Assembly: GCF_012641515.1 (NCBI RefSeq)
Contig: NZ_JABAHY010000005.1
Coordinates: 62,001-126,000 of the forward strand
DNA length: 64,000 nucleotides
Direction of reading: 5' to 3'
Source of the DNA: Nesterenkonia sedimenti
GTDB lineage: Bacteria > Actinomycetota > Actinomycetes > Actinomycetales > Micrococcaceae
The position numbers and the translations under genes are program-made. The notes under the pieces are model-generated. The model did no database searches, had not been told where the DNA came from, and was given only the letters and a program-made list of their open reading frames with translations. Numbering within the stretch: position 1 is the stretch's first letter; every line of letters begins with the position of its first letter. Positions 1 to 64,000 of the stretch are shown here, piece after piece.

Positions 1-36
1 ACCAGCACGGGTGAGCTGAGGGTCAAACGAAGTCAT
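1..36 (-). CDS. Possible 5' end of a divergent gene cut by the window edge
   Basis: An ATG on the minus strand at 36-34 opens a frame that stays open to the window edge and reads M-T-S-F-D-P-Q-L-T-R-A-G. It lies head to head with the nitroreductase gene. Only twelve residues are visible, so neither family nor reality of the gene can be established. Confidence 0.25.
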   Translation of the reverse strand, partial: MTSFDPQLTRAG

Positions 37-63
37 AGTGTCCGGTCACCGGTTGATGCTGGG

Positions 64-69
64 TAGATT
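64..69 (+). promoter_or_regulatory. -10 box TAGATT of the nitroreductase gene
   Basis: TAGATT fits the actinobacterial TANNNT -10 pattern and ends 7 nt before the ATG at 77. No Shine-Dalgarno sequence precedes that ATG, so a leaderless transcript is inferred. Confidence 0.45.
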
Positions 70-76
70 CGTATCC

Positions 77-925
77 ATGACTGAAACCACTGCCACACCG
101 CTGGATCACCTCACCGCCCGCTGGGGGAAAGAACCTGACTTCATCCCGGAGGAGTGGAATCCCGTTCTGGAGAACCTCATCTCCCACCGGTCGGTGCGTA
201 AATGGCTGCCCACTGAGGTCAGTGAGAACCAGATCCGCACCATCGCCGCAGCGGCACAGTCAGCCTCCACCAGCTCGAATAAGCAGGTGGTCTCCGTCGT
301 GGCAGTCCGTGACGCCGAGGCCCGTCAGGCCCTGGCTGAAGTGGGCGGCCCCGCTCAGGCCCCGCATATCTCCTCCGCACCGGTGGTGCTGGTCTGGCTG
401 GTCGATACCTCCCGGATCCGGCAGGCAGTGGCCGCGGCCCAAGAGGAGAAGCCGGAGGTCGAATACACCGGTGCCGAGTACCTTGATGAGATTCTCGTCG
501 GTGCCTGCGATGTCGGCATCAACGCCCAGAACGCGGTGGCAGCTGCCCGTTCTCTTGGGCTGGGAACCTGTTTTTTGGGTTCCCTGCGCAACGACGCCGA
601 ACGGGTGGGGGAGATACTCGGCACCCCAGAGTATGTGGTGCCCTTCCTGGGTCTGGAGATCGGTCACCCCGACCCAGGGGAGGAAGCCGGTATCAAACCC
701 CGCATCCCGCAAAGCGCCTATCTGCACTGGGAGACCTACGACGCCGAAGCCGCCACCGATGTCGGCGACTACGACCAGACCCTGGCGGAGTACTTCGGCC
801 GCTGGGGCAAACCCAGCTCCTGGACCCGCCAGCTGGTCGGCCGAGTCGGCCCCAAGGCAGTGCTGTCAGCCAAGCGACACTTCCTGCGCCGAGTCTTCGA
901 ACGCGCCGGCTTCGGCCTCAAATAG
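77..925 (+). CDS. NADPH-dependent nitroreductase (NfsA-like flavin reductase)
   Basis: A protein of about 282 residues with the nitroreductase fold. The N-terminal HRSVRKW motif is the FMN-binding start typical of the family, and the glycine-rich ARSLGLGTCFLGSLRN segment and PxLGLxIGxPDPG motif are as in NfsA/Frp-type NADPH oxidoreductases. It probably reduces quinones or nitroaromatics in the cytoplasm with bound FMN. The ATG at 77 is preferred over one at 38 because homology begins just after it and a -10 box sits 7 nt upstream. The C-terminal 60 residues are basic and less conserved. The physiological substrate cannot be told from the sequence. Confidence 0.85.
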   Translation: MTETTATPLDHLTARWGKEPDFIPEEWNPVLENLISHRSVRKWLPTEVSENQIRTIAAAAQSASTSSNKQVVSVVAVRDAEARQALAEVGGPAQAPHISSAPVVLVWLVDTSRIRQAVAAAQEEKPEVEYTGAEYLDEILVGACDVGINAQNAVAAARSLGLGTCFLGSLRNDAERVGEILGTPEYVVPFLGLEIGHPDPGEEAGIKPRIPQSAYLHWETYDAEAATDVGDYDQTLAEYFGRWGKPSSWTRQLVGRVGPKAVLSAKRHFLRRVFERAGFGLK

Positions 926-929
926 CTCT

Positions 930-1310
930 AGGCCTCGTGTTCCGGATCTGCATATATCAGAGAGGCGATGTCGGTCTATTTTCGTGCCGACATGTTATTA
1001 CCCCTGAATACTCATCTATGCCTATTGATGTGTGCCAGTTATATGTGTGATACCAGGTGTTATTTATGGTTGTCGTTCTACTCAAGATATACGTCATGTA
1101 GCTCACCCCAGATTGAGCTACATGATTTCTGCTGTCGCAGAACGGAGGGGGTCCAGGGTCGAAGTTGTTCGCAGCCGCCACTGCTGACCCCCCAGCTACA
1201 AGTCCCAGTGAAAGTATCCCTGAGGCGATTGTTCTTCTTGTACCAGTTTTCATTGAATTATCCTCAAGAAATAGTTAGTTTCCGTTTTCTTGATTGGCGA
1301 TAGTTCACTG
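930..1310. other. AT-rich island of foreign composition
   Basis: Base composition drops sharply between the nitroreductase stop and about 1310 compared with the GC-rich genes on both sides. The segment holds one likely gene on the minus strand (957-1253), and its right edge coincides with the point where the PmoA-like gene loses its N-terminal coding part. This suggests an inserted or horizontally acquired fragment. No transposase, terminal inverted repeat or target duplication was found. Confidence 0.5.
957..1253 (-). CDS. Small secreted peptide, unknown function
   Basis: A 98-residue protein with a clear Sec signal peptide: basic start MKTGTRR, hydrophobic core to about residue 22, and a likely cleavage after AVAAA near residue 28. 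The mature part is about 70 residues with two cysteines (C39 and C88), a PGPPP stretch and an aromatic, Thr/Asn-rich middle. The start is supported by TGAGGA placed 8 nt before the ATG. The gene is AT-rich and lies alone in an AT-rich island. Size and layout recall secreted bacteriocin-like peptides such as the lactococcin 972 group, but no diagnostic motif of that group is visible, so no function is assigned. Confidence 0.6.
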   Translation of the reverse strand: MKTGTRRTIASGILSLGLVAGGSAVAAANNFDPGPPPFCDSRNHVAQSGVSYMTYILSRTTTINNTWYHTYNWHTSIGIDEYSGVITCRHENRPTSPL

Positions 1311-2147
1311 TGCTTGGTAGCAGGTGATCTGTTTCCGCTGCGCTTCACCGGCGGGGCCGAGGTCTCGGTTCGCCTGCCCTGGGACCACCGCTGGCACACC
1401 GGACTGCAGTTCACCTGGTCCCATGTCGACGACCAGAACTTCTGGGGCGGGGCCTCATTCGACAAAGACACCAAGTGGTACGTCATGAAGGACAACCTCG
1501 GCACGATGAAGCACACCGGCTTCCGGAACAACCCCACAGGCGGTGGTGAAGTCACCTTCGACGAGGACCTGAAGTGGATCACCGCAGCCGGTGAACACTG
1601 GATGAATGAGCATCGCATCCATCGCATCCACTCCCTGGATCAGAACCGGTTTGCCGCCGGCCGCGGACTCTGGGCGGTGGATCTGACCACAGAGATCACC
1701 AATACCCGCGGCAGCACTATCGCCTTAGGCAGCCCCACCACCGCCGGACGGGAGCATGCAGGCTACACCGGCTGGTTCTGGCGCGGACCCCGGTCCTGGA
1801 CCGGCTGCTCGGTCACCTCCTCCACGGGGCTATCGGATGAAGCCGAGATCATGGGCACCGAGGCCGAATGGGTTGCCTTCAGCTCAGAACATGACGATTA
1901 CGACGGCGGGGGCACAGTCCTGGTCTACTCCGGGACCTCGACCAGTGCTGATGCCGAAGTCCCGCCGATCAAATGGTTCACCCGCACCGGAATCTTCGCC
2001 GTGGCCAGCCCCTCCCCGGCCTTCGACCAGGAGATCCACCTCCCGGCAGACGGTACCCTGAGGCTGAACCACCGATTCGTCTTCATCGAGGAAGTCCTTG
2101 AAGGCCAGCAGCTGAAAGCTATTGCGAAGGAGTACCGGCTGGGATGA
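1290..2147 (+). pseudogene. PmoA-family (DUF6807) protein, 5'-truncated
   Basis: From about 1330 the frame encodes the conserved core of the PmoA-like family: DHRWHTGLQFTWSHVDDQNF with its His pair, FWGG, an EHxxYTGWFWRGPR block and a terminal FVFIEEVLEGQ segment. Family members normally carry 50-80 more residues before the DHRWH motif. Here that part is replaced by AT-rich DNA, and the only upstream start is a TTG at 1290 with no ribosome site. The rest of the frame is intact and overlaps the cupin start by 4 nt (ATGA). It is most likely a gene truncated by the neighbouring island. These proteins occur in sugar or aromatic catabolic clusters; their biochemistry is not settled. Confidence 0.65.
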
Positions 2148-2443
2148 GTGATCCGGTAAACCCACTGACTGCCAGCCCCGTCGTCGACCGCGCCCTGCCG
2201 CATTTCTCCGGCGGAACAAGCCTCTCCCACCTCTGCGTCTACAACTGGGAGACCCCGGATGGGCTTCACGGCGGCTCCCCGCATCTGCACACCCTCTCCA
2301 CTGAGGCCTACTTCATTACCGCGGGTCGCGGCGAGGTCCACACGATCAGTGCAGCAGGCCCCGCTCAGGACAGCCTGGTGCCCGGCGCACTGCTGTGGTT
2401 CAGCCCTGGAACCGTGCACCGGCTGGCCACCTGGCGGGGGTAG
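2144..2443 (+). CDS. Short cupin-domain protein
   Basis: A 99-residue single-domain cupin. Motif 1 is visible as GSPHLHTLSTEAYFITAGRG with the metal-binding HxH and Glu, and motif 2 as PGALLWFSPGTVH with the third His. The chain stops almost directly after motif 2, so the last strands found in related proteins are missing and it may be C-terminally truncated. Its ATG overlaps the stop of the PmoA-like gene. Its TAG stop lies one codon before, and in the same frame as, the ATG of the next gene. It probably binds or isomerises a small metabolite in the pathway of the following enzymes. Confidence 0.65.
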   Translation: MSDPVNPLTASPVVDRALPHFSGGTSLSHLCVYNWETPDGLHGGSPHLHTLSTEAYFITAGRGEVHTISAAGPAQDSLVPGALLWFSPGTVHRLATWRG

Positions 2444-2446
2444 TCC

Positions 2447-3298
2447 ATGCTGCTGCAGCGGTTGGGCATTCCGGGCATTGTCGATCTGCATGTGCACTTC
2501 ATGCCCCAACGGGTCCAAGAGAAGGTCTGGGCCTTCTTCGACCAGGTGGAGGCAGCCGGCGCCCCAGCCTGGCCCATCACCTACCGACTCCCCGAACAGC
2601 AGCGAGTCGAGGTGCTGCGCGGACTCGGAGTCAAAGCCTTCAGCACCCTGAACTACGCCCACCGACCAGGGATGGCGGCCTGGCTCAACGACTACTCCAC
2701 ACAGATGGCCGCCGAATATCCGGAGGTCATTCATTCCGGGACCTTCTACCCCGAACCCGAAGCCGAAGAGATTGCCATCGGCGCACTGGAGGCCGGGGCT
2801 CGGATCTTCAAAATTCATATCCAAGTCGGGGGATTCTCGCCCATCGACCCCCAACTGACTGGGGCCTGGCAGGCAGTGGCCCAAGCCGGAACACCGGTGA
2901 TCATCCACTGCGGTCACGGACCTCACCCCGGCGAGCACACCGGTATCGAACCCATCTATGAACTGCTCGAGAAGTTTCCGGATCTCATATTGATCATCGC
3001 CCATGCGGGCCTGCCTGATTACTACGCATTCGCCCAGCTGGCCGCCGAACACCGCGGGGTCTACCTCGACACCACTATGGTCGGCACCGACTACATGGAG
3101 CAGATCGCCCCGGTGCCCCAGGACTATCCCGAACTCATCGCCGGGCTGCCGGGCAAGATTGTCCTCGGCAGTGACTTCCCCTCCATCCCCTACCGGTACG
3201 AACACCAGCTCGAGGTCCTGGAGGACTGGCGGCTGGGTGATGCCTGGTTGGCCGATGTCCTCTGGCACACCCCGCGCTCGCTGGTGGGGCTGGACTGA
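2447..3298 (+). CDS. Amidohydrolase-2 family metal-dependent hydrolase
   Basis: A 283-residue TIM-barrel amidohydrolase (PF04909 type, related to ACMSD decarboxylases and lactone hydrolases). Visible metal ligands are DLHVHF (HxH, residues 13-18), HCGHG in the middle, IIAHAGLPDY and the LGSDFP aspartate near the C-terminus. The start is the ATG at 2447 with GGGGG about 6 nt upstream, directly after the cupin stop. It lies in the PmoA-cupin-amidohydrolase-CoA transferase-lyase run, so hydrolysis or decarboxylation of a ring-cleavage or lactone intermediate is plausible, but the substrate is unknown. Confidence 0.8.
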   Translation: MLLQRLGIPGIVDLHVHFMPQRVQEKVWAFFDQVEAAGAPAWPITYRLPEQQRVEVLRGLGVKAFSTLNYAHRPGMAAWLNDYSTQMAAEYPEVIHSGTFYPEPEAEEIAIGALEAGARIFKIHIQVGGFSPIDPQLTGAWQAVAQAGTPVIIHCGHGPHPGEHTGIEPIYELLEKFPDLILIIAHAGLPDYYAFAQLAAEHRGVYLDTTMVGTDYMEQIAPVPQDYPELIAGLPGKIVLGSDFPSIPYRYEHQLEVLEDWRLGDAWLADVLWHTPRSLVGLD

Positions 3299-3394
3299 GT
3301 CCAGAGAGTGGACTTTAGGCGCCGTCGTCGTACCTACTGATGGCCATCACCGTAGGATATGCCTGTGATATGAGGCACAAGCAGGAGGTAATTG

Positions 3395-4621
3395 ATGCCA
3401 CTGAGTGGCGTGCGGGTCATTGAACTGGGCAACTACATCGCCGCCCCCACTGCCGGCAGGCTGCTGGCCGATTTCGGGGCCGAGGTGATCAAAGTCGAAC
3501 GCCCAGGTACCGGTGATGAATTGCGCAACTGGCGGATGTATAAGGGCAGCACCTCCATGCTGCACAGAACCCTGAACCGCAATAAGAAATCCCTGGTGCT
3601 CGACCTGCGCTCCGAGGCCGGAGTCCAGGCGGTCAAGGAACTGGTGGCCGAATCCGATGTCCTGCTGGAGAACTTCCGGCCCGGCACCCTGGAGAAATGG
3701 GGACTGGGCCCCGAAGTGCTCAACGAGATCAACCCCGAATTGGTGATCTCCCGGATCTCCGCCTTCGGTCAGACCGGCCCCCTGGCGCCCCGCCCAGGAT
3801 TCGCCGCCGTGGCTGAGGCCTTCAGCGGCTTCCGCAACCTCGTGGGTCACCCCGACCGTCCCCCGGTGCGGGTGGGAGTCTCTATCGGTGACTCCATCGC
3901 CGGGCTCTACGCCGGATTCGGCGTGGCCATGAGCCTCTTCCGCCGCGAACGCAACCGAGCAGAGGGCACCGGACCCGCCCCACTGCCCGAGCGCACTGCA
4001 GATGTGGCCCTCTATGAGGCCATGTTCTCCATGATGGAGTCCCTGCTGCCGGAGTATCACGCCTATGGCATCGACCGAGAGCGCACCGGTGGACGCATGG
4101 AGGGCGTGGCCCCTTCGAATGCCTACTTCTGCTCCGATGGCTCCAGTGTGGTCATCGCCGGCAACGGCGACTCCATCTTCCGCCGCTATATGGAAGCCAT
4201 CGGCCGCCCGGACCTCGGCGAGGACCCCGGACTGCAGACCAACGCCCAGCGCTGGCAGCGCCGCGAGGAGCTCGACGCCGCCATCAGCGCCTGGACCGAG
4301 ACCAAAACCCAACAGGAAGCACTAGAAGCACTGGATGCCGCTGGAGTTCCGGCCGGGCCCATCTACACTGCCGCAGATATCAGCACCGACCCCCAGTATT
4401 TGGCCCGCGGAATGGTCCAACCGATGTCGGTCTCCACCGGGGAGGAAACCCTCGACGACGTCGGATTCCCCGGTGTGGTTCCGGTCTTCGGGGAGAAGTC
4501 CCGACCTATCGAACACCTCGGCCCCGAACTGGGTGAACACACCCAGGAGATCCTCGAAGGGCTGCTGGGGTTCAGCCCCGAACAGATCAGCGAGGCGACC
4601 TCCAGCGCGAAGAAGGAGTAA
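3395..4621 (+). CDS. CaiB/BaiF family CoA-transferase
   Basis: A 408-residue family III CoA-transferase. The N-terminus LSGVRVIELGNYIAAP, the DFGAEVIKVERPGTGD block and the NxNKKSLVLDLR block are characteristic. The catalytic aspartate is probably the one in GVSIGDSIAGLYAG (around residue 168), which forms the acyl anhydride. The ATG at 3395 is preferred to the TTG at 3392 because AGGAGG at 3383-3388 is 6 nt from the ATG. A TAGGAT -10 box lies at 3353-3358. With the next gene, only 3 nt downstream, it would activate a branched hydroxy acid as its CoA ester. Confidence 0.88.
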   Translation: MPLSGVRVIELGNYIAAPTAGRLLADFGAEVIKVERPGTGDELRNWRMYKGSTSMLHRTLNRNKKSLVLDLRSEAGVQAVKELVAESDVLLENFRPGTLEKWGLGPEVLNEINPELVISRISAFGQTGPLAPRPGFAAVAEAFSGFRNLVGHPDRPPVRVGVSIGDSIAGLYAGFGVAMSLFRRERNRAEGTGPAPLPERTADVALYEAMFSMMESLLPEYHAYGIDRERTGGRMEGVAPSNAYFCSDGSSVVIAGNGDSIFRRYMEAIGRPDLGEDPGLQTNAQRWQRREELDAAISAWTETKTQQEALEALDAAGVPAGPIYTAADISTDPQYLARGMVQPMSVSTGEETLDDVGFPGVVPVFGEKSRPIEHLGPELGEHTQEILEGLLGFSPEQISEATSSAKKE

Positions 4622-4624
4622 CCG

Positions 4625-5557
4625 ATGTCCAGCCACCACTACTCACCCCGGGCCGACCTCCGGGATGTTACCCTGCGCGACGGACTGCAGCTGACCGGCA
4701 AAGTCCTGCCCACTGAACGCAAAGTAGAGATCGTCCGGCAGCTGATCAAAGCCGGTGTCCCAGAGATCGAACTGGGCTCCATGGCCCGGCCGGATAAAGT
4801 CCCGCCGATGGCCAATACCCTCGAGGTCGTCGCCCAGCTGACCGCCGAAGAATTGGAACGCTGCTGGATTTGGGTGGCCACACCCAAACATGTGGCCATG
4901 GCCGCCGAGGCCGGGGTGAAGAACTTCCAGTACTGCTTCTCGGTCTCCGATGCTCACAACAAGGCGAATATCGGTCGCACCACTGAGGTCAGCCTCGAGG
5001 CCCTGCCTGAGGCGGTGCGACTGACCCAAGAGGTCGATGGAAAGATCCAGCTCTGCCTGGCCACGTCCTTCACCTGCCCTTTCGAAGGGCAGATCGACCC
5101 CGACCGGGTCGTGGCCATCGCCCAGGACCCCCGCGGGGCCGGTTGTGCCGATATCGTCCTGGCTGACACTCTCGGGCAGGCAGTCCCGGCACAGGTCAGC
5201 AACCTCATCTCCCGGGTGAACACTGAGGCCCCGGGCCGCAGGATCGTCTTCCACGGGCACGACACCTGGGGACTTGGGGTCGCCAACAGCCTCGCCGCCG
5301 TGCAGGCCGGCGCCCAGTGCCTGGACGGTTCCCTCGGCGGACTGGGCGGCTGCCCCTTCGCCCCCGGAGCCTCCGGAAATACCTCCAGTGAAGACCTCCT
5401 CTTCGCCACCCGCCCGGACTACCTCAACCCCGAGGTCTTCGCAGATCTCGTGCGGATGGGGGAGCAGCTGGTGGAGGAACTGGGCGAGCCCAACCGCTCG
5501 AAATCCGCCCAGGGCGCCCGCTCCAAGGCTGAAGCCTTCGACTGGGTGATCGCCTAG
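4625..5557 (+). CDS. Hydroxymethylglutaryl-CoA lyase-like enzyme
   Basis: A 310-residue HMGL-like TIM barrel. The catalytic Arg-Asp is visible in LRDVTLRDG (residues 12-20), the metal-binding HxH in FHGHDTWGLG, and the active-site cysteine loop in GLGGCPFAPGASGN near the C-terminus, which is the HMG-CoA lyase signature. It cleaves a 3-hydroxy-3-methylacyl-CoA to acetyl-CoA plus a keto product. It follows the CoA-transferase gene by 3 nt, so the pair is probably a transferase-lyase couple for HMG or a related acid. Its stop codon overlaps the stop of the degraded response regulator on the other strand. Confidence 0.85.
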   Translation: MSSHHYSPRADLRDVTLRDGLQLTGKVLPTERKVEIVRQLIKAGVPEIELGSMARPDKVPPMANTLEVVAQLTAEELERCWIWVATPKHVAMAAEAGVKNFQYCFSVSDAHNKANIGRTTEVSLEALPEAVRLTQEVDGKIQLCLATSFTCPFEGQIDPDRVVAIAQDPRGAGCADIVLADTLGQAVPAQVSNLISRVNTEAPGRRIVFHGHDTWGLGVANSLAAVQAGAQCLDGSLGGLGGCPFAPGASGNTSSEDLLFATRPDYLNPEVFADLVRMGEQLVEELGEPNRSKSAQGARSKAEAFDWVIA

Positions 5558-6632
5558 TCCGTCAGCCCCGTCTCCCGGGCGATCACCGCGGCCTGCATCC
5601 GCGTGGTCACCTGCAGTTTGGTCAGCACACTGGAGGCTCGGCGGATTTCAGCAGAAACCCTGCGGCCCCAGCTTGGAGGGCGCCGAAGATCACCTCATCG
5701 AGGTCGAAGGTGGTCAGCATCAGCACCTGGGTCTGCGTCTGAGCCACAATCTGGGCTGTGGCCTCGATCCCATCAGTGCCGGGCATCCGGGCGTCCATCA
5801 GCACCACATCGGGTTCAAGGGCTCGAACCTGCTGAACGGCAGCCTGCTCATCGGCATCGGCGCTGCGCAGGACCTGGACCATCTGACGCAGTTCCTCCAG
5901 TGCTTCGACACTGGTGACACGGATCGTCTTCAACGCCGCCCGGTCTCGCTCGGCATCGGGCTCGGTGTTCAACACCGCACCGGAGGTCAGGGCGATCGAG
6001 GCCACCTGGGAGGAGACGACATCATGGAGTTCCCGGGCCATATGTTGACGTTCGGTCTCCACCGCCTGCCGTCGTCGTCGCCGTTGTTCTGCCAGCAGGG
6101 AGGCATTGCGCTCCTCGGTGAGCCGGTTGCGGATCTTATCCTCCACAAATGCCGGATAACCGCGGCGAACCTCAACGGCCCACCACAGGGGAACTAAGAG
6201 GACAGCGACAGTGATCAGCAGGATATTGAGGAAATCATCGCCTCCGGCGATAACCCCCAGCAGCACAGCGGAGCCCACTGCGATGACCGGAAGCGCCATC
6301 TCAGCAGCACGGGCCCGATAGGGATCGGCCCTGATCCCGTGGTTGTAGATGAGATCAGTCAGACAGAAGAGGATGCCGAGGCTGACCCCGAAGGAGAGAT
6401 CAACGAGGACACAGCTTCCGCCCAAGAGCAGGGCCAGAGTGGGCCGGGTGACTTTGAACGCCATGGCCACAGCCATGGCCGCCAAGGTGCCAGCACTCCA
6501 CCAGACAGTGGGTTCCAGACCCCACTGCTGCCACCAGACAGCCGCCGGCAGAGTCCACCCTGCGACCAAGGAGGCAACCCCGAGCCCCAGATAGGCCAGG
6601 GTATGCAGATGGGCACGGTAACTGCGGTTCAC
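5554..6632 (-). pseudogene. Collapsed two-component system: histidine kinase fused to a response regulator remnant
   Basis: The minus-strand frame starting at GTG 6632 encodes a NarL-type sensor kinase N-terminus: four or more membrane segments, then the H-box ERQHMARELHDVVSSQ. The kinase ATPase domain is absent. About 45 residues after the H-box the chain continues in frame into the middle of a receiver domain (ALEPDVVLMDARMPGTDG, TTFDLDEVIFGALQAGAAGF), so a deletion removed the kinase C-terminus and the receiver N-terminus. A second deletion removed the linker and most of the LuxR helix-turn-helix: the frame stops at about 5622, but the next frame down to 5554 reads ASSVLTKLQVTTRMQAAVIA, the tail of a NarL-type HTH. 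The product cannot work as a normal two-component pair. Confidence 0.85.
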
Positions 6633-6761
6633 ATAAGCTATTCGACCATAATCACCGTCATCGGAACTCCCCCAAAGGATGGAGAACCAGGAAGACCGCG
6701 GAGGGAACTTCCATCCTTTGGCCGAGGCGTACGGGCAACGTTCCAGGGGAGGATCACGGGT

Positions 6762-7328
6762 ATGACCACTGAACTGATACCCCTTGACCTCGCCCCAGGA
6801 GGTGAGGCGGGTCCGCTGGCCCTGCTGGGGATATTGGCCGTACTGGCCCTAATTGACTCCACCAGTTTCGGCACCCTGCTGATTCCAGTATGGCTGCTGA
6901 TGGCCCCGGGTCGGCTCCGGGCAGGGCGAGTCCTGATCTATCTGGCAGTGGTGGCCGGGGCCTATGCCCTGATCGGGCTGGTTCTGCTGGGCTCGCTGGT
7001 GCTCTTCGGAGACCAGCTGGTCTCCGCCTTCAGCACGGACCGAGAATCACCGGTCTTCCTGCTGGCCCAAGCGGGAACTGCCGCCGGGCTCATCTGGTAC
7101 AGCATGCGCCTGGACCCCTGGACCGAGGCCGGGAAGCGGCGCAAACGCGAACGAGAGGCCGGCAAGACCTCCGGGGACCGGGTGACCAAATTCCGAACCC
7201 GAGCTGTGGGGGAGGGGGCCCAGGGCGGCATGGGGCCTCTGCTGGCCCTGGTGCTGTTCCTGCTGGGACTGTTCCTGGGACTCAATGCCCTCGGCGGACT
7301 CCAGGAGGCGGAATTCCTGGGGCTGTAG
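6762..7328 (+). CDS. GAP/Sap-like small membrane protein
   Basis: A protein of 188 residues with about four to five hydrophobic segments. The N-terminal helix LALLGILAVLALIDSTSFGT carries the DSTSxGT motif of the GAP (Sap, sulfolipid-addressing-like) family, followed by IPVWLL and a basic cytoplasmic loop rich in Lys/Arg around residues 120-145. The start at 6762 has GGGGAGGA 8 nt upstream; the longer upstream frame runs antisense to the degraded kinase. Family members are often about 220-240 residues, so the C-terminal helices seem to be partly missing. Function in this organism is unknown; a role in exporting a cell-envelope lipid or amphiphile is only a family-based guess. Confidence 0.6.
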   Translation: MTTELIPLDLAPGGEAGPLALLGILAVLALIDSTSFGTLLIPVWLLMAPGRLRAGRVLIYLAVVAGAYALIGLVLLGSLVLFGDQLVSAFSTDRESPVFLLAQAGTAAGLIWYSMRLDPWTEAGKRRKREREAGKTSGDRVTKFRTRAVGEGAQGGMGPLLALVLFLLGLFLGLNALGGLQEAEFLGL

Positions 7329-7335
7329 AGAAGGT

Positions 7336-8778
7336 TCAGCTGCGCTCGGCGAAGAGGTGGCGGCGTTCGGCGTAGCGCTCGCGGATGAACCGGGCCGGCT
7401 CCGCAGTGAACGTCTGCACCAAGGAGGCCGTCCAATCCGGGGGAGTGGGGGTGCCGGTCAGCACCCATGCGGCCTGTCGGGCTGCGCCGTCGGCGACATA
7501 CTCCCCGGGCTCAGGGACCAGGATCTCGCGTTCGAAGATCGCCGGAGCGATCTGCTGAACCGCGGGGCTCTTTGCCGCCCCGCCGATCAGCTGGATGGAG
7601 TTGACCGGGACACCCAGGGCCGTCATCGCCTCCAGACCATCGGCCAAACCACAGAGCAGTCCCTCCACCGAAGCCCGGGCCACATCCTGCGGGTTCATCG
7701 AGGTCAGAGACAGCCCCACGAAGGAACCGGTGGCATGCGGGAAATTCGGTGTCCGCTCACCCTCCAGATAGGGGACCAGGCCCAGTCCATTGGCACCTGG
7801 CTCAGAGGCCAGGGCCAGCTCAGCCAGACCAGCGTGGTCGGTGCCCAGCATCCGCGCTGCCCCATCAAGCACCCGAGAACCGTTGAGGGTCACTGCCAGG
7901 GGCAGGTATTCCCCGGTGGCGGAGGAGAAACCAGCGATCACCCCGGTGGGGTCCTGGATCGGCTTCGGCGAAACCGCAGCCACCACCCCGGAGGTGCCGA
8001 TGGAGATGGAGACATCCCCGGTGCTCATACCCAGACCCAGGGAGGCTGCAGCATTATCGCCTGCGCCAGGACCCAGCACCAGCTCACCCCAACCACGGGA
8101 GGCATCTCCGGTGCCGACCTGCTCACTGGGCTCAGCGACCTCGGGGAGCACAATCCGCTCCGCCTGGTCCTGACTGATCCGCAGCGCCTGGGCCAGCAGC
8201 TCATAGCGGTACTGACCCAGAGCCGGATCGAAGTACCCAGTGCCGGAGACCTCAGAGCGGTCTGTGGCGAGGTCCCGGATATCGGTGGAACCTGAGATCT
8301 TCCAGGTCAGCCAGTCATGGGGGAGGGCGACGGCCGCGATGCGCCGGGCATTCTGCGGTTCGGCATCGGCCAGCCAGCGCAACTTGGTCACCGTCAATGA
8401 GGCCACCGGAACCGAACCGACCATCCGGGACCAGGCCGCCGGTCCCTGCTCGGCCTCCCCATATTCGAGGATCAGCTGCTCAGCGGCCGCAGCTGAGCGG
8501 GTATCATTCCACAGCAGCGCATCCCGGATGACCTCACCCTCAGCATCCAGGGCCACCAGTCCATGCTGCTGACCCCCGACTGCGGCAGCTGCGACATCGT
8601 TGAGCCCGCCGGCGGCCTCAACGGCCTGCAGGAAGGCATCCCACCAGGCCTGAGGGTTAACCTCGGTGCCCTCGGGGTGTTTCGCGGAGCCGGAGCGGAC
8701 AAGGGCCCCGGTCTCCGCTTCCCGGATGACGATTTTGCAGGACTGGGTGGAGGAATCGATCCCGGCGACGAGTGTCAT
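7336..8778 (-). CDS. xylB: Xylulokinase
   Basis: A 480-residue FGGY-family kinase that phosphorylates D-xylulose to xylulose 5-phosphate. The N-terminal phosphate-binding [12 protein letters not shown] motif, VGGQQHGLV, the catalytic-base region LLWNDTRS, and the C-terminal nucleotide-binding [14 protein letters not shown] segment identify it. It begins 10 nt after the xylA stop, so the two form a xylA-xylB operon read from the promoter near 10 kb. It is convergent with the Sap-like gene, with only 7 nt between the stops. Confidence 0.95.
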
Positions 8779-8788
8779 GGCCCCAGTT

Positions 8789-9967
8789 TTAGCCCACCAG
8801 ATGCTTCAGCGCCAGCTGATTGAGCTTCACGAAGCCGTAGTTGCGCTCGGCGGCGGCGTCGACGTCGAAATCCTCATAGGCGGAGCGGTCGGCCAGCAAG
8901 TCAGCCACCGACTCCCCCTCGGCCAGGGTCGGCTGGGCCAGTTCGAAGATCCCGGAGCTCTTGAAGGCTTCCTGCACCTCGGGATCGGCCCGGTAGGTCC
9001 TGGCCTTATCGGCCAGCAGGGTGACCATCTCGGCATTGGCCGCAGCCGAATCCCAGATCCCCTCCACGTAATCGGTGCGTGAGGGCTTGTAGTCGAAGTG
9101 CAGCCAGCCGTCGTACTTCGGACCGCCATTGGGGAAACCGTTGACCAGGAGGTCGATAGTGAAGAAGGCGCTGATCAGATCACCATGACCGAAGACGAGG
9201 TCCTGGTCATATTTGATGGAGCGCTGCCCGTTGAGGTCGATGTGGAAGAGCTTGCCGGCCCACAGCGCCTGGGCAATGCCATGGGTGAAGTTCAGGCCCG
9301 CCATCTGCTCATGGCCGGTCTCGGGGTTCAGCCCGACGATGTCGCCATTATCCAGCTTGGCGATCAGACCCAGGGCGTGACCGATAGTCGGCAGGAAGAT
9401 ATCACCACGGGGCTCATTGGGCTTCGGCTCCAGGGCAATCCGCAGATCGTAGCCCTTCTCCTTGATATAAGCCGCAATAGTGTCAATGCCCTCGGCGTAA
9501 CGGTCATGGGCGGCATTGAGGTCCTTGGCATTGTCATATTCGGAGCCCTCACGTCCGCCCCACATCACGAAGGTCTCGGCGCCGAACTCCGCGGCCCGGT
9601 CCACATTGCGCAGTAGTTTGCGCAGTCCGAATCGCCGCACCGAGCGGTCATTGGAGGTCAGCCCGCCGTCTTTGAAGACGGGGTGATCGAAGGTGTTGGT
9701 GGTGACCATCTCGATCTTCAGGCCCACCTGCTCGGCAACCTCTTTGAACTTGGTGAAGTACTTCTCCCGCTCGGCCTCGTCAGTGCCGAAGGGGGCGACG
9801 TCGTCGTCGTGGAATGTCACACCGGAGGCCCCTGCCTCCTTGAGCTTGGGCAGGTAGTCCCAGGGCTCGAACGCAGGCCGGGAGGCCTGACCGAACTGGT
9901 CCCGGGCCGTCCAGCCCACGGTCCAGAGGCCGAAGGAGAGCTTGTAGTCAGCAGGAGATGAAGCCAT
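8789..9967 (-). CDS. xylA: Xylose isomerase
   Basis: A 392-residue xylose isomerase of the actinobacterial (class I) type, converting D-xylose to D-xylulose with two divalent metals. Visible signatures are [12 protein letters not shown] (catalytic His), [20 protein letters not shown] (metal ligand Glu and Lys), [22 protein letters not shown] and HFDYKPSR. The ATG at 9967 is preferred to a TTG at 9979 because GGAGG sits 5-6 nt before it. It is transcribed divergently from the ROK regulator and is first in the xylAB operon. Confidence 0.96.
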
Positions 9968-10030
9968 GGGGTCCTCCAAAGGAATCCGAGATCCAGGCGA
10001 TGTAACACAAGCGGTGTGATACGCGCCTCA

Positions 10031-10072
10031 TTTTGTTTCTAGATGAAACCTAATTGGTCAGGGGGATAAGAT
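10031..10072. promoter_or_regulatory. Candidate ROK/XylR operator and regulator promoter
   Basis: The xylA/ROK intergenic region carries a perfect inverted repeat GTTTC-TAGAT-GAAAC at 10035-10049 inside an AT-rich stretch (10031-10055), unlike the GC-rich surroundings. A -10 box TAAGAT at 10067-10072 lies 7 nt before the GTG of the regulator, placing the palindrome over its -35 region. A second imperfect repeat ACAC-AAGCG-GTGT is at 10005-10017 toward xylA. Control of both directions by the ROK protein is inferred. Confidence 0.5.
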
Positions 10073-10079
10073 CAAGTCC

Positions 10080-11393
10080 GTGATCTGGAACGGTTCTGGC
10101 TCCCTGGCCCGCCTCGGTAGGCGCTCAATGCCCAGTGGGCTGCCGGGGCGCAATGGCCACAGCAATGGCAATGGCAATTCCTCCGGGGCTCGCCAAGAGA
10201 CCCTGCGTGAAGCCAACCTCCTGCTGATCACCGAGGAGATCTTCGCCGCCACAGAACCGCTCTCCCGCGCCGACCTCTCCATCCGCACCGGAATGACCCG
10301 CTCCACCGTCTCCCGATTGGTGGATGATCTTCTGGCTGCCGGAATCGTCAGGGAGGGCTCCCCGATCATTGGACCCACCCGCGGGCGCCCCGCAGTCCCG
10401 CTGACCCCGGCCCGCCGGACCCTGGCCGGTCTCGGAGTGGAGGTCAATGTGGACTTTATGGCCGCCCGGGCTATGGATCTCACCGGAACTGCCCTGGCAG
10501 AGGAGATCCAGGAGGGCGATTACCGGGGCTCGGACCCCGAAGAGGTCCTTCAGCAGGCCGGGGAGATGGCACTGCGCGTAGCCGCCGGGGCCACCGAAGC
10601 CGGCGCCAAAGTGGTCGGCACAGTCCTGGCTCTGCCCGGTCTGGTGGCCTCCGATGCCCGGTCCCTGCTGCTGGCCCCCAACCTCGGCTGGCAGGGCATC
10701 GACGTCGTCGACCTCCTGCTTGCCCCTGATCAGCAGGGAGAGCTGGGCGCATTCGCTCTGGTGGCCAATGAGGCCAAGCTCGCTGCACTGGCGGTCGCCC
10801 AGGAGCTCACCGAGGCTGAGGGTCAGGAGCAGACCTTCCTCTATGTCTCCGCTCAGATGGGCATCGGCTCCGCCGTGGTGATCGATGGGGTTGTGGACCC
10901 CGGGCCCCATGGTTGGGCCGGGGAGCTCGGCCACACTCCCGTGGAACCATCTGGTCCAGAGTGCGGTTGCGGTTCCACAGGCTGCCTGGAGGTCTATGCC
11001 GGCAAGCGAGCCCTGCTGACCTCCGCCGGGCTGGAGCCCACTGCGAAGATCCAGGAGCTGGTGGATCTCACCGAATGGGAGGACGAGGCCGGCCGGCAGG
11101 CCACTGAGGCCATCGAGCGGGCCGGATGGGCCCTGGGGATCTCACTGTCCGGGGCGATGAATGTCCTGGATGTGCATGAAGTGGTCCTCGGCGGGGACTT
11201 CGGGCCGCTGACCGATCTGCTGCGCCCGGGTATCGAGGGGCAGCTCGAGACGCGCGTGCTGGCCTCAACCTGGGCTGATCTGCGCGTCAGAGAATCGGCC
11301 ACCGGAATCGCCCCCGCCACCACCGGCGGGGCAATGCGAGCCCTGCGCTCAGTAGTCGACGCACCCCAGTACTGGGTTCCGCAACACGACTAA
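10080..11393 (+). CDS. ROK-family transcriptional regulator (XylR-like)
   Basis: A 437-residue repressor. An N-terminal winged helix-turn-helix (about residues 40-105, including ADLSIRTGMTRSTVSRLVDD and GRPAVPL) is followed by a ROK sugar-kinase-like domain with GVEVNVDF, GIGSAVVIDG and the zinc motif CGCGSTGCLEVYAG. It is divergent from xylA, so it most likely represses xylAB and is relieved by xylose. The GTG at 10080 is 7 nt after a TAAGAT box, suggesting a leaderless message; an ATG at 10128 is an alternative start. The first 35 residues are low-complexity (Gly/Asn/Ser-rich). Its stop overlaps the stop of the epimerase on the other strand by 4 nt. Confidence 0.9.
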   Translation: MIWNGSGSLARLGRRSMPSGLPGRNGHSNGNGNSSGARQETLREANLLLITEEIFAATEPLSRADLSIRTGMTRSTVSRLVDDLLAAGIVREGSPIIGPTRGRPAVPLTPARRTLAGLGVEVNVDFMAARAMDLTGTALAEEIQEGDYRGSDPEEVLQQAGEMALRVAAGATEAGAKVVGTVLALPGLVASDARSLLLAPNLGWQGIDVVDLLLAPDQQGELGAFALVANEAKLAALAVAQELTEAEGQEQTFLYVSAQMGIGSAVVIDGVVDPGPHGWAGELGHTPVEPSGPECGCGSTGCLEVYAGKRALLTSAGLEPTAKIQELVDLTEWEDEAGRQATEAIERAGWALGISLSGAMNVLDVHEVVLGGDFGPLTDLLRPGIEGQLETRVLASTWADLRVRESATGIAPATTGGAMRALRSVVDAPQYWVPQHD

Positions 11394-12304
11394 AGACGGA
11401 AAGCTTCGATGCTGTAGCCGACTCGGTGCCAGCCGCCCTCGGGGGTCAGCTCCACGAGGTTCTCCCCGGAGTTGAAGGCATTCGGCGGGCAGGTCATCGG
11501 CTCCACTGCCACACCTGAGCGGCCCACGTTCTCCCCGGTGTAGACCTGAGCCCAGGGGGTGTCGGAGATCATCCGCACCATCAGCCCGGAGGGTCCGTGC
11601 AGCAGCTCCGCGCTCCAACCCTCCTCAGGGAGGTCGGTATAGGCATGGTCAATGCTGAGTCCCGCCAGCAGCGGAGAGTCGGTGAGGTCGAAGTCCCCGG
11701 TGACCGGGCCGCGGTTGGTGACCTGCCCGTTGGGTTTGGTCTTCGCAACAGTGGCAGCCGGCAGCTTCAGCCGGCAGGCCTTCAGCGGGGCATCCCCGGC
11801 GGTCAGATAGGGGTGGAAACCGGCGCCGAAGGGGGCGGCTGCAGCCGCATCCTCCTCCAGGGGGCGGTAGCGCACGCTCAGCGAAGCTGTCAGCCCCAGT
11901 CCTGCCCCGACCCGGTAGACCAGTGCAGCCTCCAGGCGGAAGGGGTAGCCCTCGCTGGGCTCGAGGACACCATGCAGATGCACCTCGGAATCACGCTGGG
12001 ACTGGATCTCGAAATCCACGGCATAGAAGAGCCCATGGATGGCCGATTCAGTGGACTCCTCATTCGGAGTCAGCTCATAGGTGGTATCCCCGAAGGTGTA
12101 GGACGCCTTGGCGATCCGGTTGGGCCAGGGGGCCAGCACAGCCCCGGCGAATGCGGAGTCCTCCACCCGGTCAGCGGGCACAATGAGGTTCTGCGGGGTC
12201 CCGGAATAGGGATTGGTGTTGGTCAGGCTCAGCAGTTGGCCGCCGCGCAGGCCAATGGCAGCGGTGTAGCCGCCGGCAGTAATAGTGACGGTCGAACCGG
12301 TCAT
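11390..12304 (-). CDS. Aldose 1-epimerase family protein
   Basis: A 304-residue galactose-mutarotase-like protein. Landmarks are AVLAPWPNRIAKASYTF (substrate-binding Arg), SAIHGLFY with the catalytic-type His, FGAGFHPYLTAG with the second His, IDHAYTDL (Asp) and AVEPMTCPPNAFNSG, which contains the catalytic Glu. It interconverts alpha and beta anomers of aldoses in the cytoplasm. Position next to the xylose genes suggests it supplies the preferred anomer of xylose to XylA, though it is transcribed separately. The start has no strong ribosome site. Confidence 0.9.
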   Translation of the reverse strand: MTGSTVTITAGGYTAAIGLRGGQLLSLTNTNPYSGTPQNLIVPADRVEDSAFAGAVLAPWPNRIAKASYTFGDTTYELTPNEESTESAIHGLFYAVDFEIQSQRDSEVHLHGVLEPSEGYPFRLEAALVYRVGAGLGLTASLSVRYRPLEEDAAAAAPFGAGFHPYLTAGDAPLKACRLKLPAATVAKTKPNGQVTNRGPVTGDFDLTDSPLLAGLSIDHAYTDLPEEGWSAELLHGPSGLMVRMISDTPWAQVYTGENVGRSGVAVEPMTCPPNAFNSGENLVELTPEGGWHRVGYSIEAFRL

Positions 12305-12398
12305 TGCAGCTCCTTACGTGAATTCTTCCTCAACAGTAGCCAAACCGGCCTATTGATGCCCACTTGAGCAATCGGCGTCGTCGTACACTGTTTATCCT

Positions 12399-13292
12399 AT
12401 GAATTCACCAGTGGAGTCCGCAGAGCACGCCCGCCAACCCGATTTCAGCATCCCCGCGGCCGGCGACGGGGGAAGTTTCGCCTACCAGCAGGGCACCATG
12501 ATGGTGTGTCTGGACGTGGACGGTACCATCGTCAACCACGACGGGCATATGTCCGAGGCGGTCAAACAGGCTGGCCGTGCTGTAGTCGGCGACGGGCACA
12601 CTGTAGTGGTCTCCACCGGCCGTTCGCTGCCGGCCACACTGCCGATCATCGAAACTTTCGGTATCACGCACGGATACGCGGTCTGCTCCAATGGTGGGGT
12701 CACCCTGCGGATCGACACCGAGCTGGAGGACGGTTATGAGGTCATCGACCAGCAGGTCTTCGACCCCGCCCCGGCTCTTGATGCGCTGAACCAGCGGCTC
12801 TCGCTCTCCACTGCCCGCTACGCCATCGAGACCTCCGCCGGGAAGTTCTTCGCCACCACCCGTTTCGAGGACCGCAGCTTCGGGCTGGCCCCGGAGATGG
12901 TGAGTTTCAAAGAGATGCGGCGGGCCGAGGCAGTCCGACTGGTGGTCAACTCGGACGACGCCACCGCCCATGAGTTCGCCCATGCGGTCAAAGACATCGG
13001 CCTGCAGGGAGTCAGTTACTCCGTGGGCTGGTCAGCCTGGATCGATATCGCCGCCGAAGGGGTCACCAAGGCCTCCTCCCTGGAACGGCTGCGCGATGCC
13101 CTGGGAGTTCCGCAGGAGAAGACCATCGCCTGCGGAGACGGCCGCAACGATATTGAGATGCTGCAGTGGGCCCATCGTGGGGTCGCCATGGGGCAGGCTG
13201 TCCCGGAAGTTGTCGAGGTCTCCGATGAGGTGACCGGAACAGTCGACGACGACGGCCTCGTGCCCGTTCTGTACTCCATCCTGGAGGACTGA
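12399..13292 (+). CDS. HAD-superfamily hydrolase, Cof type
   Basis: A 297-residue sugar-phosphatase-like HAD protein. Motif I is CLDVDGTIV (nucleophile Asp near residue 39), motif II is VVSTGRS, and motif III/IV is CGDGRNDIEML near the C-terminus. The C2 cap between about residues 115 and 220 places it in the Cof/YbiV group, which dephosphorylates sugar phosphates or cofactor fragments. The first 30 residues are an extra hydrophilic leader. A TACACT box lies 9 nt before the start. The substrate is unknown. Confidence 0.88.
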   Translation: MNSPVESAEHARQPDFSIPAAGDGGSFAYQQGTMMVCLDVDGTIVNHDGHMSEAVKQAGRAVVGDGHTVVVSTGRSLPATLPIIETFGITHGYAVCSNGGVTLRIDTELEDGYEVIDQQVFDPAPALDALNQRLSLSTARYAIETSAGKFFATTRFEDRSFGLAPEMVSFKEMRRAEAVRLVVNSDDATAHEFAHAVKDIGLQGVSYSVGWSAWIDIAAEGVTKASSLERLRDALGVPQEKTIACGDGRNDIEMLQWAHRGVAMGQAVPEVVEVSDEVTGTVDDDGLVPVLYSILED

Positions 13293-13294
13293 GC

Positions 13295-14272
13295 TCAGCG
13301 CAGGGCCGCGGTGAGCCGGCTCAGCGCCTCCTCGCCGACGAGATCCCCGGGCAGCATCGGCAGCGTGTCCACCTCCGCTGAGGGGAGCTTCTCGGTGAGC
13401 TCGACGAGGTGTTTCTCCTCCTGGTTGCGCCTTGCAGCCAGGAAATCGCCCTGATTAGTCGGGGCCAGCCGGTTGACCACCAGGCCGCCGACATCCACGC
13501 CCAGGCGAAGCAGCTCCCCGTAGAGCTCCGCGGACTCCAGCACGGGCAGCCGCTCGGCAGTGAGCACGATGACGAAGCTGCACTGTTTGGGATCGGTGAC
13601 CAAGGCACGCAGTGACTCAAATTTCAGCTTCCGCTGGGTCAGCACCTGACGAATCCTGCGGTCCCGGTTGGCACCAGCGGAGGAGGTCGGATCATCATCG
13701 CCGTCTAGGGCTCGGACGGCGGCACCGTACCGCTCCGCCTTAGTGCGGCGGGCCAAGAGCCCTGAAGTCCAGGCGGACATAATCTCTGGCAGTGCCAACA
13801 GCCGCGCAGTATGACCGGAGGGCGCAGTGTCGAAGATGATGAGGTCATAGTCCCGCTCGGCGAGCTCCACCACCTCGGCAATCCGCTCCAGAATGGCCGA
13901 CTCATGGGTGCCGGGGGACTGGCGGGCCAGATCCAGGTGGGCATCGACTTGCTTATGCAGATGCTCGGGCATGAAATCTCGCAGCGTCCGCCCCACCTGG
14001 GTTAGATGCCCCTCGATGGTCGCACCGGGGTCGATCTCGATACCGGCCAGCACCCCGGAGCCGCCGTCATCGGCCAGCAGCATCGGCTCATCGCCCACCG
14101 TTCGGCCCCAGAGGTGGCCCAGGTTATGGGCGGGGTCAGTGGAGACCAGCAGCACCCGGCGGCCAGCCTTAGCCTCATGCAAGGCGGTCGCCGAGGCCAC
14201 GGAGGTCTTACCGACTCCTCCCTTGCCGCCGATGAAAAGGACTCGGCGGGAGGAGGCGAGGTCTAACAGCAT
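13295..14272 (-). CDS. ArsA/Get3-family ATPase
   Basis: A 325-residue P-loop ATPase of the ArsA/TRC40 family with the deviant Walker [11 protein letters not shown] (residues 15-24), [13 protein letters not shown] (switch) and [16 protein letters not shown] (Walker B with the family-specific DTAPSGHT). It is a single-domain ArsA without arsenite genes nearby. Its ATG sits inside the end of the cory-CC-star gene in another frame, so the two are translationally coupled. In actinobacteria this pair is conserved; a role in handling a membrane or metal-linked client is suspected but not shown. Confidence 0.88.
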
Positions 14273-14517
14273 GAGAGTCCATCGATCGGGGAATTGTCCA
14301 AGCCCTGCCGGATATGCCAGTCATGCATCCGGTCCAGCATCTCAGGAAGCAGCTCCAGGGTGGCCCCGGAGGCCGGGTTCGGCACACCCAAGGCCTCGGA
14401 GAGCACCAGCATCATAAAGAGGTCCTCCTCATCCCGTTTGGCCCGGGCGAAGACGCGACGGTAGGGGGCCGCGTAGAACTCACGCAGCCCCCTATCGGCA
14501 CGTTTGAACCAGCTCAT
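14263..14517 (-). CDS. Cory-CC-star family protein
   Basis: An 84-residue protein ending exactly in Cys-Cys followed by the stop codon, the hallmark of the cory-CC-star family. The N-terminus [19 protein letters not shown] is basic, and the middle [17 protein letters not shown] is the conserved hydrophobic part. It overlaps arsA by 10 nt: the twelve bases TCATGCTGTTAG encode S-C-C-stop here and the M-L-L start of ArsA. It is likely a small partner or client of that ATPase; the terminal cysteines could bind a metal or thiol. The function is unknown. Confidence 0.85.
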
Positions 14518-14533
14518 GCCACCGACCCGATCA

Positions 14534-16252
14534 TCAGGTGGTGGTGAATTTCTGGTCCTCGCTCAGTGCGACCTCGTCCTCGGGGTCCTTGGGGCCCTTC
14601 CATGCGCCCAGCATAGCGATGATGGCCTCCAGCAGGACCCAGGTGGCGGCCACCACGATGATCATGTCAATGGTGAACAGTAGCCAGTCCTGGGCGCGGA
14701 AGAGGTCGATCAGCTGCACCAGGGCTGCGTAGATGGTCATGAACAGCACGAAGACCGCCGGCAGCAGCACCGGCAGGAAGGGCCGTCCCTTCCGGATGAG
14801 CATCACGGTCAGAATGGTCAGCGAAAGACCCGCCAGCAGCTGGTTGGTGGTGCCGAACAGCGGCCACAGTCGCATACCACCGGAGGCATCTCCGCCCTGG
14901 GAGAAGGTCAGGGCGAAGGCCAGGACGACGGCGATGACCGTTGCCGCCAGAGTCGGGATACGCACTCCGGCGATCTGCCCGATCTCCTGGATGACGAACC
15001 GCTTCAGACGGGTTGCGGTATCCAGTGTGGTGGCGGCGAAGAGGATCGTCATCGTCGCCAGGATGGTTGCCGAGAGGCCAGTGGGGATGCCCAGGCCGGA
15101 GTTGAGGATATTGGCGCCACCTTCGACGAACAGCGGGACACCGCCAGCCTCGAAGGAACTGTAGATTTCCCGCCATTGGGTCAGGGACTGGAAGCCGGCA
15201 GTGGTGGCGATAATCGCGCCCAGGGCCAGCAGACCTTCGCCGACGGCGCCGAAGTACCCGACGAACCGGGCGTCCGTCTCCTTATTCAGCTGCTTGGAGC
15301 TGGTGCCGGAGGAGACGATGCCATGGAAACCAGAGATCGCACCACAGGCGATGGTGACAAACAGCAGCGGCACCAGGGATGGGGTGTCATCCGGCACCGC
15401 ATCGTTGACCGCGGGGGCCACCACAGTCGGGGTGGCCAGCAGCACCGCACCGTAGATGATGCCCAGACCGATGAACAGCTGGACCCCATTGATGAAGTCA
15501 CGCGGCTGCAGCAGCACCCAGACCGGCAGCATCGAGGCCAGTCCGGAATAGAGGAACAGCAGGATGATCCAGATCGCATTGGGAGTCAGGCCGAACAGAC
15601 CCTCCTCAGGCAGCGAGATGGGATAGGCATCCCCGAGCAGGATCAGCCCGTAGAGGGCGGCCACACCCACGGCAGTCACGGCTACCAGATTCCACTTGAA
15701 CCGATAGATGGCCTGTCCCACCAGTACGGCCACAACCAGGGCGCCCCAGGTGGGGATCACTGCCCCGGGCTGGGCCACCAGGAGGTCGGAGATCACCACG
15801 GCGAAGGCGGCCAGCACCATCAGGATCAGCAGGAAGATGACCACCAGGAAGAGGTTCCGCCCGCGGTTGCCGATATAGGTGCCCGAGAGGGCACCCATCG
15901 ATTTGCCCTTATTGCGATTCGAGGCCCACAGCGTGCCGAAATCGTGCATACCCGCCATGAACACAGTTCCCAGGGTCACCCACAGGAAGGCGGGCAGCCA
16001 GCCCCAGATGACTGCGACGGCGGGCCCGACGATCGGTGCCGCCCCGGCCACTGAGGTGAAGTGGTGCCCCCAGAGGATGTAACGGTTGGTGGGAACGTAG
16101 TCCACGCCGTCGTTGAATTCATGAGCGGGGGTCTTGAATTCGGCGTTGAGCTTATAGACCTTTTTGGTGAGGAATCGGGAGTAGAGGAAATAGCCGGCCA
16201 GCATCATCGCGACGCCGATGACCGCCAGTACGAGTGAGTTTGGCGCGTCCAT
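14534..16252 (-). CDS. cstA: CstA-family carbon starvation protein (pyruvate transporter), copy 1
   Basis: A 572-residue polytopic membrane protein of the CstA family (peptide-transporter carbon starvation family; E. coli CstA and BtsT import pyruvate). The conserved GHHFTSVAGAAPIVGPAVAV block, FHGIVSSGTSSKQL and FGTTNQLLAGLSL motifs are present, with some 15-18 hydrophobic segments. The ATG at 16252 has AGGAG about 7 nt upstream. It is about the length of the Bacillus form and shorter than the 700-residue E. coli form. It lies directly downstream of a close paralogue; the upstream region holds a CRP-like box. Confidence 0.92.
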   Translation of the reverse strand: MDAPNSLVLAVIGVAMMLAGYFLYSRFLTKKVYKLNAEFKTPAHEFNDGVDYVPTNRYILWGHHFTSVAGAAPIVGPAVAVIWGWLPAFLWVTLGTVFMAGMHDFGTLWASNRNKGKSMGALSGTYIGNRGRNLFLVVIFLLILMVLAAFAVVISDLLVAQPGAVIPTWGALVVAVLVGQAIYRFKWNLVAVTAVGVAALYGLILLGDAYPISLPEEGLFGLTPNAIWIILLFLYSGLASMLPVWVLLQPRDFINGVQLFIGLGIIYGAVLLATPTVVAPAVNDAVPDDTPSLVPLLFVTIACGAISGFHGIVSSGTSSKQLNKETDARFVGYFGAVGEGLLALGAIIATTAGFQSLTQWREIYSSFEAGGVPLFVEGGANILNSGLGIPTGLSATILATMTILFAATTLDTATRLKRFVIQEIGQIAGVRIPTLAATVIAVVLAFALTFSQGGDASGGMRLWPLFGTTNQLLAGLSLTILTVMLIRKGRPFLPVLLPAVFVLFMTIYAALVQLIDLFRAQDWLLFTIDMIIVVAATWVLLEAIIAMLGAWKGPKDPEDEVALSEDQKFTTT

Positions 16253-16283
16253 GGTGGCTCCTGAGTGATCCGTTGGTTATGTA

Positions 16284-16338
16284 GCGCGTGAATTTTCAGT
16301 ATATGGCCCGATCTGTGATCTGGGCCACATTCACGCGC
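16284..16338. promoter_or_regulatory. CRP/GlxR-like box inside a long inverted repeat upstream of cstA copy 1
   Basis: TGTGA-TCTGGG-CCACA at 16314-16329 matches the CRP-family consensus TGTGA-N6-TCACA at nine of ten positions. It is framed by a perfect 10-bp inverted repeat, GCGCGTGAAT at 16284-16293 and ATTCACGCGC at 16329-16338, with an inner pair TGGCCC/GGGCCA at 16304-16309 and 16322-16327. Catabolite control of cstA by CRP is known in E. coli; here it is inferred. The same GCGTGAAT core recurs upstream of copy 2. Confidence 0.5.
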
Positions 16339-16374
16339 GTGGGGGATCTATGCCACCAGGACGGCCGAACTGAA

Positions 16375-18087
16375 TCAGGAAGGCAGTTTCTGCTCCTCGG
16401 TGAGCAGGACGTCGTCCTCCGGCTCCTTCTCCTGTTTACGGGCAGTGAGCATCGCAATGATGGACTCCACCAGCACCCAGGTTCCGGCCACCAGGATGAT
16501 CACGTTCAGGGTGAAGAGCAGCCAGTTGCCATCCTCGTAGAACCCGGTGACCTGCACCAGGGCGGCATAGAGGCTCATCACCAGGACGAAGACCATCGGG
16601 ATCAGCACTGGCAGGAAGGGGCGTCCCTTGCGGATGAGCATCACCGTGATGATGCCCATGGTCAGGGCTGCCAGCAGCTGGTTGGTGGTGCCGAACAGCG
16701 GCCAGATCAGCATGCCGCCGGAACCGTCGGCACCCTGGGAGAAGGTCAGCGCCGCGGCGATGGTCACCGCAATGGCAGTTGCTGCGTAGATATTGATCCG
16801 GAGCTTGGCCAGCTCACCGACTTCCTGGACCACAAAGCGCATCAGGCGAACCCCGGTGTCCATAGTGGTGGCGGCGAAAAGCACGGCCATAGTGGCCAGG
16901 ATGGTGGCCGAGAGACTTTCGGGGATGCCCAGACCCATATTCACTAGGGCCCCACCGCCCTCGACGAAGTTGTTCACCGGATCATCATTGAATTCGGAGT
17001 AGACCTCTTGCCATTCGGCCAGGGTCTGGTAACCGGCGGTGGTGGCGATGATCGCGCCCAGGGCCAGCAGGCCCTCACCGATGGCGCCGAAGTAGCCGAC
17101 GAATTTGGCATCGGTCTCCCGGTCCAGCTGCTTGGAGGTGGTCCCGGTGGCCACCGTGCCGTGGAACCCGGAGATCGCACCACAGGCGATGGTCACAAAC
17201 AACAGGGGGACCAGTGAGGGTGTTCCCTCAGGGGTGGCCTCGTTATAGGCCGGGGCAATGACAGTTGGCGTCGCGATCATCACCGCGCCGTAGAGGATGG
17301 CCAGGCCGATGAACAGCTGGATGCCGTTGATGTAGTCACGCGGCTGCAGCAGGACCCAGACCGGCAGCAGGGAGGCGATGGCGGCGTAGATGAACAGCAG
17401 AATGATCCACTGCCCCTCGGGGTTCAGACCCAGCACCTGATCGGGCAGCTCCACCGGGAACTGGTCACCCAGGATGATCAGGCCGTAGAGGGCGGCCACA
17501 CCACCGATGGTGACTACCAGGAGGTTCATCTTGAACCGGTAGATCAGCTGGCCGACCACCAGGGCCACCAACAGTGCGCCCCAGACCGGGATGACCGAGC
17601 CGGGCTGGGAGACCAGCAGCCCGGAGATCACCACGCCGAAGGCGCAGACGACCATGAGCAGGAGAAGGAAGACCACAACCAGGAAGAGGTTGCGTCCGCG
17701 GGGGCCGATATACCGGCCGGAGAGGGTGCCGATGGACTGGCCCTTATTCCGCTGGGAGGACCACAGCGCACCGAGGTCATGCATACCCGCGATGAAAATC
17801 GTGCCCAGCACCACCCAGATGAATGCCGGCAGCCAGCCCCAGATGACCGCGACGGCGGGCCCGACGATCGGGGCGGCACCGGCCACTGAGGTGAAGTGGT
17901 GCCCCCAGAGCACGTACCGGTTGGTGGGGACGAAATCCACCCCGTCGTTGAACTCATGGGAGGGGGTCTTGAACTGGGCGTTGAGCTTATAGACCTTCTT
18001 CGCCAGGAACTTCGAATAGAGGAAGTACCCGGCAATCATCATCGCGATGCCGATGACTGCGAGCACCACAGAATTGAGCGAGTCCAT
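16375..18087 (-). CDS. cstA: CstA-family carbon starvation protein (pyruvate transporter), copy 2
   Basis: A second CstA paralogue of 570 residues, very similar to copy 1 (same YFLYSKFLAKKVYKLNAQF start, GHHFTSVAGAAPIVGPAVAV, FHGTVATGTTSKQL, FGTTNQLLAALTM), so a tandem duplication is likely. The ATG at 18087 is preferred to an upstream in-frame ATG at 18153 because AGGAG lies about 7 nt before it and the paralogue starts at the same residue. The two copies are separated by 122 bp that include separate control sequences, so they may respond to different signals. Confidence 0.92.
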   Translation of the reverse strand: MDSLNSVVLAVIGIAMMIAGYFLYSKFLAKKVYKLNAQFKTPSHEFNDGVDFVPTNRYVLWGHHFTSVAGAAPIVGPAVAVIWGWLPAFIWVVLGTIFIAGMHDLGALWSSQRNKGQSIGTLSGRYIGPRGRNLFLVVVFLLLLMVVCAFGVVISGLLVSQPGSVIPVWGALLVALVVGQLIYRFKMNLLVVTIGGVAALYGLIILGDQFPVELPDQVLGLNPEGQWIILLFIYAAIASLLPVWVLLQPRDYINGIQLFIGLAILYGAVMIATPTVIAPAYNEATPEGTPSLVPLLFVTIACGAISGFHGTVATGTTSKQLDRETDAKFVGYFGAIGEGLLALGAIIATTAGYQTLAEWQEVYSEFNDDPVNNFVEGGGALVNMGLGIPESLSATILATMAVLFAATTMDTGVRLMRFVVQEVGELAKLRINIYAATAIAVTIAAALTFSQGADGSGGMLIWPLFGTTNQLLAALTMGIITVMLIRKGRPFLPVLIPMVFVLVMSLYAALVQVTGFYEDGNWLLFTLNVIILVAGTWVLVESIIAMLTARKQEKEPEDDVLLTEEQKLPS

Positions 18088-18140
18088 GCTGATCTCCTGA
18101 GGGGAAACATACGGGGTGGCGCCGGTCATATTACGCGGAG

Positions 18141-18148
18141 ATTCACGC
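18141..18148. promoter_or_regulatory. Repeat of the cstA upstream element
   Basis: ATTCACGC at 18141-18148 (GCGTGAAT on the coding strand) lies about 55 bp upstream of the copy 2 start. It repeats the arms of the inverted repeat found upstream of copy 1. A shared regulator is possible; an 8-mer alone is weak evidence. Confidence 0.3.
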
Positions 18149-18244
18149 CACACGAGAATTATGACGGCCAGCGAATTTCCGGGTCAGCGTGTTGCAGTAA
18201 AAGCACTAGGAGTGCATCACCAGAGAGCGAGTTGAGTTGCACCC

Positions 18245-19497
18245 ATGACGCATTCCACCCCAGAACCTTCCTCCGTACAGAATCCGCTGCCCAAGGCCAC
18301 TGCCTGGGAGACCACGCAGATCCTGCGCGATGTTGAGCTGCCCATGATTGCCAAGGGCCCCATCATCAGGCGTCCCAAGATGGTCGGCGTCGTCGAACGT
18401 CTCGGTATTGAAGCCCGGGCGGTCAAGCGGATGCAGAGGATGTCGGAGAAATACGGCCGGGGTCCGCTGATGCTCTCAACGCCTAAGAAGATGGCCACCG
18501 TGCTGGATCCTGAGCATGTGCACCGGATTCTCGAGGAGTCCCCGGAACCCTTCGCCACCGCGGAGACGCTGAAGCAGAATGCGCTGAAGCATTTCGAGCC
18601 TAAGGTGGCCCTGGTCTCCCACGGTCAGGAGCGGGAACGACGGCGCCGGCTCAACGAGGAACTGCTGGACAATGATCATCCCATCCACCGGATGGCCGAA
18701 CAGTTCATCCCCGCCGTGCAGCAGGAGGCCACCAGTCTCCTGGAGAAGGTCGATGAGGCCGGCGGGACCCTGGACTACGACACCTTCTACAACGCCTGGT
18801 TCCGGATGGTGAACCGGGTGGTCCTGGGGGACTCCTTCCGCGATGACTTTGAGCTCATCGAGCTCATGGAGACCCAGCGAGCCCGCGGCAATTGGGCCTT
18901 CTTCCGCCCGGTGGACAAGAAGGCCCGGCAGCCCAGCAGGTGCCACAGTGGCTCTTCGCCTTCGACCCCGCGGGAATGGCCAGCTTCCGGGCACTGGCCC
19001 TGATGAGCTCCCATCCGGACCGTCTGGAGGCCGCCCGGATGCAGATCCGCCATGAGGCTGAGGTCGCCGCACCCAGGCTGCCGCTGCTGCGGGCCTCCGT
19101 GCTGGAGTCCCTGCGGCTGTGGGCGACCACCCCAATGATTCTGCGTGAGACCACCCGTGAGGTGGAGTTCGAACATGGGGTGATGCCCAAGGGCACATCG
19201 GTGCTTATCTTCGCTCCCTTCTTCCATCGCGATGAGCGGCACCTGGACTACGCCCACCGCTTCGCCCCCGAGGTCTGGGACCATGATCGCGGACCCGAGG
19301 AGTGGCCGCTGATCCCCTTCAGCGGAGGCCCCGGTATCTGCCCGGGACGGCATCTGGTGCTGCTGCTGACCTCGAATTTCCTCGGCGAAATCCTCCGGCA
19401 GCGCAATATCGATATGCTCAGCCACAGTCTCCAGCCGGGGAACCTGCCCGCTCTGCTGAACAACTTCTCCCTGAAGTTCCAGCTCTCACAGCGCTGA
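18245..19497 (+). pseudogene. Cytochrome P450, broken by an internal deletion and frameshift
   Basis: The first frame (from ATG 18245 to about 18930) encodes a P450 N-terminal half, including HGQERERRRRLNEELLD, the C-helix region. The second half is one frame away, from about 18933 to 19497, and begins at QVPQWLFAFDPAGMA, the I-helix region. It then shows ESLRLW (ExxR), RETTREVEF and the heme loop FSGGPGICPGRHL with its cysteine. Roughly 40-50 residues expected between the two halves are missing. The heme ligand is intact but the product cannot be continuous. The substrate is unknown. Confidence 0.85.
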
Positions 19498-19499
19498 AG

Positions 19500-19505
19500 T
19501 AATCT
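19500..19505 (+). promoter_or_regulatory. -10 box TAATCT of the GNAT gene
   Basis: TAATCT ends 7 nt before the ATG at 19513, consistent with a leaderless message. It starts immediately after the P450 remnant's last codons. Confidence 0.4.
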
Positions 19506-19512
19506 CGGGGGC

Positions 19513-20238
19513 ATGACTGAGTTCCAGGTGCCCCAGGATGATCCCTCCCTCTCATTGGAGGAGGTCTGGCCGCCCTTCGGCCTGCGGATCGAATCCCCGC
19601 GGCTGATCCTGCGTCAGCTGCGCGAGACCGATTTCCCTGGGTTCGTGGCCGCGGCCTCCTCCGGGATCATGCCAGGACCCCGGAACGCCTTTGCCGCGGC
19701 CTGGAATGAGAACACCCCGGAGGATATCGCCAAGAACTCCCTGCCCTGGCTGTGGTCGAAGCGCGCAGCCGTCGGCCCGGATTCCTGGTACCTGTTTCTG
19801 GGGGTCTTCCTGAAAGACGAAGATGGTTCCGAGGGGCCGCTGATTGGTGTACAGGATGTCTACGCCGAGGAGTACCGGGTGTTGCGAACCGTCCAGACGG
19901 CCTCCTGGCTGCGCACGGATCAGCAGGGCAAGGGCTATGGCAAGGAACAGCGGGCAGCGGCGCTGATGTGGGCCTTTGACCACTTCGATGCCCAGTACGC
20001 CGAATCCGCTGCCTATGACTGGAATGAGCCCAGCCTCGGGGTTTCAAAGGGTCTCGGCTATTTCCAATCCGGCACCCGCAGGGTCGCCGATGCCCACGGC
20101 AAAGAGCCCGAATGGGAAATCCAGCTGCGGCTGCCCAAGGCCGACTTCCTCCGCCCCAGCTGGAGCGTGGAGGTCACCGGCAATGAGCTGCTCAAAGACT
20201 TCATGCACCTCTCGCAGCGGCATGCGCAAACTGACTGA
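19513..20238 (+). CDS. GNAT-family N-acetyltransferase (RimJ/RimL-like)
   Basis: A 241-residue acetyltransferase. The N-terminal ESPRLILRQLRETDF is typical of the RimJ/RimL subgroup. The acetyl-CoA loop is TDQQGKGYGKEQRAAALMWAF, and the segment DWNEPSLGVSKGLGYFQSG corresponds to the conserved N..S....GLGF region. It acetylates an amine, often a peptide N-terminus or small molecule; the target is unknown. Its last 38 nt overlap the 3' end of the GH20 gene on the opposite strand. Confidence 0.82.
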   Translation: MTEFQVPQDDPSLSLEEVWPPFGLRIESPRLILRQLRETDFPGFVAAASSGIMPGPRNAFAAAWNENTPEDIAKNSLPWLWSKRAAVGPDSWYLFLGVFLKDEDGSEGPLIGVQDVYAEEYRVLRTVQTASWLRTDQQGKGYGKEQRAAALMWAFDHFDAQYAESAAYDWNEPSLGVSKGLGYFQSGTRRVADAHGKEPEWEIQLRLPKADFLRPSWSVEVTGNELLKDFMHLSQRHAQTD

Positions 20239-22015
20239 GCAGCTGACCTAGGGGGTCGAAACGGGAGATGCTGGTATCCAGTCCACCCGGTCGAGCGGAG
20301 AGCAGCCAGGTCTCGCGCTGACCAGCACGCAGCTGATCGAGCCGGTCTAAGAAGACCCGGGCCTCCGCCTGCGGAAGTGTCCCGGAACGTAGAAGCTCCG
20401 AGCCCAGCAGATCCGTGGCGAAGAGTGACCACCGAATAGCCTGCTCAATCTCCCGGACAGCCACCGGCCCCTCGGGACTGGCAGGTTTCGCCGTCTGAAG
20501 CTCATCCAAGGCGCCGGTCAGCGCTGCCCGGGCCTCAGCGAGGCTCTCCGCGCTCGGCAGATGGTGCGGCTCGAGGTCACCGGCCTTCAGCACCCCGCGA
20601 AAGAGCGGGCTGGCATTGGCCATCTTCGCATCCAGGGCATCGGTGACCTGCCCGATGCTGACCAGCACACTGCCCAGCACCCCCGCCTCATCCTCGAAGA
20701 CCAGCCGGTCCAGAACCTCTGGCAGCTGCTCAGCCAGGGCCTCTGCCGAAGAAGCATTCCAGCTCACCCCAGCCCCAAAGAGAGCCGGGGCATAGGAGAT
20801 CGGCAGCGGATCATAGTGACCGTGATCGCCCCAGGAGGTCAGCAGGAAACCCTCGGAGTCATGTTTTACACCGGTGCGGGCGGCGTCGGTGATGTTCCCG
20901 ATCGCATTCTCCAGTCGGCCCGTGAAGGACTGCCAGGTCCCGGTGCCGGGGGCCACCCAGAACGGCACATCGGCCTCGATCAGCGCAGCAGCCCGTGCCT
21001 CAAAATTCGGCAGCTGCCCCAGATCCACCCCATGGGCTTCCATCTGGGCCCGCTCGGCATCACTGAGCTTGCCCAGCACCTCAGCGGTCAGCTCAGGGGA
21101 GTCATAGAGCCAGACCACCGGCACCATACCGGCCGGGATCCGGTCCATCAGCTGTGGATAGCTGCCCAGAATATCGGCCCAGAACTCCACGGTATGCCCA
21201 CGTTCCAACCAGGGCTGAGCCACCTTCTCCACATAGTCCAGGAACACCTCGCCGAGCCCCTGGCGCTCAGTGCGCTCGCGGCTGAGACCAGTGCCCAGCT
21301 CCCAGGTCTCATCAGCACCGATATTGATCCGGGAGGAGCGCAGCGGCCCAGTCAGCTCCTCCAGCAGCCCGGTGATGAACTCCGCGTTCTCATCAGTGGG
21401 CGCCAGGGTAGAAGGCGGCCGCATAAGACCGGCAAACTCCTGGGGCTCCGGATTCTCCGCCCGGGGGAGGTACCTCTCATAAGTCAGCCAACGCTCCCAA
21501 TGCCCAAAGGTGTTCTGATTCGGCACCAGCTCAATACCTCGGGCCGCACAGAGATCATCCAACCAGCGCATATCCTCAGCCGTCATCGGGGACGCATCCG
21601 CCCATACCTCAGCGTGGTCGGAATAGGCGTAGGTGTGCTCAGTGTAGAGCTCCAGCTGGTTGTACCGGCCCAGCACCAGCAGATCCACCAGACGCCTCAG
21701 GGCCCGGCGGGTCGGCACCCGGTCCCGGCTGATATCCAACATGAACCCACGACGACGAAAATCCGGCCAGTCCTCCACCAGCACCGCCTGCTGCTGTTCA
21801 GCTGCACGCCCCCGGAGCTGCTCCAGGCTCTGCTGGGCATAGCGCAGCCCGGCCGCATCGGCATAGGTGATCCGAATGGTCTCGGCATACTCCAGCCGGT
21901 ACCCCTGCTCGGGCAGCTCACTGTCCTGACTGACCACCGTCTCTGCAGCAGGCCCAGGCGGGGTCCGCTCGAGCTCGGTGATCCTACGGGGCGGGGGAAA
22001 CAGCGAGGTCATCAT
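20201..22015 (-). CDS. Glycoside hydrolase family 20 beta-N-acetylhexosaminidase, cytoplasmic
   Basis: A 604-residue GH20-type enzyme. The catalytic Asp-Glu pair is D235-E236 in NIGADETWELG, which anchors substrate-assisted cleavage. RRRGFMLDISRDRVPT opens the TIM barrel, and an NxLxLYTEH segment and a VPNQNTFGHWERW segment follow. It has no signal peptide or membrane anchor, so it acts on imported GlcNAc- or GalNAc-containing oligosaccharides. It is divergent from the ROK kinase at the left edge of the salvage island. A TAGCGT box (minus strand, 22028-22023) ends 7 nt before its ATG, suggesting a leaderless message. The C-terminal 200 residues are helical and less conserved. Confidence 0.87.
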   Translation of the reverse strand: MMTSLFPPPRRITELERTPPGPAAETVVSQDSELPEQGYRLEYAETIRITYADAAGLRYAQQSLEQLRGRAAEQQQAVLVEDWPDFRRRGFMLDISRDRVPTRRALRRLVDLLVLGRYNQLELYTEHTYAYSDHAEVWADASPMTAEDMRWLDDLCAARGIELVPNQNTFGHWERWLTYERYLPRAENPEPQEFAGLMRPPSTLAPTDENAEFITGLLEELTGPLRSSRINIGADETWELGTGLSRERTERQGLGEVFLDYVEKVAQPWLERGHTVEFWADILGSYPQLMDRIPAGMVPVVWLYDSPELTAEVLGKLSDAERAQMEAHGVDLGQLPNFEARAAALIEADVPFWVAPGTGTWQSFTGRLENAIGNITDAARTGVKHDSEGFLLTSWGDHGHYDPLPISYAPALFGAGVSWNASSAEALAEQLPEVLDRLVFEDEAGVLGSVLVSIGQVTDALDAKMANASPLFRGVLKAGDLEPHHLPSAESLAEARAALTGALDELQTAKPASPEGPVAVREIEQAIRWSLFATDLLGSELLRSGTLPQAEARVFLDRLDQLRAGQRETWLLSARPGGLDTSISRFDPLGQLLSQFAHAAARGA

Positions 22016-22022
22016 CGGTTAG

Positions 22023-22046
22023 ACGCTACTGTAGGTGTGATTCACA
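22023..22046. promoter_or_regulatory. Divergent control region between GH20 and the ROK kinase
   Basis: The 63-bp gap holds a perfect inverted repeat TGTGA-T-TCACA at 22036-22046, next to the GH20 -10 box (22028-22023, minus strand). It would overlap the GH20 spacer or -35 region, so it is a candidate operator. It does not match the DasR consensus. Confidence 0.35.
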
Positions 22047-22078
22047 TTCTGGAAATCTTCGGCGCACTTAGGGGACAG

Positions 22079-22987
22079 ATGAGCGGACTGCGGCTCGGCC
22101 TGGATATCGGCGGCACCAAAATCGAAGGTGTTGCCCTCAACGGGCAGGGAGAGGTCATCCGCCGGCTGCGGCAGCCCACCGTCCCCGGCGCAGACGGGGT
22201 CATCACAGGAATCAACGACGCCGTCGCACAGCTCACCGGCGACCGGCAGGAACCGGCAGCAAGTCTCGGCATCGGTATCCCGGGCCAGATTGATGCCACC
22301 GGCGGGCGGGTCCGGCATGCGGTGAACCTCCAGCTCGAAGACCTCGACCTCCGCGAGGCACTGGCACCGCTGGGCATCCCCGTACGAGTGGAGAATGACG
22401 TCAAAGCCGCCGCACTGGGCGCATACACCGCCCACACCCCGCAGGCGGAATCTATGGCCTATCTCAATATCGGCACCGGGGTGGCCGCCGGTATCGTCAT
22501 CGACGGCAAACTGCTCCGTGGTCAGGAGGGGGTGGCCGGGGAGATCGGCCACTTCTCCATCGACCAGCAGGGAACTCCCTGTGCCTGCGGACAGCGCGGC
22601 TGCATCGAAACCTTCACCGGAGGGGGAGCAGTCAGCAGGGCCTGGGGTGGCACCGGCCAGCTGCCACTGGCGGAGATTTTCGAAGCCGCTGAGGCAGGGG
22701 AGCCCCGCGCCTTCGAGCTGCGCGAGGGTATGGGCCGGGGCATCAGTGCCGCAGTCCAGCTGCTGGTGCTGAGCATGGATGTCTCCGCAGTACTGCTCGG
22801 CGGCGGAGTCACTGCCCTGGGCAGCCGGCTGGAGGAGACCGTCCACCGTCACCTCGAACGCATGGCTGCCGACTCCCCGTTCATCCGATCCCTGAACCTC
22901 ACCGAACGGGTCGATATCCTGCCAGCAGGAACCTTCCTGGCGCCCCTGGGGGCGGCACAGATCGCAGAGGAGAGCTCATGGAACTGA
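22079..22987 (+). CDS. ROK-family sugar kinase (NagK/glucokinase-like)
   Basis: A 302-residue ROK kinase without DNA-binding domain. It shows LGLDIGGTKIEGVAL (phosphate 1), RVENDVKAAALGAY with the catalytic Asp, LNIGTGVAAGIVIDG, EIGHFSID and the zinc motif CACGQRGCIETFTGGGAV. The context between GH20 and the muropeptide genes suggests it phosphorylates GlcNAc or ManNAc at C6, feeding NagA. The ATG at 22079 begins the homology, with AGGGGA 3-4 nt upstream. Its end overlaps the start of the next gene by 10 nt, so they are co-translated. Confidence 0.88.
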   Translation: MSGLRLGLDIGGTKIEGVALNGQGEVIRRLRQPTVPGADGVITGINDAVAQLTGDRQEPAASLGIGIPGQIDATGGRVRHAVNLQLEDLDLREALAPLGIPVRVENDVKAAALGAYTAHTPQAESMAYLNIGTGVAAGIVIDGKLLRGQEGVAGEIGHFSIDQQGTPCACGQRGCIETFTGGGAVSRAWGGTGQLPLAEIFEAAEAGEPRAFELREGMGRGISAAVQLLVLSMDVSAVLLGGGVTALGSRLEETVHRHLERMAADSPFIRSLNLTERVDILPAGTFLAPLGAAQIAEESSWN

Positions 22988-25827
22988 CCCCCGCCCAGCA
23001 GCAGGGGCTGCTGACCGCGCTGGAAGCCGCCCTGGGTAAGCAGAAAGTCCTCAGCCGCGCCATCGACCGCCACTCCCGGGCCCATGACGCCTCCCACTAT
23101 CTCTTGGTTCCCCAGGTGGTGGTCAACGCCGAGACCATCGAGGATGTCTCCGCAGTACTTGCCGTGGCCACCGAGCACCGTGTGCCGGTGACCTTCCGCT
23201 CCGGCGGCACCAGCCTCTCCGGACAGGCCTCAGGGGCCGGCATCCTGGTCGACACCCGGCGCGGCTTCCGTGAGATCGAAGTCCTCGACGACGGCCGACG
23301 CGTCCGAGTCCAGCCCGGGGCGGTACTGCGAGCAGTCAACGCCCGGCTGATCCGGCACCGTCGAGCCCTGGGACCAGATCCCGCCAGTGAAGCCGCCTGC
23401 ACCATCGGCGGGGTCATCGCCAATAACTCCTCCGGAATGGCCGCCGGCATCGAGCACAACTCCACTCGAACTCTGGAGTCCATGGTGCTGGTCCTGTCAT
23501 CAGGCACTGTGGTGGATACAGGTGCCGAAGGGGCGCTGGAGCACCTCCGTGAGCAGGAACCCCAGCTGGCGGCCGAACTCGAACGCCTCCAGAAACAGCT
23601 GACCGCAGACCCCCAGGCCGTGGCCGAGATCCGGGAACGGTTCGCCATGAAGAACACTATGGGCTACTCCCTGGACGCCTTCTGCGAGGCACCCGATCTG
23701 CTGACCCTGCTGACCCGCCTGCTCATCGGATCCGAGGGCACCCTGGGCTTTGTGGCCGAGGCGGTCTTTCGCACTGTTGAGGTCCAACCCGCAGCGGCCA
23801 CCGGCCTGCTGATCTTCGACTCCGTGGACCAGGCCGCCCAGAGCCTGCCCGCCCTGGTCGAAACCGGGGCCAAGGCCCTGGAGCTGATGGATGCGGCCTC
23901 CCTGAAGGTGGCCCGCCGCCTGCCCCAGGCCCCGGAGGTCATCCACGGATTCCCGATCGCCGAACACGCCGCAGTGCTGGTCGAATACCGCGGGGATGAC
24001 CAGGCCGAACTCGATGCGACCCTCAGTCTCGCCGAACCGGTGCTGAGCAGTGTGCCCACCACCCGCCCGGCCCAGCTCAGCAGCGAGCCGAGCACCCGCG
24101 CAGCGCTCTGGAGCGTACGCAAGGGTCTCTATGCAGCAGTCGCCGAGGCCAGGCCCCCGGGCACCACCGCACTGCTGGAGGATGTGGTGGTCCCCGTGGA
24201 ACGGCTCGCCGATGCCTGCCGGGACCTCGCCGCCCTGCTGGCGGACCACGACTATACCGATCCGGTGATCTTCGGCCACGCCAAGGACGGCAATCTGCAC
24301 TTCATGATCACCGAGGACACGGAGGATCCCGACTCCCTGGCACGACTGGAGGCCTTCACCGAGGATCTGGTCGAGCTCATCCTCGCCCATGGCGGAAACC
24401 TCAAAGCCGAACACGGCACCGGCCGGGCCATGGCCCCGTTCATCGACCGCCAGTACTCCCCGGTGCTGGTGGAGGCACTGCATGCGCTCAAACGCGCCTT
24501 TGACCCCGCCGGGGTGCTCAACCCCGGGGTGGTGTTGACCACGGACGCCCAGGCCCATCTGCATGACCTCAAACCCGTGGCCCGGATCGACGCTGAGGTG
24601 GACCGCTGTGTGGAATGCGGCTACTGCGAACCGGTCTGCCCCAGCCGGGACCTCACCCTGACCCCGCGGCAGCGCATTGTCATCCGCCGTGCCCGGGAGC
24701 GGGCCAAAGCAGCCGGCGACGAGGCCCTGGTCGCCGAACTCGACCAGCAGCAGGAATACGAGAGCATCGACACCTGCGCCGCCGACGGGATCTGCGCCAC
24801 CGCCTGCCCGGTGGGGATCGACACCGGGGCCATGGTCAAACGCCTCCGCGGGGAAGAACACGGCCGACTGGCCCAGAGCACCTGGAAGACTGCGGCCCAG
24901 CATTGGAAAACCGCAGTCAATACCGCAGGCTTTGCCCTGAATATCGCCCAGAAGGCACCACCAGGACTGATCACCCTCCCCAACCGGGCCGCCCGGGCAG
25001 TCCTGGGTCCGGACACTATTCCGCTGTGGTCCCAGGACCTCCCCTCAGGGGGACAGCGCCGCAGCCGGGTCACCGAGAAGATCACCAGCACAGCTGGCCA
25101 GAGCGAACCCGCTGCGATCTTCCTGCCCAGCTGCCAGGGCACCATGTTCGCCCCCGCGGAGGGCTCAGAAGGTGTGCAGTCAGCCGTGCTGCGGCTCTGT
25201 GAGGCAGCCGGGGTGAGCGTCGTCGTCCCGGGGGAGATCGATGGGCTCTGCTGCGGAACCCCCTGGTCATCCAAGGGGTTCACCAGTGGACACCAGGTGA
25301 TGGCACAGAAGGTCCAGGAAGCCATCGGCAAACTCCAGCAGATCCACGGTGCGGAGATTCCGGTGATTGTCGATGCCACCTCCTGCACCGAGGGGGTTCA
25401 GGGAATCGCGCAGCAGGCCCCAGTGGTGGATGCGGTCAGCTTCGTCATCGAGACCGTTCTGCCCCGCCTGGTGGACACACCCCGGCAGCCGGTGGACTCC
25501 CTGACCCTGCATCCGACCTGTTCCTCCCAGAAATCGGGGCTGAACCCTGCACTGCAGGCACTGGCCGAGGCCATTGCCGATGAGGTGCATATCCCTGAGG
25601 ACTGGGGCTGCTGCGGATTCGCCGGGGACCGGGGCATGCTCCACCCCGAACTGACCGCCTCAGCCACTGCAGCCGAGGCCGGACAGGTCAGAGAGTACGA
25701 CGCCGCCGAACACGCCTCCTGCAACCGGGCCTGCGAGATCGCCCTGAGCCGGGCCACCGGCTACAGCTACCGGCATCTGCTGGAGATTGCCGCCGAGGTC
25801 CTGGCCCCGCAGACCGTGACCGCCTAG
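22978..25827 (+). CDS. FAD/Fe-S D-lactate dehydrogenase-like oxidoreductase (single-chain GlcD-GlcF type)
   Basis: A 949-residue fusion. Residues about 40-220 form the PCMH FAD-binding domain (TFRSGGTSLSGQASG, TIGGVIANNSSGMAAG); about 260-525 form the FAD-oxidase C domain (FGHAKDGNLHFM, AEHGTGRAMAPF). Two ferredoxin-like clusters follow, CVECGYCEPVCPS from C544 and CAADGICATACPVG near 600. Two CCG domains (GLCCGTPW near 758, WGCCGFAGDRG near 877) end the chain. This layout is that of quinone-linked D-lactate or 2-hydroxyacid dehydrogenases. MurQ, encoded in the same island, releases D-lactate, so it probably oxidises that lactate to pyruvate. It overlaps the kinase gene by 10 nt. Glycolate or D-2-hydroxyglutarate are alternative substrates. 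Confidence 0.88.
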   Translation: MELTPAQQQGLLTALEAALGKQKVLSRAIDRHSRAHDASHYLLVPQVVVNAETIEDVSAVLAVATEHRVPVTFRSGGTSLSGQASGAGILVDTRRGFREIEVLDDGRRVRVQPGAVLRAVNARLIRHRRALGPDPASEAACTIGGVIANNSSGMAAGIEHNSTRTLESMVLVLSSGTVVDTGAEGALEHLREQEPQLAAELERLQKQLTADPQAVAEIRERFAMKNTMGYSLDAFCEAPDLLTLLTRLLIGSEGTLGFVAEAVFRTVEVQPAAATGLLIFDSVDQAAQSLPALVETGAKALELMDAASLKVARRLPQAPEVIHGFPIAEHAAVLVEYRGDDQAELDATLSLAEPVLSSVPTTRPAQLSSEPSTRAALWSVRKGLYAAVAEARPPGTTALLEDVVVPVERLADACRDLAALLADHDYTDPVIFGHAKDGNLHFMITEDTEDPDSLARLEAFTEDLVELILAHGGNLKAEHGTGRAMAPFIDRQYSPVLVEALHALKRAFDPAGVLNPGVVLTTDAQAHLHDLKPVARIDAEVDRCVECGYCEPVCPSRDLTLTPRQRIVIRRARERAKAAGDEALVAELDQQQEYESIDTCAADGICATACPVGIDTGAMVKRLRGEEHGRLAQSTWKTAAQHWKTAVNTAGFALNIAQKAPPGLITLPNRAARAVLGPDTIPLWSQDLPSGGQRRSRVTEKITSTAGQSEPAAIFLPSCQGTMFAPAEGSEGVQSAVLRLCEAAGVSVVVPGEIDGLCCGTPWSSKGFTSGHQVMAQKVQEAIGKLQQIHGAEIPVIVDATSCTEGVQGIAQQAPVVDAVSFVIETVLPRLVDTPRQPVDSLTLHPTCSSQKSGLNPALQALAEAIADEVHIPEDWGCCGFAGDRGMLHPELTASATAAEAGQVREYDAAEHASCNRACEIALSRATGYSYRHLLEIAAEVLAPQTVTA

Positions 25828-26996
25828 GGATCCACCACCTGAAGGCGCTCCACGGGCACCGAGGACTGCTCGACTGAAGGAGCTGGCGCCGGGGGAGTCA
25901 GCGAACCCAGAACAACAGGCCTCTGGGCGCCTGTGGCGCGGGGACCATGGGGATCGCTCAGCTGTGCCGGTGCCGTGCCGGGCAGACCATGTACGGCCAG
26001 GAACCCCAGCAGAGCGAAGAGATAGGCCTCCTTGGCATCGGCAGCCAGGCCGAGCTCACTGCTGGTGGTCACCTCGCCGGTAAGCTCAGCCAGCCGGTCC
26101 ACCAGGACAGGGTTGCGCGCCCCACCCCCGGAGAGCACCAGCCGCTGGGCACCGGTGACAGCATCGGCGATGGTCCGGGCGGTCAGTTCCGTCAGGGTCG
26201 CAAAGAGATCATTGCCGGTAGGTACCGCAACCCCGGCCTCGGCCAGCCGCTGGGCCACATAGTCCCGGTGGAAATACTCCCGGCCTGTGGTGCGCGGGAA
26301 ATCGCGGGCGTAATAGGGATCGGCCAGCAGGGCCTCCAGGGCTGGGGAATCTACCTGTCCGTCCGCGGCAAGGGCCCCACCGGCATCACATTTCTGGCCC
26401 AGCTCGGCAGCAGCGGCATCCAACAGACAGTTGCCCGGACCGGTATCTCCGGTGCTGATCTCCTCGCCTCCGACCAGGGTGAGATTCGCTATCCCACCGA
26501 TATTCAGCACTGCAGTGGGCTGCTCACCCAGCCAGAGCTGATCCAAGAGGCTCACCAGGGGTGCTCCGTGACCGCCGGCTGCCACATCGGAGCTGCGCAG
26601 ATCCGAGATCACCGGCAGCCCGGTGGCAGCGTGGATCCACGCTGGCTGACCCACCTGCAGGGTCCCCAATACCCGTCCCTGGGCCACATGGTGGAACAGG
26701 GTCTGGCCATGAGAGACCACCAGTTCAGCAGACCCCAACTCAGCCAGGCCAATCCGCCCGGCCTCACCGAAGGCCTGCCCAATCCGGGTGTCCAATGCAC
26801 ACCACTGTCGGACCCCCACCTCAGCCGGTGGGAGACTGGCCAGAATCTGCTCCCGCAGCTGCGCATCCCAGGGCACCTCCAGATGTCCCAGGGGTTTCAG
26901 CTCAAGGGTTGAGGGATCCGCAGCGAAGTTCAGATCGGCCAGGGCGACGTCGATGCCATCCACCGAGGTGCCCGAGGACAGGGCTAGGACCCGCAT
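25824..26996 (-). CDS. anmK: Anhydro-N-acetylmuramic acid kinase
   Basis: A 390-residue AnmK, which hydrolyses the anhydro bond of 1,6-anhydroMurNAc and phosphorylates it to MurNAc-6P. Signatures are LALSSGTSVDGIDVAL (ATP site), VVSHGQTLFHH, DLRSSDVAAGGHGAPL, LNIGGIANLTLV and LSGGGARNPVLV. It starts in a TGATG overlap with the nagZ stop, so it is co-translated with nagZ. The presence of AnmK shows that anhydromuropeptides made by lytic transglycosylases are among the imported substrates. The C-terminal 40 residues are a Pro/Ala-rich tail not seen in standard AnmK. Confidence 0.95.
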   Translation of the reverse strand: MRVLALSSGTSVDGIDVALADLNFAADPSTLELKPLGHLEVPWDAQLREQILASLPPAEVGVRQWCALDTRIGQAFGEAGRIGLAELGSAELVVSHGQTLFHHVAQGRVLGTLQVGQPAWIHAATGLPVISDLRSSDVAAGGHGAPLVSLLDQLWLGEQPTAVLNIGGIANLTLVGGEEISTGDTGPGNCLLDAAAAELGQKCDAGGALAADGQVDSPALEALLADPYYARDFPRTTGREYFHRDYVAQRLAEAGVAVPTGNDLFATLTELTARTIADAVTGAQRLVLSGGGARNPVLVDRLAELTGEVTTSSELGLAADAKEAYLFALLGFLAVHGLPGTAPAQLSDPHGPRATGAQRPVVLGSLTPPAPAPSVEQSSVPVERLQVVDP

Positions 26997-28492
26997 CAGC
27001 TCTCCCGGGAATCAGTGTCGCCGAAGATGAGGTCAAGCACCGCCTGAGCATTTGCCCGCCCGACCCCATGGGCAAGTACCAGGGCGGCGGAGCCCACCTC
27101 GGGGGCCGATGCCGCGGTCCCGCCGTGGACCACTACCGCCTCCGGTTGGGCACGCAGTAACTCATCGAGCAGCCGCTGCTCCTCGGGATCGGCCAGGGGT
27201 TCCCGGGTCAGGGCGATCACTGCTGAGCCGGGAGTGATCCCCGCCAGCTCCTGCGGATCCTCAGGGGCCAGGACCTGCGCCTGGGGGTGACGCTGCTGCA
27301 GGGCCCGCCAGAACCCGGGGGTTACCCGTCCAGCGGCCTGATTGATCTTCTGGCGCAGATCCACCAGTACCGGATCCCCGCTGCGCACCGGATCGCCCTG
27401 CACTACCCGCACAGCCTTCCGGGCGGCCTCCGCGCCGGCGGCAGCCACCGCATTCAGTGCCTCCTCGGCTCCCAGCTCCTGGGCATCGGCACGGTAGCTG
27501 CGCACCCGCCGTCGCAGTGTCTCCGCCCGGTTCACTGCCTGGGAGAGCAGCTCGGAGCTCAGCCGCCCCGCCTGGACCGCCTCGGCAATAGCGTCATAGG
27601 CCAGTTGGAACATTTCCTGATCATCCCGGCCCGCGGTGGAGCCGAGGCAGAGCAGATCCGCACCGGCCTCCAGGGCGCGCACACAGGCCTCACCGAAGGT
27701 CTCCTGGTCAGCGCCGGCCACCGCACCCATATCCAGGGCATCGGTGATGATGGCGATCTCCTGACCCCCGGGCAGGGCCCGCACCAGCTCGGTGACCGCC
27801 GGTTCCAGGCTGGCCGGGGCTGGTCCCAGGGCCGGAATATGCAGATGCCCGGTCATCACTGAATCCAGTCCCGCCTCGGCGGCGGCAGTGAAAGGCGGCA
27901 GATCCCGGGTCATGAACACCTCCCGGTCAGCATCGAGCACCGGCAGGGTCAGATGGGAGTCCACCGTGGTGGCCCCATGCCCGGGGAAATGCTTACCGCA
28001 GGCCGCCACCCCGCCGGCCTGCAGTCCCCGGGTGAAGGCCGCACCATGCGCGGCGGTCTGCTCAGTATCGGTATGGAAGGCCCGCACTCCGATCACCGGG
28101 TTCCGGGGCTCCGAGGCCACATCCAGAACCGGTGCGAGATCGACGTCGACCCCTGCACTGCGCAGCAGAGCACCCAGGGCCGCCCCGCCACGTTCGGTCA
28201 GCTCCGGATCACCGGCGGCCCCGAAGGCAGCGGCACCGGGGAGATCAGAACCGGTGGCTGCCTGCAGCCGGGAGACATCCCCGCCCTCCTCATCAATGGT
28301 GACCAGAAGGCCCGGATAAGCCTCATGGAGACTGTCAGTCAGGGACCGGGTAGTGGCAATATCGGGGGTGTTATGCGCAAAGAGCACCACACCGCCCAGA
28401 CCCTCCTCCGCGGCCTGCAGCAGCCAGGCAGGAGCAGTGGTCCCGGTGAAGCCGGGGAGCAGGACGCCGAGGATAAGTCGATGGTGATCCAT
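26996..28492 (-). CDS. nagZ: Glycoside hydrolase family 3 beta-N-acetylglucosaminidase (NagZ), cytoplasmic
   Basis: A 498-residue GH3 enzyme that removes GlcNAc from GlcNAc-(anhydro)MurNAc. The NagZ-specific KHFPGHGATTVDSH loop with the Asp-His acid/base dyad is at 167-180, and the nucleophile is D251 in ITDALDMGA. VTIDEEGGDVSRLQ is the substrate-binding strand. A C-terminal domain of about 160 residues follows the barrel, as in the Gram-positive two-domain form. Unlike the secreted Bacillus NagZ, there is no signal peptide. It is divergent from the kinase-acetyltransferase gene (46-bp gap). Confidence 0.93.
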   Translation of the reverse strand: MDHHRLILGVLLPGFTGTTAPAWLLQAAEEGLGGVVLFAHNTPDIATTRSLTDSLHEAYPGLLVTIDEEGGDVSRLQAATGSDLPGAAAFGAAGDPELTERGGAALGALLRSAGVDVDLAPVLDVASEPRNPVIGVRAFHTDTEQTAAHGAAFTRGLQAGGVAACGKHFPGHGATTVDSHLTLPVLDADREVFMTRDLPPFTAAAEAGLDSVMTGHLHIPALGPAPASLEPAVTELVRALPGGQEIAIITDALDMGAVAGADQETFGEACVRALEAGADLLCLGSTAGRDDQEMFQLAYDAIAEAVQAGRLSSELLSQAVNRAETLRRRVRSYRADAQELGAEEALNAVAAAGAEAARKAVRVVQGDPVRSGDPVLVDLRQKINQAAGRVTPGFWRALQQRHPQAQVLAPEDPQELAGITPGSAVIALTREPLADPEEQRLLDELLRAQPEAVVVHGGTAASAPEVGSAALVLAHGVGRANAQAVLDLIFGDTDSRES

Positions 28493-28538
28493 ATCAAAAG
28501 GTTTACATGATTAGGCTGATCGAGGAAAGTGACTAACT

Positions 28539-30131
28539 ATGAACACCCACATCCGCCCGCCCGCCGTACTGGGTCTCGATATCGGCGGCACCAGCAGCCG
28601 GGCAGCGGTGATGACCCCCAGTTATGAGGTGCTCAACCTCGTCACCGGCCCCGGGGCGAACCTCCGCTCCTCCGCCGGAGACCTCCCCGCCCAGCTGACC
28701 GAAGTCTTCCGCGCCGTCCTCCGGGAAGTCGCTGTGGATATCCAAGCAGTGGTGGCAGGAGTCGCCGGTGCCGGGGCAGCCGGTATGCCTGCAGCACAGG
28801 ATCTGCTCAGCGCCGCGGCAGCCGAAGCCGGACTCCAGGCGCCGATGCAGGTGGTCCCGGATCCGGTGATCGCCTTCGCCGCAGGCTCCCCTGACCCCGA
28901 TGGCGCGCTGCTGCTGGCCGGCACCGGCGCCATCGCCGCCAGCTACCGAGGCTTCACCCAGACCCAGCGCGCCGACGGCCTCGGTTGGAAACTCGGCGAT
29001 ATCGGCGGCGGTATCTGGCTGGCCCTGGAGGGACTCCGAGCCGCCGCAGCCGCCCTGGACAACCGGGGCGCGCCCACCAGCCTCACCGAAGCCGCACTGG
29101 AGCTCACCCAGGAGATCGGCCCCAGCAGCGGTGACCCCCGACAGGACCTCATCCGGCTGCTGGATAAGCGCTCGCCGGCCGAACTCGGAGCCTTCGCCCG
29201 CAGGGTCACCGAAGAGGCCGAAGCCGGTGATCCCACCGCCTCAGCCATCACCGAAGGCGCAGCAGCCGGTCTGCTGCAGACACTGTCAGCAGTCGACGAC
29301 GGCGAAAGCCCCGTGGTGCTGGCAGGCTCCGTACTGACCAGCCCCGGACCCATCCGCCAGAGAATCACCGAAACTCTGGGAGCCCGAGCCCGCGATGCCG
29401 CCCAGCCGGTCATCGGGGCCCTGCGCCTGGCTGCCCGGGCTGCCGGCTGGCCCCTGCCATGGGTCACCGATATCGCCCTCCCCGAAGCCGCTGGGCATAT
29501 TCAACATGGGCACATCCAACAGCGCTCAATCCATATCGACCACTACCGGCAGGAGGATCACCGGCAGCTCTACGAGATCTGCCTGCGCACCGGGGACTCC
29601 GGCGAAGACGCCACCGGGATCTATCAGGACCCCGATCTGCTGGGGCATCTCTACCTCGGCGCCTATCTGCAGCATTCCCCCGAGCTGGCTAGGGTGCTGC
29701 GCAGTCCCGAGGGCTTGGCGGTGGGCTACTGTGTGGGGGTGGCTGATACCACTGCCTTCGAGCGCTGGTGCGAACAGCATTGGTGGCCGCAGCTGCGTCG
29801 TCGTTATCCCCTTCCGGTCCAGGAGGATGAGTCTGCCGATGCCCGTCTGATCCGCAAGATCCACAACCCGCCGCGGACCACCCAGCCCTGGCTGGCCGAA
29901 CACCCCGCCCATCTGCATATTGACCTGCTGCCCGAGGCGCAGGGCGGCGGAAACGGGGCCAAACTGCTGCGCAGCGTGCTCGCAGCGCTGACCGAAGCCG
30001 GAGCGGCCGGGGTGCATCTGGGAGTCGGCGCGCGGAATGTCCGCGCCATCGGCTTCTACGAACATATGGGGCTGCGCACCCTCGAGCATCTGCCCTGGGG
30101 CCTCACCATGGGAACCCGCCTGACCGTGTAA
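28539..30131 (+). CDS. MurK-GlmA-like fusion: BadF-type amino-sugar kinase plus GNAT acetyltransferase
   Basis: A 530-residue two-domain protein. Residues about 9-310 are a BadF/BcrA-type sugar kinase: LGLDIGGTSSRAAV, LAGTGAIAASY, DGLGWKLGDIGGGIW and VVLAGSVL. Residues about 331-530 are a GNAT resembling the acetyltransferase domain of O-GlcNAcase and of bacterial GlmA: YEICLRTGDSGEDA, DPDLLGHLYLGAYL, the acetyl-CoA loop QGGGNGAKLLRSV (468-480) and ARNVRAIGFYEHMGL. In Clostridium acetobutylicum, MurK (MurNAc/GlcNAc kinase) and GlmA (glucosamine N-acetyltransferase) are separate proteins of cell-wall recycling; here both seem joined. Likely role: re-acetylate de-N-acetylated amino sugars and phosphorylate MurNAc or GlcNAc. 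The frame is continuous with no stop at the join. Confidence 0.85.
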   Translation: MNTHIRPPAVLGLDIGGTSSRAAVMTPSYEVLNLVTGPGANLRSSAGDLPAQLTEVFRAVLREVAVDIQAVVAGVAGAGAAGMPAAQDLLSAAAAEAGLQAPMQVVPDPVIAFAAGSPDPDGALLLAGTGAIAASYRGFTQTQRADGLGWKLGDIGGGIWLALEGLRAAAAALDNRGAPTSLTEAALELTQEIGPSSGDPRQDLIRLLDKRSPAELGAFARRVTEEAEAGDPTASAITEGAAAGLLQTLSAVDDGESPVVLAGSVLTSPGPIRQRITETLGARARDAAQPVIGALRLAARAAGWPLPWVTDIALPEAAGHIQHGHIQQRSIHIDHYRQEDHRQLYEICLRTGDSGEDATGIYQDPDLLGHLYLGAYLQHSPELARVLRSPEGLAVGYCVGVADTTAFERWCEQHWWPQLRRRYPLPVQEDESADARLIRKIHNPPRTTQPWLAEHPAHLHIDLLPEAQGGGNGAKLLRSVLAALTEAGAAGVHLGVGARNVRAIGFYEHMGLRTLEHLPWGLTMGTRLTV

Positions 30132-30155
30132 CGGCTATGTTTCAGATCACAAAAT

Positions 30156-30211
30156 TTATTGACATGGATTGCCCCGGCTCGTAAGTTATTGACAACCACC
30201 TTATGAGGGAG
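30156..30211 (+). promoter_or_regulatory. Promoter, direct repeat and ribosome site of the muropeptide operon
   Basis: A -35 box TTGACA (30159-30164) and a weak -10 TAAGTT (30182-30187) are 17 bp apart. The 9-mer TTATTGACA occurs twice, at 30156-30164 and 30186-30194, exactly 30 bp apart. This could be a regulator site, for instance for the MurR-like protein encoded at the end of the operon. GAGGGAG at 30205-30211 is the ribosome site, 7 nt before the GTG of namZ. Confidence 0.5.
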
Positions 30212-30218
30212 TCATCAC

Positions 30219-31376
30219 GTGGCATCTGTGCAGACCGGGCTGGATCGAGTCCTCAACGGCGAGGCAATCCTGCCCGCCGGGCCCCTGGCATTCTGCACCA
30301 ACTACACCTCCGTCACCGAGGATTTGGGCCGCGGTGTCGATGCACTGCTGGCCGCAGGAGCAGGTATCCGATCCTTGCTGACACCGGAGCACGGCTACTG
30401 GGGCGCCGCCCAGGCCGGGGAATCCGGCGGCGACAGCAGCGATGCGGCCACCGGCCTGCCGATTCTCGACACCTATCTCCTCGAAGGTGAGGGCCTCGAT
30501 GCCCTGCTACGCCGGACAGAAGCCCCGCAGGTGGTAGTCGATATGCAGGACATCGGCACCCGGTTCTACACCTATATGTGGACCCTCTACGATCTGCTCT
30601 GCTCCGCGGCCCGCACCGAAACCGCCGTCACCGTCCTGGACCGGCCCAACCCCCTGGGCACCCGCAGTGCAGGACCGGGCCTAGCTCCAGAAGCCGCCAG
30701 CTTCGTAGGACGGGTCTCCATTCCCCTGCAGCACGGCCGGACCCTGGGCGAACTGGCCCTGTGGTTCAACGAGGTTCACGTGCCTGCGGCCACCGGCAGC
30801 AAGGCGGAGCTCGAGGTCATCACCTGTACCGAGAACCGGCCCCTGGGTGCCCACCGCTGGGTGATGCCCTCACCGAATATGCCCACAACCACCACCGCGG
30901 TGCTCTACCCCGCCACGGGGCTGATCGAGGGCACAACCCTGTCCGAGGGACGCGGCACCACTGCACCCTTCGAACTCTTCGGAGCAGCCTGGACCGATTC
31001 CCGGCTCGCCGCGGCCCTGCGCGAACACCAGCTGCCCGGCCTTGAGGTTCGCGAGGCCGTCTTCCGGCCCACCTTCTCCAAATGGGCCGGCGAAACTGTC
31101 CACGGGGTCCAGTTTCACCTCACCGACGCTGAAGCATTCGAGCCGGTGACCACCGGCTGGAAGGTGCTGAAGACCATCGCCCAGCTCTACCCCGAGCAGC
31201 AGCTCTGGCGGGAACAGACTGATGCCACCCGGCCCCCGTTCATCGACCTCCTCTGGGGCTCAGCTGCCCTGCGGGAAGGAATCGACGACGACGCCGAGCT
31301 CACCGAGGTGCTCGCCGCGAGCCCCGCGGCCGAGGAACCACCGGCTGCCACAGATCTCTATTCATCGCACCGCTAA
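30219..31376 (+). CDS. namZ: Exo-beta-N-acetylmuramidase NamZ (DUF1343, GH171), cytoplasmic form
   Basis: A 385-residue DUF1343/GH171 protein, the family of NamZ, which removes MurNAc from the non-reducing end of peptidoglycan fragments. Conserved blocks are FCTNYTSV, LLTPEHGYWG with the putative catalytic Glu, VVDMQDIGTRFYTYMWTL, VLDRPNPLG, PSPNMPTTTTAVLYPATGLIEGT and LSEGRGTTAPFELFGA. It begins with GTG at 30219 behind a good ribosome site. It lacks the signal peptide of the Bacillus enzyme, so it should act inside the cell on imported oligomers. First gene of a seven-gene operon running to the MurR-like regulator. Confidence 0.93.
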   Translation: MASVQTGLDRVLNGEAILPAGPLAFCTNYTSVTEDLGRGVDALLAAGAGIRSLLTPEHGYWGAAQAGESGGDSSDAATGLPILDTYLLEGEGLDALLRRTEAPQVVVDMQDIGTRFYTYMWTLYDLLCSAARTETAVTVLDRPNPLGTRSAGPGLAPEAASFVGRVSIPLQHGRTLGELALWFNEVHVPAATGSKAELEVITCTENRPLGAHRWVMPSPNMPTTTTAVLYPATGLIEGTTLSEGRGTTAPFELFGAAWTDSRLAAALREHQLPGLEVREAVFRPTFSKWAGETVHGVQFHLTDAEAFEPVTTGWKVLKTIAQLYPEQQLWREQTDATRPPFIDLLWGSAALREGIDDDAELTEVLAASPAAEEPPAATDLYSSHR

Positions 31377-31400
31377 CCGCAATCCCATGGAAGGAACACT

Positions 31401-33062
31401 ATGCGGACCACTCGCACAATCAGATACACCGCAGGTCTCGCCGCGGCCTCACTGGTCCTGGCCGGCTGCGGGGGAGGCGACAACGGAGCCGCCGGAGACG
31501 GTGAGGTCCAGCCGCTGACCATCCACGCCAATGACGGCAACACCCACCAGGCCAATTTCAACCCCTTCGCCTCAGCTTTTCTGGCCGGCACCCGCGGGTT
31601 CATCTACGAGCCGCTGCTGATCTCCACCCCCATGCAGCCCGGTGAACCCATCCCGTGGCTGGCCGAATCCCTGGAGTGGAACGATGAGGGCACCGAGGTC
31701 ACCCTGACCCTGCGCGAGGGCGTGCAGTGGAACGACGGCGAGGACTTCGACGCTGAGGATGTCGCCTTCACCTTCAATATGATGATCGAACACCCCTCCA
31801 CCAACCTCTCCGCACTGCCGGTGGAGTCGGCCGAGGCCACTGATGATCACACCGCCGTGATCAGCTTCAGTGAGACCGCCTTCGCCGATGAGGCCGCCAT
31901 CGGAAACACTGTGATCGTGCCTGAGCACATCTGGGCCGATCTCGATGAGCCCACGGAGTTCGTCAATGAAGAAGACCCCGTCGGCACCGGTCCCTTCGAA
32001 CTGGACCAGCTCAGCGACCAGCTCTATATCCTCGCTAAGAACGAGGACTACTGGGACGCCGATGACATCGAGGTCCAGGAGATCCACTACCCGGCCCTGA
32101 CCGGTGAGACCCTGACCACCACCCTGGCCGCAGGCGACCTCGACTGGTCCGGCGGCTTCATCTCCAATATCGAAGACGTCTTCATCAACCAGGACCCGGA
32201 GAACCGGCACAACTGGTACCCCGGTGGCGGACAGATCACTGTGGCGATGAACCACGAGGAGGAGATCTTCGAGGACGTCGAACTGCGCGAGGCACTCAGC
32301 GCCGGTATCGACCGCGAGCAGATCTCCGAGGTGGCCATGCAGGGCTACACCCCGCCCTCACACCCCACCGGCCTGCCACTGCCGACCTACGATGACGCCA
32401 TGGCCAGCGAGTTCGAAGAACTCGCCTATGAATACGATCCCGATCTGGCCAATGAGATCCTCGACGAGGCCGGCTATGAGGAAGGCTCCGACGGCATCCG
32501 GGTGGCCCCCGACGGCACCCCGCTGTCCTGGGAGCTGGCCATCCCCTCCGACTGGCCTGACTGGGTGGATATCTCCCAGCTGCTGGAGGAGCAGCTGGCT
32601 GAGATCGGCATCGCCGTCGACCCCCAGGGCATCTCCCATGAGGCCTATATCGAAGCCCGCAATAACGGAAACTTCGAGCTGACCATGGCCGCCATCCCCG
32701 TGGGGCTGACCCCCTATGACCTCTACTCGCAGATGATGTCCTCGGAATACGCCCCCGATGACGACTCCGATGCGGTCAACGCCAACTTCGGCCGCTTCTA
32801 CTCTGATGAGGCCGATGAAGCACTGGCCCAGTTCCGCAACACCGAGGACGACGAGGAACAGCAGGAGGCCCTGGAGGAGCTGCAGCGCATCGCCGTGGAG
32901 GAGATCCCCTACCTCGGCCTGGTGCAGGCACCGAACTGGTTCAACTACAGCACCGAGCGCTGGGAGGGCTTCCCCAATGAGGATGATCCCTACGCCCTGG
33001 GTGCTCCGTTCCAGTCTCCGGATAACGCCCTGACCATCCGTGAGCTGACCCCCGCCGAATAA
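31401..33062 (+). CDS. ABC transporter substrate-binding lipoprotein, oligopeptide type (family 5)
   Basis: A 553-residue solute-binding protein of the DppA/OppA family (SBP_bac_5). It has a lipoprotein signal with lipobox LAGC (Cys23), so it is anchored outside the membrane. The family core is seen in WLAESLEWNDEGTEVTLTLR, EDVAFTFNMM, VGTGPFELDQ and LREALSAGIDREQI. It lies between namZ and the permease genes and upstream of murQ, so the ligand is probably a muropeptide or amino-sugar oligomer rather than a plain peptide. It replaces the MurP PTS used for MurNAc uptake elsewhere. The composition is strongly acidic. Confidence 0.9.
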   Translation: MRTTRTIRYTAGLAAASLVLAGCGGGDNGAAGDGEVQPLTIHANDGNTHQANFNPFASAFLAGTRGFIYEPLLISTPMQPGEPIPWLAESLEWNDEGTEVTLTLREGVQWNDGEDFDAEDVAFTFNMMIEHPSTNLSALPVESAEATDDHTAVISFSETAFADEAAIGNTVIVPEHIWADLDEPTEFVNEEDPVGTGPFELDQLSDQLYILAKNEDYWDADDIEVQEIHYPALTGETLTTTLAAGDLDWSGGFISNIEDVFINQDPENRHNWYPGGGQITVAMNHEEEIFEDVELREALSAGIDREQISEVAMQGYTPPSHPTGLPLPTYDDAMASEFEELAYEYDPDLANEILDEAGYEEGSDGIRVAPDGTPLSWELAIPSDWPDWVDISQLLEEQLAEIGIAVDPQGISHEAYIEARNNGNFELTMAAIPVGLTPYDLYSQMMSSEYAPDDDSDAVNANFGRFYSDEADEALAQFRNTEDDEEQQEALEELQRIAVEEIPYLGLVQAPNWFNYSTERWEGFPNEDDPYALGAPFQSPDNALTIRELTPAE

Positions 33063-33100
33063 GCACTGACGGAGCTGTTGATCCCCCTGGGAGGGCGTAC

Positions 33101-34078
33101 GTGAAATTCCTGCTGCGCAAGGTGATGCTCTATGTGTTCATCGCCTGGGCCGCATTGACGCTGAACTTCCTGATCCCCCGACTGATGCCGGGCGACCCCC
33201 TGGTGCTGCTCATGGAGCGCACCGAGGGTCGCCTGGACCCGGGGGCTCTGGAAGCGATGGCCGAGGCCTATGGCCTCACCGATGCGCCCCTGGTGGTCCA
33301 ATACTGGGACTACCTCAGCTCCCTCGTCCAGGGGGATCTCGGCCTGTCCATCGGCTATTACCCGGTGCCGGTGGCCGATATCGTCGCCGGGGCTATGCCC
33401 TGGACCATCGGCCTGGTGGGGGTCACCACCATCATCAGCTTCCTGCTGGGCACCGGTCTGGGCGTCATCCTCGCCTGGCGGCGGGGCAAACGCTCCGACT
33501 ACGTGCTGCCGGCACTGACCTTCCTCAACGGTGTGCCCTATTTCTGGATGGCCCTGATCCTGGTGCTGATCTTCTCGGTGAACCTCGGCTGGTTCCCGGT
33601 GGCCAACGCCTATCAGCCCATCCTGGTCCCCGGGTGGAACCCCGAATTCATCAGCTCAGTCATCTACCACGCCATCCTGCCGGCACTGACCATCGTCATC
33701 GGCTCCTTCGCCGGCTGGGTGCTCTCGATGCGCAATATGACCGTCACCGTCCTCGGCGAGGACTACGTGACCATGGCCGAGGCCAAGGGACTGCCCCGCC
33801 GCAAAGTGCTGCTGCGCTACGGAGCCCGCAACGCCATCCTGCCCTCGATCACCGGTTTCGCCCTCTCCCTGGGCGCAGTGGTCGGCGGGTCCATGCTCAC
33901 CGAGGTCATCTTCAACTACCCCGGTGTCGGCTACACCCTCTTCCAGGCCGTACAGAACCAGGACTTCCCGCTGATGCAGGGACTGTTCCTGGTGATCTCC
34001 CTGGCGGTGATCCTGGCCAACCTCCTGGCCGATATCGTCTACATCTTCCTCGACCCGCGCACCCGAGCGGAGGCCTGA
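33101..34078 (+). CDS. ABC transporter permease, DppB type
   Basis: A 325-residue inner-membrane permease with six predicted helices. The EAA-type loop ...MAEAKGLPRRKVLLRYGARNA is clear, and the N-terminus FLIPRLMPGDPLVLLM is typical of DppB/OppB. It starts at GTG 33101 with GGGAGGG 5-6 nt upstream and is followed by the second permease after 4 nt. It forms half of the channel for the presumed muropeptide importer. Confidence 0.92.
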   Translation: MKFLLRKVMLYVFIAWAALTLNFLIPRLMPGDPLVLLMERTEGRLDPGALEAMAEAYGLTDAPLVVQYWDYLSSLVQGDLGLSIGYYPVPVADIVAGAMPWTIGLVGVTTIISFLLGTGLGVILAWRRGKRSDYVLPALTFLNGVPYFWMALILVLIFSVNLGWFPVANAYQPILVPGWNPEFISSVIYHAILPALTIVIGSFAGWVLSMRNMTVTVLGEDYVTMAEAKGLPRRKVLLRYGARNAILPSITGFALSLGAVVGGSMLTEVIFNYPGVGYTLFQAVQNQDFPLMQGLFLVISLAVILANLLADIVYIFLDPRTRAEA

Positions 34079-34082
34079 ACCC

Positions 34083-35936
34083 ATGAAGCTGAACTCACTC
34101 TGGCCCGCCTCCGGCAAAGTCCGCGCCGGGCTGATCATCGTCATCTTCTTCGTCCTGCTGGCGGTCTTCGGGCCGATGATCACCGATTACGCCCCGCGGG
34201 CCACCGGCAACCCACCACTGCAGCCACCCTCAGCCGATCACTGGCTGGGCACCACCCAGACCGGACAGGACGTCTTCAGCCAGTTCGTCCACGGCGCTCG
34301 GGTCTCCCTGGCGGTGGGCTTCATCGCCGGTGTGCTCTCCCAGATCGTCTCCGTGCTGGTCGGCCTGGTCGGCGGCTATTTCCGCGGGATCGCCGATGAG
34401 ATGCTCTATATCCTCACCGCGGTCTTCCTGGTCATCCCCGCAATGCCGCTGCTGATCGTGCTCACCGGTTATTTGCCCACCCGCGGGATGATCTCAGTGG
34501 CCATCGTCATCACCATCACCTCCTGGGCCCCGGCAGCCCGCGTGCTGCGCGCCCAGACCCTCTCCCTGCGCAACCGAGACTTCGTCGAGGCCGCCCGCGC
34601 CACCGGCGAATCCCGGATGCGCATCATGTTCTACGAGGTGATGCCCAATGCCCTGCCGGTGATCGCCTCCGGCTTCCTGTTCTCCACGATCGCGGCGATC
34701 CTCGCCGAGGCCGGACTGTCCTTCCTCGGCCTGGGCTCCCTGACCACGGTCAGCTGGGGCTCGATGCTCTACTTCGCACAGAACAACCAGGCGCTGCTGG
34801 TCGGGGCCTGGTGGTGGTTCGTCCCACCGGGTCTGGCGATTGCGATCATCGGTGCCGGACTCGCTCTGATCAACTTCGGCATCGACGAATACGCCAACCC
34901 CCGGCTGCGCACCGGCAAATCCCGACGCAAGGCAGCACGCCCGGCCGGTCGGGGTTCCGCGGCTATGAGCAGCACCGCAGCATCGGCAGCCGCAGGTGCG
35001 GAGGCGTCATCGTCATCCTCCGGGGTTTCAGAGGGGAGTTTGGGAGGTACGGAATCCACTGAGACAACCGACGACGACGCCAGCCCGCCCCAGATCAGAG
35101 GATCCGAGGTCCCCGGGGATCCGGTGATCTCGGTGCGTGACCTCATTGTGGACTACCCCACCGAGGACGGGGCGGTCCGGGCGGTGGACCATGTCTCGAT
35201 CACCCTGCACCGCGGTGAGCTGCTGGGTCTGGCCGGTGAATCCGGTTCCGGCAAATCCACCCTGACCAATGCCATCACCCGGCTGCTGCGCAACCCCGCA
35301 GAGGTCAGCGGTGGTGAGATCACCTATCACCGCAGCACCCGCACCGGGGAGAGCACCGAGGTGGATCTGCTGAACCTCCCGGCCGAGGAGCTGCGAGCCT
35401 TCCGCTGGAGCGAGCTGGCCATCGTCTTCCAATCGGCGATGAACGCGCTGAACCCCGTCCTGCGGGTCTCAGCACAGTTCGACGACGTCCTGCGGGTCCA
35501 CCGCCCCGGGATGTCAGCGGCAGGCCGGAAAGAACTGGCCCAGGAGATGCTGCATAAGGTCGGCATCGACCCCGAGCGGGTCACCGCCTACCCCCATGAG
35601 CTCTCCGGGGGAATGAAACAGCGGGTGGCCATCGCCATCGCCCTGGTGCTGGAACCCGATGTGATCATCATGGACGAGCCCACCACCGCCCTGGACCTGC
35701 TGGTTCAGCGGGAGGTGCTCGAACAGGTGATGCAGCTGCGGGAGGAATACGGCTTCGCCATCATCTTCACCACCCACGATCTCTCCCTGCTGCTGGAGAT
35801 CTCGGACACGATCGCGGTGATGCAGACCGGAACCCTGGTCGAATACGGACCGGCCACCGATGTCTACTCCGACCCCCGCCACCCCTACACCAAGACACTG
35901 CTGAGCTCGCTCGCGAACCTGGGAGCCCGGATATGA
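34083..35936 (+). CDS. Fused ABC permease (DppC type) and ATPase (DppD type)
   Basis: A 617-residue fusion. Residues about 1-285 are a DppC-type permease ([20 protein letters not shown] is the EAA loop). A Ser/Ala/Thr-rich linker of roughly 60 residues follows. Residues about 345-617 are an ABC ATPase with Walker A GESGSGKS (about 385-392), signature LSGGMKQR (about 508), Walker [13 protein letters not shown] and the H-loop FTTHDLS. Such permease-ATPase fusions occur in actinobacterial oligopeptide importers. It shares an ATGA overlap with the next ATPase gene, and both ATPases probably form a heterodimer on one channel. Confidence 0.92.
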
Positions 35937-36811
35937 CCACAGTCCCCACCACAGATGCACAGAACGGCCCCGCCGCAGGCGCCGGTGAGGTGATCCTGGA
36001 GGCCCGTGACCTCGTCAAGGACTTCCGTGGCAAACGCGTGGGCCTGCACCGGCAGCGTTTCCGCGCAGTGGACCATGTCTCCCTGCAGCTGCGCCGCGGA
36101 CAGGTCACCGCCCTGGTCGGCCAATCCGGTTCGGGCAAATCCACCGTCGGCCGGCTGCTGGCCCAGCTGATGCCCCAGACCTCCGGTGAGCTGCTGCTCA
36201 ACGGGCAGCCGATCACCGCCCACCGGGGGCGGGCCTTCATCCGCTACACCAGCACCGTGCAGATGACCCTTCAGGATCCCTTCGCCTCCCTGAACCCGGT
36301 GCACCGGATCAGCTACATCCTGGCCCGGGCGCTGAGCATCCACGGTCACGCTAAGGGAGCCGAGGAGATCGAGGAGAAGAGCCTGGCCCTGCTCCGCAAG
36401 GTCAATCTCACCCCACCGGAGCGCTATCTGCGCCGGTTCCCCCATGAGCTCTCCGGCGGTGAGCGCCAACGAATCTCCTTCGCCCGGGCCCTGGCCGCCG
36501 AACCGCAGGTGCTGCTGGCCGATGAGCCGGTCTCGATGCTGGATGTCACCATCCGCAAGGAGATTCTGGACCTCTTGGACCAGCTGCGCACTGAGGAGAA
36601 CCTCGCAGTCCTCTACATCACCCATGACCTCGGCTCCGCTAGGGCCTACTCCGAGGAGACCCTGGTGATGTACCGCGGGGAGGTCGTCGAACGCGGCAGC
36701 AGTGCCGATGTCATCGACAACCCCCAGCATGAATACACCCAACGCCTGCTTGCCGCGGCTCCGAACCCGCGACGTCGGCTCAGCAACCCCGGTGAGGAGT
36801 TCCGCGGATGA
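35933..36811 (+). CDS. ABC transporter ATPase, DppF type
   Basis: A 292-residue ATPase that pairs with the fused ATPase upstream. Walker A is GQSGSGKST, the signature LSGGERQRI, Walker B VLLADEPVSMLD and the H-loop YITHDLG. The terminal oligopeptide-type domain LAAAPNPRRRL is short. It is linked by 4-nt ATGA overlaps to the upstream and downstream (murQ) genes, so importer and murQ are one translational unit. This ties the transporter directly to MurNAc metabolism. Confidence 0.92.
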   Translation: MTTVPTTDAQNGPAAGAGEVILEARDLVKDFRGKRVGLHRQRFRAVDHVSLQLRRGQVTALVGQSGSGKSTVGRLLAQLMPQTSGELLLNGQPITAHRGRAFIRYTSTVQMTLQDPFASLNPVHRISYILARALSIHGHAKGAEEIEEKSLALLRKVNLTPPERYLRRFPHELSGGERQRISFARALAAEPQVLLADEPVSMLDVTIRKEILDLLDQLRTEENLAVLYITHDLGSARAYSEETLVMYRGEVVERGSSADVIDNPQHEYTQRLLAAAPNPRRRLSNPGEEFRG

Positions 36812-37728
36812 CAAAAAGTGTGGGAGCAGACCACAGCCTGGCCGAACTGGCCACTGAAGGAATCGACGAACGCTACCGCGACCTCGACTCCCGAAGCACC
36901 CTGGGCGTCCTTGAGGCGATGAACGAGGCCGAGGCCGAGGTGCCCCGGGCCGTGAACCGGGCCCTGCCCCAGATCAGCCAATTGGTCGATGGTGTCGCCG
37001 CCCGGCTGCGCACCGGGGGACGGCTCATCTATCTCGGCGCCGGGACCTCCGGGCGGCTCGGCATCGTCGATGCCTCCGAATGCCCCCCGACCTTCTACAC
37101 CTCCCCGGAGACTATCCAGGCGCTGATCGCCGGCGGACGGGAGGCGGTGTTCTCTGCCGTGGAGGCAGCCGAGGACTCCCAGGAGGCCGGGGCCAAGGAT
37201 CTGGCCGAACTGCAGATCAGCAGCCGGGACGCCGTCGTCGGGATCGCTGCCTCAGGCCGGACACCCTATGTGCTCGGTGCCGTCCGGGCCGCAGCCGAGG
37301 TTGGGGCGCTGACCGGCGGTATCGCCTGTAATACCGGCTCCGAGCTCAGCGCGGCAGTCCAGTACCCCGTGGAGGTCGAGGTCGGCCCCGAGGTGCTGGC
37401 CGGTTCCACCAGGCTGAAGGCCGGTTCAGCCACCAAACAGGTGCTGAATATGATCTCCACTGCCGTGATGGTCCAGAACGGCAAGACCTACGGCAACCTC
37501 ATGGTGGATGTGGCCATCACCAATGCGAAACTCCGCGACCGCGGTGAGCGGCTGATCATGCGGATCACCGGATGTGACCGCAACCGGGCGAAACATGCTC
37601 TGCGGGACTCCGGGGACCGGGTGAAAGTCGCCGCAGTGATGCTCACCCGGGGCCTGGACCGAGAGGCCGCGGAGCTGGTTCTGCGCATGAATGACGAACG
37701 GTTAGCCCCTGCACTGGAGGCAAACTGA
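36808..37728 (+). CDS. murQ: N-acetylmuramic acid 6-phosphate etherase
   Basis: A 306-residue SIS-domain etherase that splits MurNAc-6P into GlcNAc-6P and D-lactate. The diagnostic block LIYLGAGTSGRLGIVDASEC is at about 73-92 with ECPPTF after it; IAASGRTPYVLGAV, CNTGSELSAAV, GSATKQVLNMIST and NGKTYGNLMVDV follow. The ATG overlaps the ATPase gene stop (ATGA). The product lactate can be taken by the D-lactate dehydrogenase-like enzyme of the same island, and the sugar by NagA then NagB. Confidence 0.96.
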   Translation: MTKSVGADHSLAELATEGIDERYRDLDSRSTLGVLEAMNEAEAEVPRAVNRALPQISQLVDGVAARLRTGGRLIYLGAGTSGRLGIVDASECPPTFYTSPETIQALIAGGREAVFSAVEAAEDSQEAGAKDLAELQISSRDAVVGIAASGRTPYVLGAVRAAAEVGALTGGIACNTGSELSAAVQYPVEVEVGPEVLAGSTRLKAGSATKQVLNMISTAVMVQNGKTYGNLMVDVAITNAKLRDRGERLIMRITGCDRNRAKHALRDSGDRVKVAAVMLTRGLDREAAELVLRMNDERLAPALEAN

Positions 37729-37731
37729 TCT

Positions 37732-38646
37732 ATGATCTCCAGCATGGCCTCCAGAAAGCGAAGCACCGGTGCCGAGCCTCTCGACCTGCCGACCGGGGTG
37801 ACCTTGGTCAGCCGGATCAACGGGCTGCTGCCAGACCTCCGCCCCTCCGAGCGGCGGGTGGCTGAAGCTGTGGTGGAGGATCCCGCCACTGTGGCTCGGG
37901 AGTCCATTACCACCCTGGCCCAGCGGTGCAATACCTCGGCACCGACAGTGGTGCGCTTCGCCAAACGGCTGGGCCTGCCCGGATACCCCCAGCTGAAACT
38001 GGCCCTGGCCAAAGAGGCCGGAATCGAGGAGGGCCGCAACTCCCGCGGACCGCTCTCGGGAGCATTGGATGCCAGCGACAGCCTGGAGGATGTGGTCTCC
38101 AAGATCGGTTACGCCGGCACCCGTGCCCTGGAGGAGACCGCCCAGATGCTCGACGTCGGCGCCCTGGAGAAGGCAGTGGACGCTGTGGTTTCCGCCCGCC
38201 GGATCGACCTGGTCGGCGTCGGCGCTGGTGCAGTGGCCGTACTGGACCTCGACCAGAAGCTCTCCCGGCTGGGCCTGGCGACCTTCCAGCATCCTGACCG
38301 GCATGGGGCGATGACGGCTGTCTCGCTGCGCGGGGAACAGGATGTGGTCATCGGGATCTCACATTCGGGCTCCACCTCCGATGTGCTGGCGCCTATCGAA
38401 TTGGCCCGCTCCCTGGGGGCGACCACTATCGGCATCACCAATCACCCCACCTCCCAGTTGGCCTCCACAGTGGATATCACCCTGTTGACCGCCTCCCGGG
38501 AGACCTCCTTCCGACCGGCGGCAATGGCCAGCCGGATCGCCCAGCTGATGGTCATCGACTGCCTGCTCACCGGGGTGGCCATGCGGGATATGGACTCCAC
38601 TCAGCAGGCCCTGGACGCCAGCTTCCGGGCAGTCGCCGACCTCTAG
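37732..38646 (+). CDS. murR: MurR/RpiR-family transcriptional regulator
   Basis: A 304-residue regulator with an N-terminal HTH_6 domain (about 20-100: RVAEAVVEDPATVARESITT, NTSAPTVVRFAKRLGLPGYP) and a C-terminal SIS sugar-phosphate domain (about 140-270: VGVGAGAVAV, IGISHSGSTSDVL). In E. coli the homologous MurR represses murQP and senses MurNAc-6P; here it ends the operon and probably controls it in the same way. It starts 3 nt after the murQ stop. Its stop overlaps by 4 nt with the stop of the serine hydrolase on the other strand. Confidence 0.88.
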   Translation: MISSMASRKRSTGAEPLDLPTGVTLVSRINGLLPDLRPSERRVAEAVVEDPATVARESITTLAQRCNTSAPTVVRFAKRLGLPGYPQLKLALAKEAGIEEGRNSRGPLSGALDASDSLEDVVSKIGYAGTRALEETAQMLDVGALEKAVDAVVSARRIDLVGVGAGAVAVLDLDQKLSRLGLATFQHPDRHGAMTAVSLRGEQDVVIGISHSGSTSDVLAPIELARSLGATTIGITNHPTSQLASTVDITLLTASRETSFRPAAMASRIAQLMVIDCLLTGVAMRDMDSTQQALDASFRAVADL

Positions 38647-39785
38647 GTGACAGCCCGGCGGGCAGTAGCGGCCACCGCCCGGCGCAGCGGCATCAGCATG
38701 AAGGCATCCCGATGCGGATGCACATTATTGGTTAGCAGCACCACCACGAGGTCGTCGATGGGATCGATCACCAGCGAGGTGCCCACAAAACCGGTATGCC
38801 CCAGCACCTGAGTATCCCCGGTGCCCATAAACCCGAATTGACCCATCCGCAGACCCATCGACTGGTTATAGCCGACCCGCTCATGCTCTGCGGCACTGAG
38901 CGTCCCAGTGGACAGCAGCTGGCGTCCTGCAGGGCTCAGAACACCAGCCGAACCAGTGCGGATCTCCTCACCGAGCCGGAAGATATCTGCCGCCGTGGAG
39001 AACAGCCCCGCATTGCCGGAACCGCCCAGGGCGCCGGCCGCCTCATCGTGGACCTCGCCGACCACCAGGCCCCGTCCGGTGGTGGTGTCATATTCGGTGG
39101 CGGCCACCGGCAGTCCCGGCTGCGGGGTATAGGAGGTCGACTCCATCCCCAGGGGACCGGTGACAGTTTCAGCGATCAGTTCTGGAAGCTGCAATCCGGT
39201 GATCCGCTCCAGGGCAAGCCCCAGAGTCATGAACCCCACACAGGAGTAGACATGGCTCTCACCGGGGGTGCGCTCCAGCGGCCGGCTGAGCAGATAGGCC
39301 GCCCGGTCATCGCGGCCGCCGGGCACAGTCCAGGGCCGGGCCACTGAGGAGAGCCCCGAGGTGTGGTTCAGCAGATGCCGGATCAGAACATGCCGTCGCG
39401 AGAGAGGAGAGGTGGCGGCGTCGTCGTCGGTTTCAAACTCGGGGAGGTATTCCACCACGGGGGCGTCTAAGTCCAAGCTGCCGCGCTGGTGCTGCACCAT
39501 AGCCGCGACGGCAACTGCCACTTTGGTCAATGAGGCGATATCCCAGAGCTCCTCGGAGCTCACCGCTCGCTGTTGCGAGGCGGGAAGGAGACTGCCGTCC
39601 TGGTCGAAGAGCACCGACATCCCGGCGTGCTGATGGCTGAGGATCTCCCCGCGGTGGGCGATCAGGGCCTCCGCGCCCGGGGCAGCGCAGGGCAGCTCGC
39701 CATCCTTCCGAGGGGCGCCACCGGCCTCCGCGGCAGTCCTGGTCGCCTCGGCCAGCAGCTGTTCCAGTTCCTCATCAAGCGTCAT
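38643..39785 (-). CDS. Serine beta-lactamase-like hydrolase, possibly an AmiE-like MurNAc-peptide amidase
   Basis: A 380-residue class C beta-lactamase/penicillin-binding fold enzyme. The nucleophile is S85 in SLTK (85-88), the second motif is Y180-S-C, and the third is H-T-G in LGHTGFVG. HLLNHTSGL is the usual surface loop. The Cys in place of the common Asn of YxN is a deviation. It has no signal peptide, so it is not a periplasmic beta-lactamase. In Bacillus the muropeptide cluster includes AmiE of this fold, which removes peptides from MurNAc; this gene next to the MurR gene may do so in the cytoplasm. An esterase role is the alternative. A TACTAT box lies 8 nt before the start. Confidence 0.7.
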   Translation of the reverse strand: MTLDEELEQLLAEATRTAAEAGGAPRKDGELPCAAPGAEALIAHRGEILSHQHAGMSVLFDQDGSLLPASQQRAVSSEELWDIASLTKVAVAVAAMVQHQRGSLDLDAPVVEYLPEFETDDDAATSPLSRRHVLIRHLLNHTSGLSSVARPWTVPGGRDDRAAYLLSRPLERTPGESHVYSCVGFMTLGLALERITGLQLPELIAETVTGPLGMESTSYTPQPGLPVAATEYDTTTGRGLVVGEVHDEAAGALGGSGNAGLFSTAADIFRLGEEIRTGSAGVLSPAGRQLLSTGTLSAAEHERVGYNQSMGLRMGQFGFMGTGDTQVLGHTGFVGTSLVIDPIDDLVVVLLTNNVHPHRDAFMLMPLRRAVAATARRAVT

Positions 39786-39793
39786 CCTGACCC

Positions 39794-39840
39794 ATAGTAC
39801 GGCCCGTCACCCCAGGTCACCGGGACCCGGCACGTAGGAT
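39794..39840. promoter_or_regulatory. Divergent promoters of the serine hydrolase and nagB
   Basis: The minus-strand -10 box TACTAT (39799-39794) is 8 nt from the hydrolase start. The plus-strand box TAGGAT (39835-39840) gives nagB a leader of about 40 nt, which ends in a GGGGGAGGGAG ribosome site. No clear operator was recognised. Confidence 0.4.
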
Positions 39841-39886
39841 GGCAGTATCAACGATTCCCGCCGGTTTCTGCGGGGGAGGGAGCTGA

Positions 39887-40660
39887 ATGCAGGTCGTCAT
39901 CTTCGCCGACGCGCAGGCCGCCGGAGCCTATGGAGCCGGACTCATCAATGACCGGCTCGAGCGCGGGGCACTCAATGTCCTCGGCGTGGCCACCGGATCC
40001 TCCCCGGTGCCGCTCTACCAGGCATTGGCGGCTGATCCCCACCCCCGGTTGACCGGACTGACTGCCTTCGCCCTGGATGAATACGTCGGCCTGCCCAAGG
40101 AGCACCCGGAGAGCTACGACTCGGTGATCGACCGGAAGGTGCGTCGGCCCCTGGGCCTGGACCCCGCCCGGGTCCACGTCCCCGATGCCGACCCCGAACG
40201 GCTGGAGACCGCCGGTGAACGCTATGAGCAGCGGATCGCCGAGGCCGGCGGGGTGGACTTACAGATCCTGGGCATCGGAGCCACCGGCCATATCGGGTTC
40301 AATGAGCCGACCTCCTCGCTGGCCTCCAGGACCCGGCTGAAGACTCTGGCCCCGGCCACCCGGGCGGATAACGCCCGCTTCTTCGACTCCGAGGATGAGG
40401 TGCCGGTGCACTGCATCACCCAGGGGATCGGCACCATTCTCGACGCCGGGGAAGTCCTGCTGCTGGCCCAGGGGGAGCAGAAGGCCAGGGCCGTGGCCCA
40501 AGCAGTGGAGGGCCCCATCAGCAGTATGTGTCCGGCATCGGCCCTGCAGTTGCACCGGAAGGCCACCCTCCTTTTGGATGAGGCGGCGGCATCCCAGCTG
40601 GAATACACCGACTACTACCGGTTCGTGCACCAGAACCGCCCCGATTGGCAGCGCCCCTAG
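39887..40660 (+). CDS. nagB: Glucosamine-6-phosphate deaminase
   Basis: A 257-residue NagB, converting GlcN-6P to fructose-6P plus ammonia. Conserved blocks are GVATGSSPVPLYQAL (phosphate loop), TAFALDEYVGLP with the catalytic Asp, LGIGATGHIGFNEPTSSL with the general-base region, and GPISSMCPASALQLH. The hexameric allosteric tail of E. coli NagB is absent, as in other Gram-positive forms. The ribosome site is strong. It precedes nagA by 4 nt, so both form a nagBA operon that completes amino-sugar breakdown. Confidence 0.95.
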   Translation: MQVVIFADAQAAGAYGAGLINDRLERGALNVLGVATGSSPVPLYQALAADPHPRLTGLTAFALDEYVGLPKEHPESYDSVIDRKVRRPLGLDPARVHVPDADPERLETAGERYEQRIAEAGGVDLQILGIGATGHIGFNEPTSSLASRTRLKTLAPATRADNARFFDSEDEVPVHCITQGIGTILDAGEVLLLAQGEQKARAVAQAVEGPISSMCPASALQLHRKATLLLDEAAASQLEYTDYYRFVHQNRPDWQRP

Positions 40661-40664
40661 ACCC

Positions 40665-41816
40665 ATGCTGATCTCCGCGGAACGGGGCCTGACCCCTGAT
40701 GGCCGATTGGAACCGCTCTGGCTGCGGATCCAGGACGGACGCATCGCTGAATCCGGCACAGGAACACCGCCGGGGCCGGCGGATCTCCACCACAGCCACG
40801 GAGTGCTCAGCCCCGGATTCGTGGACGTGCACTGTCACGGCGGAGGAGGCGCAGACTTCACCCAGGGGGCCGAGGGCGCCCGGACCGTACGCTCCACCCA
40901 CCTGGCACAGGGCACGACGACGATGCTCGCCTCACTGGTCAGCGCACCCCAGGATGTGCTCCTCGAGCAGATCAAGGAGCTGAAACCCCTGGTGGACTCC
41001 GGGGAACTGGCCGGAGTGCATCTGGAAGGCCCCTGGCTGGCCCCCGGCCGCAGCGGAGCTCATGACCCCGAGGTCCTGACCAACCCCGAGACCGCAGCAG
41101 CCGAGCAGCTGTTGGGGCAGGGGGCCATCAGAATGGTGACTATTGCCCCTGAACTGCCGGGGGCTCTCGAGACCATCAGCGCAGTCAGCTCTGCGGGCGC
41201 GGTTGCGGCAGTGGGCCATACTGATGCCGACTACCGGCAGACCCAAGACGCCCTCGCCGCCGGCGCCACTGCCGGAACCCATCTCTTCAACGCGATGGCG
41301 GGGCTGCACCACCGGGAGCCGGGCCCCATCCCCGCACTGCTGGAGGCCGGGGCCTGGTTGGAGCTGATCGCCGATGGCGTCCACCTCCACCCGGCGGTGC
41401 TGGATATGGTCTTTACCACTGCCCCGGAGAAGACGGTTCTGGTCTCAGATGCCATGGCGGCATCCGGTATCGGCGACGGCGACTACACCCTCGGCGGTCT
41501 CGAGGTCCGCGTTGCCGATGGCGAGGCGCGACTGCGGGGCCCCGATGGCGCAGTCGGGGCCATCGCCGGATCCACCCTGAGCCTCTCCGCAGCTCTACGC
41601 CACAGCGTGCTGGAGGCAGGGGTCCCCACTGCTCAGGCCCTGCAGGCTGCAACGGCCCATCCGGCCCGGATGATCGGGCTGAGCGATACCGGGGCGCTCT
41701 CCCCGGGAAACCGGGCTGATCTCGTCCTTCTGAATGACCAGCTCCTGGTCGAAGGCGTTATGCGTGCAGGTCAGTGGGTATCCGATGGCCAGGGCAATAC
41801 TGACCCTGGGTTATGA
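40665..41816 (+). CDS. nagA: N-acetylglucosamine-6-phosphate deacetylase
   Basis: A 383-residue metal-dependent deacetylase that makes GlcN-6P and acetate from GlcNAc-6P. It shows the metal motif GFVDVHCHGGGGADF, HLEGPWLAPGRSGAH with the metal Glu, GHTDADYRQT, GTHLFNAMAGLHHREPG and the catalytic Asp in VLVSDAMAASG. The ATG at 40665 follows the nagB stop by 4 nt; the open frame extends upstream but only as antisense-like overlap with nagB. It joins the flux from MurQ and from the GlcNAc kinases. Confidence 0.94.
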   Translation: MLISAERGLTPDGRLEPLWLRIQDGRIAESGTGTPPGPADLHHSHGVLSPGFVDVHCHGGGGADFTQGAEGARTVRSTHLAQGTTTMLASLVSAPQDVLLEQIKELKPLVDSGELAGVHLEGPWLAPGRSGAHDPEVLTNPETAAAEQLLGQGAIRMVTIAPELPGALETISAVSSAGAVAAVGHTDADYRQTQDALAAGATAGTHLFNAMAGLHHREPGPIPALLEAGAWLELIADGVHLHPAVLDMVFTTAPEKTVLVSDAMAASGIGDGDYTLGGLEVRVADGEARLRGPDGAVGAIAGSTLSLSAALRHSVLEAGVPTAQALQAATAHPARMIGLSDTGALSPGNRADLVLLNDQLLVEGVMRAGQWVSDGQGNTDPGL

Positions 41817-41841
41817 GGTGGATCACAGGTAGGCTGACCGC

Positions 41842-42229
41842 ATGTCATCACCGTTGTACTCCTGGTTGGCCGCGGAGCTGATCGGAACTTTCATCCTGGT
41901 GCTGGGCGGTTGCGGTGCTGCTGGCGGAGTTCGTGCTGACCTTCCTATTCCTGTTGGTCATCCTCGGCGCGACTGACAGCCGGGCTCCGGCAGGTTTCGC
42001 CCCCATCGCCATCGGGCTTGCTCTGACCCTGATCCACCTGGTCTCCATTCCGATTTCCAATACCTCGGTCAACCCCGCCCGCTCATTGGCAGTGGCCTGG
42101 TTCAGCCCGGAGGCACTGGGGCAGGTGTGGGTCTTCCTCCTGGCGCCCCTGGCCGGGGCAGCAGTGGCGGGGCTGGTCTATAAGTACCTCTTCCCCAACA
42201 CAGAAGAGGTTGTGTTGGAGCGGGACTAG
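41842..42229 (+). pseudogene. Aquaporin (MIP family) remnant with internal deletion
   Basis: The ATG at 41842 opens [25 protein letters not shown], the first helix of an AqpZ-like channel. Near 41910 the sequence jumps, one frame away, to [20 protein letters not shown], the fourth helix, and continues through [19 protein letters not shown] (second NPA box) to the C-terminus at 42229. About 90-100 residues, including the first NPA box, are missing and the frame is lost. The promoter box TAGGCT (41830-41835), 6 nt before the ATG, is intact, which suggests recent loss. Confidence 0.85.
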
Positions 42230-42236
42230 ACCGGCG

Positions 42237-42242
42237 TAGGGT
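42237..42242 (+). promoter_or_regulatory. -10 box TAGGGT of the first GNAT gene of the pair
   Basis: TAGGGT ends 7 nt before the GTG at 42250 and there is no ribosome site, so a leaderless message is likely. Confidence 0.4.
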
Positions 42243-42249
42243 TGATCGG

Positions 42250-42849
42250 GTGAGTACAGAAGAATTCGCCGCCACCCCCGTCCTTGAGCACCGTCTGGTC
42301 CGTTTGGTTCCCCTGGAGCCGGCCCATGAGCAGGAGCTGATTGCTGCTGCCAGTATCGGCGAACTCTGGAAAACCTGGTATCTGCGACATGTGCCTGCCC
42401 CTGATGCCATGGGTAAGGAGATCGCCCGGCTGCTCGATCAGCAGCAGCAGGGCAAACAGGCTCCCTATGCGGTGACCGATCCCGCCAGCGGTAAGGCCCT
42501 GGGCGTGACCACCTTCATGAACCTGGACGCAACGAATAAGCGCCTGGAGATCGGCAGCACCTGGCTGGGCCGGGAAGCCCAGGGCACCGGCATCAACCTC
42601 GCGATGAAATACCTCATGCTGCAGCGGGCCTTCGAAGTACTCGACTGCAATGCGGTGGAGCTGCGCACCCATTGGCATAACCACCAGTCCCGGGCCGCGA
42701 TCGCCAAACTGGGGGCCAAACAGGACGGTGTGCTACGCAATCACATTCTCTTCCCCGACGGGCATATTCGGGACACCGTGGTCTTCTCCATCCTCAACAC
42801 GGAATGGCCCTCGGTCCGCAACGGTCTGAACCACCGTCTGGAGGCATAA
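42250..42849 (+). CDS. GNAT-family N-acetyltransferase (RimJ/RimL-like)
   Basis: A 199-residue acetyltransferase of the RimJ/RimL branch: LEHRLVRLVPLEPAH at the start, IGSTWLGREAQGTGINLAMKY as the acetyl-CoA loop, and ELRTHWHNHQSRAAIAKLGA as the conserved N..S..A..KLG segment. The target is not predictable. The GTG start is leaderless. The stop TAA overlaps the ATG of the next GNAT by 1 nt, so the two are a coupled pair. Confidence 0.85.
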   Translation: MSTEEFAATPVLEHRLVRLVPLEPAHEQELIAAASIGELWKTWYLRHVPAPDAMGKEIARLLDQQQQGKQAPYAVTDPASGKALGVTTFMNLDATNKRLEIGSTWLGREAQGTGINLAMKYLMLQRAFEVLDCNAVELRTHWHNHQSRAAIAKLGAKQDGVLRNHILFPDGHIRDTVVFSILNTEWPSVRNGLNHRLEA

Positions 42850-43364
42850 TGCTGACCTCACGGCTGCGCCTGCGGGCCCCGGATGAGGGGGATATCGACT
42901 TCGTCGTCGATATGTACTCCCGCTATGAGGTGGTCCGCTATATCGGTAGAGGTGAGGTGCAGACCACCCGTGAAGAGGCCGCCGAGCGGATCCAGCGCTA
43001 CCGCTCCCAGTTCGGTCCCAGCGCAGGAGTCTGGCTGATCGAGGAACAGAACACCGACGACGACGCGGCAGTGGGTTTCGCACTGCTGAAGCCGATTCCC
43101 TTCTCTGAGGGGATCGAAGGCGAGCAGGATGTCGAGATCGGCTGGCATCTGCACCCCCGGGCCTGGGGTAAGGGATATGCCTCCGAGGCGGCCCAGGCTT
43201 TGGTCGATCATGCCCGAGCGCAGGGGCTGAAGCAGCTGGTGGCGGTCACCCACGCTGATAATGCTGCCTCCCAGGCTGTGGCGGCCCGGCTGGGCATGAC
43301 CCACCAGGACTCCACCGACCGCTACTACAACACCACCTGCGAACTCTTCACCCTCGACCTCTGA
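42849..43364 (+). CDS. GNAT-family N-acetyltransferase
   Basis: A 171-residue acetyltransferase: TSRLRLRAPDEGDIDFV start, VEIGWHLHPRAWGKGYASEAAQ acetyl-CoA loop region and HADNAASQAVAARLGMTHQ end region, the RimL/YdaF-like pattern. The ATG at 42849 begins within the TAA of the preceding gene; a longer frame upstream only reads through that gene. A second acetyltransferase in tandem suggests a shared, unknown substrate class or specificity divergence after duplication, though the two sequences are not close. Confidence 0.83.
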   Translation: MLTSRLRLRAPDEGDIDFVVDMYSRYEVVRYIGRGEVQTTREEAAERIQRYRSQFGPSAGVWLIEEQNTDDDAAVGFALLKPIPFSEGIEGEQDVEIGWHLHPRAWGKGYASEAAQALVDHARAQGLKQLVAVTHADNAASQAVAARLGMTHQDSTDRYYNTTCELFTLDL

Positions 43365-43380
43365 GCCCTATTGAACTTGC

Positions 43381-43401
43381 GTATCCTCCGAAGGATACTT
43401 T
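43381..43401. promoter_or_regulatory. Toxin-antitoxin autoregulatory palindrome and -10 region
   Basis: A perfect inverted repeat GTATCCT-CCGA-AGGATAC spans 43381-43398, 7 nt before the antitoxin ATG. GATACT/TACTTT at 43394-43401 inside and after it can serve as the -10 box, with TTGAAC near 43373 as the -35. The arrangement fits repression of the operon by the antitoxin or the complex. Confidence 0.55.
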
Positions 43402-43405
43402 AAGT

Positions 43406-43663
43406 ATGACTATGACTACCATCAAGGTGTCGCGCGAGACTCGTGACTTGCTCAAGGAGCAGGCTGCTGCCCAGCACATCCCAATGGATAGTTACCTGCG
43501 AAAGCTCGCGGAGGATGCCGAACGAGAGGCGCGGTGGGCGCGACTGGGGGAGGCCATCGCCAACACTTCTGCAGAAGATATGGAGAGCTGGCGCCAGGAG
43601 GCTCGTGAATGGGACCGCTTGGCTGGAGACGGTTTAGAGAATCTGAATGACGACTATGCCTGA
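43406..43663 (+). CDS. Type II antitoxin (ribbon-helix-helix-like)
   Basis: An 85-residue acidic protein. The N-terminus TTIKVSRETRDLLKEQAAAQ looks like the beta strand and first helix of a ribbon-helix-helix DNA-binding domain, followed by PMDSYLRKLA as the second helix. The C-terminal half is acidic and Trp-rich, as expected for a toxin-neutralising tail. It ends 17 nt inside the toxin gene. The operator palindrome directly before its start fits autoregulation. An alternative start is the ATG two codons later. Confidence 0.8.
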   Translation: MTMTTIKVSRETRDLLKEQAAAQHIPMDSYLRKLAEDAEREARWARLGEAIANTSAEDMESWRQEAREWDRLAGDGLENLNDDYA

Positions 43664-43988
43664 TCCGCAGCCCGGCGAACTATGGTGGGCCTATCTGGAT
43701 CCAGCGGTCGGATGTGAGCAAGGTGGGCGCCGACCAATTGTGGTGATTTCCAGTAGGAGGTATCTCAAAACTGTGGACACTTTGCTGATCAGTGTCCCGG
43801 TCACTTCGGTTGATCGTGGGTGGCCCAACCATGTCCCACTTACCGGTCAGTCTGATGTGGTCGGATGGGCGGTGACCGAGCAGCCTCGGGTATTGAGCAG
43901 GGATAGGCTCAGTACCCCAGCCGGACAGGTTTCAACGGAGTGCCTGAAATTGATCCGCCAATGGGTGCATGAATCAGTCAGCGACTGA
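43647..43988 (+). CDS. PemK/MazF-family mRNA interferase toxin
   Basis: A 113-residue MazF/PemK-fold toxin: PGELWWAYLDPAVGCEQGGR with the conserved G-x-E-Q-x-G-x-R-P start, PIVVISS, SVPVTS, and the C-terminal TEQPRVLSRDRL segment containing the second conserved region. It should cleave single-stranded RNA at short sites and is held inactive by the antitoxin encoded upstream with a 17-nt overlap. Codon use and composition are less GC-rich than in neighbouring genes, consistent with horizontal transfer. Confidence 0.88.
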   Translation: MTTMPDPQPGELWWAYLDPAVGCEQGGRRPIVVISSRRYLKTVDTLLISVPVTSVDRGWPNHVPLTGQSDVVGWAVTEQPRVLSRDRLSTPAGQVSTECLKLIRQWVHESVSD

Positions 43989-44017
43989 TGTCCTGGCCAC
44001 CATGACAGGATGGCTTC

Positions 44018-45181
44018 ATGTCTGCACAGCCTGAGGAGGTCAGCTGCGAGTGGGTGCGTTCTGCGGTGGTCGCTGCGCAGGGGATCCCTGCCCCGGGCGG
44101 ACCGAAGACCTATGAGGACGCCGCTGATGTTCTGCGCGGGCTCGGTCTCATCCAGTTGGACCCCCTGACCCGGGTCTCCACCGCCCAGCGGCTCACCTGT
44201 CTCACCCGACTGCCGCGCGGGTATAAGGCTGAAGCGGTGGATGCCGCACTCTGGCCCGACCACCAGCCGGCTTCCTTTGAGGCATTCACCAAAGTGGCCT
44301 GCGTCTTCCCATTGGAGGATTGGCCGCTGCTGCGGCTGCGCAGGGAGGCCACCGGCGCTCGCCACGGACACAAGATCGAACCAGAGGTTCGGCAGCGCGT
44401 GCTGGAACTGGTGGAACAGCATCCCGGCGGTGTGGCCACCGGAGTGATTGAGGCTGAGTTCGGTCCGGAACGCACCACCGGCTGGCATTGGTCAGCGGTG
44501 AAGAAAGCTACTGAGCTTATGGTCCGGATGGGCGATCTCGTGGTCACCGCCCGGGACGGGGTGATCCGCCTCTTCGACCTGCCGGAACGGGCCCTGCCCG
44601 CTGAGGTGCGCGAGGCTGAGGCCCTGCCCGATGACCGGCTGCGGGGAAGTCTTGCCCACCGGGCTGCGGCCGCGCTGGGAGTCATGACGGTCACCGATTT
44701 CGCCCACCACTATCACCTCAATAAGGCCGATGCCGCCCACGGGATCGAGCTGGCCGGACTGAGTCCCGTAAGCGTTCAGGGCTGGCGGGAGACTGCCTAC
44801 GTCCTGCCGGAATCCCTGGCTGAAAACACCGACGACGCCGCCCCTGGCTCCTTGGGGCCGGTGAAAGAGGCCCGGTTGATCGGCCCCTTCGACCCCCTGC
44901 TGCGAGATCGTCGTCGTGCCCTGCGGATCTTCGATTTTGACTACACCTTTGAGGCATATGTCCCCAAGGCCAAACGAATCTACGGTCACTATGTGATGGC
45001 CGTGCTCTCAGGCACCCAGCTCATCGGCCGGGTGGATCTCTGGCGCAGCAATGGCGAACTGGTGGTCAACCGCATCTGGGCTCAGCAGGGATTTCCACAG
45101 CGCAGTGTCACCGCCCGAGCGAAGGCGGCGGCCACCACCCTAGCTAGGCAGCTGGGCGTGAGTCTCCGTCTAGCGGACTGA
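44018..45181 (+). CDS. YcaQ-like winged-helix protein (AlkX/HTH_42 family)
   Basis: A 387-residue protein of the HTH_42 family that includes E. coli YcaQ, a DNA glycosylase that unhooks interstrand crosslinks. The QxD motif IQLDPL (about residue 46) is where YcaQ carries its catalytic Gln-Asp residues. The middle contains winged-helix blocks, and DPLLRDRRRALRIFDFDYTFE and YVPKAKRIYGHYVMAVL form the conserved C-terminal barrel. Actinobacterial members include antibiotic self-resistance glycosylases such as AlkX/AZL repair proteins, but no biosynthetic genes are nearby. Its end overlaps the HTH gene on the other strand by 12 nt. Confidence 0.8.
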   Translation: MSAQPEEVSCEWVRSAVVAAQGIPAPGGPKTYEDAADVLRGLGLIQLDPLTRVSTAQRLTCLTRLPRGYKAEAVDAALWPDHQPASFEAFTKVACVFPLEDWPLLRLRREATGARHGHKIEPEVRQRVLELVEQHPGGVATGVIEAEFGPERTTGWHWSAVKKATELMVRMGDLVVTARDGVIRLFDLPERALPAEVREAEALPDDRLRGSLAHRAAAALGVMTVTDFAHHYHLNKADAAHGIELAGLSPVSVQGWRETAYVLPESLAENTDDAAPGSLGPVKEARLIGPFDPLLRDRRRALRIFDFDYTFEAYVPKAKRIYGHYVMAVLSGTQLIGRVDLWRSNGELVVNRIWAQQGFPQRSVTARAKAAATTLARQLGVSLRLAD

Positions 45182-45394
45182 GAAGAGATCCCCCGGCTGG
45201 CAGTCCAGTACTCGGCAGAGGGCGATCATCGTGCTGTAGCGGATGGCCTTGGCCCGGTTGTTCTTCAGCACTGAGAGATTCGCATAGGTGATCCCCACCT
45301 GGGCAGAGAGCTCGGTCAGGGTCATGCCGCGTTCGGCCAACAGGGCATCCAGATGGCAGATGACCTGCCCCTCATCGCTGGTATCCGGGCTCAT
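45170..45394 (-). CDS. Small Cro/CI-type helix-turn-helix regulator (YozG-like)
   Basis: A 74-residue DNA-binding protein: LLAERGMTLTELSAQVGITY is the helix-turn-helix, followed by NLSVLKNNRAKAIRYST and the CRVLDCQPGDLF tail typical of YozG-type regulators that accompany DUF2975 membrane proteins. Its ATG overlaps the stop of the DUF2975 remnant (TGATG). As the partner gene has lost its promoter and 5' part, expression of this regulator is doubtful. Confidence 0.82.
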   Translation of the reverse strand: MSPDTSDEGQVICHLDALLAERGMTLTELSAQVGITYANLSVLKNNRAKAIRYSTMIALCRVLDCQPGDLFSVR

Positions 45395-45640
45395 CAGACC
45401 AGGCCCTCCAACTCATCCTGATTCTTTTTACCCTGGCGCAGTGCCTCAGTGAAGATTGTCAGCATCAGCAAGACGATAAAGCCGTACCAGAAGTGATCGC
45501 TCCCCCAGAGGCCAGATGCACTGTCTGCTTCGATCTCGAGGTCGCGAATAACCATAATGGCCCCGAAGTGAAGCATCGCAAGATAAATCGTCCAAGCGAT
45601 AATGCCCACTACACACAATCGACTGAGGAGACCGGGTGGA
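45394..45640 (-). pseudogene. DUF2975-like membrane protein, 5' end deleted
   Basis: The minus-strand frame encodes only a C-terminal part: two hydrophobic segments (GIIAWTIYLAMLHFGAIMVI and FWYGFIVLLMLTIFTEAL) and the ending RQGKKNQDELEGLV, as in DUF2975 proteins paired with YozG regulators. Full members are about twice as long. Upstream of about 45640 the sequence belongs to an M23 peptidase read in the opposite direction, so the first half and the promoter have been deleted. An in-frame start exists at 45693 but gives an Arg/Pro/Cys-rich, unrelated leader. Confidence 0.7.
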
Positions 45641-45929
45641 GGCGGGGCAGCGGATCGCGGAGATCGGCAATACCGGCAACACGACGCAGCCACATCTGCA
45701 TATGCAGCTGATGGACCGGGCCAGACCAGAGGCGGCTGCCGGTATCCCGATGGTCTGGTCAGGACTTGAGCTCGGTGAGATTGATCCCGGCTATGAGAAA
45801 CACGCCGCTGATCCAGAAGCCACGGCTCTAGAGGGTATGCCCCGCAACGGTCAGCTCTTCACTGCCGACGGTGACATCGGGCGGCGTAGTAGTCTTCTGT
45901 CGAGGCATAAAACGTCCCATACCTGCTAA
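45636..45929 (+). pseudogene. M23-family metallopeptidase, C-terminal fragment
   Basis: From 45636 the frame reads EAGQRIAEIGNTGNTTQPHL-HMQL, the end of an M23 (lysostaphin/LytM) domain with the PHLHMQL zinc motif, followed by a short tail to 45929. The catalytic domain's first zinc ligands, the N-terminus and any signal peptide are missing. Its left edge coincides with the truncation point of the DUF2975 gene on the other strand. A single deletion removed the facing 5' ends of both genes. Confidence 0.75.
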
Positions 45930-45940
45930 GGAGACCCACA

Positions 45941-46426
45941 GTGGCAATTGTCCGCGACGTCACCATTGAGATCCCGGCTGGCTCCCGTGTGAAGTACGAA
46001 ATCGATCACGAGACTCACCGCCTGCGCCTGGACCGGGTACTCTTCACCCCCATGCAGTACCCCACTCACTATGGCTACTTCGATGACACCCTGGGTGAGG
46101 ACGGCGATCCCCTGGACGCACTGGTCTACATCCCCGATGTGGATCTCATCCCCGGCGTTGTGGTTGAGGCCCGCCCCATCGGTGTGCTGAACATGACCGA
46201 CGACGGCGGCGGGGACGCCAAGCTGGTCTGCGTCCCGGACGATAAGCGCTTCGATGACATCACTGATATCAGTGACCTCAACGATTTCCTGGTCAAGGAG
46301 ATCGAGCACTTCTTCACCCGCTACAAGGATCTCGAGCCCGGCAAGTGGGTCAAGATCGAGGGCTGGGAAGGCCGCGAAGAGGCTGAGGCCGAGCTGCAGC
46401 GCAGCATCGAGCGCTTCAAGGGCTGA
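45941..46426 (+). CDS. ppa: Inorganic pyrophosphatase, family I
   Basis: A 161-residue soluble pyrophosphatase, hydrolysing PPi to phosphate with Mg2+. The signature [11 protein letters not shown] (DxDPxD metal site) and the conserved [23 protein letters not shown] block are present, as is [12 protein letters not shown]. The length matches the actinobacterial hexameric enzyme. GTG 45941 is preceded by AAGGAG with 7 nt spacing. It is a housekeeping gene with its own terminator downstream. Confidence 0.96.
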
Positions 46427-46459
46427 ATCTGCTGAGCCCGCACAGGGCTCCCTGAAGGA

Positions 46460-46506
46460 GATGCCATCCCCCTCGTTGTGAGGGGTGGTGGCATCTTTTC
46501 CTTTTT
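46460..46506 (+). terminator. Rho-independent terminator after ppa
   Basis: GATGCCA (46460-46466) pairs with TGGCATC (46489-46495), with an inner CCCTC/GAGGG pairing and a short loop, followed by TTTTCCTTTTT at 46496-46506. This is the clearest intrinsic terminator in the window. It lies between the convergent ppa and HNH nuclease genes. Confidence 0.85.
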
Positions 46507-46514
46507 GTGCAGCC

Positions 46515-47906
46515 TCACGCGGCCTTGGGGCGAGTGGTTTTCGTTCGCGGTGGGTCCGCGTTGGGTGGGGGTAGGTAACCGTGAGATTTGAGCCGGTGAT
46601 GCCTCCGGCATAGCGCCCAGAGGTTTGATCCTGTGGTGGGGCCGGCTCGTTCGTAGGGGATCTGATGATCCAGATCGGATCGTTCAGCAGGGATGGTGCA
46701 GCCAGTGGCCTGGCAGATCCCGTCACGGAAGATCACAGCGTCCCGTAGTCGTTCTGGTGCGAAGCGCCCGTTGTAGACCACGCTAAGAACGTCCCGGTCA
46801 GCACGCCGCTGGTTCTTGCGGGTGCCCGCGGTGTACCACTCGTGATCCGCCTCGGGATCAGCTGCCATCTTCCGGATGTCTGCTGCGGGGATGACGCTGG
46901 CCCGGTCGGTGGTGATGGCGGGTTCCTCGGATTCTCCGGTGAGGGTTTCTTCGGGGACCATCACGCAGATCTTGGCTGAGATGGGTGTGGTGTAGCAGTG
47001 ACCGTCACGCAGCCATGCGCTGAGGAGGTCAGCCTCCCGCTGGCGGATAGTCCGGTCGTCTATCTCGTCGGCGGTGATTTCGGGGTCGTGGTCCGGGTGC
47101 GGGGCGTCGTGATCCACCGGAGAGCCCTCGCCGGTTCCAGTGGAGGCGGGATGAAAACCGTCGGCACTCCGGGGAGCCGCCAGAGGCTGACCGTGCATGC
47201 CTGTTTCGTCAAAGACGGGCGGCTTGTCAGCATCTTTGGGCTGCGCCCGGTTCATGCCTCGCGCTGCGGCGTTGACCTTCTTCTCGATGGCCTTGGCCTC
47301 AATCGTGGGGATGGTGAGCTCAATGAGGCTCATCCCTTCTGTGCCGTGGTGGAAGGTCACACAGCGGCGTTCTTTAGCCTCTTCAGCTGCCTCGTTGAAG
47401 AGCTCCACATCCAGTTCGGGGATCCTGCGGATAATCCAAGACCGCAGCTCGGTGGGTGTCTTTCCCGGGGCTATGTCGACCAGTTCCTCGTCAATGATCT
47501 CTAAGAGGTCGTCTCGGTGGATGAGCGGGAGGGTCTCCACTGCGGCCTTGCGCAGATTGGTCAGGGCAATGGCACCACAGCGGAAGGCTTTCCAGAACTT
47601 CGGCAGATGTTCACGAACGTATTCGGCGGCATTGAGCACTGCGGTGGCCTGCTGGTCACTCATCCCCAGCAGGAGTCCGGCATGCCGGTTAGCCTGGCGA
47701 TTATTTGCAGCTCGTACATGAGGATTCTCGCCCATGGTCTCTTTCCACCGGGTCCCACGATGGGTGAGGAAGTGCTCAATAGAGGCAGCCGTTGCACGGT
47801 TGGCGTCGACGATGGATTCCCAGGCAGCTTCCAGTTCCTCATCACCGATGAGGTGAGAGGCACGCTCCGGAATCTCCGGGCGGGGAAACTGCTGTTCATC
47901 CTTCAT
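46515..47906 (-). CDS. DUF222 HNH endonuclease
   Basis: A 463-residue protein of the DUF222-HNH (13E12-like) family, common and often multicopy in actinobacteria. The DUF222 region covers roughly residues 40-230 (helical, RKAAVETLPLIHRDDLLEII). A Pro/Asp/His-rich linker follows, and the C-terminal HNH shows CQATGCTIPAERSDLDHQIP and NLWALCRRHHRLKS, giving the D-H, N and H-H residues. Start at ATG 47906 is chosen because the -10 box TAGCGT (47919-47914, minus strand) ends 7 nt before it; an ATG at 47936 lies within the promoter repeat. The cellular role of this family is not known. Composition is less GC-rich than in neighbouring genes. Confidence 0.85.
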   Translation of the reverse strand: MKDEQQFPRPEIPERASHLIGDEELEAAWESIVDANRATAASIEHFLTHRGTRWKETMGENPHVRAANNRQANRHAGLLLGMSDQQATAVLNAAEYVREHLPKFWKAFRCGAIALTNLRKAAVETLPLIHRDDLLEIIDEELVDIAPGKTPTELRSWIIRRIPELDVELFNEAAEEAKERRCVTFHHGTEGMSLIELTIPTIEAKAIEKKVNAAARGMNRAQPKDADKPPVFDETGMHGQPLAAPRSADGFHPASTGTGEGSPVDHDAPHPDHDPEITADEIDDRTIRQREADLLSAWLRDGHCYTTPISAKICVMVPEETLTGESEEPAITTDRASVIPAADIRKMAADPEADHEWYTAGTRKNQRRADRDVLSVVYNGRFAPERLRDAVIFRDGICQATGCTIPAERSDLDHQIPYERAGPTTGSNLWALCRRHHRLKSHGYLPPPNADPPRTKTTRPKAA

Positions 47907-47916
47907 AAAACCCACG

Positions 47917-47985
47917 CTACCCCTGGGGGTGGACATGCCCAGATACCCGGCACGTCACCCTTCCTAAACCACTGATCGTCTTCAT
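47917..47985 (-). CDS. Possible leaderless micropeptide after promoter module 2
   Basis: The ATG at 47985, 6 nt after TACAGT, opens a 22-codon frame starting MKTISGLGRV and ending at a TAG that is also the first three bases of the HNH -10 box. A short frame of this size is easily accidental; the only support is its fixed position relative to the module. Confidence 0.25.
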   Translation of the reverse strand: MKTISGLGRVTCRVSGHVHPQG

Positions 47986-48165
47986 ATTTCCACTGTACGA
48001 GGGGGCTGGACATGCCGATGTACCGGGACGACCCCCGTGTGAAGTCTTCCGCTGAAACTGAACTCTTTCTCCATAACCCCACATTACTTTGGGGTCTGGA
48101 CATGCTGATGTTCCACTCGAAAGCACGAAGTTCTGGCAGCGCCTCATCGCCAGTTTTAGCTCCAT
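47917..48165 (-). CDS. Possible leaderless short protein after promoter module 4
   Basis: The ATG at 48165, 6 nt after TAGAGT, opens an 82-codon frame (MELKLAMRRCQ start) that runs in frame through module 3 and contains the module 2 micropeptide at its end. It has no recognisable domain and may be chance. Its start spacing matches the other modules. Confidence 0.25.
   Translation of the reverse strand: MELKLAMRRCQNFVLSSGTSACPDPKVMWGYGERVQFQRKTSHGGRPGTSACPAPSYSGNMKTISGLGRVTCRVSGHVHPQG
47982..48074 (-). CDS. Possible leaderless micropeptide after promoter module 3
   Basis: The ATG at 48074, 6 nt after TAATGT, opens a 30-codon frame (MEKEFSFSGR start). Its TGA overlaps the ATG of the module 2 frame as ATGA, a typical coupling junction. 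Support is positional only. Confidence 0.25.
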   Translation of the reverse strand: MEKEFSFSGRLHTGVVPVHRHVQPPRTVEI

Positions 48166-48264
48166 GCATTAACTCTATGAGCAGGGGTAGACATGGCGAT
48201 CTTCCACAGTGATATGAAGAAAAGGCGCTGGTCAGACAACTACAGAAGATGACCAGAAACAACC

Positions 48265-50439
48265 TCAGAACTGGCGGTCGGAAGCTTCCAGGTGGTGGGC
48301 CAGGAAGGCGTAATCCCAGGCACGTTCCTTCCACTGCTCATAGCGGCCCGAGGCGCCGCCGTGGCCGCCGTCCATCTCGCATTTGAACACGATCGGAGCA
48401 TCGCCCTGCTGGTGCTCACGCAGCCGCTGCACCCATTTGGCCGGCTCCACATACAGCACCCGAGTGTCATGCAGTGAGGTCACCGCAGCGATAGCGGGAT
48501 AGTCGACGTCGTGGATGTTCTCGTATGGGGAGTAGGACTTCATGTACTTATAGACTTCCGCGTCGGTGAGCGGGTTGCCCCACTCCTCCCACTCCAGGGC
48601 GGAGAGCGGCAGGTCCGGATCCAGAATGCTGGTGAGGTTATCCACGAACGGCACCTGGGCCACAATCGCCCGGTACTTCTCCGGAGCCAGATTCGCCACC
48701 GCGCCCATCAGCAGGCCACCGGCGGAACCGCCCAGGGCTGCCACGCGGGTGGGATCGCCCCAGCCGGCAGAGTTGAGGTGATCGGTCACGGCCAGGAAAT
48801 CGGTGAAGGTGTTCTTCTTCGCCAGTTTCTTGCCGTCCTCATACCAGCGCCGACCCAGTTCACCGCCGCCGCGGATATGTGCTACCGCGAAGACCACCCC
48901 ACGGTCCAGTAGGCTCAGCCGCGGAATCCCGAACGCCGGATCCATGCTGATCTCATAGGACCCGTAGCCGTAGACCAGCAGCGGGTTCTTCCCATCGGCG
49001 GTCACATCCCGGTGACGGATCACCGTGACCGGAATCTGGGTGCCATCGGAGGCCGTGGCCCATTCACGTTCGGCCCGGTAGGCATCCAGGTCCACATCAT
49101 TGACCGGGGTTTCACGCCGAAGCTGCGGGTCATCCACATTGTGGTGGTCGATGTCGTAGATCCGCGGGGGAGTTAGCCAGGAGGTGTAGAGCACCCGGAA
49201 CAGCGGGGCCTCGTACTCCGCAGAGACCAGCGCCACCGTGCACAGTTCCTCCTCAAACTGCGGGGAGGACAACGACGACGGCGATACAGGTGCCCCGCCC
49301 GCACGCACCTCGCGGATGGTCTCCAGCGGCAGGAGGTAGACGGACTCCACCGTGTTGACCCGGGCGCTGATCAGCACCTGGGCTGCAGTGACCATCAGCT
49401 GGTCATCGATCTTCACCGAATCCTCATGCCGCAGCAGCGGGGTGCCCGGATCGAACTCGGCTGCAGGATCCTGTGCGGCCAGATCCTCAGTGGTGGTCAG
49501 CGAGACCGAATTATTGGGGCCCTCCGCGTTATGGACCAGCAGGATCATCCGCTGGCCGTCCAGCTCCATGGGCTCGGCATTATGCAGCAGCCGGCGTTCC
49601 TCGGAGATCAGCAGGCGGGGCTCGGCCTCGGGATCTGTGGCATCCAGAATCCGGGTGGCGTTGTACTCCGAGTTCCCGGAGACGATCAGCAGTTCCTTCT
49701 TATCCGCGGAGAGTCCGATCCCTGTCCACAGCTCCTCATGTTCGATCTCCAGCAGCAGCCGATCCTGATCAGCGGAGGTGCCCACGGTGTGCTGGTAGAG
49801 CCGGTAGGGACGCCAGGCTGAATCGGCGACCATGTAGTAGACCCGCTGGCCGGTGGGCTCCAGGATGCCGCCGCCGTGGACATTGTCCACCTGCTCCGGG
49901 AGGTTCTCCCCGGTCTGCAGATTCCGCAGCCGCAGGGTGTAGTGCTCATCTCCGGAGGTGTCCTCGGAGTAGGCCAGTAGGGCGCCGTCCTCGCTGATGG
50001 ACATCCCACCCAGGGAGTAGAAGGGGTGCTTGGCGGCCTCAGCATTGGTGTCGAAGTACACCTGCTCACCGGCCAGCTCCACACCCGGCTCCAGCTCCGG
50101 GGGCGCCCAGGATTCGGGGTCCTGCACCGGCACCCGGCAGTAGATCGGATGCTGCTCACCCTCAATAGTGCGAGTGAAGTACCAAAAGTCGCCGCGGTGG
50201 GCCGGTACCGAGAGGTCAGTTTCCACCGTGCGGTGCTTGATCTCATCGAAGATCGCCTGGCGCAGCGACTCCTGATCCGAGGTCACCGACTCCGTATAGG
50301 CGTTCTCCGCGTGGAGATGCTCAATGACCTCGGGGCTTTCCTTATCGCGGAGCCATTCATAGGGATCGGTCACCGTATCCCCGTGGTGAGTGCGCTGGGT
50401 GGGAACCTTCTTGGCCTGGGGTGGAGTCGGCGTCGTCAT
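48265..50439 (-). CDS. ptrB: Oligopeptidase B (S9A prolyl oligopeptidase family)
   Basis: A 724-residue cytoplasmic serine peptidase. The N-terminal seven-bladed propeller (DPYEWLRDKESPEV, FYSLGGMSISEDG) is followed by an alpha/beta hydrolase domain with VYGYGSYEISMDP, AHIRGGGELGRRWYEDGK, the nucleophile GGSAGGLLMGAV, LHDTRVLYVEPAKW (Asp) and MDGGHGG (His). Oligopeptidase B cuts small peptides after basic residues. The start is leaderless-type: minus-strand TAGGCT ends 6 nt before the ATG. It may degrade peptides released from muropeptides, but that is speculation. Confidence 0.93.
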   Translation of the reverse strand: MTTPTPPQAKKVPTQRTHHGDTVTDPYEWLRDKESPEVIEHLHAENAYTESVTSDQESLRQAIFDEIKHRTVETDLSVPAHRGDFWYFTRTIEGEQHPIYCRVPVQDPESWAPPELEPGVELAGEQVYFDTNAEAAKHPFYSLGGMSISEDGALLAYSEDTSGDEHYTLRLRNLQTGENLPEQVDNVHGGGILEPTGQRVYYMVADSAWRPYRLYQHTVGTSADQDRLLLEIEHEELWTGIGLSADKKELLIVSGNSEYNATRILDATDPEAEPRLLISEERRLLHNAEPMELDGQRMILLVHNAEGPNNSVSLTTTEDLAAQDPAAEFDPGTPLLRHEDSVKIDDQLMVTAAQVLISARVNTVESVYLLPLETIREVRAGGAPVSPSSLSSPQFEEELCTVALVSAEYEAPLFRVLYTSWLTPPRIYDIDHHNVDDPQLRRETPVNDVDLDAYRAEREWATASDGTQIPVTVIRHRDVTADGKNPLLVYGYGSYEISMDPAFGIPRLSLLDRGVVFAVAHIRGGGELGRRWYEDGKKLAKKNTFTDFLAVTDHLNSAGWGDPTRVAALGGSAGGLLMGAVANLAPEKYRAIVAQVPFVDNLTSILDPDLPLSALEWEEWGNPLTDAEVYKYMKSYSPYENIHDVDYPAIAAVTSLHDTRVLYVEPAKWVQRLREHQQGDAPIVFKCEMDGGHGGASGRYEQWKERAWDYAFLAHHLEASDRQF

Positions 50440-50462
50440 CCCCCTAGCCTAAATCCGCAGGG

Positions 50463-51125
50463 CTACTCTCCGGCGCGGACCAGGCCGGACTCATAGGCGG
50501 TGACCACAATCTGGGTGCGATCGCGCAGGTCCAGTTTCGCCAGAATCCGGGAGACATGGGTCTTGACCGTCTGCTCCGCCAGGAACAGCGCTTTGGCGAT
50601 CTCAGTGTTGGACAGTCCCCGGGCCACCTGCTGCATAACGTCCAGCTCCCGCTCGGTCAGGGCCGCAGCCACCGCGGGATCAGCCTTCGGGGCGGCCGGG
50701 CGGGCCGCGTAGTCAGCGATCAGAGTCCGGGTGATCTTCGGAGACAGCAGCGCCTCCCCCTCGGCCACCACCCGCACCGCGTGGATCAGCTCCTCCGGGG
50801 CGGCATCCTTCAGCAGGAAGCCGCTGGCCCCGGCCCGCAGGGCGGAGAAGACGTACTCATCGGCGTCGAAGGTGGTCAGCATGAGGATCTTCGGCGGCTC
50901 ACCGGGCATACTGAGGACTGTGCGAGTGGCCTCCAGACCGTTGACCCGTGGCATCCGGATGTCCATCAGCACCACATCCGGGCGCGACTTCCGCACCACA
51001 TCGGTGATCTCGGCGCCGTCCTCGGCGGTGCCGACCACCTCAATCCCCTCCTGGGCGTCCAGCAGGGCAGCGAAGCCGGCGCGGATCATGGACTGGTCAT
51101 CAACAATGAGCACACGCACGGTCAT
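50463..51125 (-). CDS. NarL/LuxR-family response regulator
   Basis: A 220-residue regulator. Receiver domain: VLIVDDQSMIRAGFAALL with acidic pocket, phospho-Asp in PDVVLMDIRMPRVNGLEA (about residue 55), and the switch Lys in GASGFLLKDA. The LuxR-type DNA-binding domain starts at about 150 with LTERELDVMQQVARGLSNTEIA and VKTHVSRILAKL. It is divergent from its likely partner kinase, with 147 bp between the start codons. Minus-strand TAGTTT, 6 nt before the ATG, suggests a leaderless message. Given the desaturase downstream of the kinase, it may control membrane-lipid composition. Confidence 0.93.
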   Translation of the reverse strand: MTVRVLIVDDQSMIRAGFAALLDAQEGIEVVGTAEDGAEITDVVRKSRPDVVLMDIRMPRVNGLEATRTVLSMPGEPPKILMLTTFDADEYVFSALRAGASGFLLKDAAPEELIHAVRVVAEGEALLSPKITRTLIADYAARPAAPKADPAVAAALTERELDVMQQVARGLSNTEIAKALFLAEQTVKTHVSRILAKLDLRDRTQIVVTAYESGLVRAGE

Positions 51126-51272
51126 GGACTCAAACTACCCCAGCGGCGCCGGCAGCTCCGACCCCCGGCAGACCCGCGGTCGGAGAATACCCCGGAAGTA
51201 TCACCAGCACCGCCGGGCAATGGCTCCGCAGAGTGATGCCGCCGCAGGGAACCGGTTCCTACGGTGATCCAT

Positions 51273-53099
51273 ATGAAGCAGCTGAGCCGCCACTACGCCT
51301 ATGTCCTGCCGGGGCTGCCGATTGCCGTGTTCAGCTTCGGGCTGCTGCTGGGACTGACCGTGACCTCAGTGGCAACCCTGATCATCTGGGTCGGGGCACT
51401 GCTGCTGCCGATGACCCTGGTGGTGGCCTCCGGCTTCGCCGAACTGGACCGCAACCGGCTGCGGCACTGGGGCGCGGCGGTGGCCGCAGTGGACTATCGG
51501 CCCCTGGGGCCCGGGGTGGCCGGGAAGCTGCGCCTGGTGCTTGATCCGCGGCGCTGGCTGGATCTGGTCTTCGAGATGCTCATCGCCCTGCCCCTGCGGC
51601 TGATCACCTTCACCGTCACCGCAGTCTGGAGTCTGGCCGGCCCAGCCGGGCTGACCTACTTTGTCTGGTCGCTCTTCATCCCCGACGACGGCCCGGTCAT
51701 CATGCTGATGGAGGCCACCAACCCGCAGATCATCCCGGAGAGCGGCACCGCCCAGTATCTCCTGGACGCCGGGGTCTACTTCATGGCCGGGCTCCTGTTC
51801 CTGATCACCCTGCCGGTGGTGCTTCGAGCGCTGGCCTCCTTCGACGCGATGCTCACCACCGCCCTGCTGGGCGCCGAGGGGCGCGGGGAATTCTTCGGCC
51901 ACAGCACCGCAGAGACCGGGCATATCTCCCGGCATCAGGCCTCCTTCAGCGCCCGGGCCTGGTCCTGGATCGGTGCGGGATTCGTGGCCGTGGTGATGCT
52001 GGCCATCGGCTGGCCGATCACCGCCGCGCTCTACTCGGTCAACGTGGCCTTGGCCATGGTCCTGGTACTGGTCCACTGCGGGGCGATCATCCTGACCCTG
52101 CGCTGGGTCTGGCCGGGTCTGGGGCTCTCCCTGCTGGCCTCAGCAGGAATCATGGCTGCCACCGCCGAGGCTGAGCTCGCCGTCTGGCCCTGGCCGGTGA
52201 CCGCCATGGTCACCCAGATCGCGGTGCTGGTGGTCGCGGCCCTGACCAAACCTTGGTACTGCGCGGCATCAGGCTGGTGCGCCGGGGCAGTGCTGACCCT
52301 GGCTGCCCTGCTGATCACCGCCCCCGGACTGCCCGAGGGGGCACTGGGCACCGGGATTGTCTTCACCTCAGTCAGCGCCGGTCTGGTCGTCGTCGGAATT
52401 CTCATCCGGCTCTGGATTCTCAACGCGGGCCGGCTCGAGGCGGCTGAACGCAGCAGCGCCCAGCAGGACCGCCGCCGTAAGGAACTCGAGGACCGCAACC
52501 GGATCGCCCGCGAACTCCACGATGTGGTCGCCCACAGTATGTCGGTGATCAGCGTGCAGGCCTCCACCGCCCAGTACCGGCTGCCTGAACTGGGGGAGAA
52601 GGCGCAGCAGGAGTTTGAGGAGATCGCCGCCTCCTCCCGTCAGGCGCTGAGCGAGATGCGGGCCCTGCTGGGCATTCTGCGTGGCGACGACGCCGCCCCC
52701 ACCGCCCCGGTGCCGACCCTGACCGATATCGAGGATCTGGTGGAGAGCACCCGGGCCTCCGGTGCGCAGATCGAATACCACCACAATACCGGCGACGACG
52801 CCGAGGTCTCAGCCACGGTCGGTCTGACCACCTACCGGCTGGTCCAGGAGGCGCTGAGCAATGCGCTGCGGCACGCACCCGGTGCGGCCATCTCGGTGCG
52901 CACGACCCTTCAGGACGAGCTTCTGAAGGTCGAGGTCCACAACACCGCCCCGCGCAGCCAAGCGGCCCCATCCCCGGGCTCAGGACTGGGGCTGGAAGGT
53001 ATCCGAGACCGGGTGGCATCCCTGCGCGGGACAGTCCGCGCCGGGGCCACAGCTGAGGGCGGTTTCGAGGTTCAGGCAGAACTGCCGCGGGCCGAATAG
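51273..53099 (+). CDS. Membrane sensor histidine kinase, NarL-partner (HisKA_3) type
   Basis: A kinase of about 608 residues. Residues 1-200 form a multi-helix sensor domain of the PF13796 type, followed by a second block of hydrophobic helices (about 230-380). The dimerisation box is DRNRIARELHDVVAHSMSVI with the phospho-His, and the ATPase domain shows TTYRLVQEALSNALRHAPGA (N-box) and GSGLGLEGIRDRV (G-box). The ATG at 51273 is chosen because TACGGT (51260-51265) ends 7 nt before it; an in-frame GTG at 51264 would lie inside that box. A membrane-embedded sensor next to a desaturase recalls Bacillus DesK, which senses bilayer fluidity. Confidence 0.92.
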   Translation: MKQLSRHYAYVLPGLPIAVFSFGLLLGLTVTSVATLIIWVGALLLPMTLVVASGFAELDRNRLRHWGAAVAAVDYRPLGPGVAGKLRLVLDPRRWLDLVFEMLIALPLRLITFTVTAVWSLAGPAGLTYFVWSLFIPDDGPVIMLMEATNPQIIPESGTAQYLLDAGVYFMAGLLFLITLPVVLRALASFDAMLTTALLGAEGRGEFFGHSTAETGHISRHQASFSARAWSWIGAGFVAVVMLAIGWPITAALYSVNVALAMVLVLVHCGAIILTLRWVWPGLGLSLLASAGIMAATAEAELAVWPWPVTAMVTQIAVLVVAALTKPWYCAASGWCAGAVLTLAALLITAPGLPEGALGTGIVFTSVSAGLVVVGILIRLWILNAGRLEAAERSSAQQDRRRKELEDRNRIARELHDVVAHSMSVISVQASTAQYRLPELGEKAQQEFEEIAASSRQALSEMRALLGILRGDDAAPTAPVPTLTDIEDLVESTRASGAQIEYHHNTGDDAEVSATVGLTTYRLVQEALSNALRHAPGAAISVRTTLQDELLKVEVHNTAPRSQAAPSPGSGLGLEGIRDRVASLRGTVRAGATAEGGFEVQAELPRAE

Positions 53100-53121
53100 C
53101 CGGAATTCCGCGCCACCCCAT

Positions 53122-53186
53122 ACCCCAGTAGGGGGTGCAGTTGGCTCCGGGGAGGGACGCGGTGGTCTCGACCTCCTCCCTACGGT
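53122..53186 (+). promoter_or_regulatory. Desaturase promoter with palindrome
   Basis: The inverted repeat ACCCC-AGTAG-GGGGT at 53122-53136 lies about 45 bp upstream of a TACGGT -10 box (53181-53186), which ends 6 nt before the desaturase ATG. The 10-mer CCTACGGTGA (53179-53188) is identical to the kinase promoter region (51258-51267). A binding site for the adjacent response regulator is inferred. Confidence 0.45.
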
Positions 53187-53192
53187 GAGACC

Positions 53193-54299
53193 ATGACGAT
53201 CACAGAACAGTCCGGGACCGCTGCCCCGGCCACGCCCGCGCGCGCTCGCAACCAGCAGACCAATGAGTTCTTTGATCTCGCTGAACGGGTCAAAGCCGCC
53301 GGTCTCATGGAACGCGGAGCGCAGAGCTACATCGGCCGCGCCATCTTCCTGACCCTCTCCTTCGCCGGGGCCTGGACCCTGCTGGTGGTCCTGGGTCAGT
53401 CCTGGTGGCAGCTGGGGCTGGCTGTGGTCTTCGGAGTGCTGTTCACCCAGGTGGCCTTTGTCTCTCACGACGCCGCCCACCAGCAGGTGTTCAACAACGG
53501 TCGGAAGAACGAATGGCTCTCCTATTTCGCCGGTGACCTCGTAGTGGGTATGTCCTACAGCTGGTGGGTGAAAAAACACGGCAAACACCACGCTCACCCC
53601 AATGTGATCGGCAAAGACGGGGATATCGCACCGGGGACGCTGGCCTTTGTGCCCGAGGATGCGGCCTCCCGCACCGGCACCGCCGCCTGGTTCGCCAAGC
53701 GACAGGGCTGGTTCTTCTTCCCGATCCTGATGTTCTTCGGTTTCGTGCTGCACGGTCAGGCCGTGCGCGCGGTGCTCTCCGGAAAGACGAAGGTCAAGCG
53801 CAGGGGAGTGGAGGCCAGCTTCCTGGCAATCCGGCTCATCGGTTACCCCGCCCTGATCATCTGGCTGCTGGGGCCGGTGCTGGGCATCGCATTCATCGCT
53901 GTGCAGGTGGCAGTCTTCGGTGTCTATATGGGTGCCAGCTTCGCCCCTAACCACAAGGGCATGCCCCTGATCCCCAAGGACTCCAAGGTCGACTTTCTGC
54001 AGCGCCAGGTGCTGACCTCCCGCAATATTCGCGGCGGGCGCCCCATGGGCTGGGCCATGGGCGGACTGAACTACCAGGTCGAACACCATCTCTTCCCCCG
54101 AATGGCCAGCCCCAAACTGCATAAGGTCAAACCGATCGTCGAGGAGTTCTGCGCCGAACGCGGGATCCCCTATACCGAGACGGGGCTCTTCGAGTCCTAT
54201 GGCATCGTGATCCGCTATCTCAATCGGGTGGGCCTGGGATATTCCGATCCCATGGACTGCCCCATCACAGCCCAGTTCCGCCCCCGCTGGGACCGCTAA
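53193..54299 (+). CDS. Membrane fatty-acid desaturase
   Basis: A 368-residue integral-membrane desaturase that inserts a cis double bond into acyl chains using a di-iron centre. The three histidine boxes are present: HDAAH (about 92-96), HGKHHAH (about 129-135) and QVEHHLF (about 295-301). Hydrophobic pairs flank the boxes. The QVEHH form of the third box is the one seen in actinobacterial linoleoyl/acyl-CoA desaturase-like proteins. The ATG is 6 nt after a TACGGT box. It follows the sensor kinase and so is a likely target of that two-component system. An electron donor gene is not adjacent. Confidence 0.92.
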   Translation: MTITEQSGTAAPATPARARNQQTNEFFDLAERVKAAGLMERGAQSYIGRAIFLTLSFAGAWTLLVVLGQSWWQLGLAVVFGVLFTQVAFVSHDAAHQQVFNNGRKNEWLSYFAGDLVVGMSYSWWVKKHGKHHAHPNVIGKDGDIAPGTLAFVPEDAASRTGTAAWFAKRQGWFFFPILMFFGFVLHGQAVRAVLSGKTKVKRRGVEASFLAIRLIGYPALIIWLLGPVLGIAFIAVQVAVFGVYMGASFAPNHKGMPLIPKDSKVDFLQRQVLTSRNIRGGRPMGWAMGGLNYQVEHHLFPRMASPKLHKVKPIVEEFCAERGIPYTETGLFESYGIVIRYLNRVGLGYSDPMDCPITAQFRPRWDR

Positions 54300-54362
54300 T
54301 CACAACTGATTGCGGAGTTGCACCCGCCCGATGACCCCCGCGGCGTTCTACCCTGGAACATC

Positions 54363-55055
54363 ATGAACCAGCGCCGCAAACCTTCCCCCGCCGTGTACCG
54401 CCGTCGGCGGCTTGTGGCAGCACTTTTGGCGGTCTTCCTGCTGGCCCTGCTGGTCTGGGGTGCCCAGGCTCTCTTCGGCGCAGTATTCGACGACGACGGC
54501 GCAGACGAGGCATCCGAGCCGAGCACTGAGTCCGAGCCTGAGGACACCGAGGAAGCCGAGGAAGCCGAGGAGCCAGCGCCACCGGAAGAGGATGAGGAGG
54601 GCTCATCTCCGGAGCCGGATCCCGAGGCCACCGCAGAGGAAGATGAGGAAGAGGACGAGGGGTACTGCCCGGCCTCTGATGTCATTGTCCGGGCCGGTAC
54701 CAGCAGCGAGTCCTATCCGGCCGATACTGCGGCAATGCTGATTATGGAGGTCGAGAACACCGGCAGCAGCGACTGCACACTCGATGTGGGCACCGCCGAG
54801 CAGGTCTTCAGCGTCTCCCAGGGCGGCCGGGAAGTCTTCACCACAAACCAGTGCGAGCTCAACGGGGAATCCCTGGAGATGGAGTTCGAACCGGGGCAGA
54901 CTGAACGGGCCCAGATGGTCTGGCCGCGGTCTGACTCCAGTGTCGACTGTACTGAAGCCGCCGATCTGCCCTCCGGTGAATACGAGTTGACCGTCTCGGT
55001 CTCCGGGATCAGTTCTGAACCGCATACCTTCCACCTGGACGGAGCAGCCGAATGA
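54363..55055 (+). CDS. Membrane-anchored protein with acidic linker, unknown function
   Basis: A 230-residue protein. A basic N-terminus (MNQRRKPSPAVYRRRR) and one membrane helix (about 17-40) are followed by a very acidic Glu/Asp/Pro/Ser-rich linker (about 45-100). An outer domain of about 125 residues follows, with four cysteines and beta-strand-like repeats (VRAGTSSESYPADTAAML, VSGISSEPHTFHL). The pattern suggests a wall-spanning anchor with an Ig-like or DUF4232-like head. The ATG at 54363 is preferred; a TACCCT box lies 8 nt upstream. It overlaps argA by 4 nt (ATGA). Function is not known. Confidence 0.7.
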   Translation: MNQRRKPSPAVYRRRRLVAALLAVFLLALLVWGAQALFGAVFDDDGADEASEPSTESEPEDTEEAEEAEEPAPPEEDEEGSSPEPDPEATAEEDEEEDEGYCPASDVIVRAGTSSESYPADTAAMLIMEVENTGSSDCTLDVGTAEQVFSVSQGGREVFTTNQCELNGESLEMEFEPGQTERAQMVWPRSDSSVDCTEAADLPSGEYELTVSVSGISSEPHTFHLDGAAE

Positions 55056-55567
55056 GTGCCAAAGCCAGTTTCAGTATCCGAGCAGCACGGACCTCGGATG
55101 TCCCGCGGATTGTCGAGATGACCGAACCTCTGGTGGAGAAGCGGGTGCTGGTGCCTAAGGAGCGGGTCACCTACTATGAGTCCATCCAGGAGTTCCTCAT
55201 CGCCGAGGACACCGAGGGCAATCTCATCGGCTTCGGTGCCCTGCATGTGATGTGGGAGGACCTCGCCGAGGTGCGGACCCTGGCCACTCTGGACTCCTGG
55301 CGGGGCCACGGCGTGGGATCGGCCCTGCTGGCGAAGCTGCTGGACCGGGCACGGGACCTCGGCGTGGACCGGGTGTTCTGCCTGACCTTCGAGGTGGAGT
55401 TCTTCACCCGCCACGGATTCGAGGTCATGGCAGATCAGACCCCGGTTGATGCGGAGGTCTACGTGGAGCTGCTGCGCTCGCCGGATGAGGGCGTGGCCGA
55501 ATTCCTGGATCTCGCAAGGGTTAAACCCAACACCCTGGGAAATACTCGGATGATCCTCTCGCTCTAG
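55052..55567 (+). CDS. argA: Amino-acid N-acetyltransferase, Rv2747 type (N-acetylglutamate synthase)
   Basis: A 171-residue GNAT matching the short mycobacterial ArgA: RAARTSDVPRIVEMTEPLVE, GFGALHVMWEDLAEVRTLA, HGVGSALLAKLLDRARDLG (acetyl-CoA site), VFCLTFEVEFFTRHGFEVM and the terminal VKPNTLGNTRMILSL. It makes N-acetyl-glutamate, the first step of arginine synthesis. The other arg genes are not in the window. Its ATG overlaps the stop of the acidic membrane protein gene, so they are co-translated. Confidence 0.9.
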   Translation: MSAKASFSIRAARTSDVPRIVEMTEPLVEKRVLVPKERVTYYESIQEFLIAEDTEGNLIGFGALHVMWEDLAEVRTLATLDSWRGHGVGSALLAKLLDRARDLGVDRVFCLTFEVEFFTRHGFEVMADQTPVDAEVYVELLRSPDEGVAEFLDLARVKPNTLGNTRMILSL

Positions 55568-55608
55568 GTGATCTAACTCACTTTCACTAAACCGTTTAGC
55601 CCTCAGTT

Positions 55609-55663
55609 GTTCACCTCTCGTTCACCGACAGAGCAACTTCTGGTCACTTCTCATCCTTAGCGT
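55609..55663 (+). promoter_or_regulatory. Pho box and promoter of pstSCAB
   Basis: GTTCACC occurs at 55609-55615 and 55620-55626, exactly 11 bp apart, with a related GGTCACT at 55642-55648, 22 bp further. Direct 7-mers with 11-bp period are the form of the actinobacterial PhoP/PhoR box. A TAGCGT -10 box at 55658-55663 follows, giving a leader of about 105 nt before pstS. Phosphate-starvation control is inferred. Confidence 0.7.
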
Positions 55664-55775
55664 GATCCTCGGTTCGCCGCGAGTGCCCAATTTCGGCCTG
55701 CGGAAACTGGGAAATTCAAGCACCTAAGGACCGGGCGCCAATCCCCGCGCCGGTCAGACCTGAGAGAGGGACAAC

Positions 55776-56903
55776 GTGAAGGTTTCACACTTCGGCCGCG
55801 GTGCGGCCATCCTGTCCGTCGCCTCCCTGGCCCTCGTGGCCTGCAATGGCGAGGACAACGGCAACGGCGGCGGCGACGCTGACGAGGCCGCCGAGGCCGC
55901 AGGCGTCGAGTTCGAGGACGTCTCCGGCACTATCTACTCCGGCGGCGCCTCCTCCCACGAGACCGCTATGGACGAGTGGATCGCCGAGTTCGAGCACCTG
56001 ACAGACAACCAGGCCCAGGTCGAATACGCCGGTGAAGGCTCCGGTGCAGGCCGCGCCTCCTTCCTGGATGGTGAGTTCCAGTTCGCCGGCTCCGACGCTG
56101 TGATGAGCGATGAGGAATACGAAGAGTCCCTGCAGCGCTGCGGCGACAACGGCGCATTCCACCTGCCGACTTACATCGCCCCGATCGGGCTGGCCGTGAA
56201 CCTCGAAGGTGTGGACTCCATCAACCTGGACTCCGACACCCTAGGCGAGATCTTCGCCGGCGAGATCACCTCCTGGGATGACCCGGCAATCGCCGAGCAG
56301 AACGAGGACGCAGACCTCCCCAGCACCCCCATCACCGTGGTGCACCGCGCAGACTCCTCCGGTACCACCGAGAACTTCCTCGAGTACCTCGAGGCAACTG
56401 CCAGCAACTGGGACTGGGAGCCCGACGGCGAATGGCCCACCGACATCTCCGCTGAGTCCGCAGGCCAGACTTCCGGCGTGCTGGACCTCGCCGGCAGCAC
56501 CGACGGCGCCATCACCTATGCAGACCTCGGCCAGATCGGTGACGAGTTCGCACTGGTCAACGTTGAGGTCGGTGGCGAGTACACCGAGCCCACCCCCGAG
56601 GCAGCTGCCGAGGCAGTGCTGGCATCCGAGCGTGTTGAGGGCCAGTCCGAGAACAACATGGCCTTCGAGATCACCCGCGACACTGAAGAGGTCGGCGCTT
56701 ACCCGATCGTTCAGATCGCCTACACCATCTGGTGCAACGAGTACGAGAGCGAAGAGGAGGCTGACCTCGTCGCCGCCTTCGCCGCCTACATCGTCTCCGA
56801 AGACGCCCAGGAACTGGCACACGACCAGGCCGGCAGTGCTCCGATCACTGACGACCTGCGCGATGAGGCCCTCGAGGCCATCAGCGAGATCAGCGGCGGC
56901 TGA
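55776..56903 (+). CDS. pstS: Phosphate ABC transporter substrate-binding lipoprotein
   Basis: A 375-residue PstS. The lipoprotein signal ends at LVAC (Cys23). A Gly/Asp/Ala-rich spacer follows, then phosphate-binding blocks: YSGGASSHETAM, GEGSGAGRASFLDG, FAGSDAVMSDEEY and VVHRADSSGTTENF. It captures phosphate outside the membrane for PstCAB. GTG 55776 is behind GAGAGAGGG. First gene of the pst operon, under the Pho box, and separated from pstC by a strong hairpin. Confidence 0.95.
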   Translation: MKVSHFGRGAAILSVASLALVACNGEDNGNGGGDADEAAEAAGVEFEDVSGTIYSGGASSHETAMDEWIAEFEHLTDNQAQVEYAGEGSGAGRASFLDGEFQFAGSDAVMSDEEYEESLQRCGDNGAFHLPTYIAPIGLAVNLEGVDSINLDSDTLGEIFAGEITSWDDPAIAEQNEDADLPSTPITVVHRADSSGTTENFLEYLEATASNWDWEPDGEWPTDISAESAGQTSGVLDLAGSTDGAITYADLGQIGDEFALVNVEVGGEYTEPTPEAAAEAVLASERVEGQSENNMAFEITRDTEEVGAYPIVQIAYTIWCNEYESEEEADLVAAFAAYIVSEDAQELAHDQAGSAPITDDLRDEALEAISEISGG

Positions 56904-56922
56904 TCTCCACCTCTAAACGTGG

Positions 56923-57007
56923 TCTGATTCATCAGATCATTCTCATGGTGCGAGTGAATAGGCGGGCGCCGGGTCCTCCACCCGGCGTCCGCCGCCCACC
57001 GCACCAT
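56923..57007 (+). other. Hairpins in the pstS-pstC gap
   Basis: Nested inverted repeats: TCTGAT/ATCAGA at 56923-56936; ATGGTGCG (56945-56952) pairing with CGCACCAT (57000-57007); and inside, a 14-bp stem 56961-56974 with 56980-56993 that has a single G-U pair and a 5-nt loop. There is no T-run, so it is more likely an mRNA-stabilising or processing structure than a terminator. It would favour PstS over PstCA synthesis. Confidence 0.6.
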
Positions 57008-57069
57008 CACTTGTCTTCAACGCACTTTTCACTCATGCACCATCTAGCCGCCACTCATAGGGAGAACAC

Positions 57070-58086
57070 GTGACACCGGACGAGTCACAGACCTCCGTCA
57101 AGACTTCACAAGACACCCGGGCCGGCCGAAAGGCCGCTAAAAAGGCGTCATCGGACCAGAACAACCTGGTCAGCAAAGACAAAGCCGGGGCCGGAGTTGA
57201 CCGGGGATTCGCATTACTGGCCAAATTCGCCGGTATCTTCATCCTCATCATCCTCGCCTTCGTTGCGATCTTCCTGACCTATAACTCCTTCGAGGCCATC
57301 TACCGCGAGGACGAAGGGCTCGTCATCGGGCGTTTCCTCTCTTATGCCTGGCCGCTGATCGTGGGAACTCTGACGGTCTCGATCATCGCCCTGTGCATCT
57401 CAGCACCGGTGGCAGTCGGCGTCGCGCTCTACATCTCGCACTACGCCCCGCCGCGACTGTCGAAGTCGATCGGTTATGTCATCGACCTCCTGGCCGCCAT
57501 CCCCTCGGTGGTCTACGGAGCCTGGGGCATGGTTTTCCTCTCCGGATACCTCGCCAATTTCTATGTCTGGGTCCACGAGTGGTTCAGCTGGATCCCGCTG
57601 TTCGCCGGGACTCCTTCGGCAACTGGTCGTACGGTCTTCACCGCCTCCGTGGTGCTGTCGGTGATGATCCTGCCGATCATCACCTCGGTTGCCCGCGAGA
57701 TCTTCATCCAGACCCCCAAGCTCCATGAGGAAGCAGCCCTGGCCCTGGGTGCGACCCGGTGGGAAATGATCAAGATGGCAGTCTTCCCCTTCGCCCGGGC
57801 AGGCATTATCTCCGGCATCATGCTCGGCCTCGGCCGCGCCCTGGGTGAGACGATGGCCGTGGTCATGGTGCTCTCAGCGGGCTCCTTCACCTGGTCGATC
57901 ATCTCCAGCGGCAACAACACCATCCCCGCGGAGATCGCCCGAAATTTCGGGGAGACCGGTGACGGCACCGAACGCTGGCATCAATTGATCGCCATCGGCC
58001 TGGTGCTGTTCATCATCACCCTCATCGTCAACATGGTCGCCCGCTGGATCGTGTCCCGCAACAAGGAATTCTCTGGAGCGAACTGA
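57070..58086 (+). CDS. pstC: Phosphate ABC transporter permease PstC
   Basis: A 338-residue permease with six or seven helices. A hydrophilic N-terminal tail of about 45 residues precedes the first helix. The EAA loop is ALALGATRWEMIKMAVFPFA, with LGRALGETMAVVMVL after it and IPSVVYGAWGM before it, as in PstC. GTG 57070 has GGAGA 5-6 nt upstream. Its stop overlaps the pstA ATG (TGATG). Confidence 0.95.
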   Translation: MTPDESQTSVKTSQDTRAGRKAAKKASSDQNNLVSKDKAGAGVDRGFALLAKFAGIFILIILAFVAIFLTYNSFEAIYREDEGLVIGRFLSYAWPLIVGTLTVSIIALCISAPVAVGVALYISHYAPPRLSKSIGYVIDLLAAIPSVVYGAWGMVFLSGYLANFYVWVHEWFSWIPLFAGTPSATGRTVFTASVVLSVMILPIITSVAREIFIQTPKLHEEAALALGATRWEMIKMAVFPFARAGIISGIMLGLGRALGETMAVVMVLSAGSFTWSIISSGNNTIPAEIARNFGETGDGTERWHQLIAIGLVLFIITLIVNMVARWIVSRNKEFSGAN

Positions 58087-59312
58087 TGACTCAGAGCACC
58101 AAAGACAAAACCCCCACCGCCTCCTCCGTGCAGGGACCCGCAGGGCCCTCCACCGAGGTGGACCCCGCCCAGATCATCCGGCCGAAGTCGCTGACCGCCG
58201 GCAACCGCCTGCCCAAATGGTTCATGCCGGCAGTGCTGGCCGGTGCCGCGGTGCTCGGTGCGGCCATCTCCTCGGCCATCGGGTTCACCATCACACTGTG
58301 GCTGATCCTCACCGCGATCCTCTACGTGATCGGCGTCTACACCATCACCCGGATCAAAGTCGGCCCCCGCAAGGCCACCGATATGCTCTGGCGCAATCTG
58401 GTCTACATCGCCTTCGTGCTCGCGCTGATTCCGCTGGTCTCGGTCATCTACTCCGTCTCCGTAGTTGGATTCCAGGGGTTGACCAACCCCGGGTTCCTCA
58501 CCTCCGAATTCGTCGACGCCGACGGACGCCGGATGCGCTCGAGTGTGGACCAGGGAACCGAAGCCGGTGAGCACGGGGTTATGGGCGGTATTGCCCACGC
58601 CCTGGTGGGTTCACTGGCCATCACCCTGACCGCGACCATCATCTCGGTGCCGATCGGTCTGCTGACCTCCATCTACCTGGTGGAATACGCCCGCGGCGGT
58701 CCACTCTCCCGCGGTATCACCTTCTTCGTCGATGTGATGACCGGTATCCCCTCCATCGTCGCCGGTCTCTTCGGTGCCGCGGCCATGGTCTTCTTCCTAG
58801 GGATCGGCAACAGCCTGGGACTGCCCATGCCCTCCCAGTCCCGAATGGGGCTGACGGCCGCGGTGGCGCTCTGTGTGCTGATGATCCCCGTCGTCGTACG
58901 AACCACCGAGGAAATGCTGCGCGTGGTGCCCAATGAGCTGCGCGAGGCCTCCTACGCCCTGGGCGTGCGCAAATGGCGGACCATTCTCAAGGTGGTCATC
59001 CCCACTGCGATCTCCGGTATCGCTGCCGGTGTGACCCTGGCGGTGGCCCGTGTGATCGGCGAAACCGCCCCGATCCTCATCACCGCGGGTATGACGGAGT
59101 TCATCAACTGGAATATGGTCTCCGGCTGGATGGCCACCCTTCCGGTGTTCATCTACGAACAGTTCACCAGGCCCACCGACCCCAACTTCTCCGATCCCTC
59201 GCACCAGCGAGCCTGGGGTGCGGCACTGGTGCTCATCATGATCGTGATGACCCTGAACCTCATCGCCCGCCTGGTTGCCCACTTCTTCGCCCCCAAGAAG
59301 ACCGGGCGCTGA
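58086..59312 (+). CDS. pstA: Phosphate ABC transporter permease PstA
   Basis: A 408-residue permease, longer than E. coli PstA because of a 90-residue N-terminal part with two extra hydrophobic segments. The core shows [31 protein letters not shown], the EAA loop [20 protein letters not shown] and [16 protein letters not shown]. It pairs with PstC in the membrane. It ends 55 nt before pstB. Confidence 0.95.
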
Positions 59313-59367
59313 CCCTCCAAGGCCCTCACCTCGAGAGCACTGCACTAGAAAGAGTGAGATAACAGAC

Positions 59368-60147
59368 ATGTCCAAGAACATCACCGCCAAGAACCTCAAC
59401 GTCTACTACGGGGACTTCCTGGCAGTCGAAGGCATCAACGTGGAGATCGCGAAGAAGTCGGTCACTGCCTTCATCGGCCCCTCCGGCTGCGGTAAGACAA
59501 CCTTCCTGCGCACCCTCAACCGGATGCACGAGGTGCTGCCCGGCGCCCGAGTTGAGGGTCAGCTGTTCCTCGACGACGACGATATCTACGGCCCCGGGGT
59601 GGACCCGGTGACCGTGCGCGCCATGGTCGGAATGGTCTTTCAGCGGCCCAACCCCTTCCCGACGATGAGCATCCGGGAGAACGTGCTGGCCGGCTATAAG
59701 CTCAACGGCGCACGGCTGTCCCGGTCCCAGGCCGACGACGTCGTCGAAGGTGCCCTGCGTGGTGCAAACCTCTGGAACGAGGTCAAGGACCGCCTGGATA
59801 AGCCCGGCTCCGGTCTCTCCGGTGGTCAGCAGCAGCGCCTGTGCATCGCCCGCACTGTGGCTGTGAAACCCGATGTGATCCTGATGGACGAGCCCTGCTC
59901 GGCACTGGACCCCATCTCCACTCTGGCCATTGAGGACCTCATCGCCGAGCTGAAGCAGGAGTACACGATCGTGATCGTGACCCACAATATGCAGCAGGCT
60001 GCCCGGGTCAGCGAGAAGACTGCGTTCTTCAACATCGCCGGCACCGGCAAACCCGGCAAGATGATCGAGTACGACGACACCTCCGTCATCTTCAACAACC
60101 CCTCCAACGAGCAGACTGAGCGGTACGTCTCCGGCAAGTTCGGATAA
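59368..60147 (+). CDS. pstB: Phosphate ABC transporter ATPase PstB
   Basis: A 259-residue ATPase. Walker [10 protein letters not shown] (37-45), [30 protein letters not shown] (Q-loop and the PstB-specific PNPFP), signature [14 protein letters not shown], Walker [14 protein letters not shown] and the H-loop [13 protein letters not shown]. The start is ATG 59368; an open frame further upstream only overlaps pstA. It closes the pst operon. phoU does not follow; a DUF47 protein 600 bp on is the nearest relative. Confidence 0.96.
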
Positions 60148-60166
60148 GCCTCGAAAGTGGTTTGAC

Positions 60167-60190
60167 GTGTCCCCAAGCGGAGGAGGACAC
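60167..60190 (+). other. Hairpin after pstB
   Basis: GTGTCC (60167-60172) and GGACAC (60185-60190) form a 6-bp stem with a 12-nt loop just after the pstB stop. No T-run follows, so termination here is uncertain. Confidence 0.35.
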
Positions 60191-60198
60191 TAGATACA

Positions 60199-60291
60199 GG
60201 TGTCGGGCTGCAGGTAACCCCCGGGCTCCAACCTTTAGCCGCTACGAGCGGCCACGCGCCGTGAGGCGTTCCCAGCCCGACACCCTTTTAA
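60199..60291 (+). ncRNA. Candidate structured RNA with a 12-bp closing stem and three internal arms
   Basis: A perfect 12-bp pairing joins GGTGTCGGGCTG (60199-60210) with its complement at 60273-60284. Inside are three arms: AGGT/ACCT (60212-60215 with 60231-60234), GCCGCT-ACG-AGCGGC (60238-60252) and CGCC-GTGA-GGCG (60257-60268, a GNRA-type loop). The closing stem is followed by CTTTTA, so the whole could be a branched terminator or a small stand-alone RNA. It does not match tRNA (the stem is too long, with no T-loop), tmRNA, 6S or RNase P signatures. Strand is assumed from the T-run and the flanking operons. Confidence 0.5.
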
Positions 60292-60298
60292 TCCCGCT

Positions 60299-60530
60299 GG
60301 CGGCGCGCATGTCGCCGCCGCTCTCGTCCGGCTTACGCCGGACTTCACACCTAAAGTCGTCGCTGCGCTCCTCATCGCGGTGGGTCGTAGCCTCCGACAC
60401 CGGAGGATCCTCCCTGACGTGGCCCACCCGGATGACAGATCCGCGCGGGTCCCAGACGTCAGGGACCCCTGTGGCGAGGCTTTCGGCGAAGCCGAAAACT
60501 CGCGAAGGAGGAGGTGTCGGGGCGGAGGGG
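60299..60530 (+). ncRNA. Second hairpin-rich block with alternative pairings
   Basis: Perfect stems follow in series: GGCGGCG/CGCCGCC (60299-60319), GTCCGGC-TTAC-GCCGGAC (60326-60343), CCTCCG-ACAC-CGGAGG (60391-60406) and CCCTGACGT with ACGTCAGGG (60412-60420 with 60456-60464). There is also a two-part stem GCGAG..TTTCGGC-GAA-GCCGAAA..CTCGC (60474-60503). GGGTCCC/GGGACCC (60447-60453 with 60462-60468) excludes the 9-bp stem, and GGTGTCGG (60513-60520) can pair with 60394-60401. No reading frame here looks coding. It may be a 5' leader of the downstream DUF47-pit operon, a free RNA, or a decayed palindromic element. Confidence 0.45.
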
Positions 60531-60630
60531 TACCCACCGCACCCTGGAGCCGCATCGTCGCTGGTTGGTTTTGTGTTCCTCAGTGTTACGAACTGGAACG
60601 GTTGATGCGGGGATCCCGGCTACTCTGCGG

Positions 60631-60710
60631 TAGCGTATCCGGCTGCCATTCACCGGATGGCTATACACTCAGCACGTATAGGACACCTGCCGTTCACCTT
60701 TGCCGGCAGG
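60631..60710 (+). promoter_or_regulatory. Leader region of the DUF47-pit operon
   Basis: Possible -10 boxes are TAGCGT (60631-60636) and TATACA (60662-60667). ATTCACC (60648-60654) and GTTCACC (60692-60698) resemble the pstS Pho-box units and are 44 bp apart. CCTGCC (60686-60691) and GGCAGG (60705-60710) form a hairpin with one of them in its loop. Which elements are used cannot be decided from sequence. Confidence 0.35.
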
Positions 60711-60741
60711 TAACGCCACACGCACCAGGGATCCGCATTTC

Positions 60742-61359
60742 ATGATTGCTCTGAACCGTCAACGCCGGCATCAATCTGCAGTACTGCTCACAGAAATCGC
60801 CCGCGAGGTTCGCTCCGGTGTCAGTCTGCTGGCCCAGCTTCTGGGCACACCCGCCGGAGAGCGCGCCCACCACCGGGAGGAACTCCTGGGGCTGGAGGGC
60901 CGCGCCATGGATCTGCACTTCAACCTCATGACCCATATCCGCAGCGTCTTCCTGACCCCGCTGCCCCGGGAGGACATATACAGCATCTCCCAGCAGCTGA
61001 ACCGCACTGTGGAACATGTCGTTGCTGCCGGAGACCTCATTCTGCGCCGCAAGTCCCTGGAACTGCCCGGGGAGGCCGCAGAGATGATCGAAACCCTCTC
61101 CCGGATCACCGAACTCACCGATGCCGCCATGGGACGGCTGGACGACTTCGACCACCTCGAGGAGTACTGGGCCCAGGTGCAGCGGCTGGCCAAACAGGCC
61201 AACCGCACTCACCGTGAATGGGTGACCTCCACAGATTCCGCATTCCAGCCCAATATCGCCCAGCAGCAGGCTCAGCTGGCCGACCAGGTTCTGGCCGCAG
61301 TACACGCCCAACGCAACGTCGCGGTGACCTGCGGGTCGATCATCGTGCGGGAATCCTGA
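60742..61359 (+). CDS. DUF47 (PhoU-like) Pit accessory protein
   Basis: A 205-residue all-helical protein of the DUF47/PhoU_div family, which accompanies Pit transporters and is thought to regulate them. Typical segments are FNLMTHIRSVFLTPLPREDI, with the conserved TPxxREDI motif, and ISQQLNRTVEHVVAAGDLI. The ATG at 60742 is preferred to an upstream TTG because AGGGA lies about 10 nt before it and homology begins there. Pit starts 1 nt after its stop, so the pair is one unit. Confidence 0.88.
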   Translation: MIALNRQRRHQSAVLLTEIAREVRSGVSLLAQLLGTPAGERAHHREELLGLEGRAMDLHFNLMTHIRSVFLTPLPREDIYSISQQLNRTVEHVVAAGDLILRRKSLELPGEAAEMIETLSRITELTDAAMGRLDDFDHLEEYWAQVQRLAKQANRTHREWVTSTDSAFQPNIAQQQAQLADQVLAAVHAQRNVAVTCGSIIVRES

Positions 61360-61360
61360 C

Positions 61361-62377
61361 GTGGAGGTAGTTCTGCTGGTGCTCGTCGGCGCAGTCATGC
61401 TGCCGATGCTGTATGTGGCGGGCCTCCACGATGTGCCCAACTCGATCGCTGTCCCGGTGCGCACCCGCGCACTGACCCCCAAAATCGCAGTCCGGGTCGC
61501 GGCGGCCTTCAACGCGGTCGGGGTTCTGCTGGCCCTGCCCCTGGGCGTCTACCTCTACTCCTGGTTCGACTTCCCGGATATGGACCCCGCCCTGACCCTG
61601 ACTGTGGTCCTATCCTCACTGATCTCAGTGCTGGCCTGGAATCTGTTCACCTACTTCCGGGGAATGCCCACTTCCACCACCCACGGCCTGCTGGCCGGTT
61701 TCCTGGGTGCCGTGCTGGCGGCGGTGCTGCTGGATGACATCAGCGCGGAGGCCGTTCTGGCCATGCCCTGGTTCACCCCGCTGCTGATCCTGCTGGTCTC
61801 ACCCCTGGTGGCCTTCGCTGTGGCCTATCTCATGGTGTTCATCGCGGTGCGGATCTCCCGCGGTGAGGACCCCGATGCGGTCAATCGGGTCTCCCGCGGC
61901 CTGCAGTCAGTCTCAGTGGGTGTGACCTCCGTGGGTACCGGGCTGCAGCAGGGGCAGCGCTTCGCCTTCGTCCTCTTTATCGCACTGACTGCCGCTGACG
62001 TGGCCGATCCGGCCGGATGGATGGGCTATGCCTTCATCATCTTCGCGATCCTCATCGGTGTTGGTGCTTGGCACGGCGGCTGGCGGATCGGACATGTGCT
62101 GGCCCACCGGCTGGTGGCCATCGACCCCCTGCGCGGGATGGTCTTGACGACGGCGACCTCCGGGCTGCTGTTCATCGGTTCCCTGGCGATTGCCCTGCCG
62201 CTGTCGACTTCACTGACCGCAGCCAGCACAATCATGGGTGCTGGTTCCAATCAACGTTTCGCCACGGTGAACTGGCGTCAGTTCCGCCGTATTGTGCTCT
62301 ACTGGGCGGTTACCCCGATCCTGGTCGGTGTGGCTGCGGCCATCCTGACCCTGGCAGCAAGCCCCCTGCTGCTCTGA
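61361..62377 (+). CDS. Inorganic phosphate transporter, Pit family
   Basis: A 338-residue low-affinity phosphate permease with about ten helices. The first Pit repeat shows AGLHDVPNSIAVPVRTRALTP (family GxNDxxN motif, here with His in place of Asn), and the second GAGSNQRFATVNWRQFRRI. TSTTHGLLAGFLGAVLAAV is the conserved middle segment. It begins at GTG 61361 and is coupled to the DUF47 gene. Together with PstSCAB it gives the organism high- and low-affinity phosphate uptake in one locus. Confidence 0.9.
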   Translation: MEVVLLVLVGAVMLPMLYVAGLHDVPNSIAVPVRTRALTPKIAVRVAAAFNAVGVLLALPLGVYLYSWFDFPDMDPALTLTVVLSSLISVLAWNLFTYFRGMPTSTTHGLLAGFLGAVLAAVLLDDISAEAVLAMPWFTPLLILLVSPLVAFAVAYLMVFIAVRISRGEDPDAVNRVSRGLQSVSVGVTSVGTGLQQGQRFAFVLFIALTAADVADPAGWMGYAFIIFAILIGVGAWHGGWRIGHVLAHRLVAIDPLRGMVLTTATSGLLFIGSLAIALPLSTSLTAASTIMGAGSNQRFATVNWRQFRRIVLYWAVTPILVGVAAAILTLAASPLLL

Positions 62378-62396
62378 GCGGCAGCTGCAGGGTTTT
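62364..62396 (+). terminator. Possible terminator at the end of pit
   Basis: CCCTGC (62364-62369) can pair with GCAGGG (62387-62392), with TGC/GCA inside, followed by TTTT. It overlaps the last codons of the pit gene and the stop region of the convergent permease gene. The stem is short, so confidence is limited. Confidence 0.4.
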
Positions 62397-63702
62397 ACTT
62401 CACGTAGGGAACACCCTCGGCTGCCGGCGGGCGGACCCGGCCGACGAACCCAGCCACCGCGAAGATTGTGATCACATAGGGCAGCATCAGCAGGATCTCG
62501 CTGGGCACCGGGGTGCCGATAGTCGACAGGGTCTGTCCCACTGAGGTGGAGAAGCCGAACAGCAGGGCGGCGAAGAGTGCGCCCTTGGGGTTCCAGCGGC
62601 CCAGGATCATCGCCGCCAGGGCGATAAAGCCCTGACCTGCCGACATCTCCTGCCCGAAGGCCAGTCCCTGGCCCACGGTAAAGTACGCCCCGCCCAGCCC
62701 GGCGATGCTGCCGGCCAGGATGGTGTTGATCACCCGGGTGCGCGGAACGTTGATGCCGACCGTGTCAGCGGCCTTGGGATGCTCACCCACCGCCCGGATC
62801 CGCAGTCCCCAGCGGGAGCGGAAGAGCAGGATCTGCAGGGCGATGACGATGACATACATGAGGTAGACCAGGATGGTCTGGTTGAACATCACCGGTCCGA
62901 TGATCGGGATCTGGCTCAGCACCGGGATCTCGATCCGCGGCAGCTGCTGTCGGGCGTTCCAGACCTCGGGGTTCTCACTGAGCACAGTGGAGTACAGGAA
63001 GCTGGTCAGACCGATCACCAGCACATTGAGCACCACACCGACGATGATCTGGTTGACGTGGTACTTCACTGCGAACCAGACCAGCAGACCACCGACGGCC
63101 GCACCGGCGAAGGGAGCGGCCAGCAGGCCCACATAGGCGGAGGTAAAGAACGACGCCGCCACCGCCGCCAGAAAGGCACCGGCCAGCAGCTGGCCCTCGA
63201 TGGCGATATTGATGATGCCGGAGCGTTCACCCACCAGACCACACATGGCACCGAAGATCAGCGGCACAGAAAGCATCAGGGTGCCCGAGAGCAGGGTGAT
63301 CATGGGGATGACAGCTCCCCGGCCTGCACCGGCGTAGATCAGGAAGGTCAGCACGAACAGCAGACCGAAGAGCAGCGGATGCCAGATGCCCAGTCGGATC
63401 CTCCGGCCGGCGCAGAACAGCGAGAGTCCGGCCAGCAGTAGCAGGGCGATGCTGAGCATCAGGGTGCTGGCCTGGGAGGGGACAATAACCGCCGGAATGG
63501 AGATGAATTCATTGCCGGTGGAGCTGCGGAACTCCGTTTCGGCTCCTGCTGGTGTCAGCAGGGCGAAGCCCAAGCCCATCAGGGCCAGCACCAGATAGGT
63601 GATCGGGAACTTCCACTTGATCGGCTGCAGCTGGGTCTCGGCCTGCTCCAAGGGCTCAGCCTGGACGGCAGTGGTCTCGGGTGCAGTGCTCTGTTCGCTC
63701 AT
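62395..63702 (-). CDS. Nucleoside-type ABC transporter permease (second of pair)
   Basis: A 435-residue BPD_transp_2 family permease of the nucleoside/simple-sugar ABC systems (NupQ/YufQ type). Key segments are PLIFGAMCGLVGERSGIINIAIEGQLLAGAF, with the family GERSGxxNIxIEGxML motif, and LRIRAVGEHPKAADTVGINV. It has about nine to ten helices and a 30-residue cytoplasmic N-terminus. Its ATG overlaps the stop of the preceding permease gene (ATGA). The ATPase and BmpA-like lipoprotein should lie beyond the right edge. Confidence 0.88.
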   Translation of the reverse strand: MSEQSTAPETTAVQAEPLEQAETQLQPIKWKFPITYLVLALMGLGFALLTPAGAETEFRSSTGNEFISIPAVIVPSQASTLMLSIALLLLAGLSLFCAGRRIRLGIWHPLLFGLLFVLTFLIYAGAGRGAVIPMITLLSGTLMLSVPLIFGAMCGLVGERSGIINIAIEGQLLAGAFLAAVAASFFTSAYVGLLAAPFAGAAVGGLLVWFAVKYHVNQIIVGVVLNVLVIGLTSFLYSTVLSENPEVWNARQQLPRIEIPVLSQIPIIGPVMFNQTILVYLMYVIVIALQILLFRSRWGLRIRAVGEHPKAADTVGINVPRTRVINTILAGSIAGLGGAYFTVGQGLAFGQEMSAGQGFIALAAMILGRWNPKGALFAALLFGFSTSVGQTLSTIGTPVPSEILLMLPYVITIFAVAGFVGRVRPPAAEGVPYVK

Positions 63703-64000
63703 CGTCCTGCCCCCTGGGTGGTCTCAGCCTTATCTTCGGAAGCGGCCTGCTCCGCCTCGGAGTCTCGGAGCCGGCGTCGTCGTGGATTTTTCTTTTTCTC
63801 TGTTCCGTCCGTACTGGGCAGGAAGAAGATAGTGCGCACCAGGGGCGGAGCGGCGATCAGCAGCACGATCACCGACTGCAGGACCAGCACGATATCCACT
63901 GAAGCGCCGGTCTGGGCCTGCATGAGCACGCCCCCGGACTGCAGGCCGCCGAAGAGCAGGCCGGCTAGGAAAGTGCCCAAGGGTTTGGAACGGCCAAGGA
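63699..64000 (-). CDS. Nucleoside-type ABC transporter permease (first of pair), 3' part only
   Basis: Only the last 100 or so codons are in the window; the frame is open to the edge. It reads LGTFLAGLLFGGLQSGGVLM-QAQ, a helix, ASVDIVLVLQSVIVLLIAAP, then a basic/acidic tail with KKKNPRRRR. This is the C-terminus of the NupP/YufP-type partner of the next permease. The tail is unusually charged for this family. Confidence 0.8.
   Translation of the reverse strand, partial: LGRSKPLGTFLAGLLFGGLQSGGVLMQAQTGASVDIVLVLQSVIVLLIAAPPLVRTIFFLPSTDGTEKKKNPRRRRLRDSEAEQAASEDKAETTQGAGR

Follow-up and report, generated by a model that had tools for sequence, protein, structure and literature searches.

Gene content of the island

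The window, that is, the whole stretch of 64,000 nucleotides of Nesterenkonia sedimenti DNA that was analysed, carries a gene island at positions 20201-41816. Pfam and NCBIfam profile searches of the window ORFs found every gene named in the original prediction, with corrections for the ROK kinase (22079-22987) and the NagA start (40665). The features are:

20201..22015, minus strand: GH20 beta-N-acetylhexosaminidase without signal peptide (PF00728 4e-10, PF02838, GADE motif; 1 codon upstream)
22079..22987, plus strand: ROK-family sugar kinase, likely a GlcNAc kinase (PF00480 3.1e-53; start by codon choice)
22978..25827, plus strand: FAD/4Fe-4S D-2-hydroxyacid (D-lactate type) dehydrogenase (PF01565, PF02913, Fer4, CCG)
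25824..26996, minus strand: AnmK, anhydro-MurNAc kinase (NF007146 465 bits, cut-off 440)
26996..28492, minus strand: GH3 NagZ-type beta-N-acetylglucosaminidase without signal peptide (PF00933; KHFPGHGATTVDSH; PDB matches)
28539..30131, plus strand: MurK-like (BadF-type) sugar kinase with a fused GNAT acetyltransferase domain related to GlmA/OGA (PF01869 + PF00583)
30219..31376, plus strand: NamZ exo-beta-N-acetylmuramidase without signal peptide (PF07075 5e-49, PF20732 2.5e-42; 4 codons upstream)
31401..33062, plus strand: family-5 solute-binding lipoprotein, SBP_bac_5 (PF00496; signal score 2.19)
33101..34078, plus strand: ABC permease B (profile match; 70% identical to the permease of locus L110)
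34083..35936, plus strand: fusion of ABC permease C with ATPase D (profile match)
35933..36811, plus strand: ABC ATPase F (profile match; overlaps the murQ start by 4 bases)
36808..37728, plus strand: MurQ, MurNAc-6-phosphate etherase (TIGR00274 344.7 bits, cut-off 302)
37732..38646, plus strand: MurR/RpiR-type regulator (profile match, under equivalog cut-offs)
38643..39785, minus strand: AmiE-like beta-lactamase-fold serine hydrolase without signal peptide (PF00144 1e-53; SxxK as SLTK; 7 codons upstream)
39887..40660, plus strand: NagB, glucosamine-6-phosphate deaminase (NF001684 over cut-off)
about 40665..41816, plus strand: NagA, GlcNAc-6-phosphate deacetylase (TIGR00221 231.8 bits, cut-off 225.65; start re-chosen)

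A minus-strand ORF opposite the ROK gene (22019-22852) was discarded as non-coding, as was the portion of the plus-strand frame 20561-22987 lying 5' of 22079.

AnmK, NagA and NagB each exceed at least one curated cut-off, NagB lying below that of TIGR00502 (230.5 against 236.9). MurQ is identical to E. coli MurQ at 134 of 281 aligned residues and keeps both catalytic glutamates (E83 and E114 of the E. coli enzyme). NagZ scores below the cut-off of NF003740 (165 bits against 207); it has the KHFPGHG...DSH motif, i.e. the His/Asp dyad loop of the GH3 N-domain, and matches 6k5j (3e-51) and YbbD 3bmx (4e-47) in the PDB. The kinase-GNAT fusion matches the MurNAc/GlcNAc kinase 8zo3 (2.8e-13) and the acetyltransferase 3zj0 (4e-38); its kinase part also weakly matches human NAGK, and its best NCBIfam model, under cut-off, is N-acetylglucosamine kinase. 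NamZ possesses the NamZ_N and NamZ_C domains and the PEHG motif. The AmiE-like hydrolase, with PBP4B as its best NCBIfam model (under cut-off), is a putative amidase, and the dehydrogenase is a candidate sink for D-lactate from the MurQ reaction.

An imperfect palindrome in the nagZ/murK gap (28509-28521) was rejected as a MurR operator, with 8 matches of at most 2 mismatches in the window against 4.9 expected and 15 of 100 shuffles equal. No palindrome of at least 83% was present in the six intergenic gaps scanned, the nagZ-murK gap included.

Export signals and phosphotransferase systems

Export was judged by a home-made score that looks for basic first residues followed by a hydrophobic stretch at the N-terminus, with a threshold of 1.5 set after the first scoring rounds and a twin-arginine rule added later, once near-threshold Tat-like leaders had appeared. 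Without that rule, true positives were 14/16 for SBP and 5/6 for SBP1, and false positives 1/76 for MurQ, 0/18 for AnmK, 0/13 for NagB, 0/45 for MurR and 4/37 for ATPase F.

No signal peptide was scored in the first 55 residues of GH20, AnmK, NagZ, NamZ or the AmiE-like protein, and the SBP scored positive. The open in-frame sequence 5' of the five listed starts amounts to 1-7 codons, too few for a missed signal, so the predicted lack of signal peptides on the island hydrolases stands. Furthermore, PTS EIIC gave no match in the window's genome (99.72% complete) and was found in 7 of 14 control genomes; hence no murP was found elsewhere in the genome either.

The description of the system as all-cytoplasmic applies to the island hydrolases but not to the cell, since a separate lipoprotein GH3/NagZ with lipobox and KHFPGHG motif is encoded outside the island (L191:1210-3012). 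Trimming therefore need not be wholly cytoplasmic, and part of it may precede uptake. Two Rpf-type transglycosylase domain matches in the genome make anhydro-ends for AnmK plausible; SLT and PF01832 glucosaminidase domains were not found there.

With these enzymes the order could be mixed: the lipoprotein NagZ and other exported enzymes would trim first, the ABC transporter would take up MurNAc-peptide or small sugars, and cytoplasmic NagZ and NamZ would finish the leftovers. The lipobox and KHFPGHG motif of the L191 protein agree with this, as does mycobacterial NagZ (named probable lipoprotein LpqI in the PDB), which cuts the disaccharide ahead of lactyl-ether removal according to PMC6572805. 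The mixed order, however, leaves unexplained both why NamZ lacks an export signal in family-5 loci and why two NagZ-type enzymes are retained, and we consider it rather unlikely. Mixed order and import first may also both hold.

Recurrence of the gene order in other loci

The comparison of gene order proposed with the original prediction revealed that ABC linkage of the island type recurs in other genera. A second lineage, L110, keeps NamZ-SBP-permB-permC (51%, 47%, 70% and 75%, respectively), and five Streptosporangiaceae loci (L107, L111, L114, L115, L117) have the order AmiE-MurQ-NamZ-GNAT-F-D-C-B-SBP. Three loci of the same family, L047 (same genus), L080 and L086, read SBP-B-C-murQ-anmK-amiE-ATPases with a divergent murR adjoining, so that murQ, anmK and the AmiE-like gene sit within the ABC gene run; in L080 a 2.9-kb gap containing a further membrane-protein ORF separates anmK from amiE.

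The same-family MurQ loci examined number 49 and come from part of the 64 genomes over the cut-off, with regions picked to span genera. An AmiE-like gene was present in all 8 loci with family-5 permeases versus 8 of the 41 without (Fisher 2.9e-5, kinship ignored). Within the same 49 loci, no significant association with family-5 permeases was detected for NagZ (5/8 versus 14/41, p 0.23) or for AnmK or the dehydrogenase (p 1.0 each), a homologue of the latter occurring in 9.

SBP_bac_5 has 27 matches in the window's genome, some of them fragments, and a family-5 SBP near murQ is therefore not rare by itself; the weight of the linkage is carried by the 4-base ATPase/murQ overlap and the recurrence elsewhere. 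That unrelated genes adjoin by chance and signal peptides were overlooked can hardly be credited, even if the 27 matches make one such neighbour unremarkable, given the same-pathway content, the 4-base overlaps, the lack of an upstream frame and the return of the arrangement in other genera.

The transporter and its likely cargo

The nearest PDB entries to the window SBP are the Vibrio-type chitooligosaccharide-binding protein 6lzt (5e-69) and the chitin oligosaccharide binding protein 1zty (1e-63), MppA being reached just at 2.7e-12. Because of this proximity to chitooligosaccharide binders, glycan-bearing fragments appear, from sequence, the likelier cargo than peptides. Their uptake in intact form, part of the original prediction, stays a hypothesis. 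In the PSDWPD / PNGWTD segment, Trp and Asp align with those of the chitooligosaccharide binders; at positions where the deposited variants differ, the window SBP has Ala, Pro and Val in place of the Asn and Phe of TNYFHG and the Phe of MPRF (beside a gap). A structure model of the SBP built on a six-row alignment was too poor to use (pLDDT 49.9, pTM 0.41).

The same matches would suit an importer of chitin fragments (chitobiose and longer), in which GH20, ROK, NagA and NagB would serve chitin, being enough for chitobiose, and the muramic-acid genes would be mere neighbours. The proximity to 6lzt and the aligned Trp and Asp speak for chitin; the three substituted positions, the last beside a gap, do not. 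Against it are also the absence from the genome of GH18, the one chitinase family searched for, the position of NamZ immediately 5' of the ABC genes that MurQ overlaps, and the recurrence of the NamZ-ABC pairing in other lineages. Taken together, we judge a chitin importer improbable.

Most family-5 ABC systems import peptides or nickel, and MppA imports murein peptides. With such systems abundant in the genome, and with a peptide-type SBP in the interleaved L086 operon, the transporter might be an ordinary peptide importer recovering stem peptides with no tie to sugars. This is very improbable, as the window SBP matches the sugar branch far better than MppA, and the window permease is, after L110, nearest to a GH32-linked system (48%). 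GH3-linked permeases follow at 44-45%, and other NamZ- or MurQ-linked permeases, L110 excepted, at 28-41%. Since the GH32- and GH3-linked permeases are nearer and the SBPs lie in different PDB neighbourhoods by pairwise comparison, a single orthologous system comprising the window, Streptosporangiaceae and L047-type importers is not favoured.

NamZ location and pump type

The claim that fragments are imported and then cut is backed by the location of NamZ in relatives. None of 8 relatives with an adjacent family-5 ABC importer has a NamZ export signal (0/9 counting the window), versus 83 of 86 other determinable loci, the 3 exceptions having both a sugar ABC and a GNAT gene; the window NamZ falls in the clade of non-exported NamZ. 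By the threshold alone, the tally is 0/8 for family-5, 0/3 for sugar ABC plus GNAT, 6/6 for MurP and 65/78 for others. The sole non-exported call among the remaining loci, L119, forms the C-terminal portion of a 1094-codon NagZ-NamZ frame that has a signal-like stretch near its N-terminus; L158, cut by a contig end, was left out. Of the 84 non-ABC loci, 29 are from Streptomyces and 8 span less than 15 kb, so that a distant importer could escape notice in the latter.

An ABC importer as such is no predictor of NamZ location: NamZ is exported in all 11 loci that have sugar-ABC homologues and lack a GNAT, and in none of the 3 with GNAT, a class that was defined after L108 had been inspected and that the 11 exported-NamZ loci would enter without the GNAT condition. 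No more than two independent changes underlie the pattern, too few for a sign test to reach 0.05. A single origin for every ABC-linked NamZ was not rejected (AU p 0.099).

The AmiE-like protein carries a signal in 0/14 family-5 loci, 3/3 MurP loci and 25/37 others. NagZ signals (family-5 0/8, MurP 1/6, others 28/53) are unreliable, many Bacillus-type N-termini lying beyond the 110-codon limit.

Proposed pathway and comparison with known systems

Gene content, operon layout, the lack of export signals by sequence, the lack of any PTS EIIC match and the comparative pattern indicate that the island is probably an import-first peptidoglycan-salvage system. Substrate, in vivo role of each enzyme and regulation are inferred. 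Outside, autolysins (Rpf-type) and perhaps the lipoprotein NagZ would free glycan fragments, and the family-5 ABC transporter (lipoprotein SBP, permeases B and C, ATPases D and F) would import GlcNAc/MurNAc oligosaccharides, some probably still with peptide. Inside, the AmiE-like hydrolase would strip the peptide, NagZ/GH20 and NamZ would remove GlcNAc and MurNAc in alternation, and the GNAT domain would re-acetylate GlcN. The MurK-like and ROK kinases and AnmK would yield MurNAc-6P and GlcNAc-6P; MurQ would convert MurNAc-6P to GlcNAc-6P and D-lactate, the latter to be oxidised by the flavin dehydrogenase. The products of NagA and NagB would enter glycolysis, and MurR would sense MurNAc-6P. 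With NamZ inside, the predicted cargo includes fragments that exceed GlcNAc-MurNAc in length or that carry MurNAc as the non-reducing terminus.

Recycling in E. coli through AmpG, NagZ, AmpD, AnmK and MurQ is import first with cytoplasmic cutting. The island would share this order and likewise encodes AnmK and MurQ, but in E. coli anhydro-muropeptides enter through AmpG, a permease of the MFS type, and MurP is present as well. The B. subtilis muropeptide rescue cluster, murQ-murR-murP-amiE-nagZ-ybbC(namZ), likewise encodes MurQ, MurR, AmiE-type, NagZ and NamZ together, but there NagZ and AmiE are extracellular enzymes and MurNAc enters through MurP, a PTS (PMC5061867). The window has instead an ABC importer, an ATP-dependent MurK-like kinase and AnmK, and no export signals on the island hydrolases.

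YejBEF-YepA of Agrobacterium tumefaciens is a peptide-type ABC muropeptide importer whose cargo is cut inside by NagZ and AmpD (PMC9790009). ABC import of peptidoglycan fragments followed by internal cutting is what the genes predict at the window; Agrobacterium, however, is Gram-negative, and YepA is exclusive to Alphaproteobacteria according to PMC9790009. The window SBP is nearest oligosaccharide binders, and transporter and enzymes lie in one island. For the Gram-positive Clostridium acetobutylicum, PMC4974736 gives import before cleavage with intracellular muropeptide cutting, and a MurK / glucosamine N-acetyltransferase pathway is attributed to Reith et al. 2011 (PMC4974736, PMC10465942). 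In a comparison of the enzymes themselves, the window has a putative counterpart of the MurNAc/GlcNAc kinase and of the acetyltransferase, and cleavage would likewise be intracellular; here, though, the two domains form one protein, and the island also holds MurQ, NamZ, AnmK, AmiE-like and ABC genes. The import-first order of the original prediction is supported by the NamZ and AmiE-like pattern but not as a new principle: it is already known or proposed for AmpG, YejBEF-YepA and Clostridium, and the island is a variant. The actinobacterial ABC version appears to be new, as do the association of NamZ location with pump type and a parallel haloarchaeal island.

Mycobacteria with NagZ/LpqI are likewise actinobacteria without MurP, and a lipoprotein GH3/NagZ is common to them and the window's genome; the available parts of PMC6572805 and PMC13041923 describe no such island, and PMC13041923 calls the mycobacterial MurNAc transporter unknown. 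S. coelicolor also lacks MurP (PMC5061867). The island offers a candidate MurNAc-fragment importer for actinobacteria without MurP.

A haloarchaeal counterpart

Haloarchaea have no peptidoglycan of their own. In haloarchaeal island L198 the fragment enzymes are without signals, and the polymer enzymes and SBP have Tat-type leaders. An exported PGRP amidase and GH18 would act first, followed by ABC uptake and cytoplasmic NamZ, NagZ, AmiE-like hydrolase and AnmK. Salvage may exist in two interchangeable geographies. At loci with a family-5 ABC (or, in 3 cases, a sugar ABC plus GNAT), NamZ and partner hydrolases would stay inside without signals, an arrangement that would have arisen in Actinomycetota and separately in haloarchaea that would eat bacterial walls. 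We regard this as quite possible, if short of probable. The haloarchaeal island bears on whether archaea making peptidoglycan hydrolases use bacteria as food, an open question raised in PMC12352652. Several of the haloarchaeal islands are on plasmids.

Organisation of the proposed salvage island

Translation and scanning of the island (20201-41816) recovered all the genes that the original prediction had named for muropeptide salvage, and the sequence motifs of MurQ, NagZ, GH20, NamZ and the AmiE-like protein were found to be conserved. Its core is the following run.

28539-38646, plus strand: gene run of kinase-GNAT fusion, NamZ, solute-binding protein (SBP), permease B, permease C/ATPase D, ATPase F, MurQ and MurR

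The run looks like a single operon, with 4-base overlaps in both the D/F and the F/MurQ gene pairs. NagZ-AnmK is divergent from it, and GH20 and the AmiE-like gene lie on the minus strand. The island is real, and its earlier reading, by which muropeptides enter intact through the family-5 ABC importer and are cut inside, is sound in outline, with three points corrected; import-first peptidoglycan salvage is the best explanation and a probable one.

The kinase half of the fusion resembles a solved MurNAc/GlcNAc kinase (2.8e-13), and the GNAT half (29535-30131) matched two acetyltransferases (4e-38 and 1e-36) as well as O-GlcNAcase entries (about 1e-12). GNAT genes adjoin NamZ in loci of Nonomuraea, Streptomyces and Kribbella, and AnmK in two haloarchaeal loci; this recurrence supports a GlmA-like role for the GNAT half, and the genomic context suggests that its relatives are candidate amino-sugar acetyltransferases. 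On plasmids of Thalassospira (L194, 7308-14253) and Rhizobium (L195, 7362-14188), a GNAT and a leaderless GH3 of NagZ size are followed by an ABC system that includes relatives of the window's SBP and permease.

Export signals and PTS EIIC

Under a home-made scoring of export (a hydrophobic N-terminal stretch after a basic start, plus a twin-arginine rule), the N-termini of GH20, NagZ, NamZ and the AmiE-like protein remained below signal level, as predicted, as did that of AnmK, and the SBP did score as signal-bearing. Just 1-7 open codons precede the starts used for GH20, AnmK, NagZ, NamZ and the AmiE-like gene. The proposed lack of MurP was borne out by zero PTS EIIC matches in the genome (99.72% complete). 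The all-cytoplasmic order holds for the hydrolases of the island but not for the whole cell: a second GH3 gene elsewhere in the genome (1210-3012 of locus L191, G000:C12) encodes a lipobox leader at its start and a NagZ loop motif. Its product is probably an LpqI-like lipoprotein NagZ, which speaks against purely cytoplasmic trimming.

Among the matches listed in a literature search, covering titles and abstract openings with subscription papers mostly absent, no actinobacterial ABC importer of muropeptides was described. Muropeptide import by an ABC system is reported as shown in Agrobacterium (PMC9790009), and a mycobacterial paper ascribes MurNAc uptake to an unknown transporter (PMC13041923).

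Binding protein and likely cargo

The PDB entries closest in sequence to the SBP were 6lzt (5e-69) and 1zty, 'Chitin Oligosaccharide Binding Protein' (1.3e-63), which we take to be chitooligosaccharide-binding proteins of Vibrio origin, followed by 4pft (1.9e-60) and the mannoside-binding protein 4pfu (1.5e-47); MppA is distant (2.7e-12). In one segment, a Trp-x-Asp aligns with the chitooligosaccharide binders, yet the positions that vary among deposited variants, presumably binding-site mutants, have no match in the window protein. Given this kinship and this mismatch, an oligosaccharide is the likely cargo and chitobiose itself less so. No GH18 match was found in the window's genome. NamZ is an exo-muramidase, so a cytoplasmic NamZ would be sensible only if MurNAc-ended or longer glycans entered the cell.

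NamZ location and type of transporter

NamZ is uncommon: 16 of 396 genomes sampled across the phylum carry it, as do 6 of 295 in the family and 1 of 30 in the genus. The NamZ locus L056, from another genome of the same family, shares 82% DNA identity with Paenarthrobacter nitroguajacolicus across 5.5 kb, which makes Micrococcaceae the probable family. A species-genome collection was scanned with an alignment of four non-exported NamZ; the best 80 of 581 confirmed stretches, together with five loci from the family, seven from the phylum and three from a plasmid collection, gave 95 scored loci, whose neighbours were labelled by tblastn. In this sample NamZ was exported in none of the eight loci with a family-5 ABC importer alongside, none of the three with a sugar ABC and GNAT, and all six MurP loci; of the others, 76 were exported, one was not and one was cut off. 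The lone non-exported case among these others is a Geomicrobium NagZ-NamZ fusion in one frame (L119, 7871-11155) with a signal-like stretch at its N-terminus. With the window included, the totals over this sample (best 80 of 581 included) were 0/9 exported for family-5 loci and 83/86 determinable for the rest, Streptomyces contributing 29 of the 84 non-ABC loci. Eleven of the other loci carry sugar-ABC homologues without GNAT and nevertheless export NamZ; the pattern is therefore specific to family-5 pumps rather than to ABC pumps generally, and this narrowing slightly lowers the odds both of import-first salvage and of the wider reading that follows.

In the NamZ tree (95 rows, window included, midpoint root), the NamZ of the window and of L110 are sisters (support 100/100) and group, under that root, with eight further ABC-linked NamZ of actinobacteria (98/93), and the two haloarchaeal NamZ are placed elsewhere. 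ABC linkage requires two changes on the tree, with the signal lost in both; most random pairings yielded two independent pairs, both concordant (2/2), a number too small to test, and a single clade of all 12 ABC-linked NamZ was not rejected (p 0.099). A wider reading, slightly less likely than not, is that salvage has two interchangeable geographies, NamZ and its partner hydrolases lying inside where a family-5 ABC (or a sugar ABC with GNAT) joins them, and separately so in haloarchaea. Most worth following are the association of NamZ location with the type of pump and the archaeal counterpart.

Haloarchaeal islands

Archaea have no murein. AnmK, an AmiE-like serine hydrolase, NamZ and NagZ nonetheless lie beside ABC genes in stretches of plasmid DNA from Haladaptatus salinisoli, Halorussus halophilus (ABC genes from annotation alone) and Halorussus limi (of the ABC genes, the SBP, PF00496, alone within the stretch); MurQ is not annotated in these three stretches. 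In the plasmid loci L109, L196 and L198, NamZ lies by ABC genes, and AnmK, the AmiE-like protein and NagZ are without signals. By eye, twin-arginine-type leaders are present in Halorussus limi (L198) on a PGRP-type amidase (PF01510), on two proteins annotated as GH18 and on the SBP; its AnmK, AmiE-like protein, NamZ and NagZ have none. In a Halomontanus rarus stretch, copies of NamZ occur together with a serine hydrolase and an ABC system, AnmK and NagZ not being annotated there; haloarchaeal locus L189 has NamZ and family-5 genes with no AnmK or NagZ match. The same literature search, again among the matches listed (titles and abstract openings, few subscription papers), returned no description of a haloarchaeal muropeptide-salvage island. 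One paper gives OppBCDF-MppA homologues as commoner in archaeal genomes with peptidoglycan hydrolases (23% vs 8%) and raises the question of bacteria as a resource for such archaea (PMC12352652).

MurQ loci and alternative transporters

Within the family, 49 MurQ loci were examined, and 8 of them have family-5 permeases. The AmiE-like gene accompanies all eight, against 8 of the 41 others (p 2.9e-5, a statistic that ignores relatedness); among these 49 loci no significant tie was found for NagZ (5/8 vs 14/41) or for AnmK and the dehydrogenase. In three of the eight, L047 (same genus; 4390-16059), L080 and L086, permease C is separated from the ATPases by murQ, anmK and the AmiE-like gene, with murR divergent; in L080 a 2.9-kb gap in that run holds another membrane-protein ORF. 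The L086 SBP belongs to a peptide-type branch (7kz8, 8e-45; 1zty, just 1e-14), the Nonomuraea SBP is far from both the oligosaccharide and the peptide branches (best 4pft, 3.5e-20), and the window permease is closer to carbohydrate-linked systems than to the systems of these loci. Because these kinships differ, it seems that family-5 pumps joined such loci on more than one occasion.

Ten proteins were scanned, and eight are transport proteins: elsewhere the slot beside MurQ holds an SSF symporter (L048 and L052, same genus), MFS permeases (L057, L063, L067 and L068) or a PTS EIIBC (L084). In L048-L054, all of the same genus, a permease of 9-12 helices adjoins MurQ (SSF by Pfam for L048 and L052), and some of these loci also have MurK-like and D-lactate-type dehydrogenase genes. 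No NamZ, NagZ or AmiE homologue was found inside the stretches compared for L048-L053 (11 kb for L049), as would be expected if a free monosaccharide were imported.

Genes flanking the island

At 18245-19497 lies a cytochrome P450-like gene, seemingly split into overlapping frames (18245-19003 and 18892-19497), of which the second alone matched the P450 model; it looks broken or affected by a sequence error. Directly downstream of NagA, two adjoining acetyltransferase-like ORFs were recognised by eye at 42250-43364.
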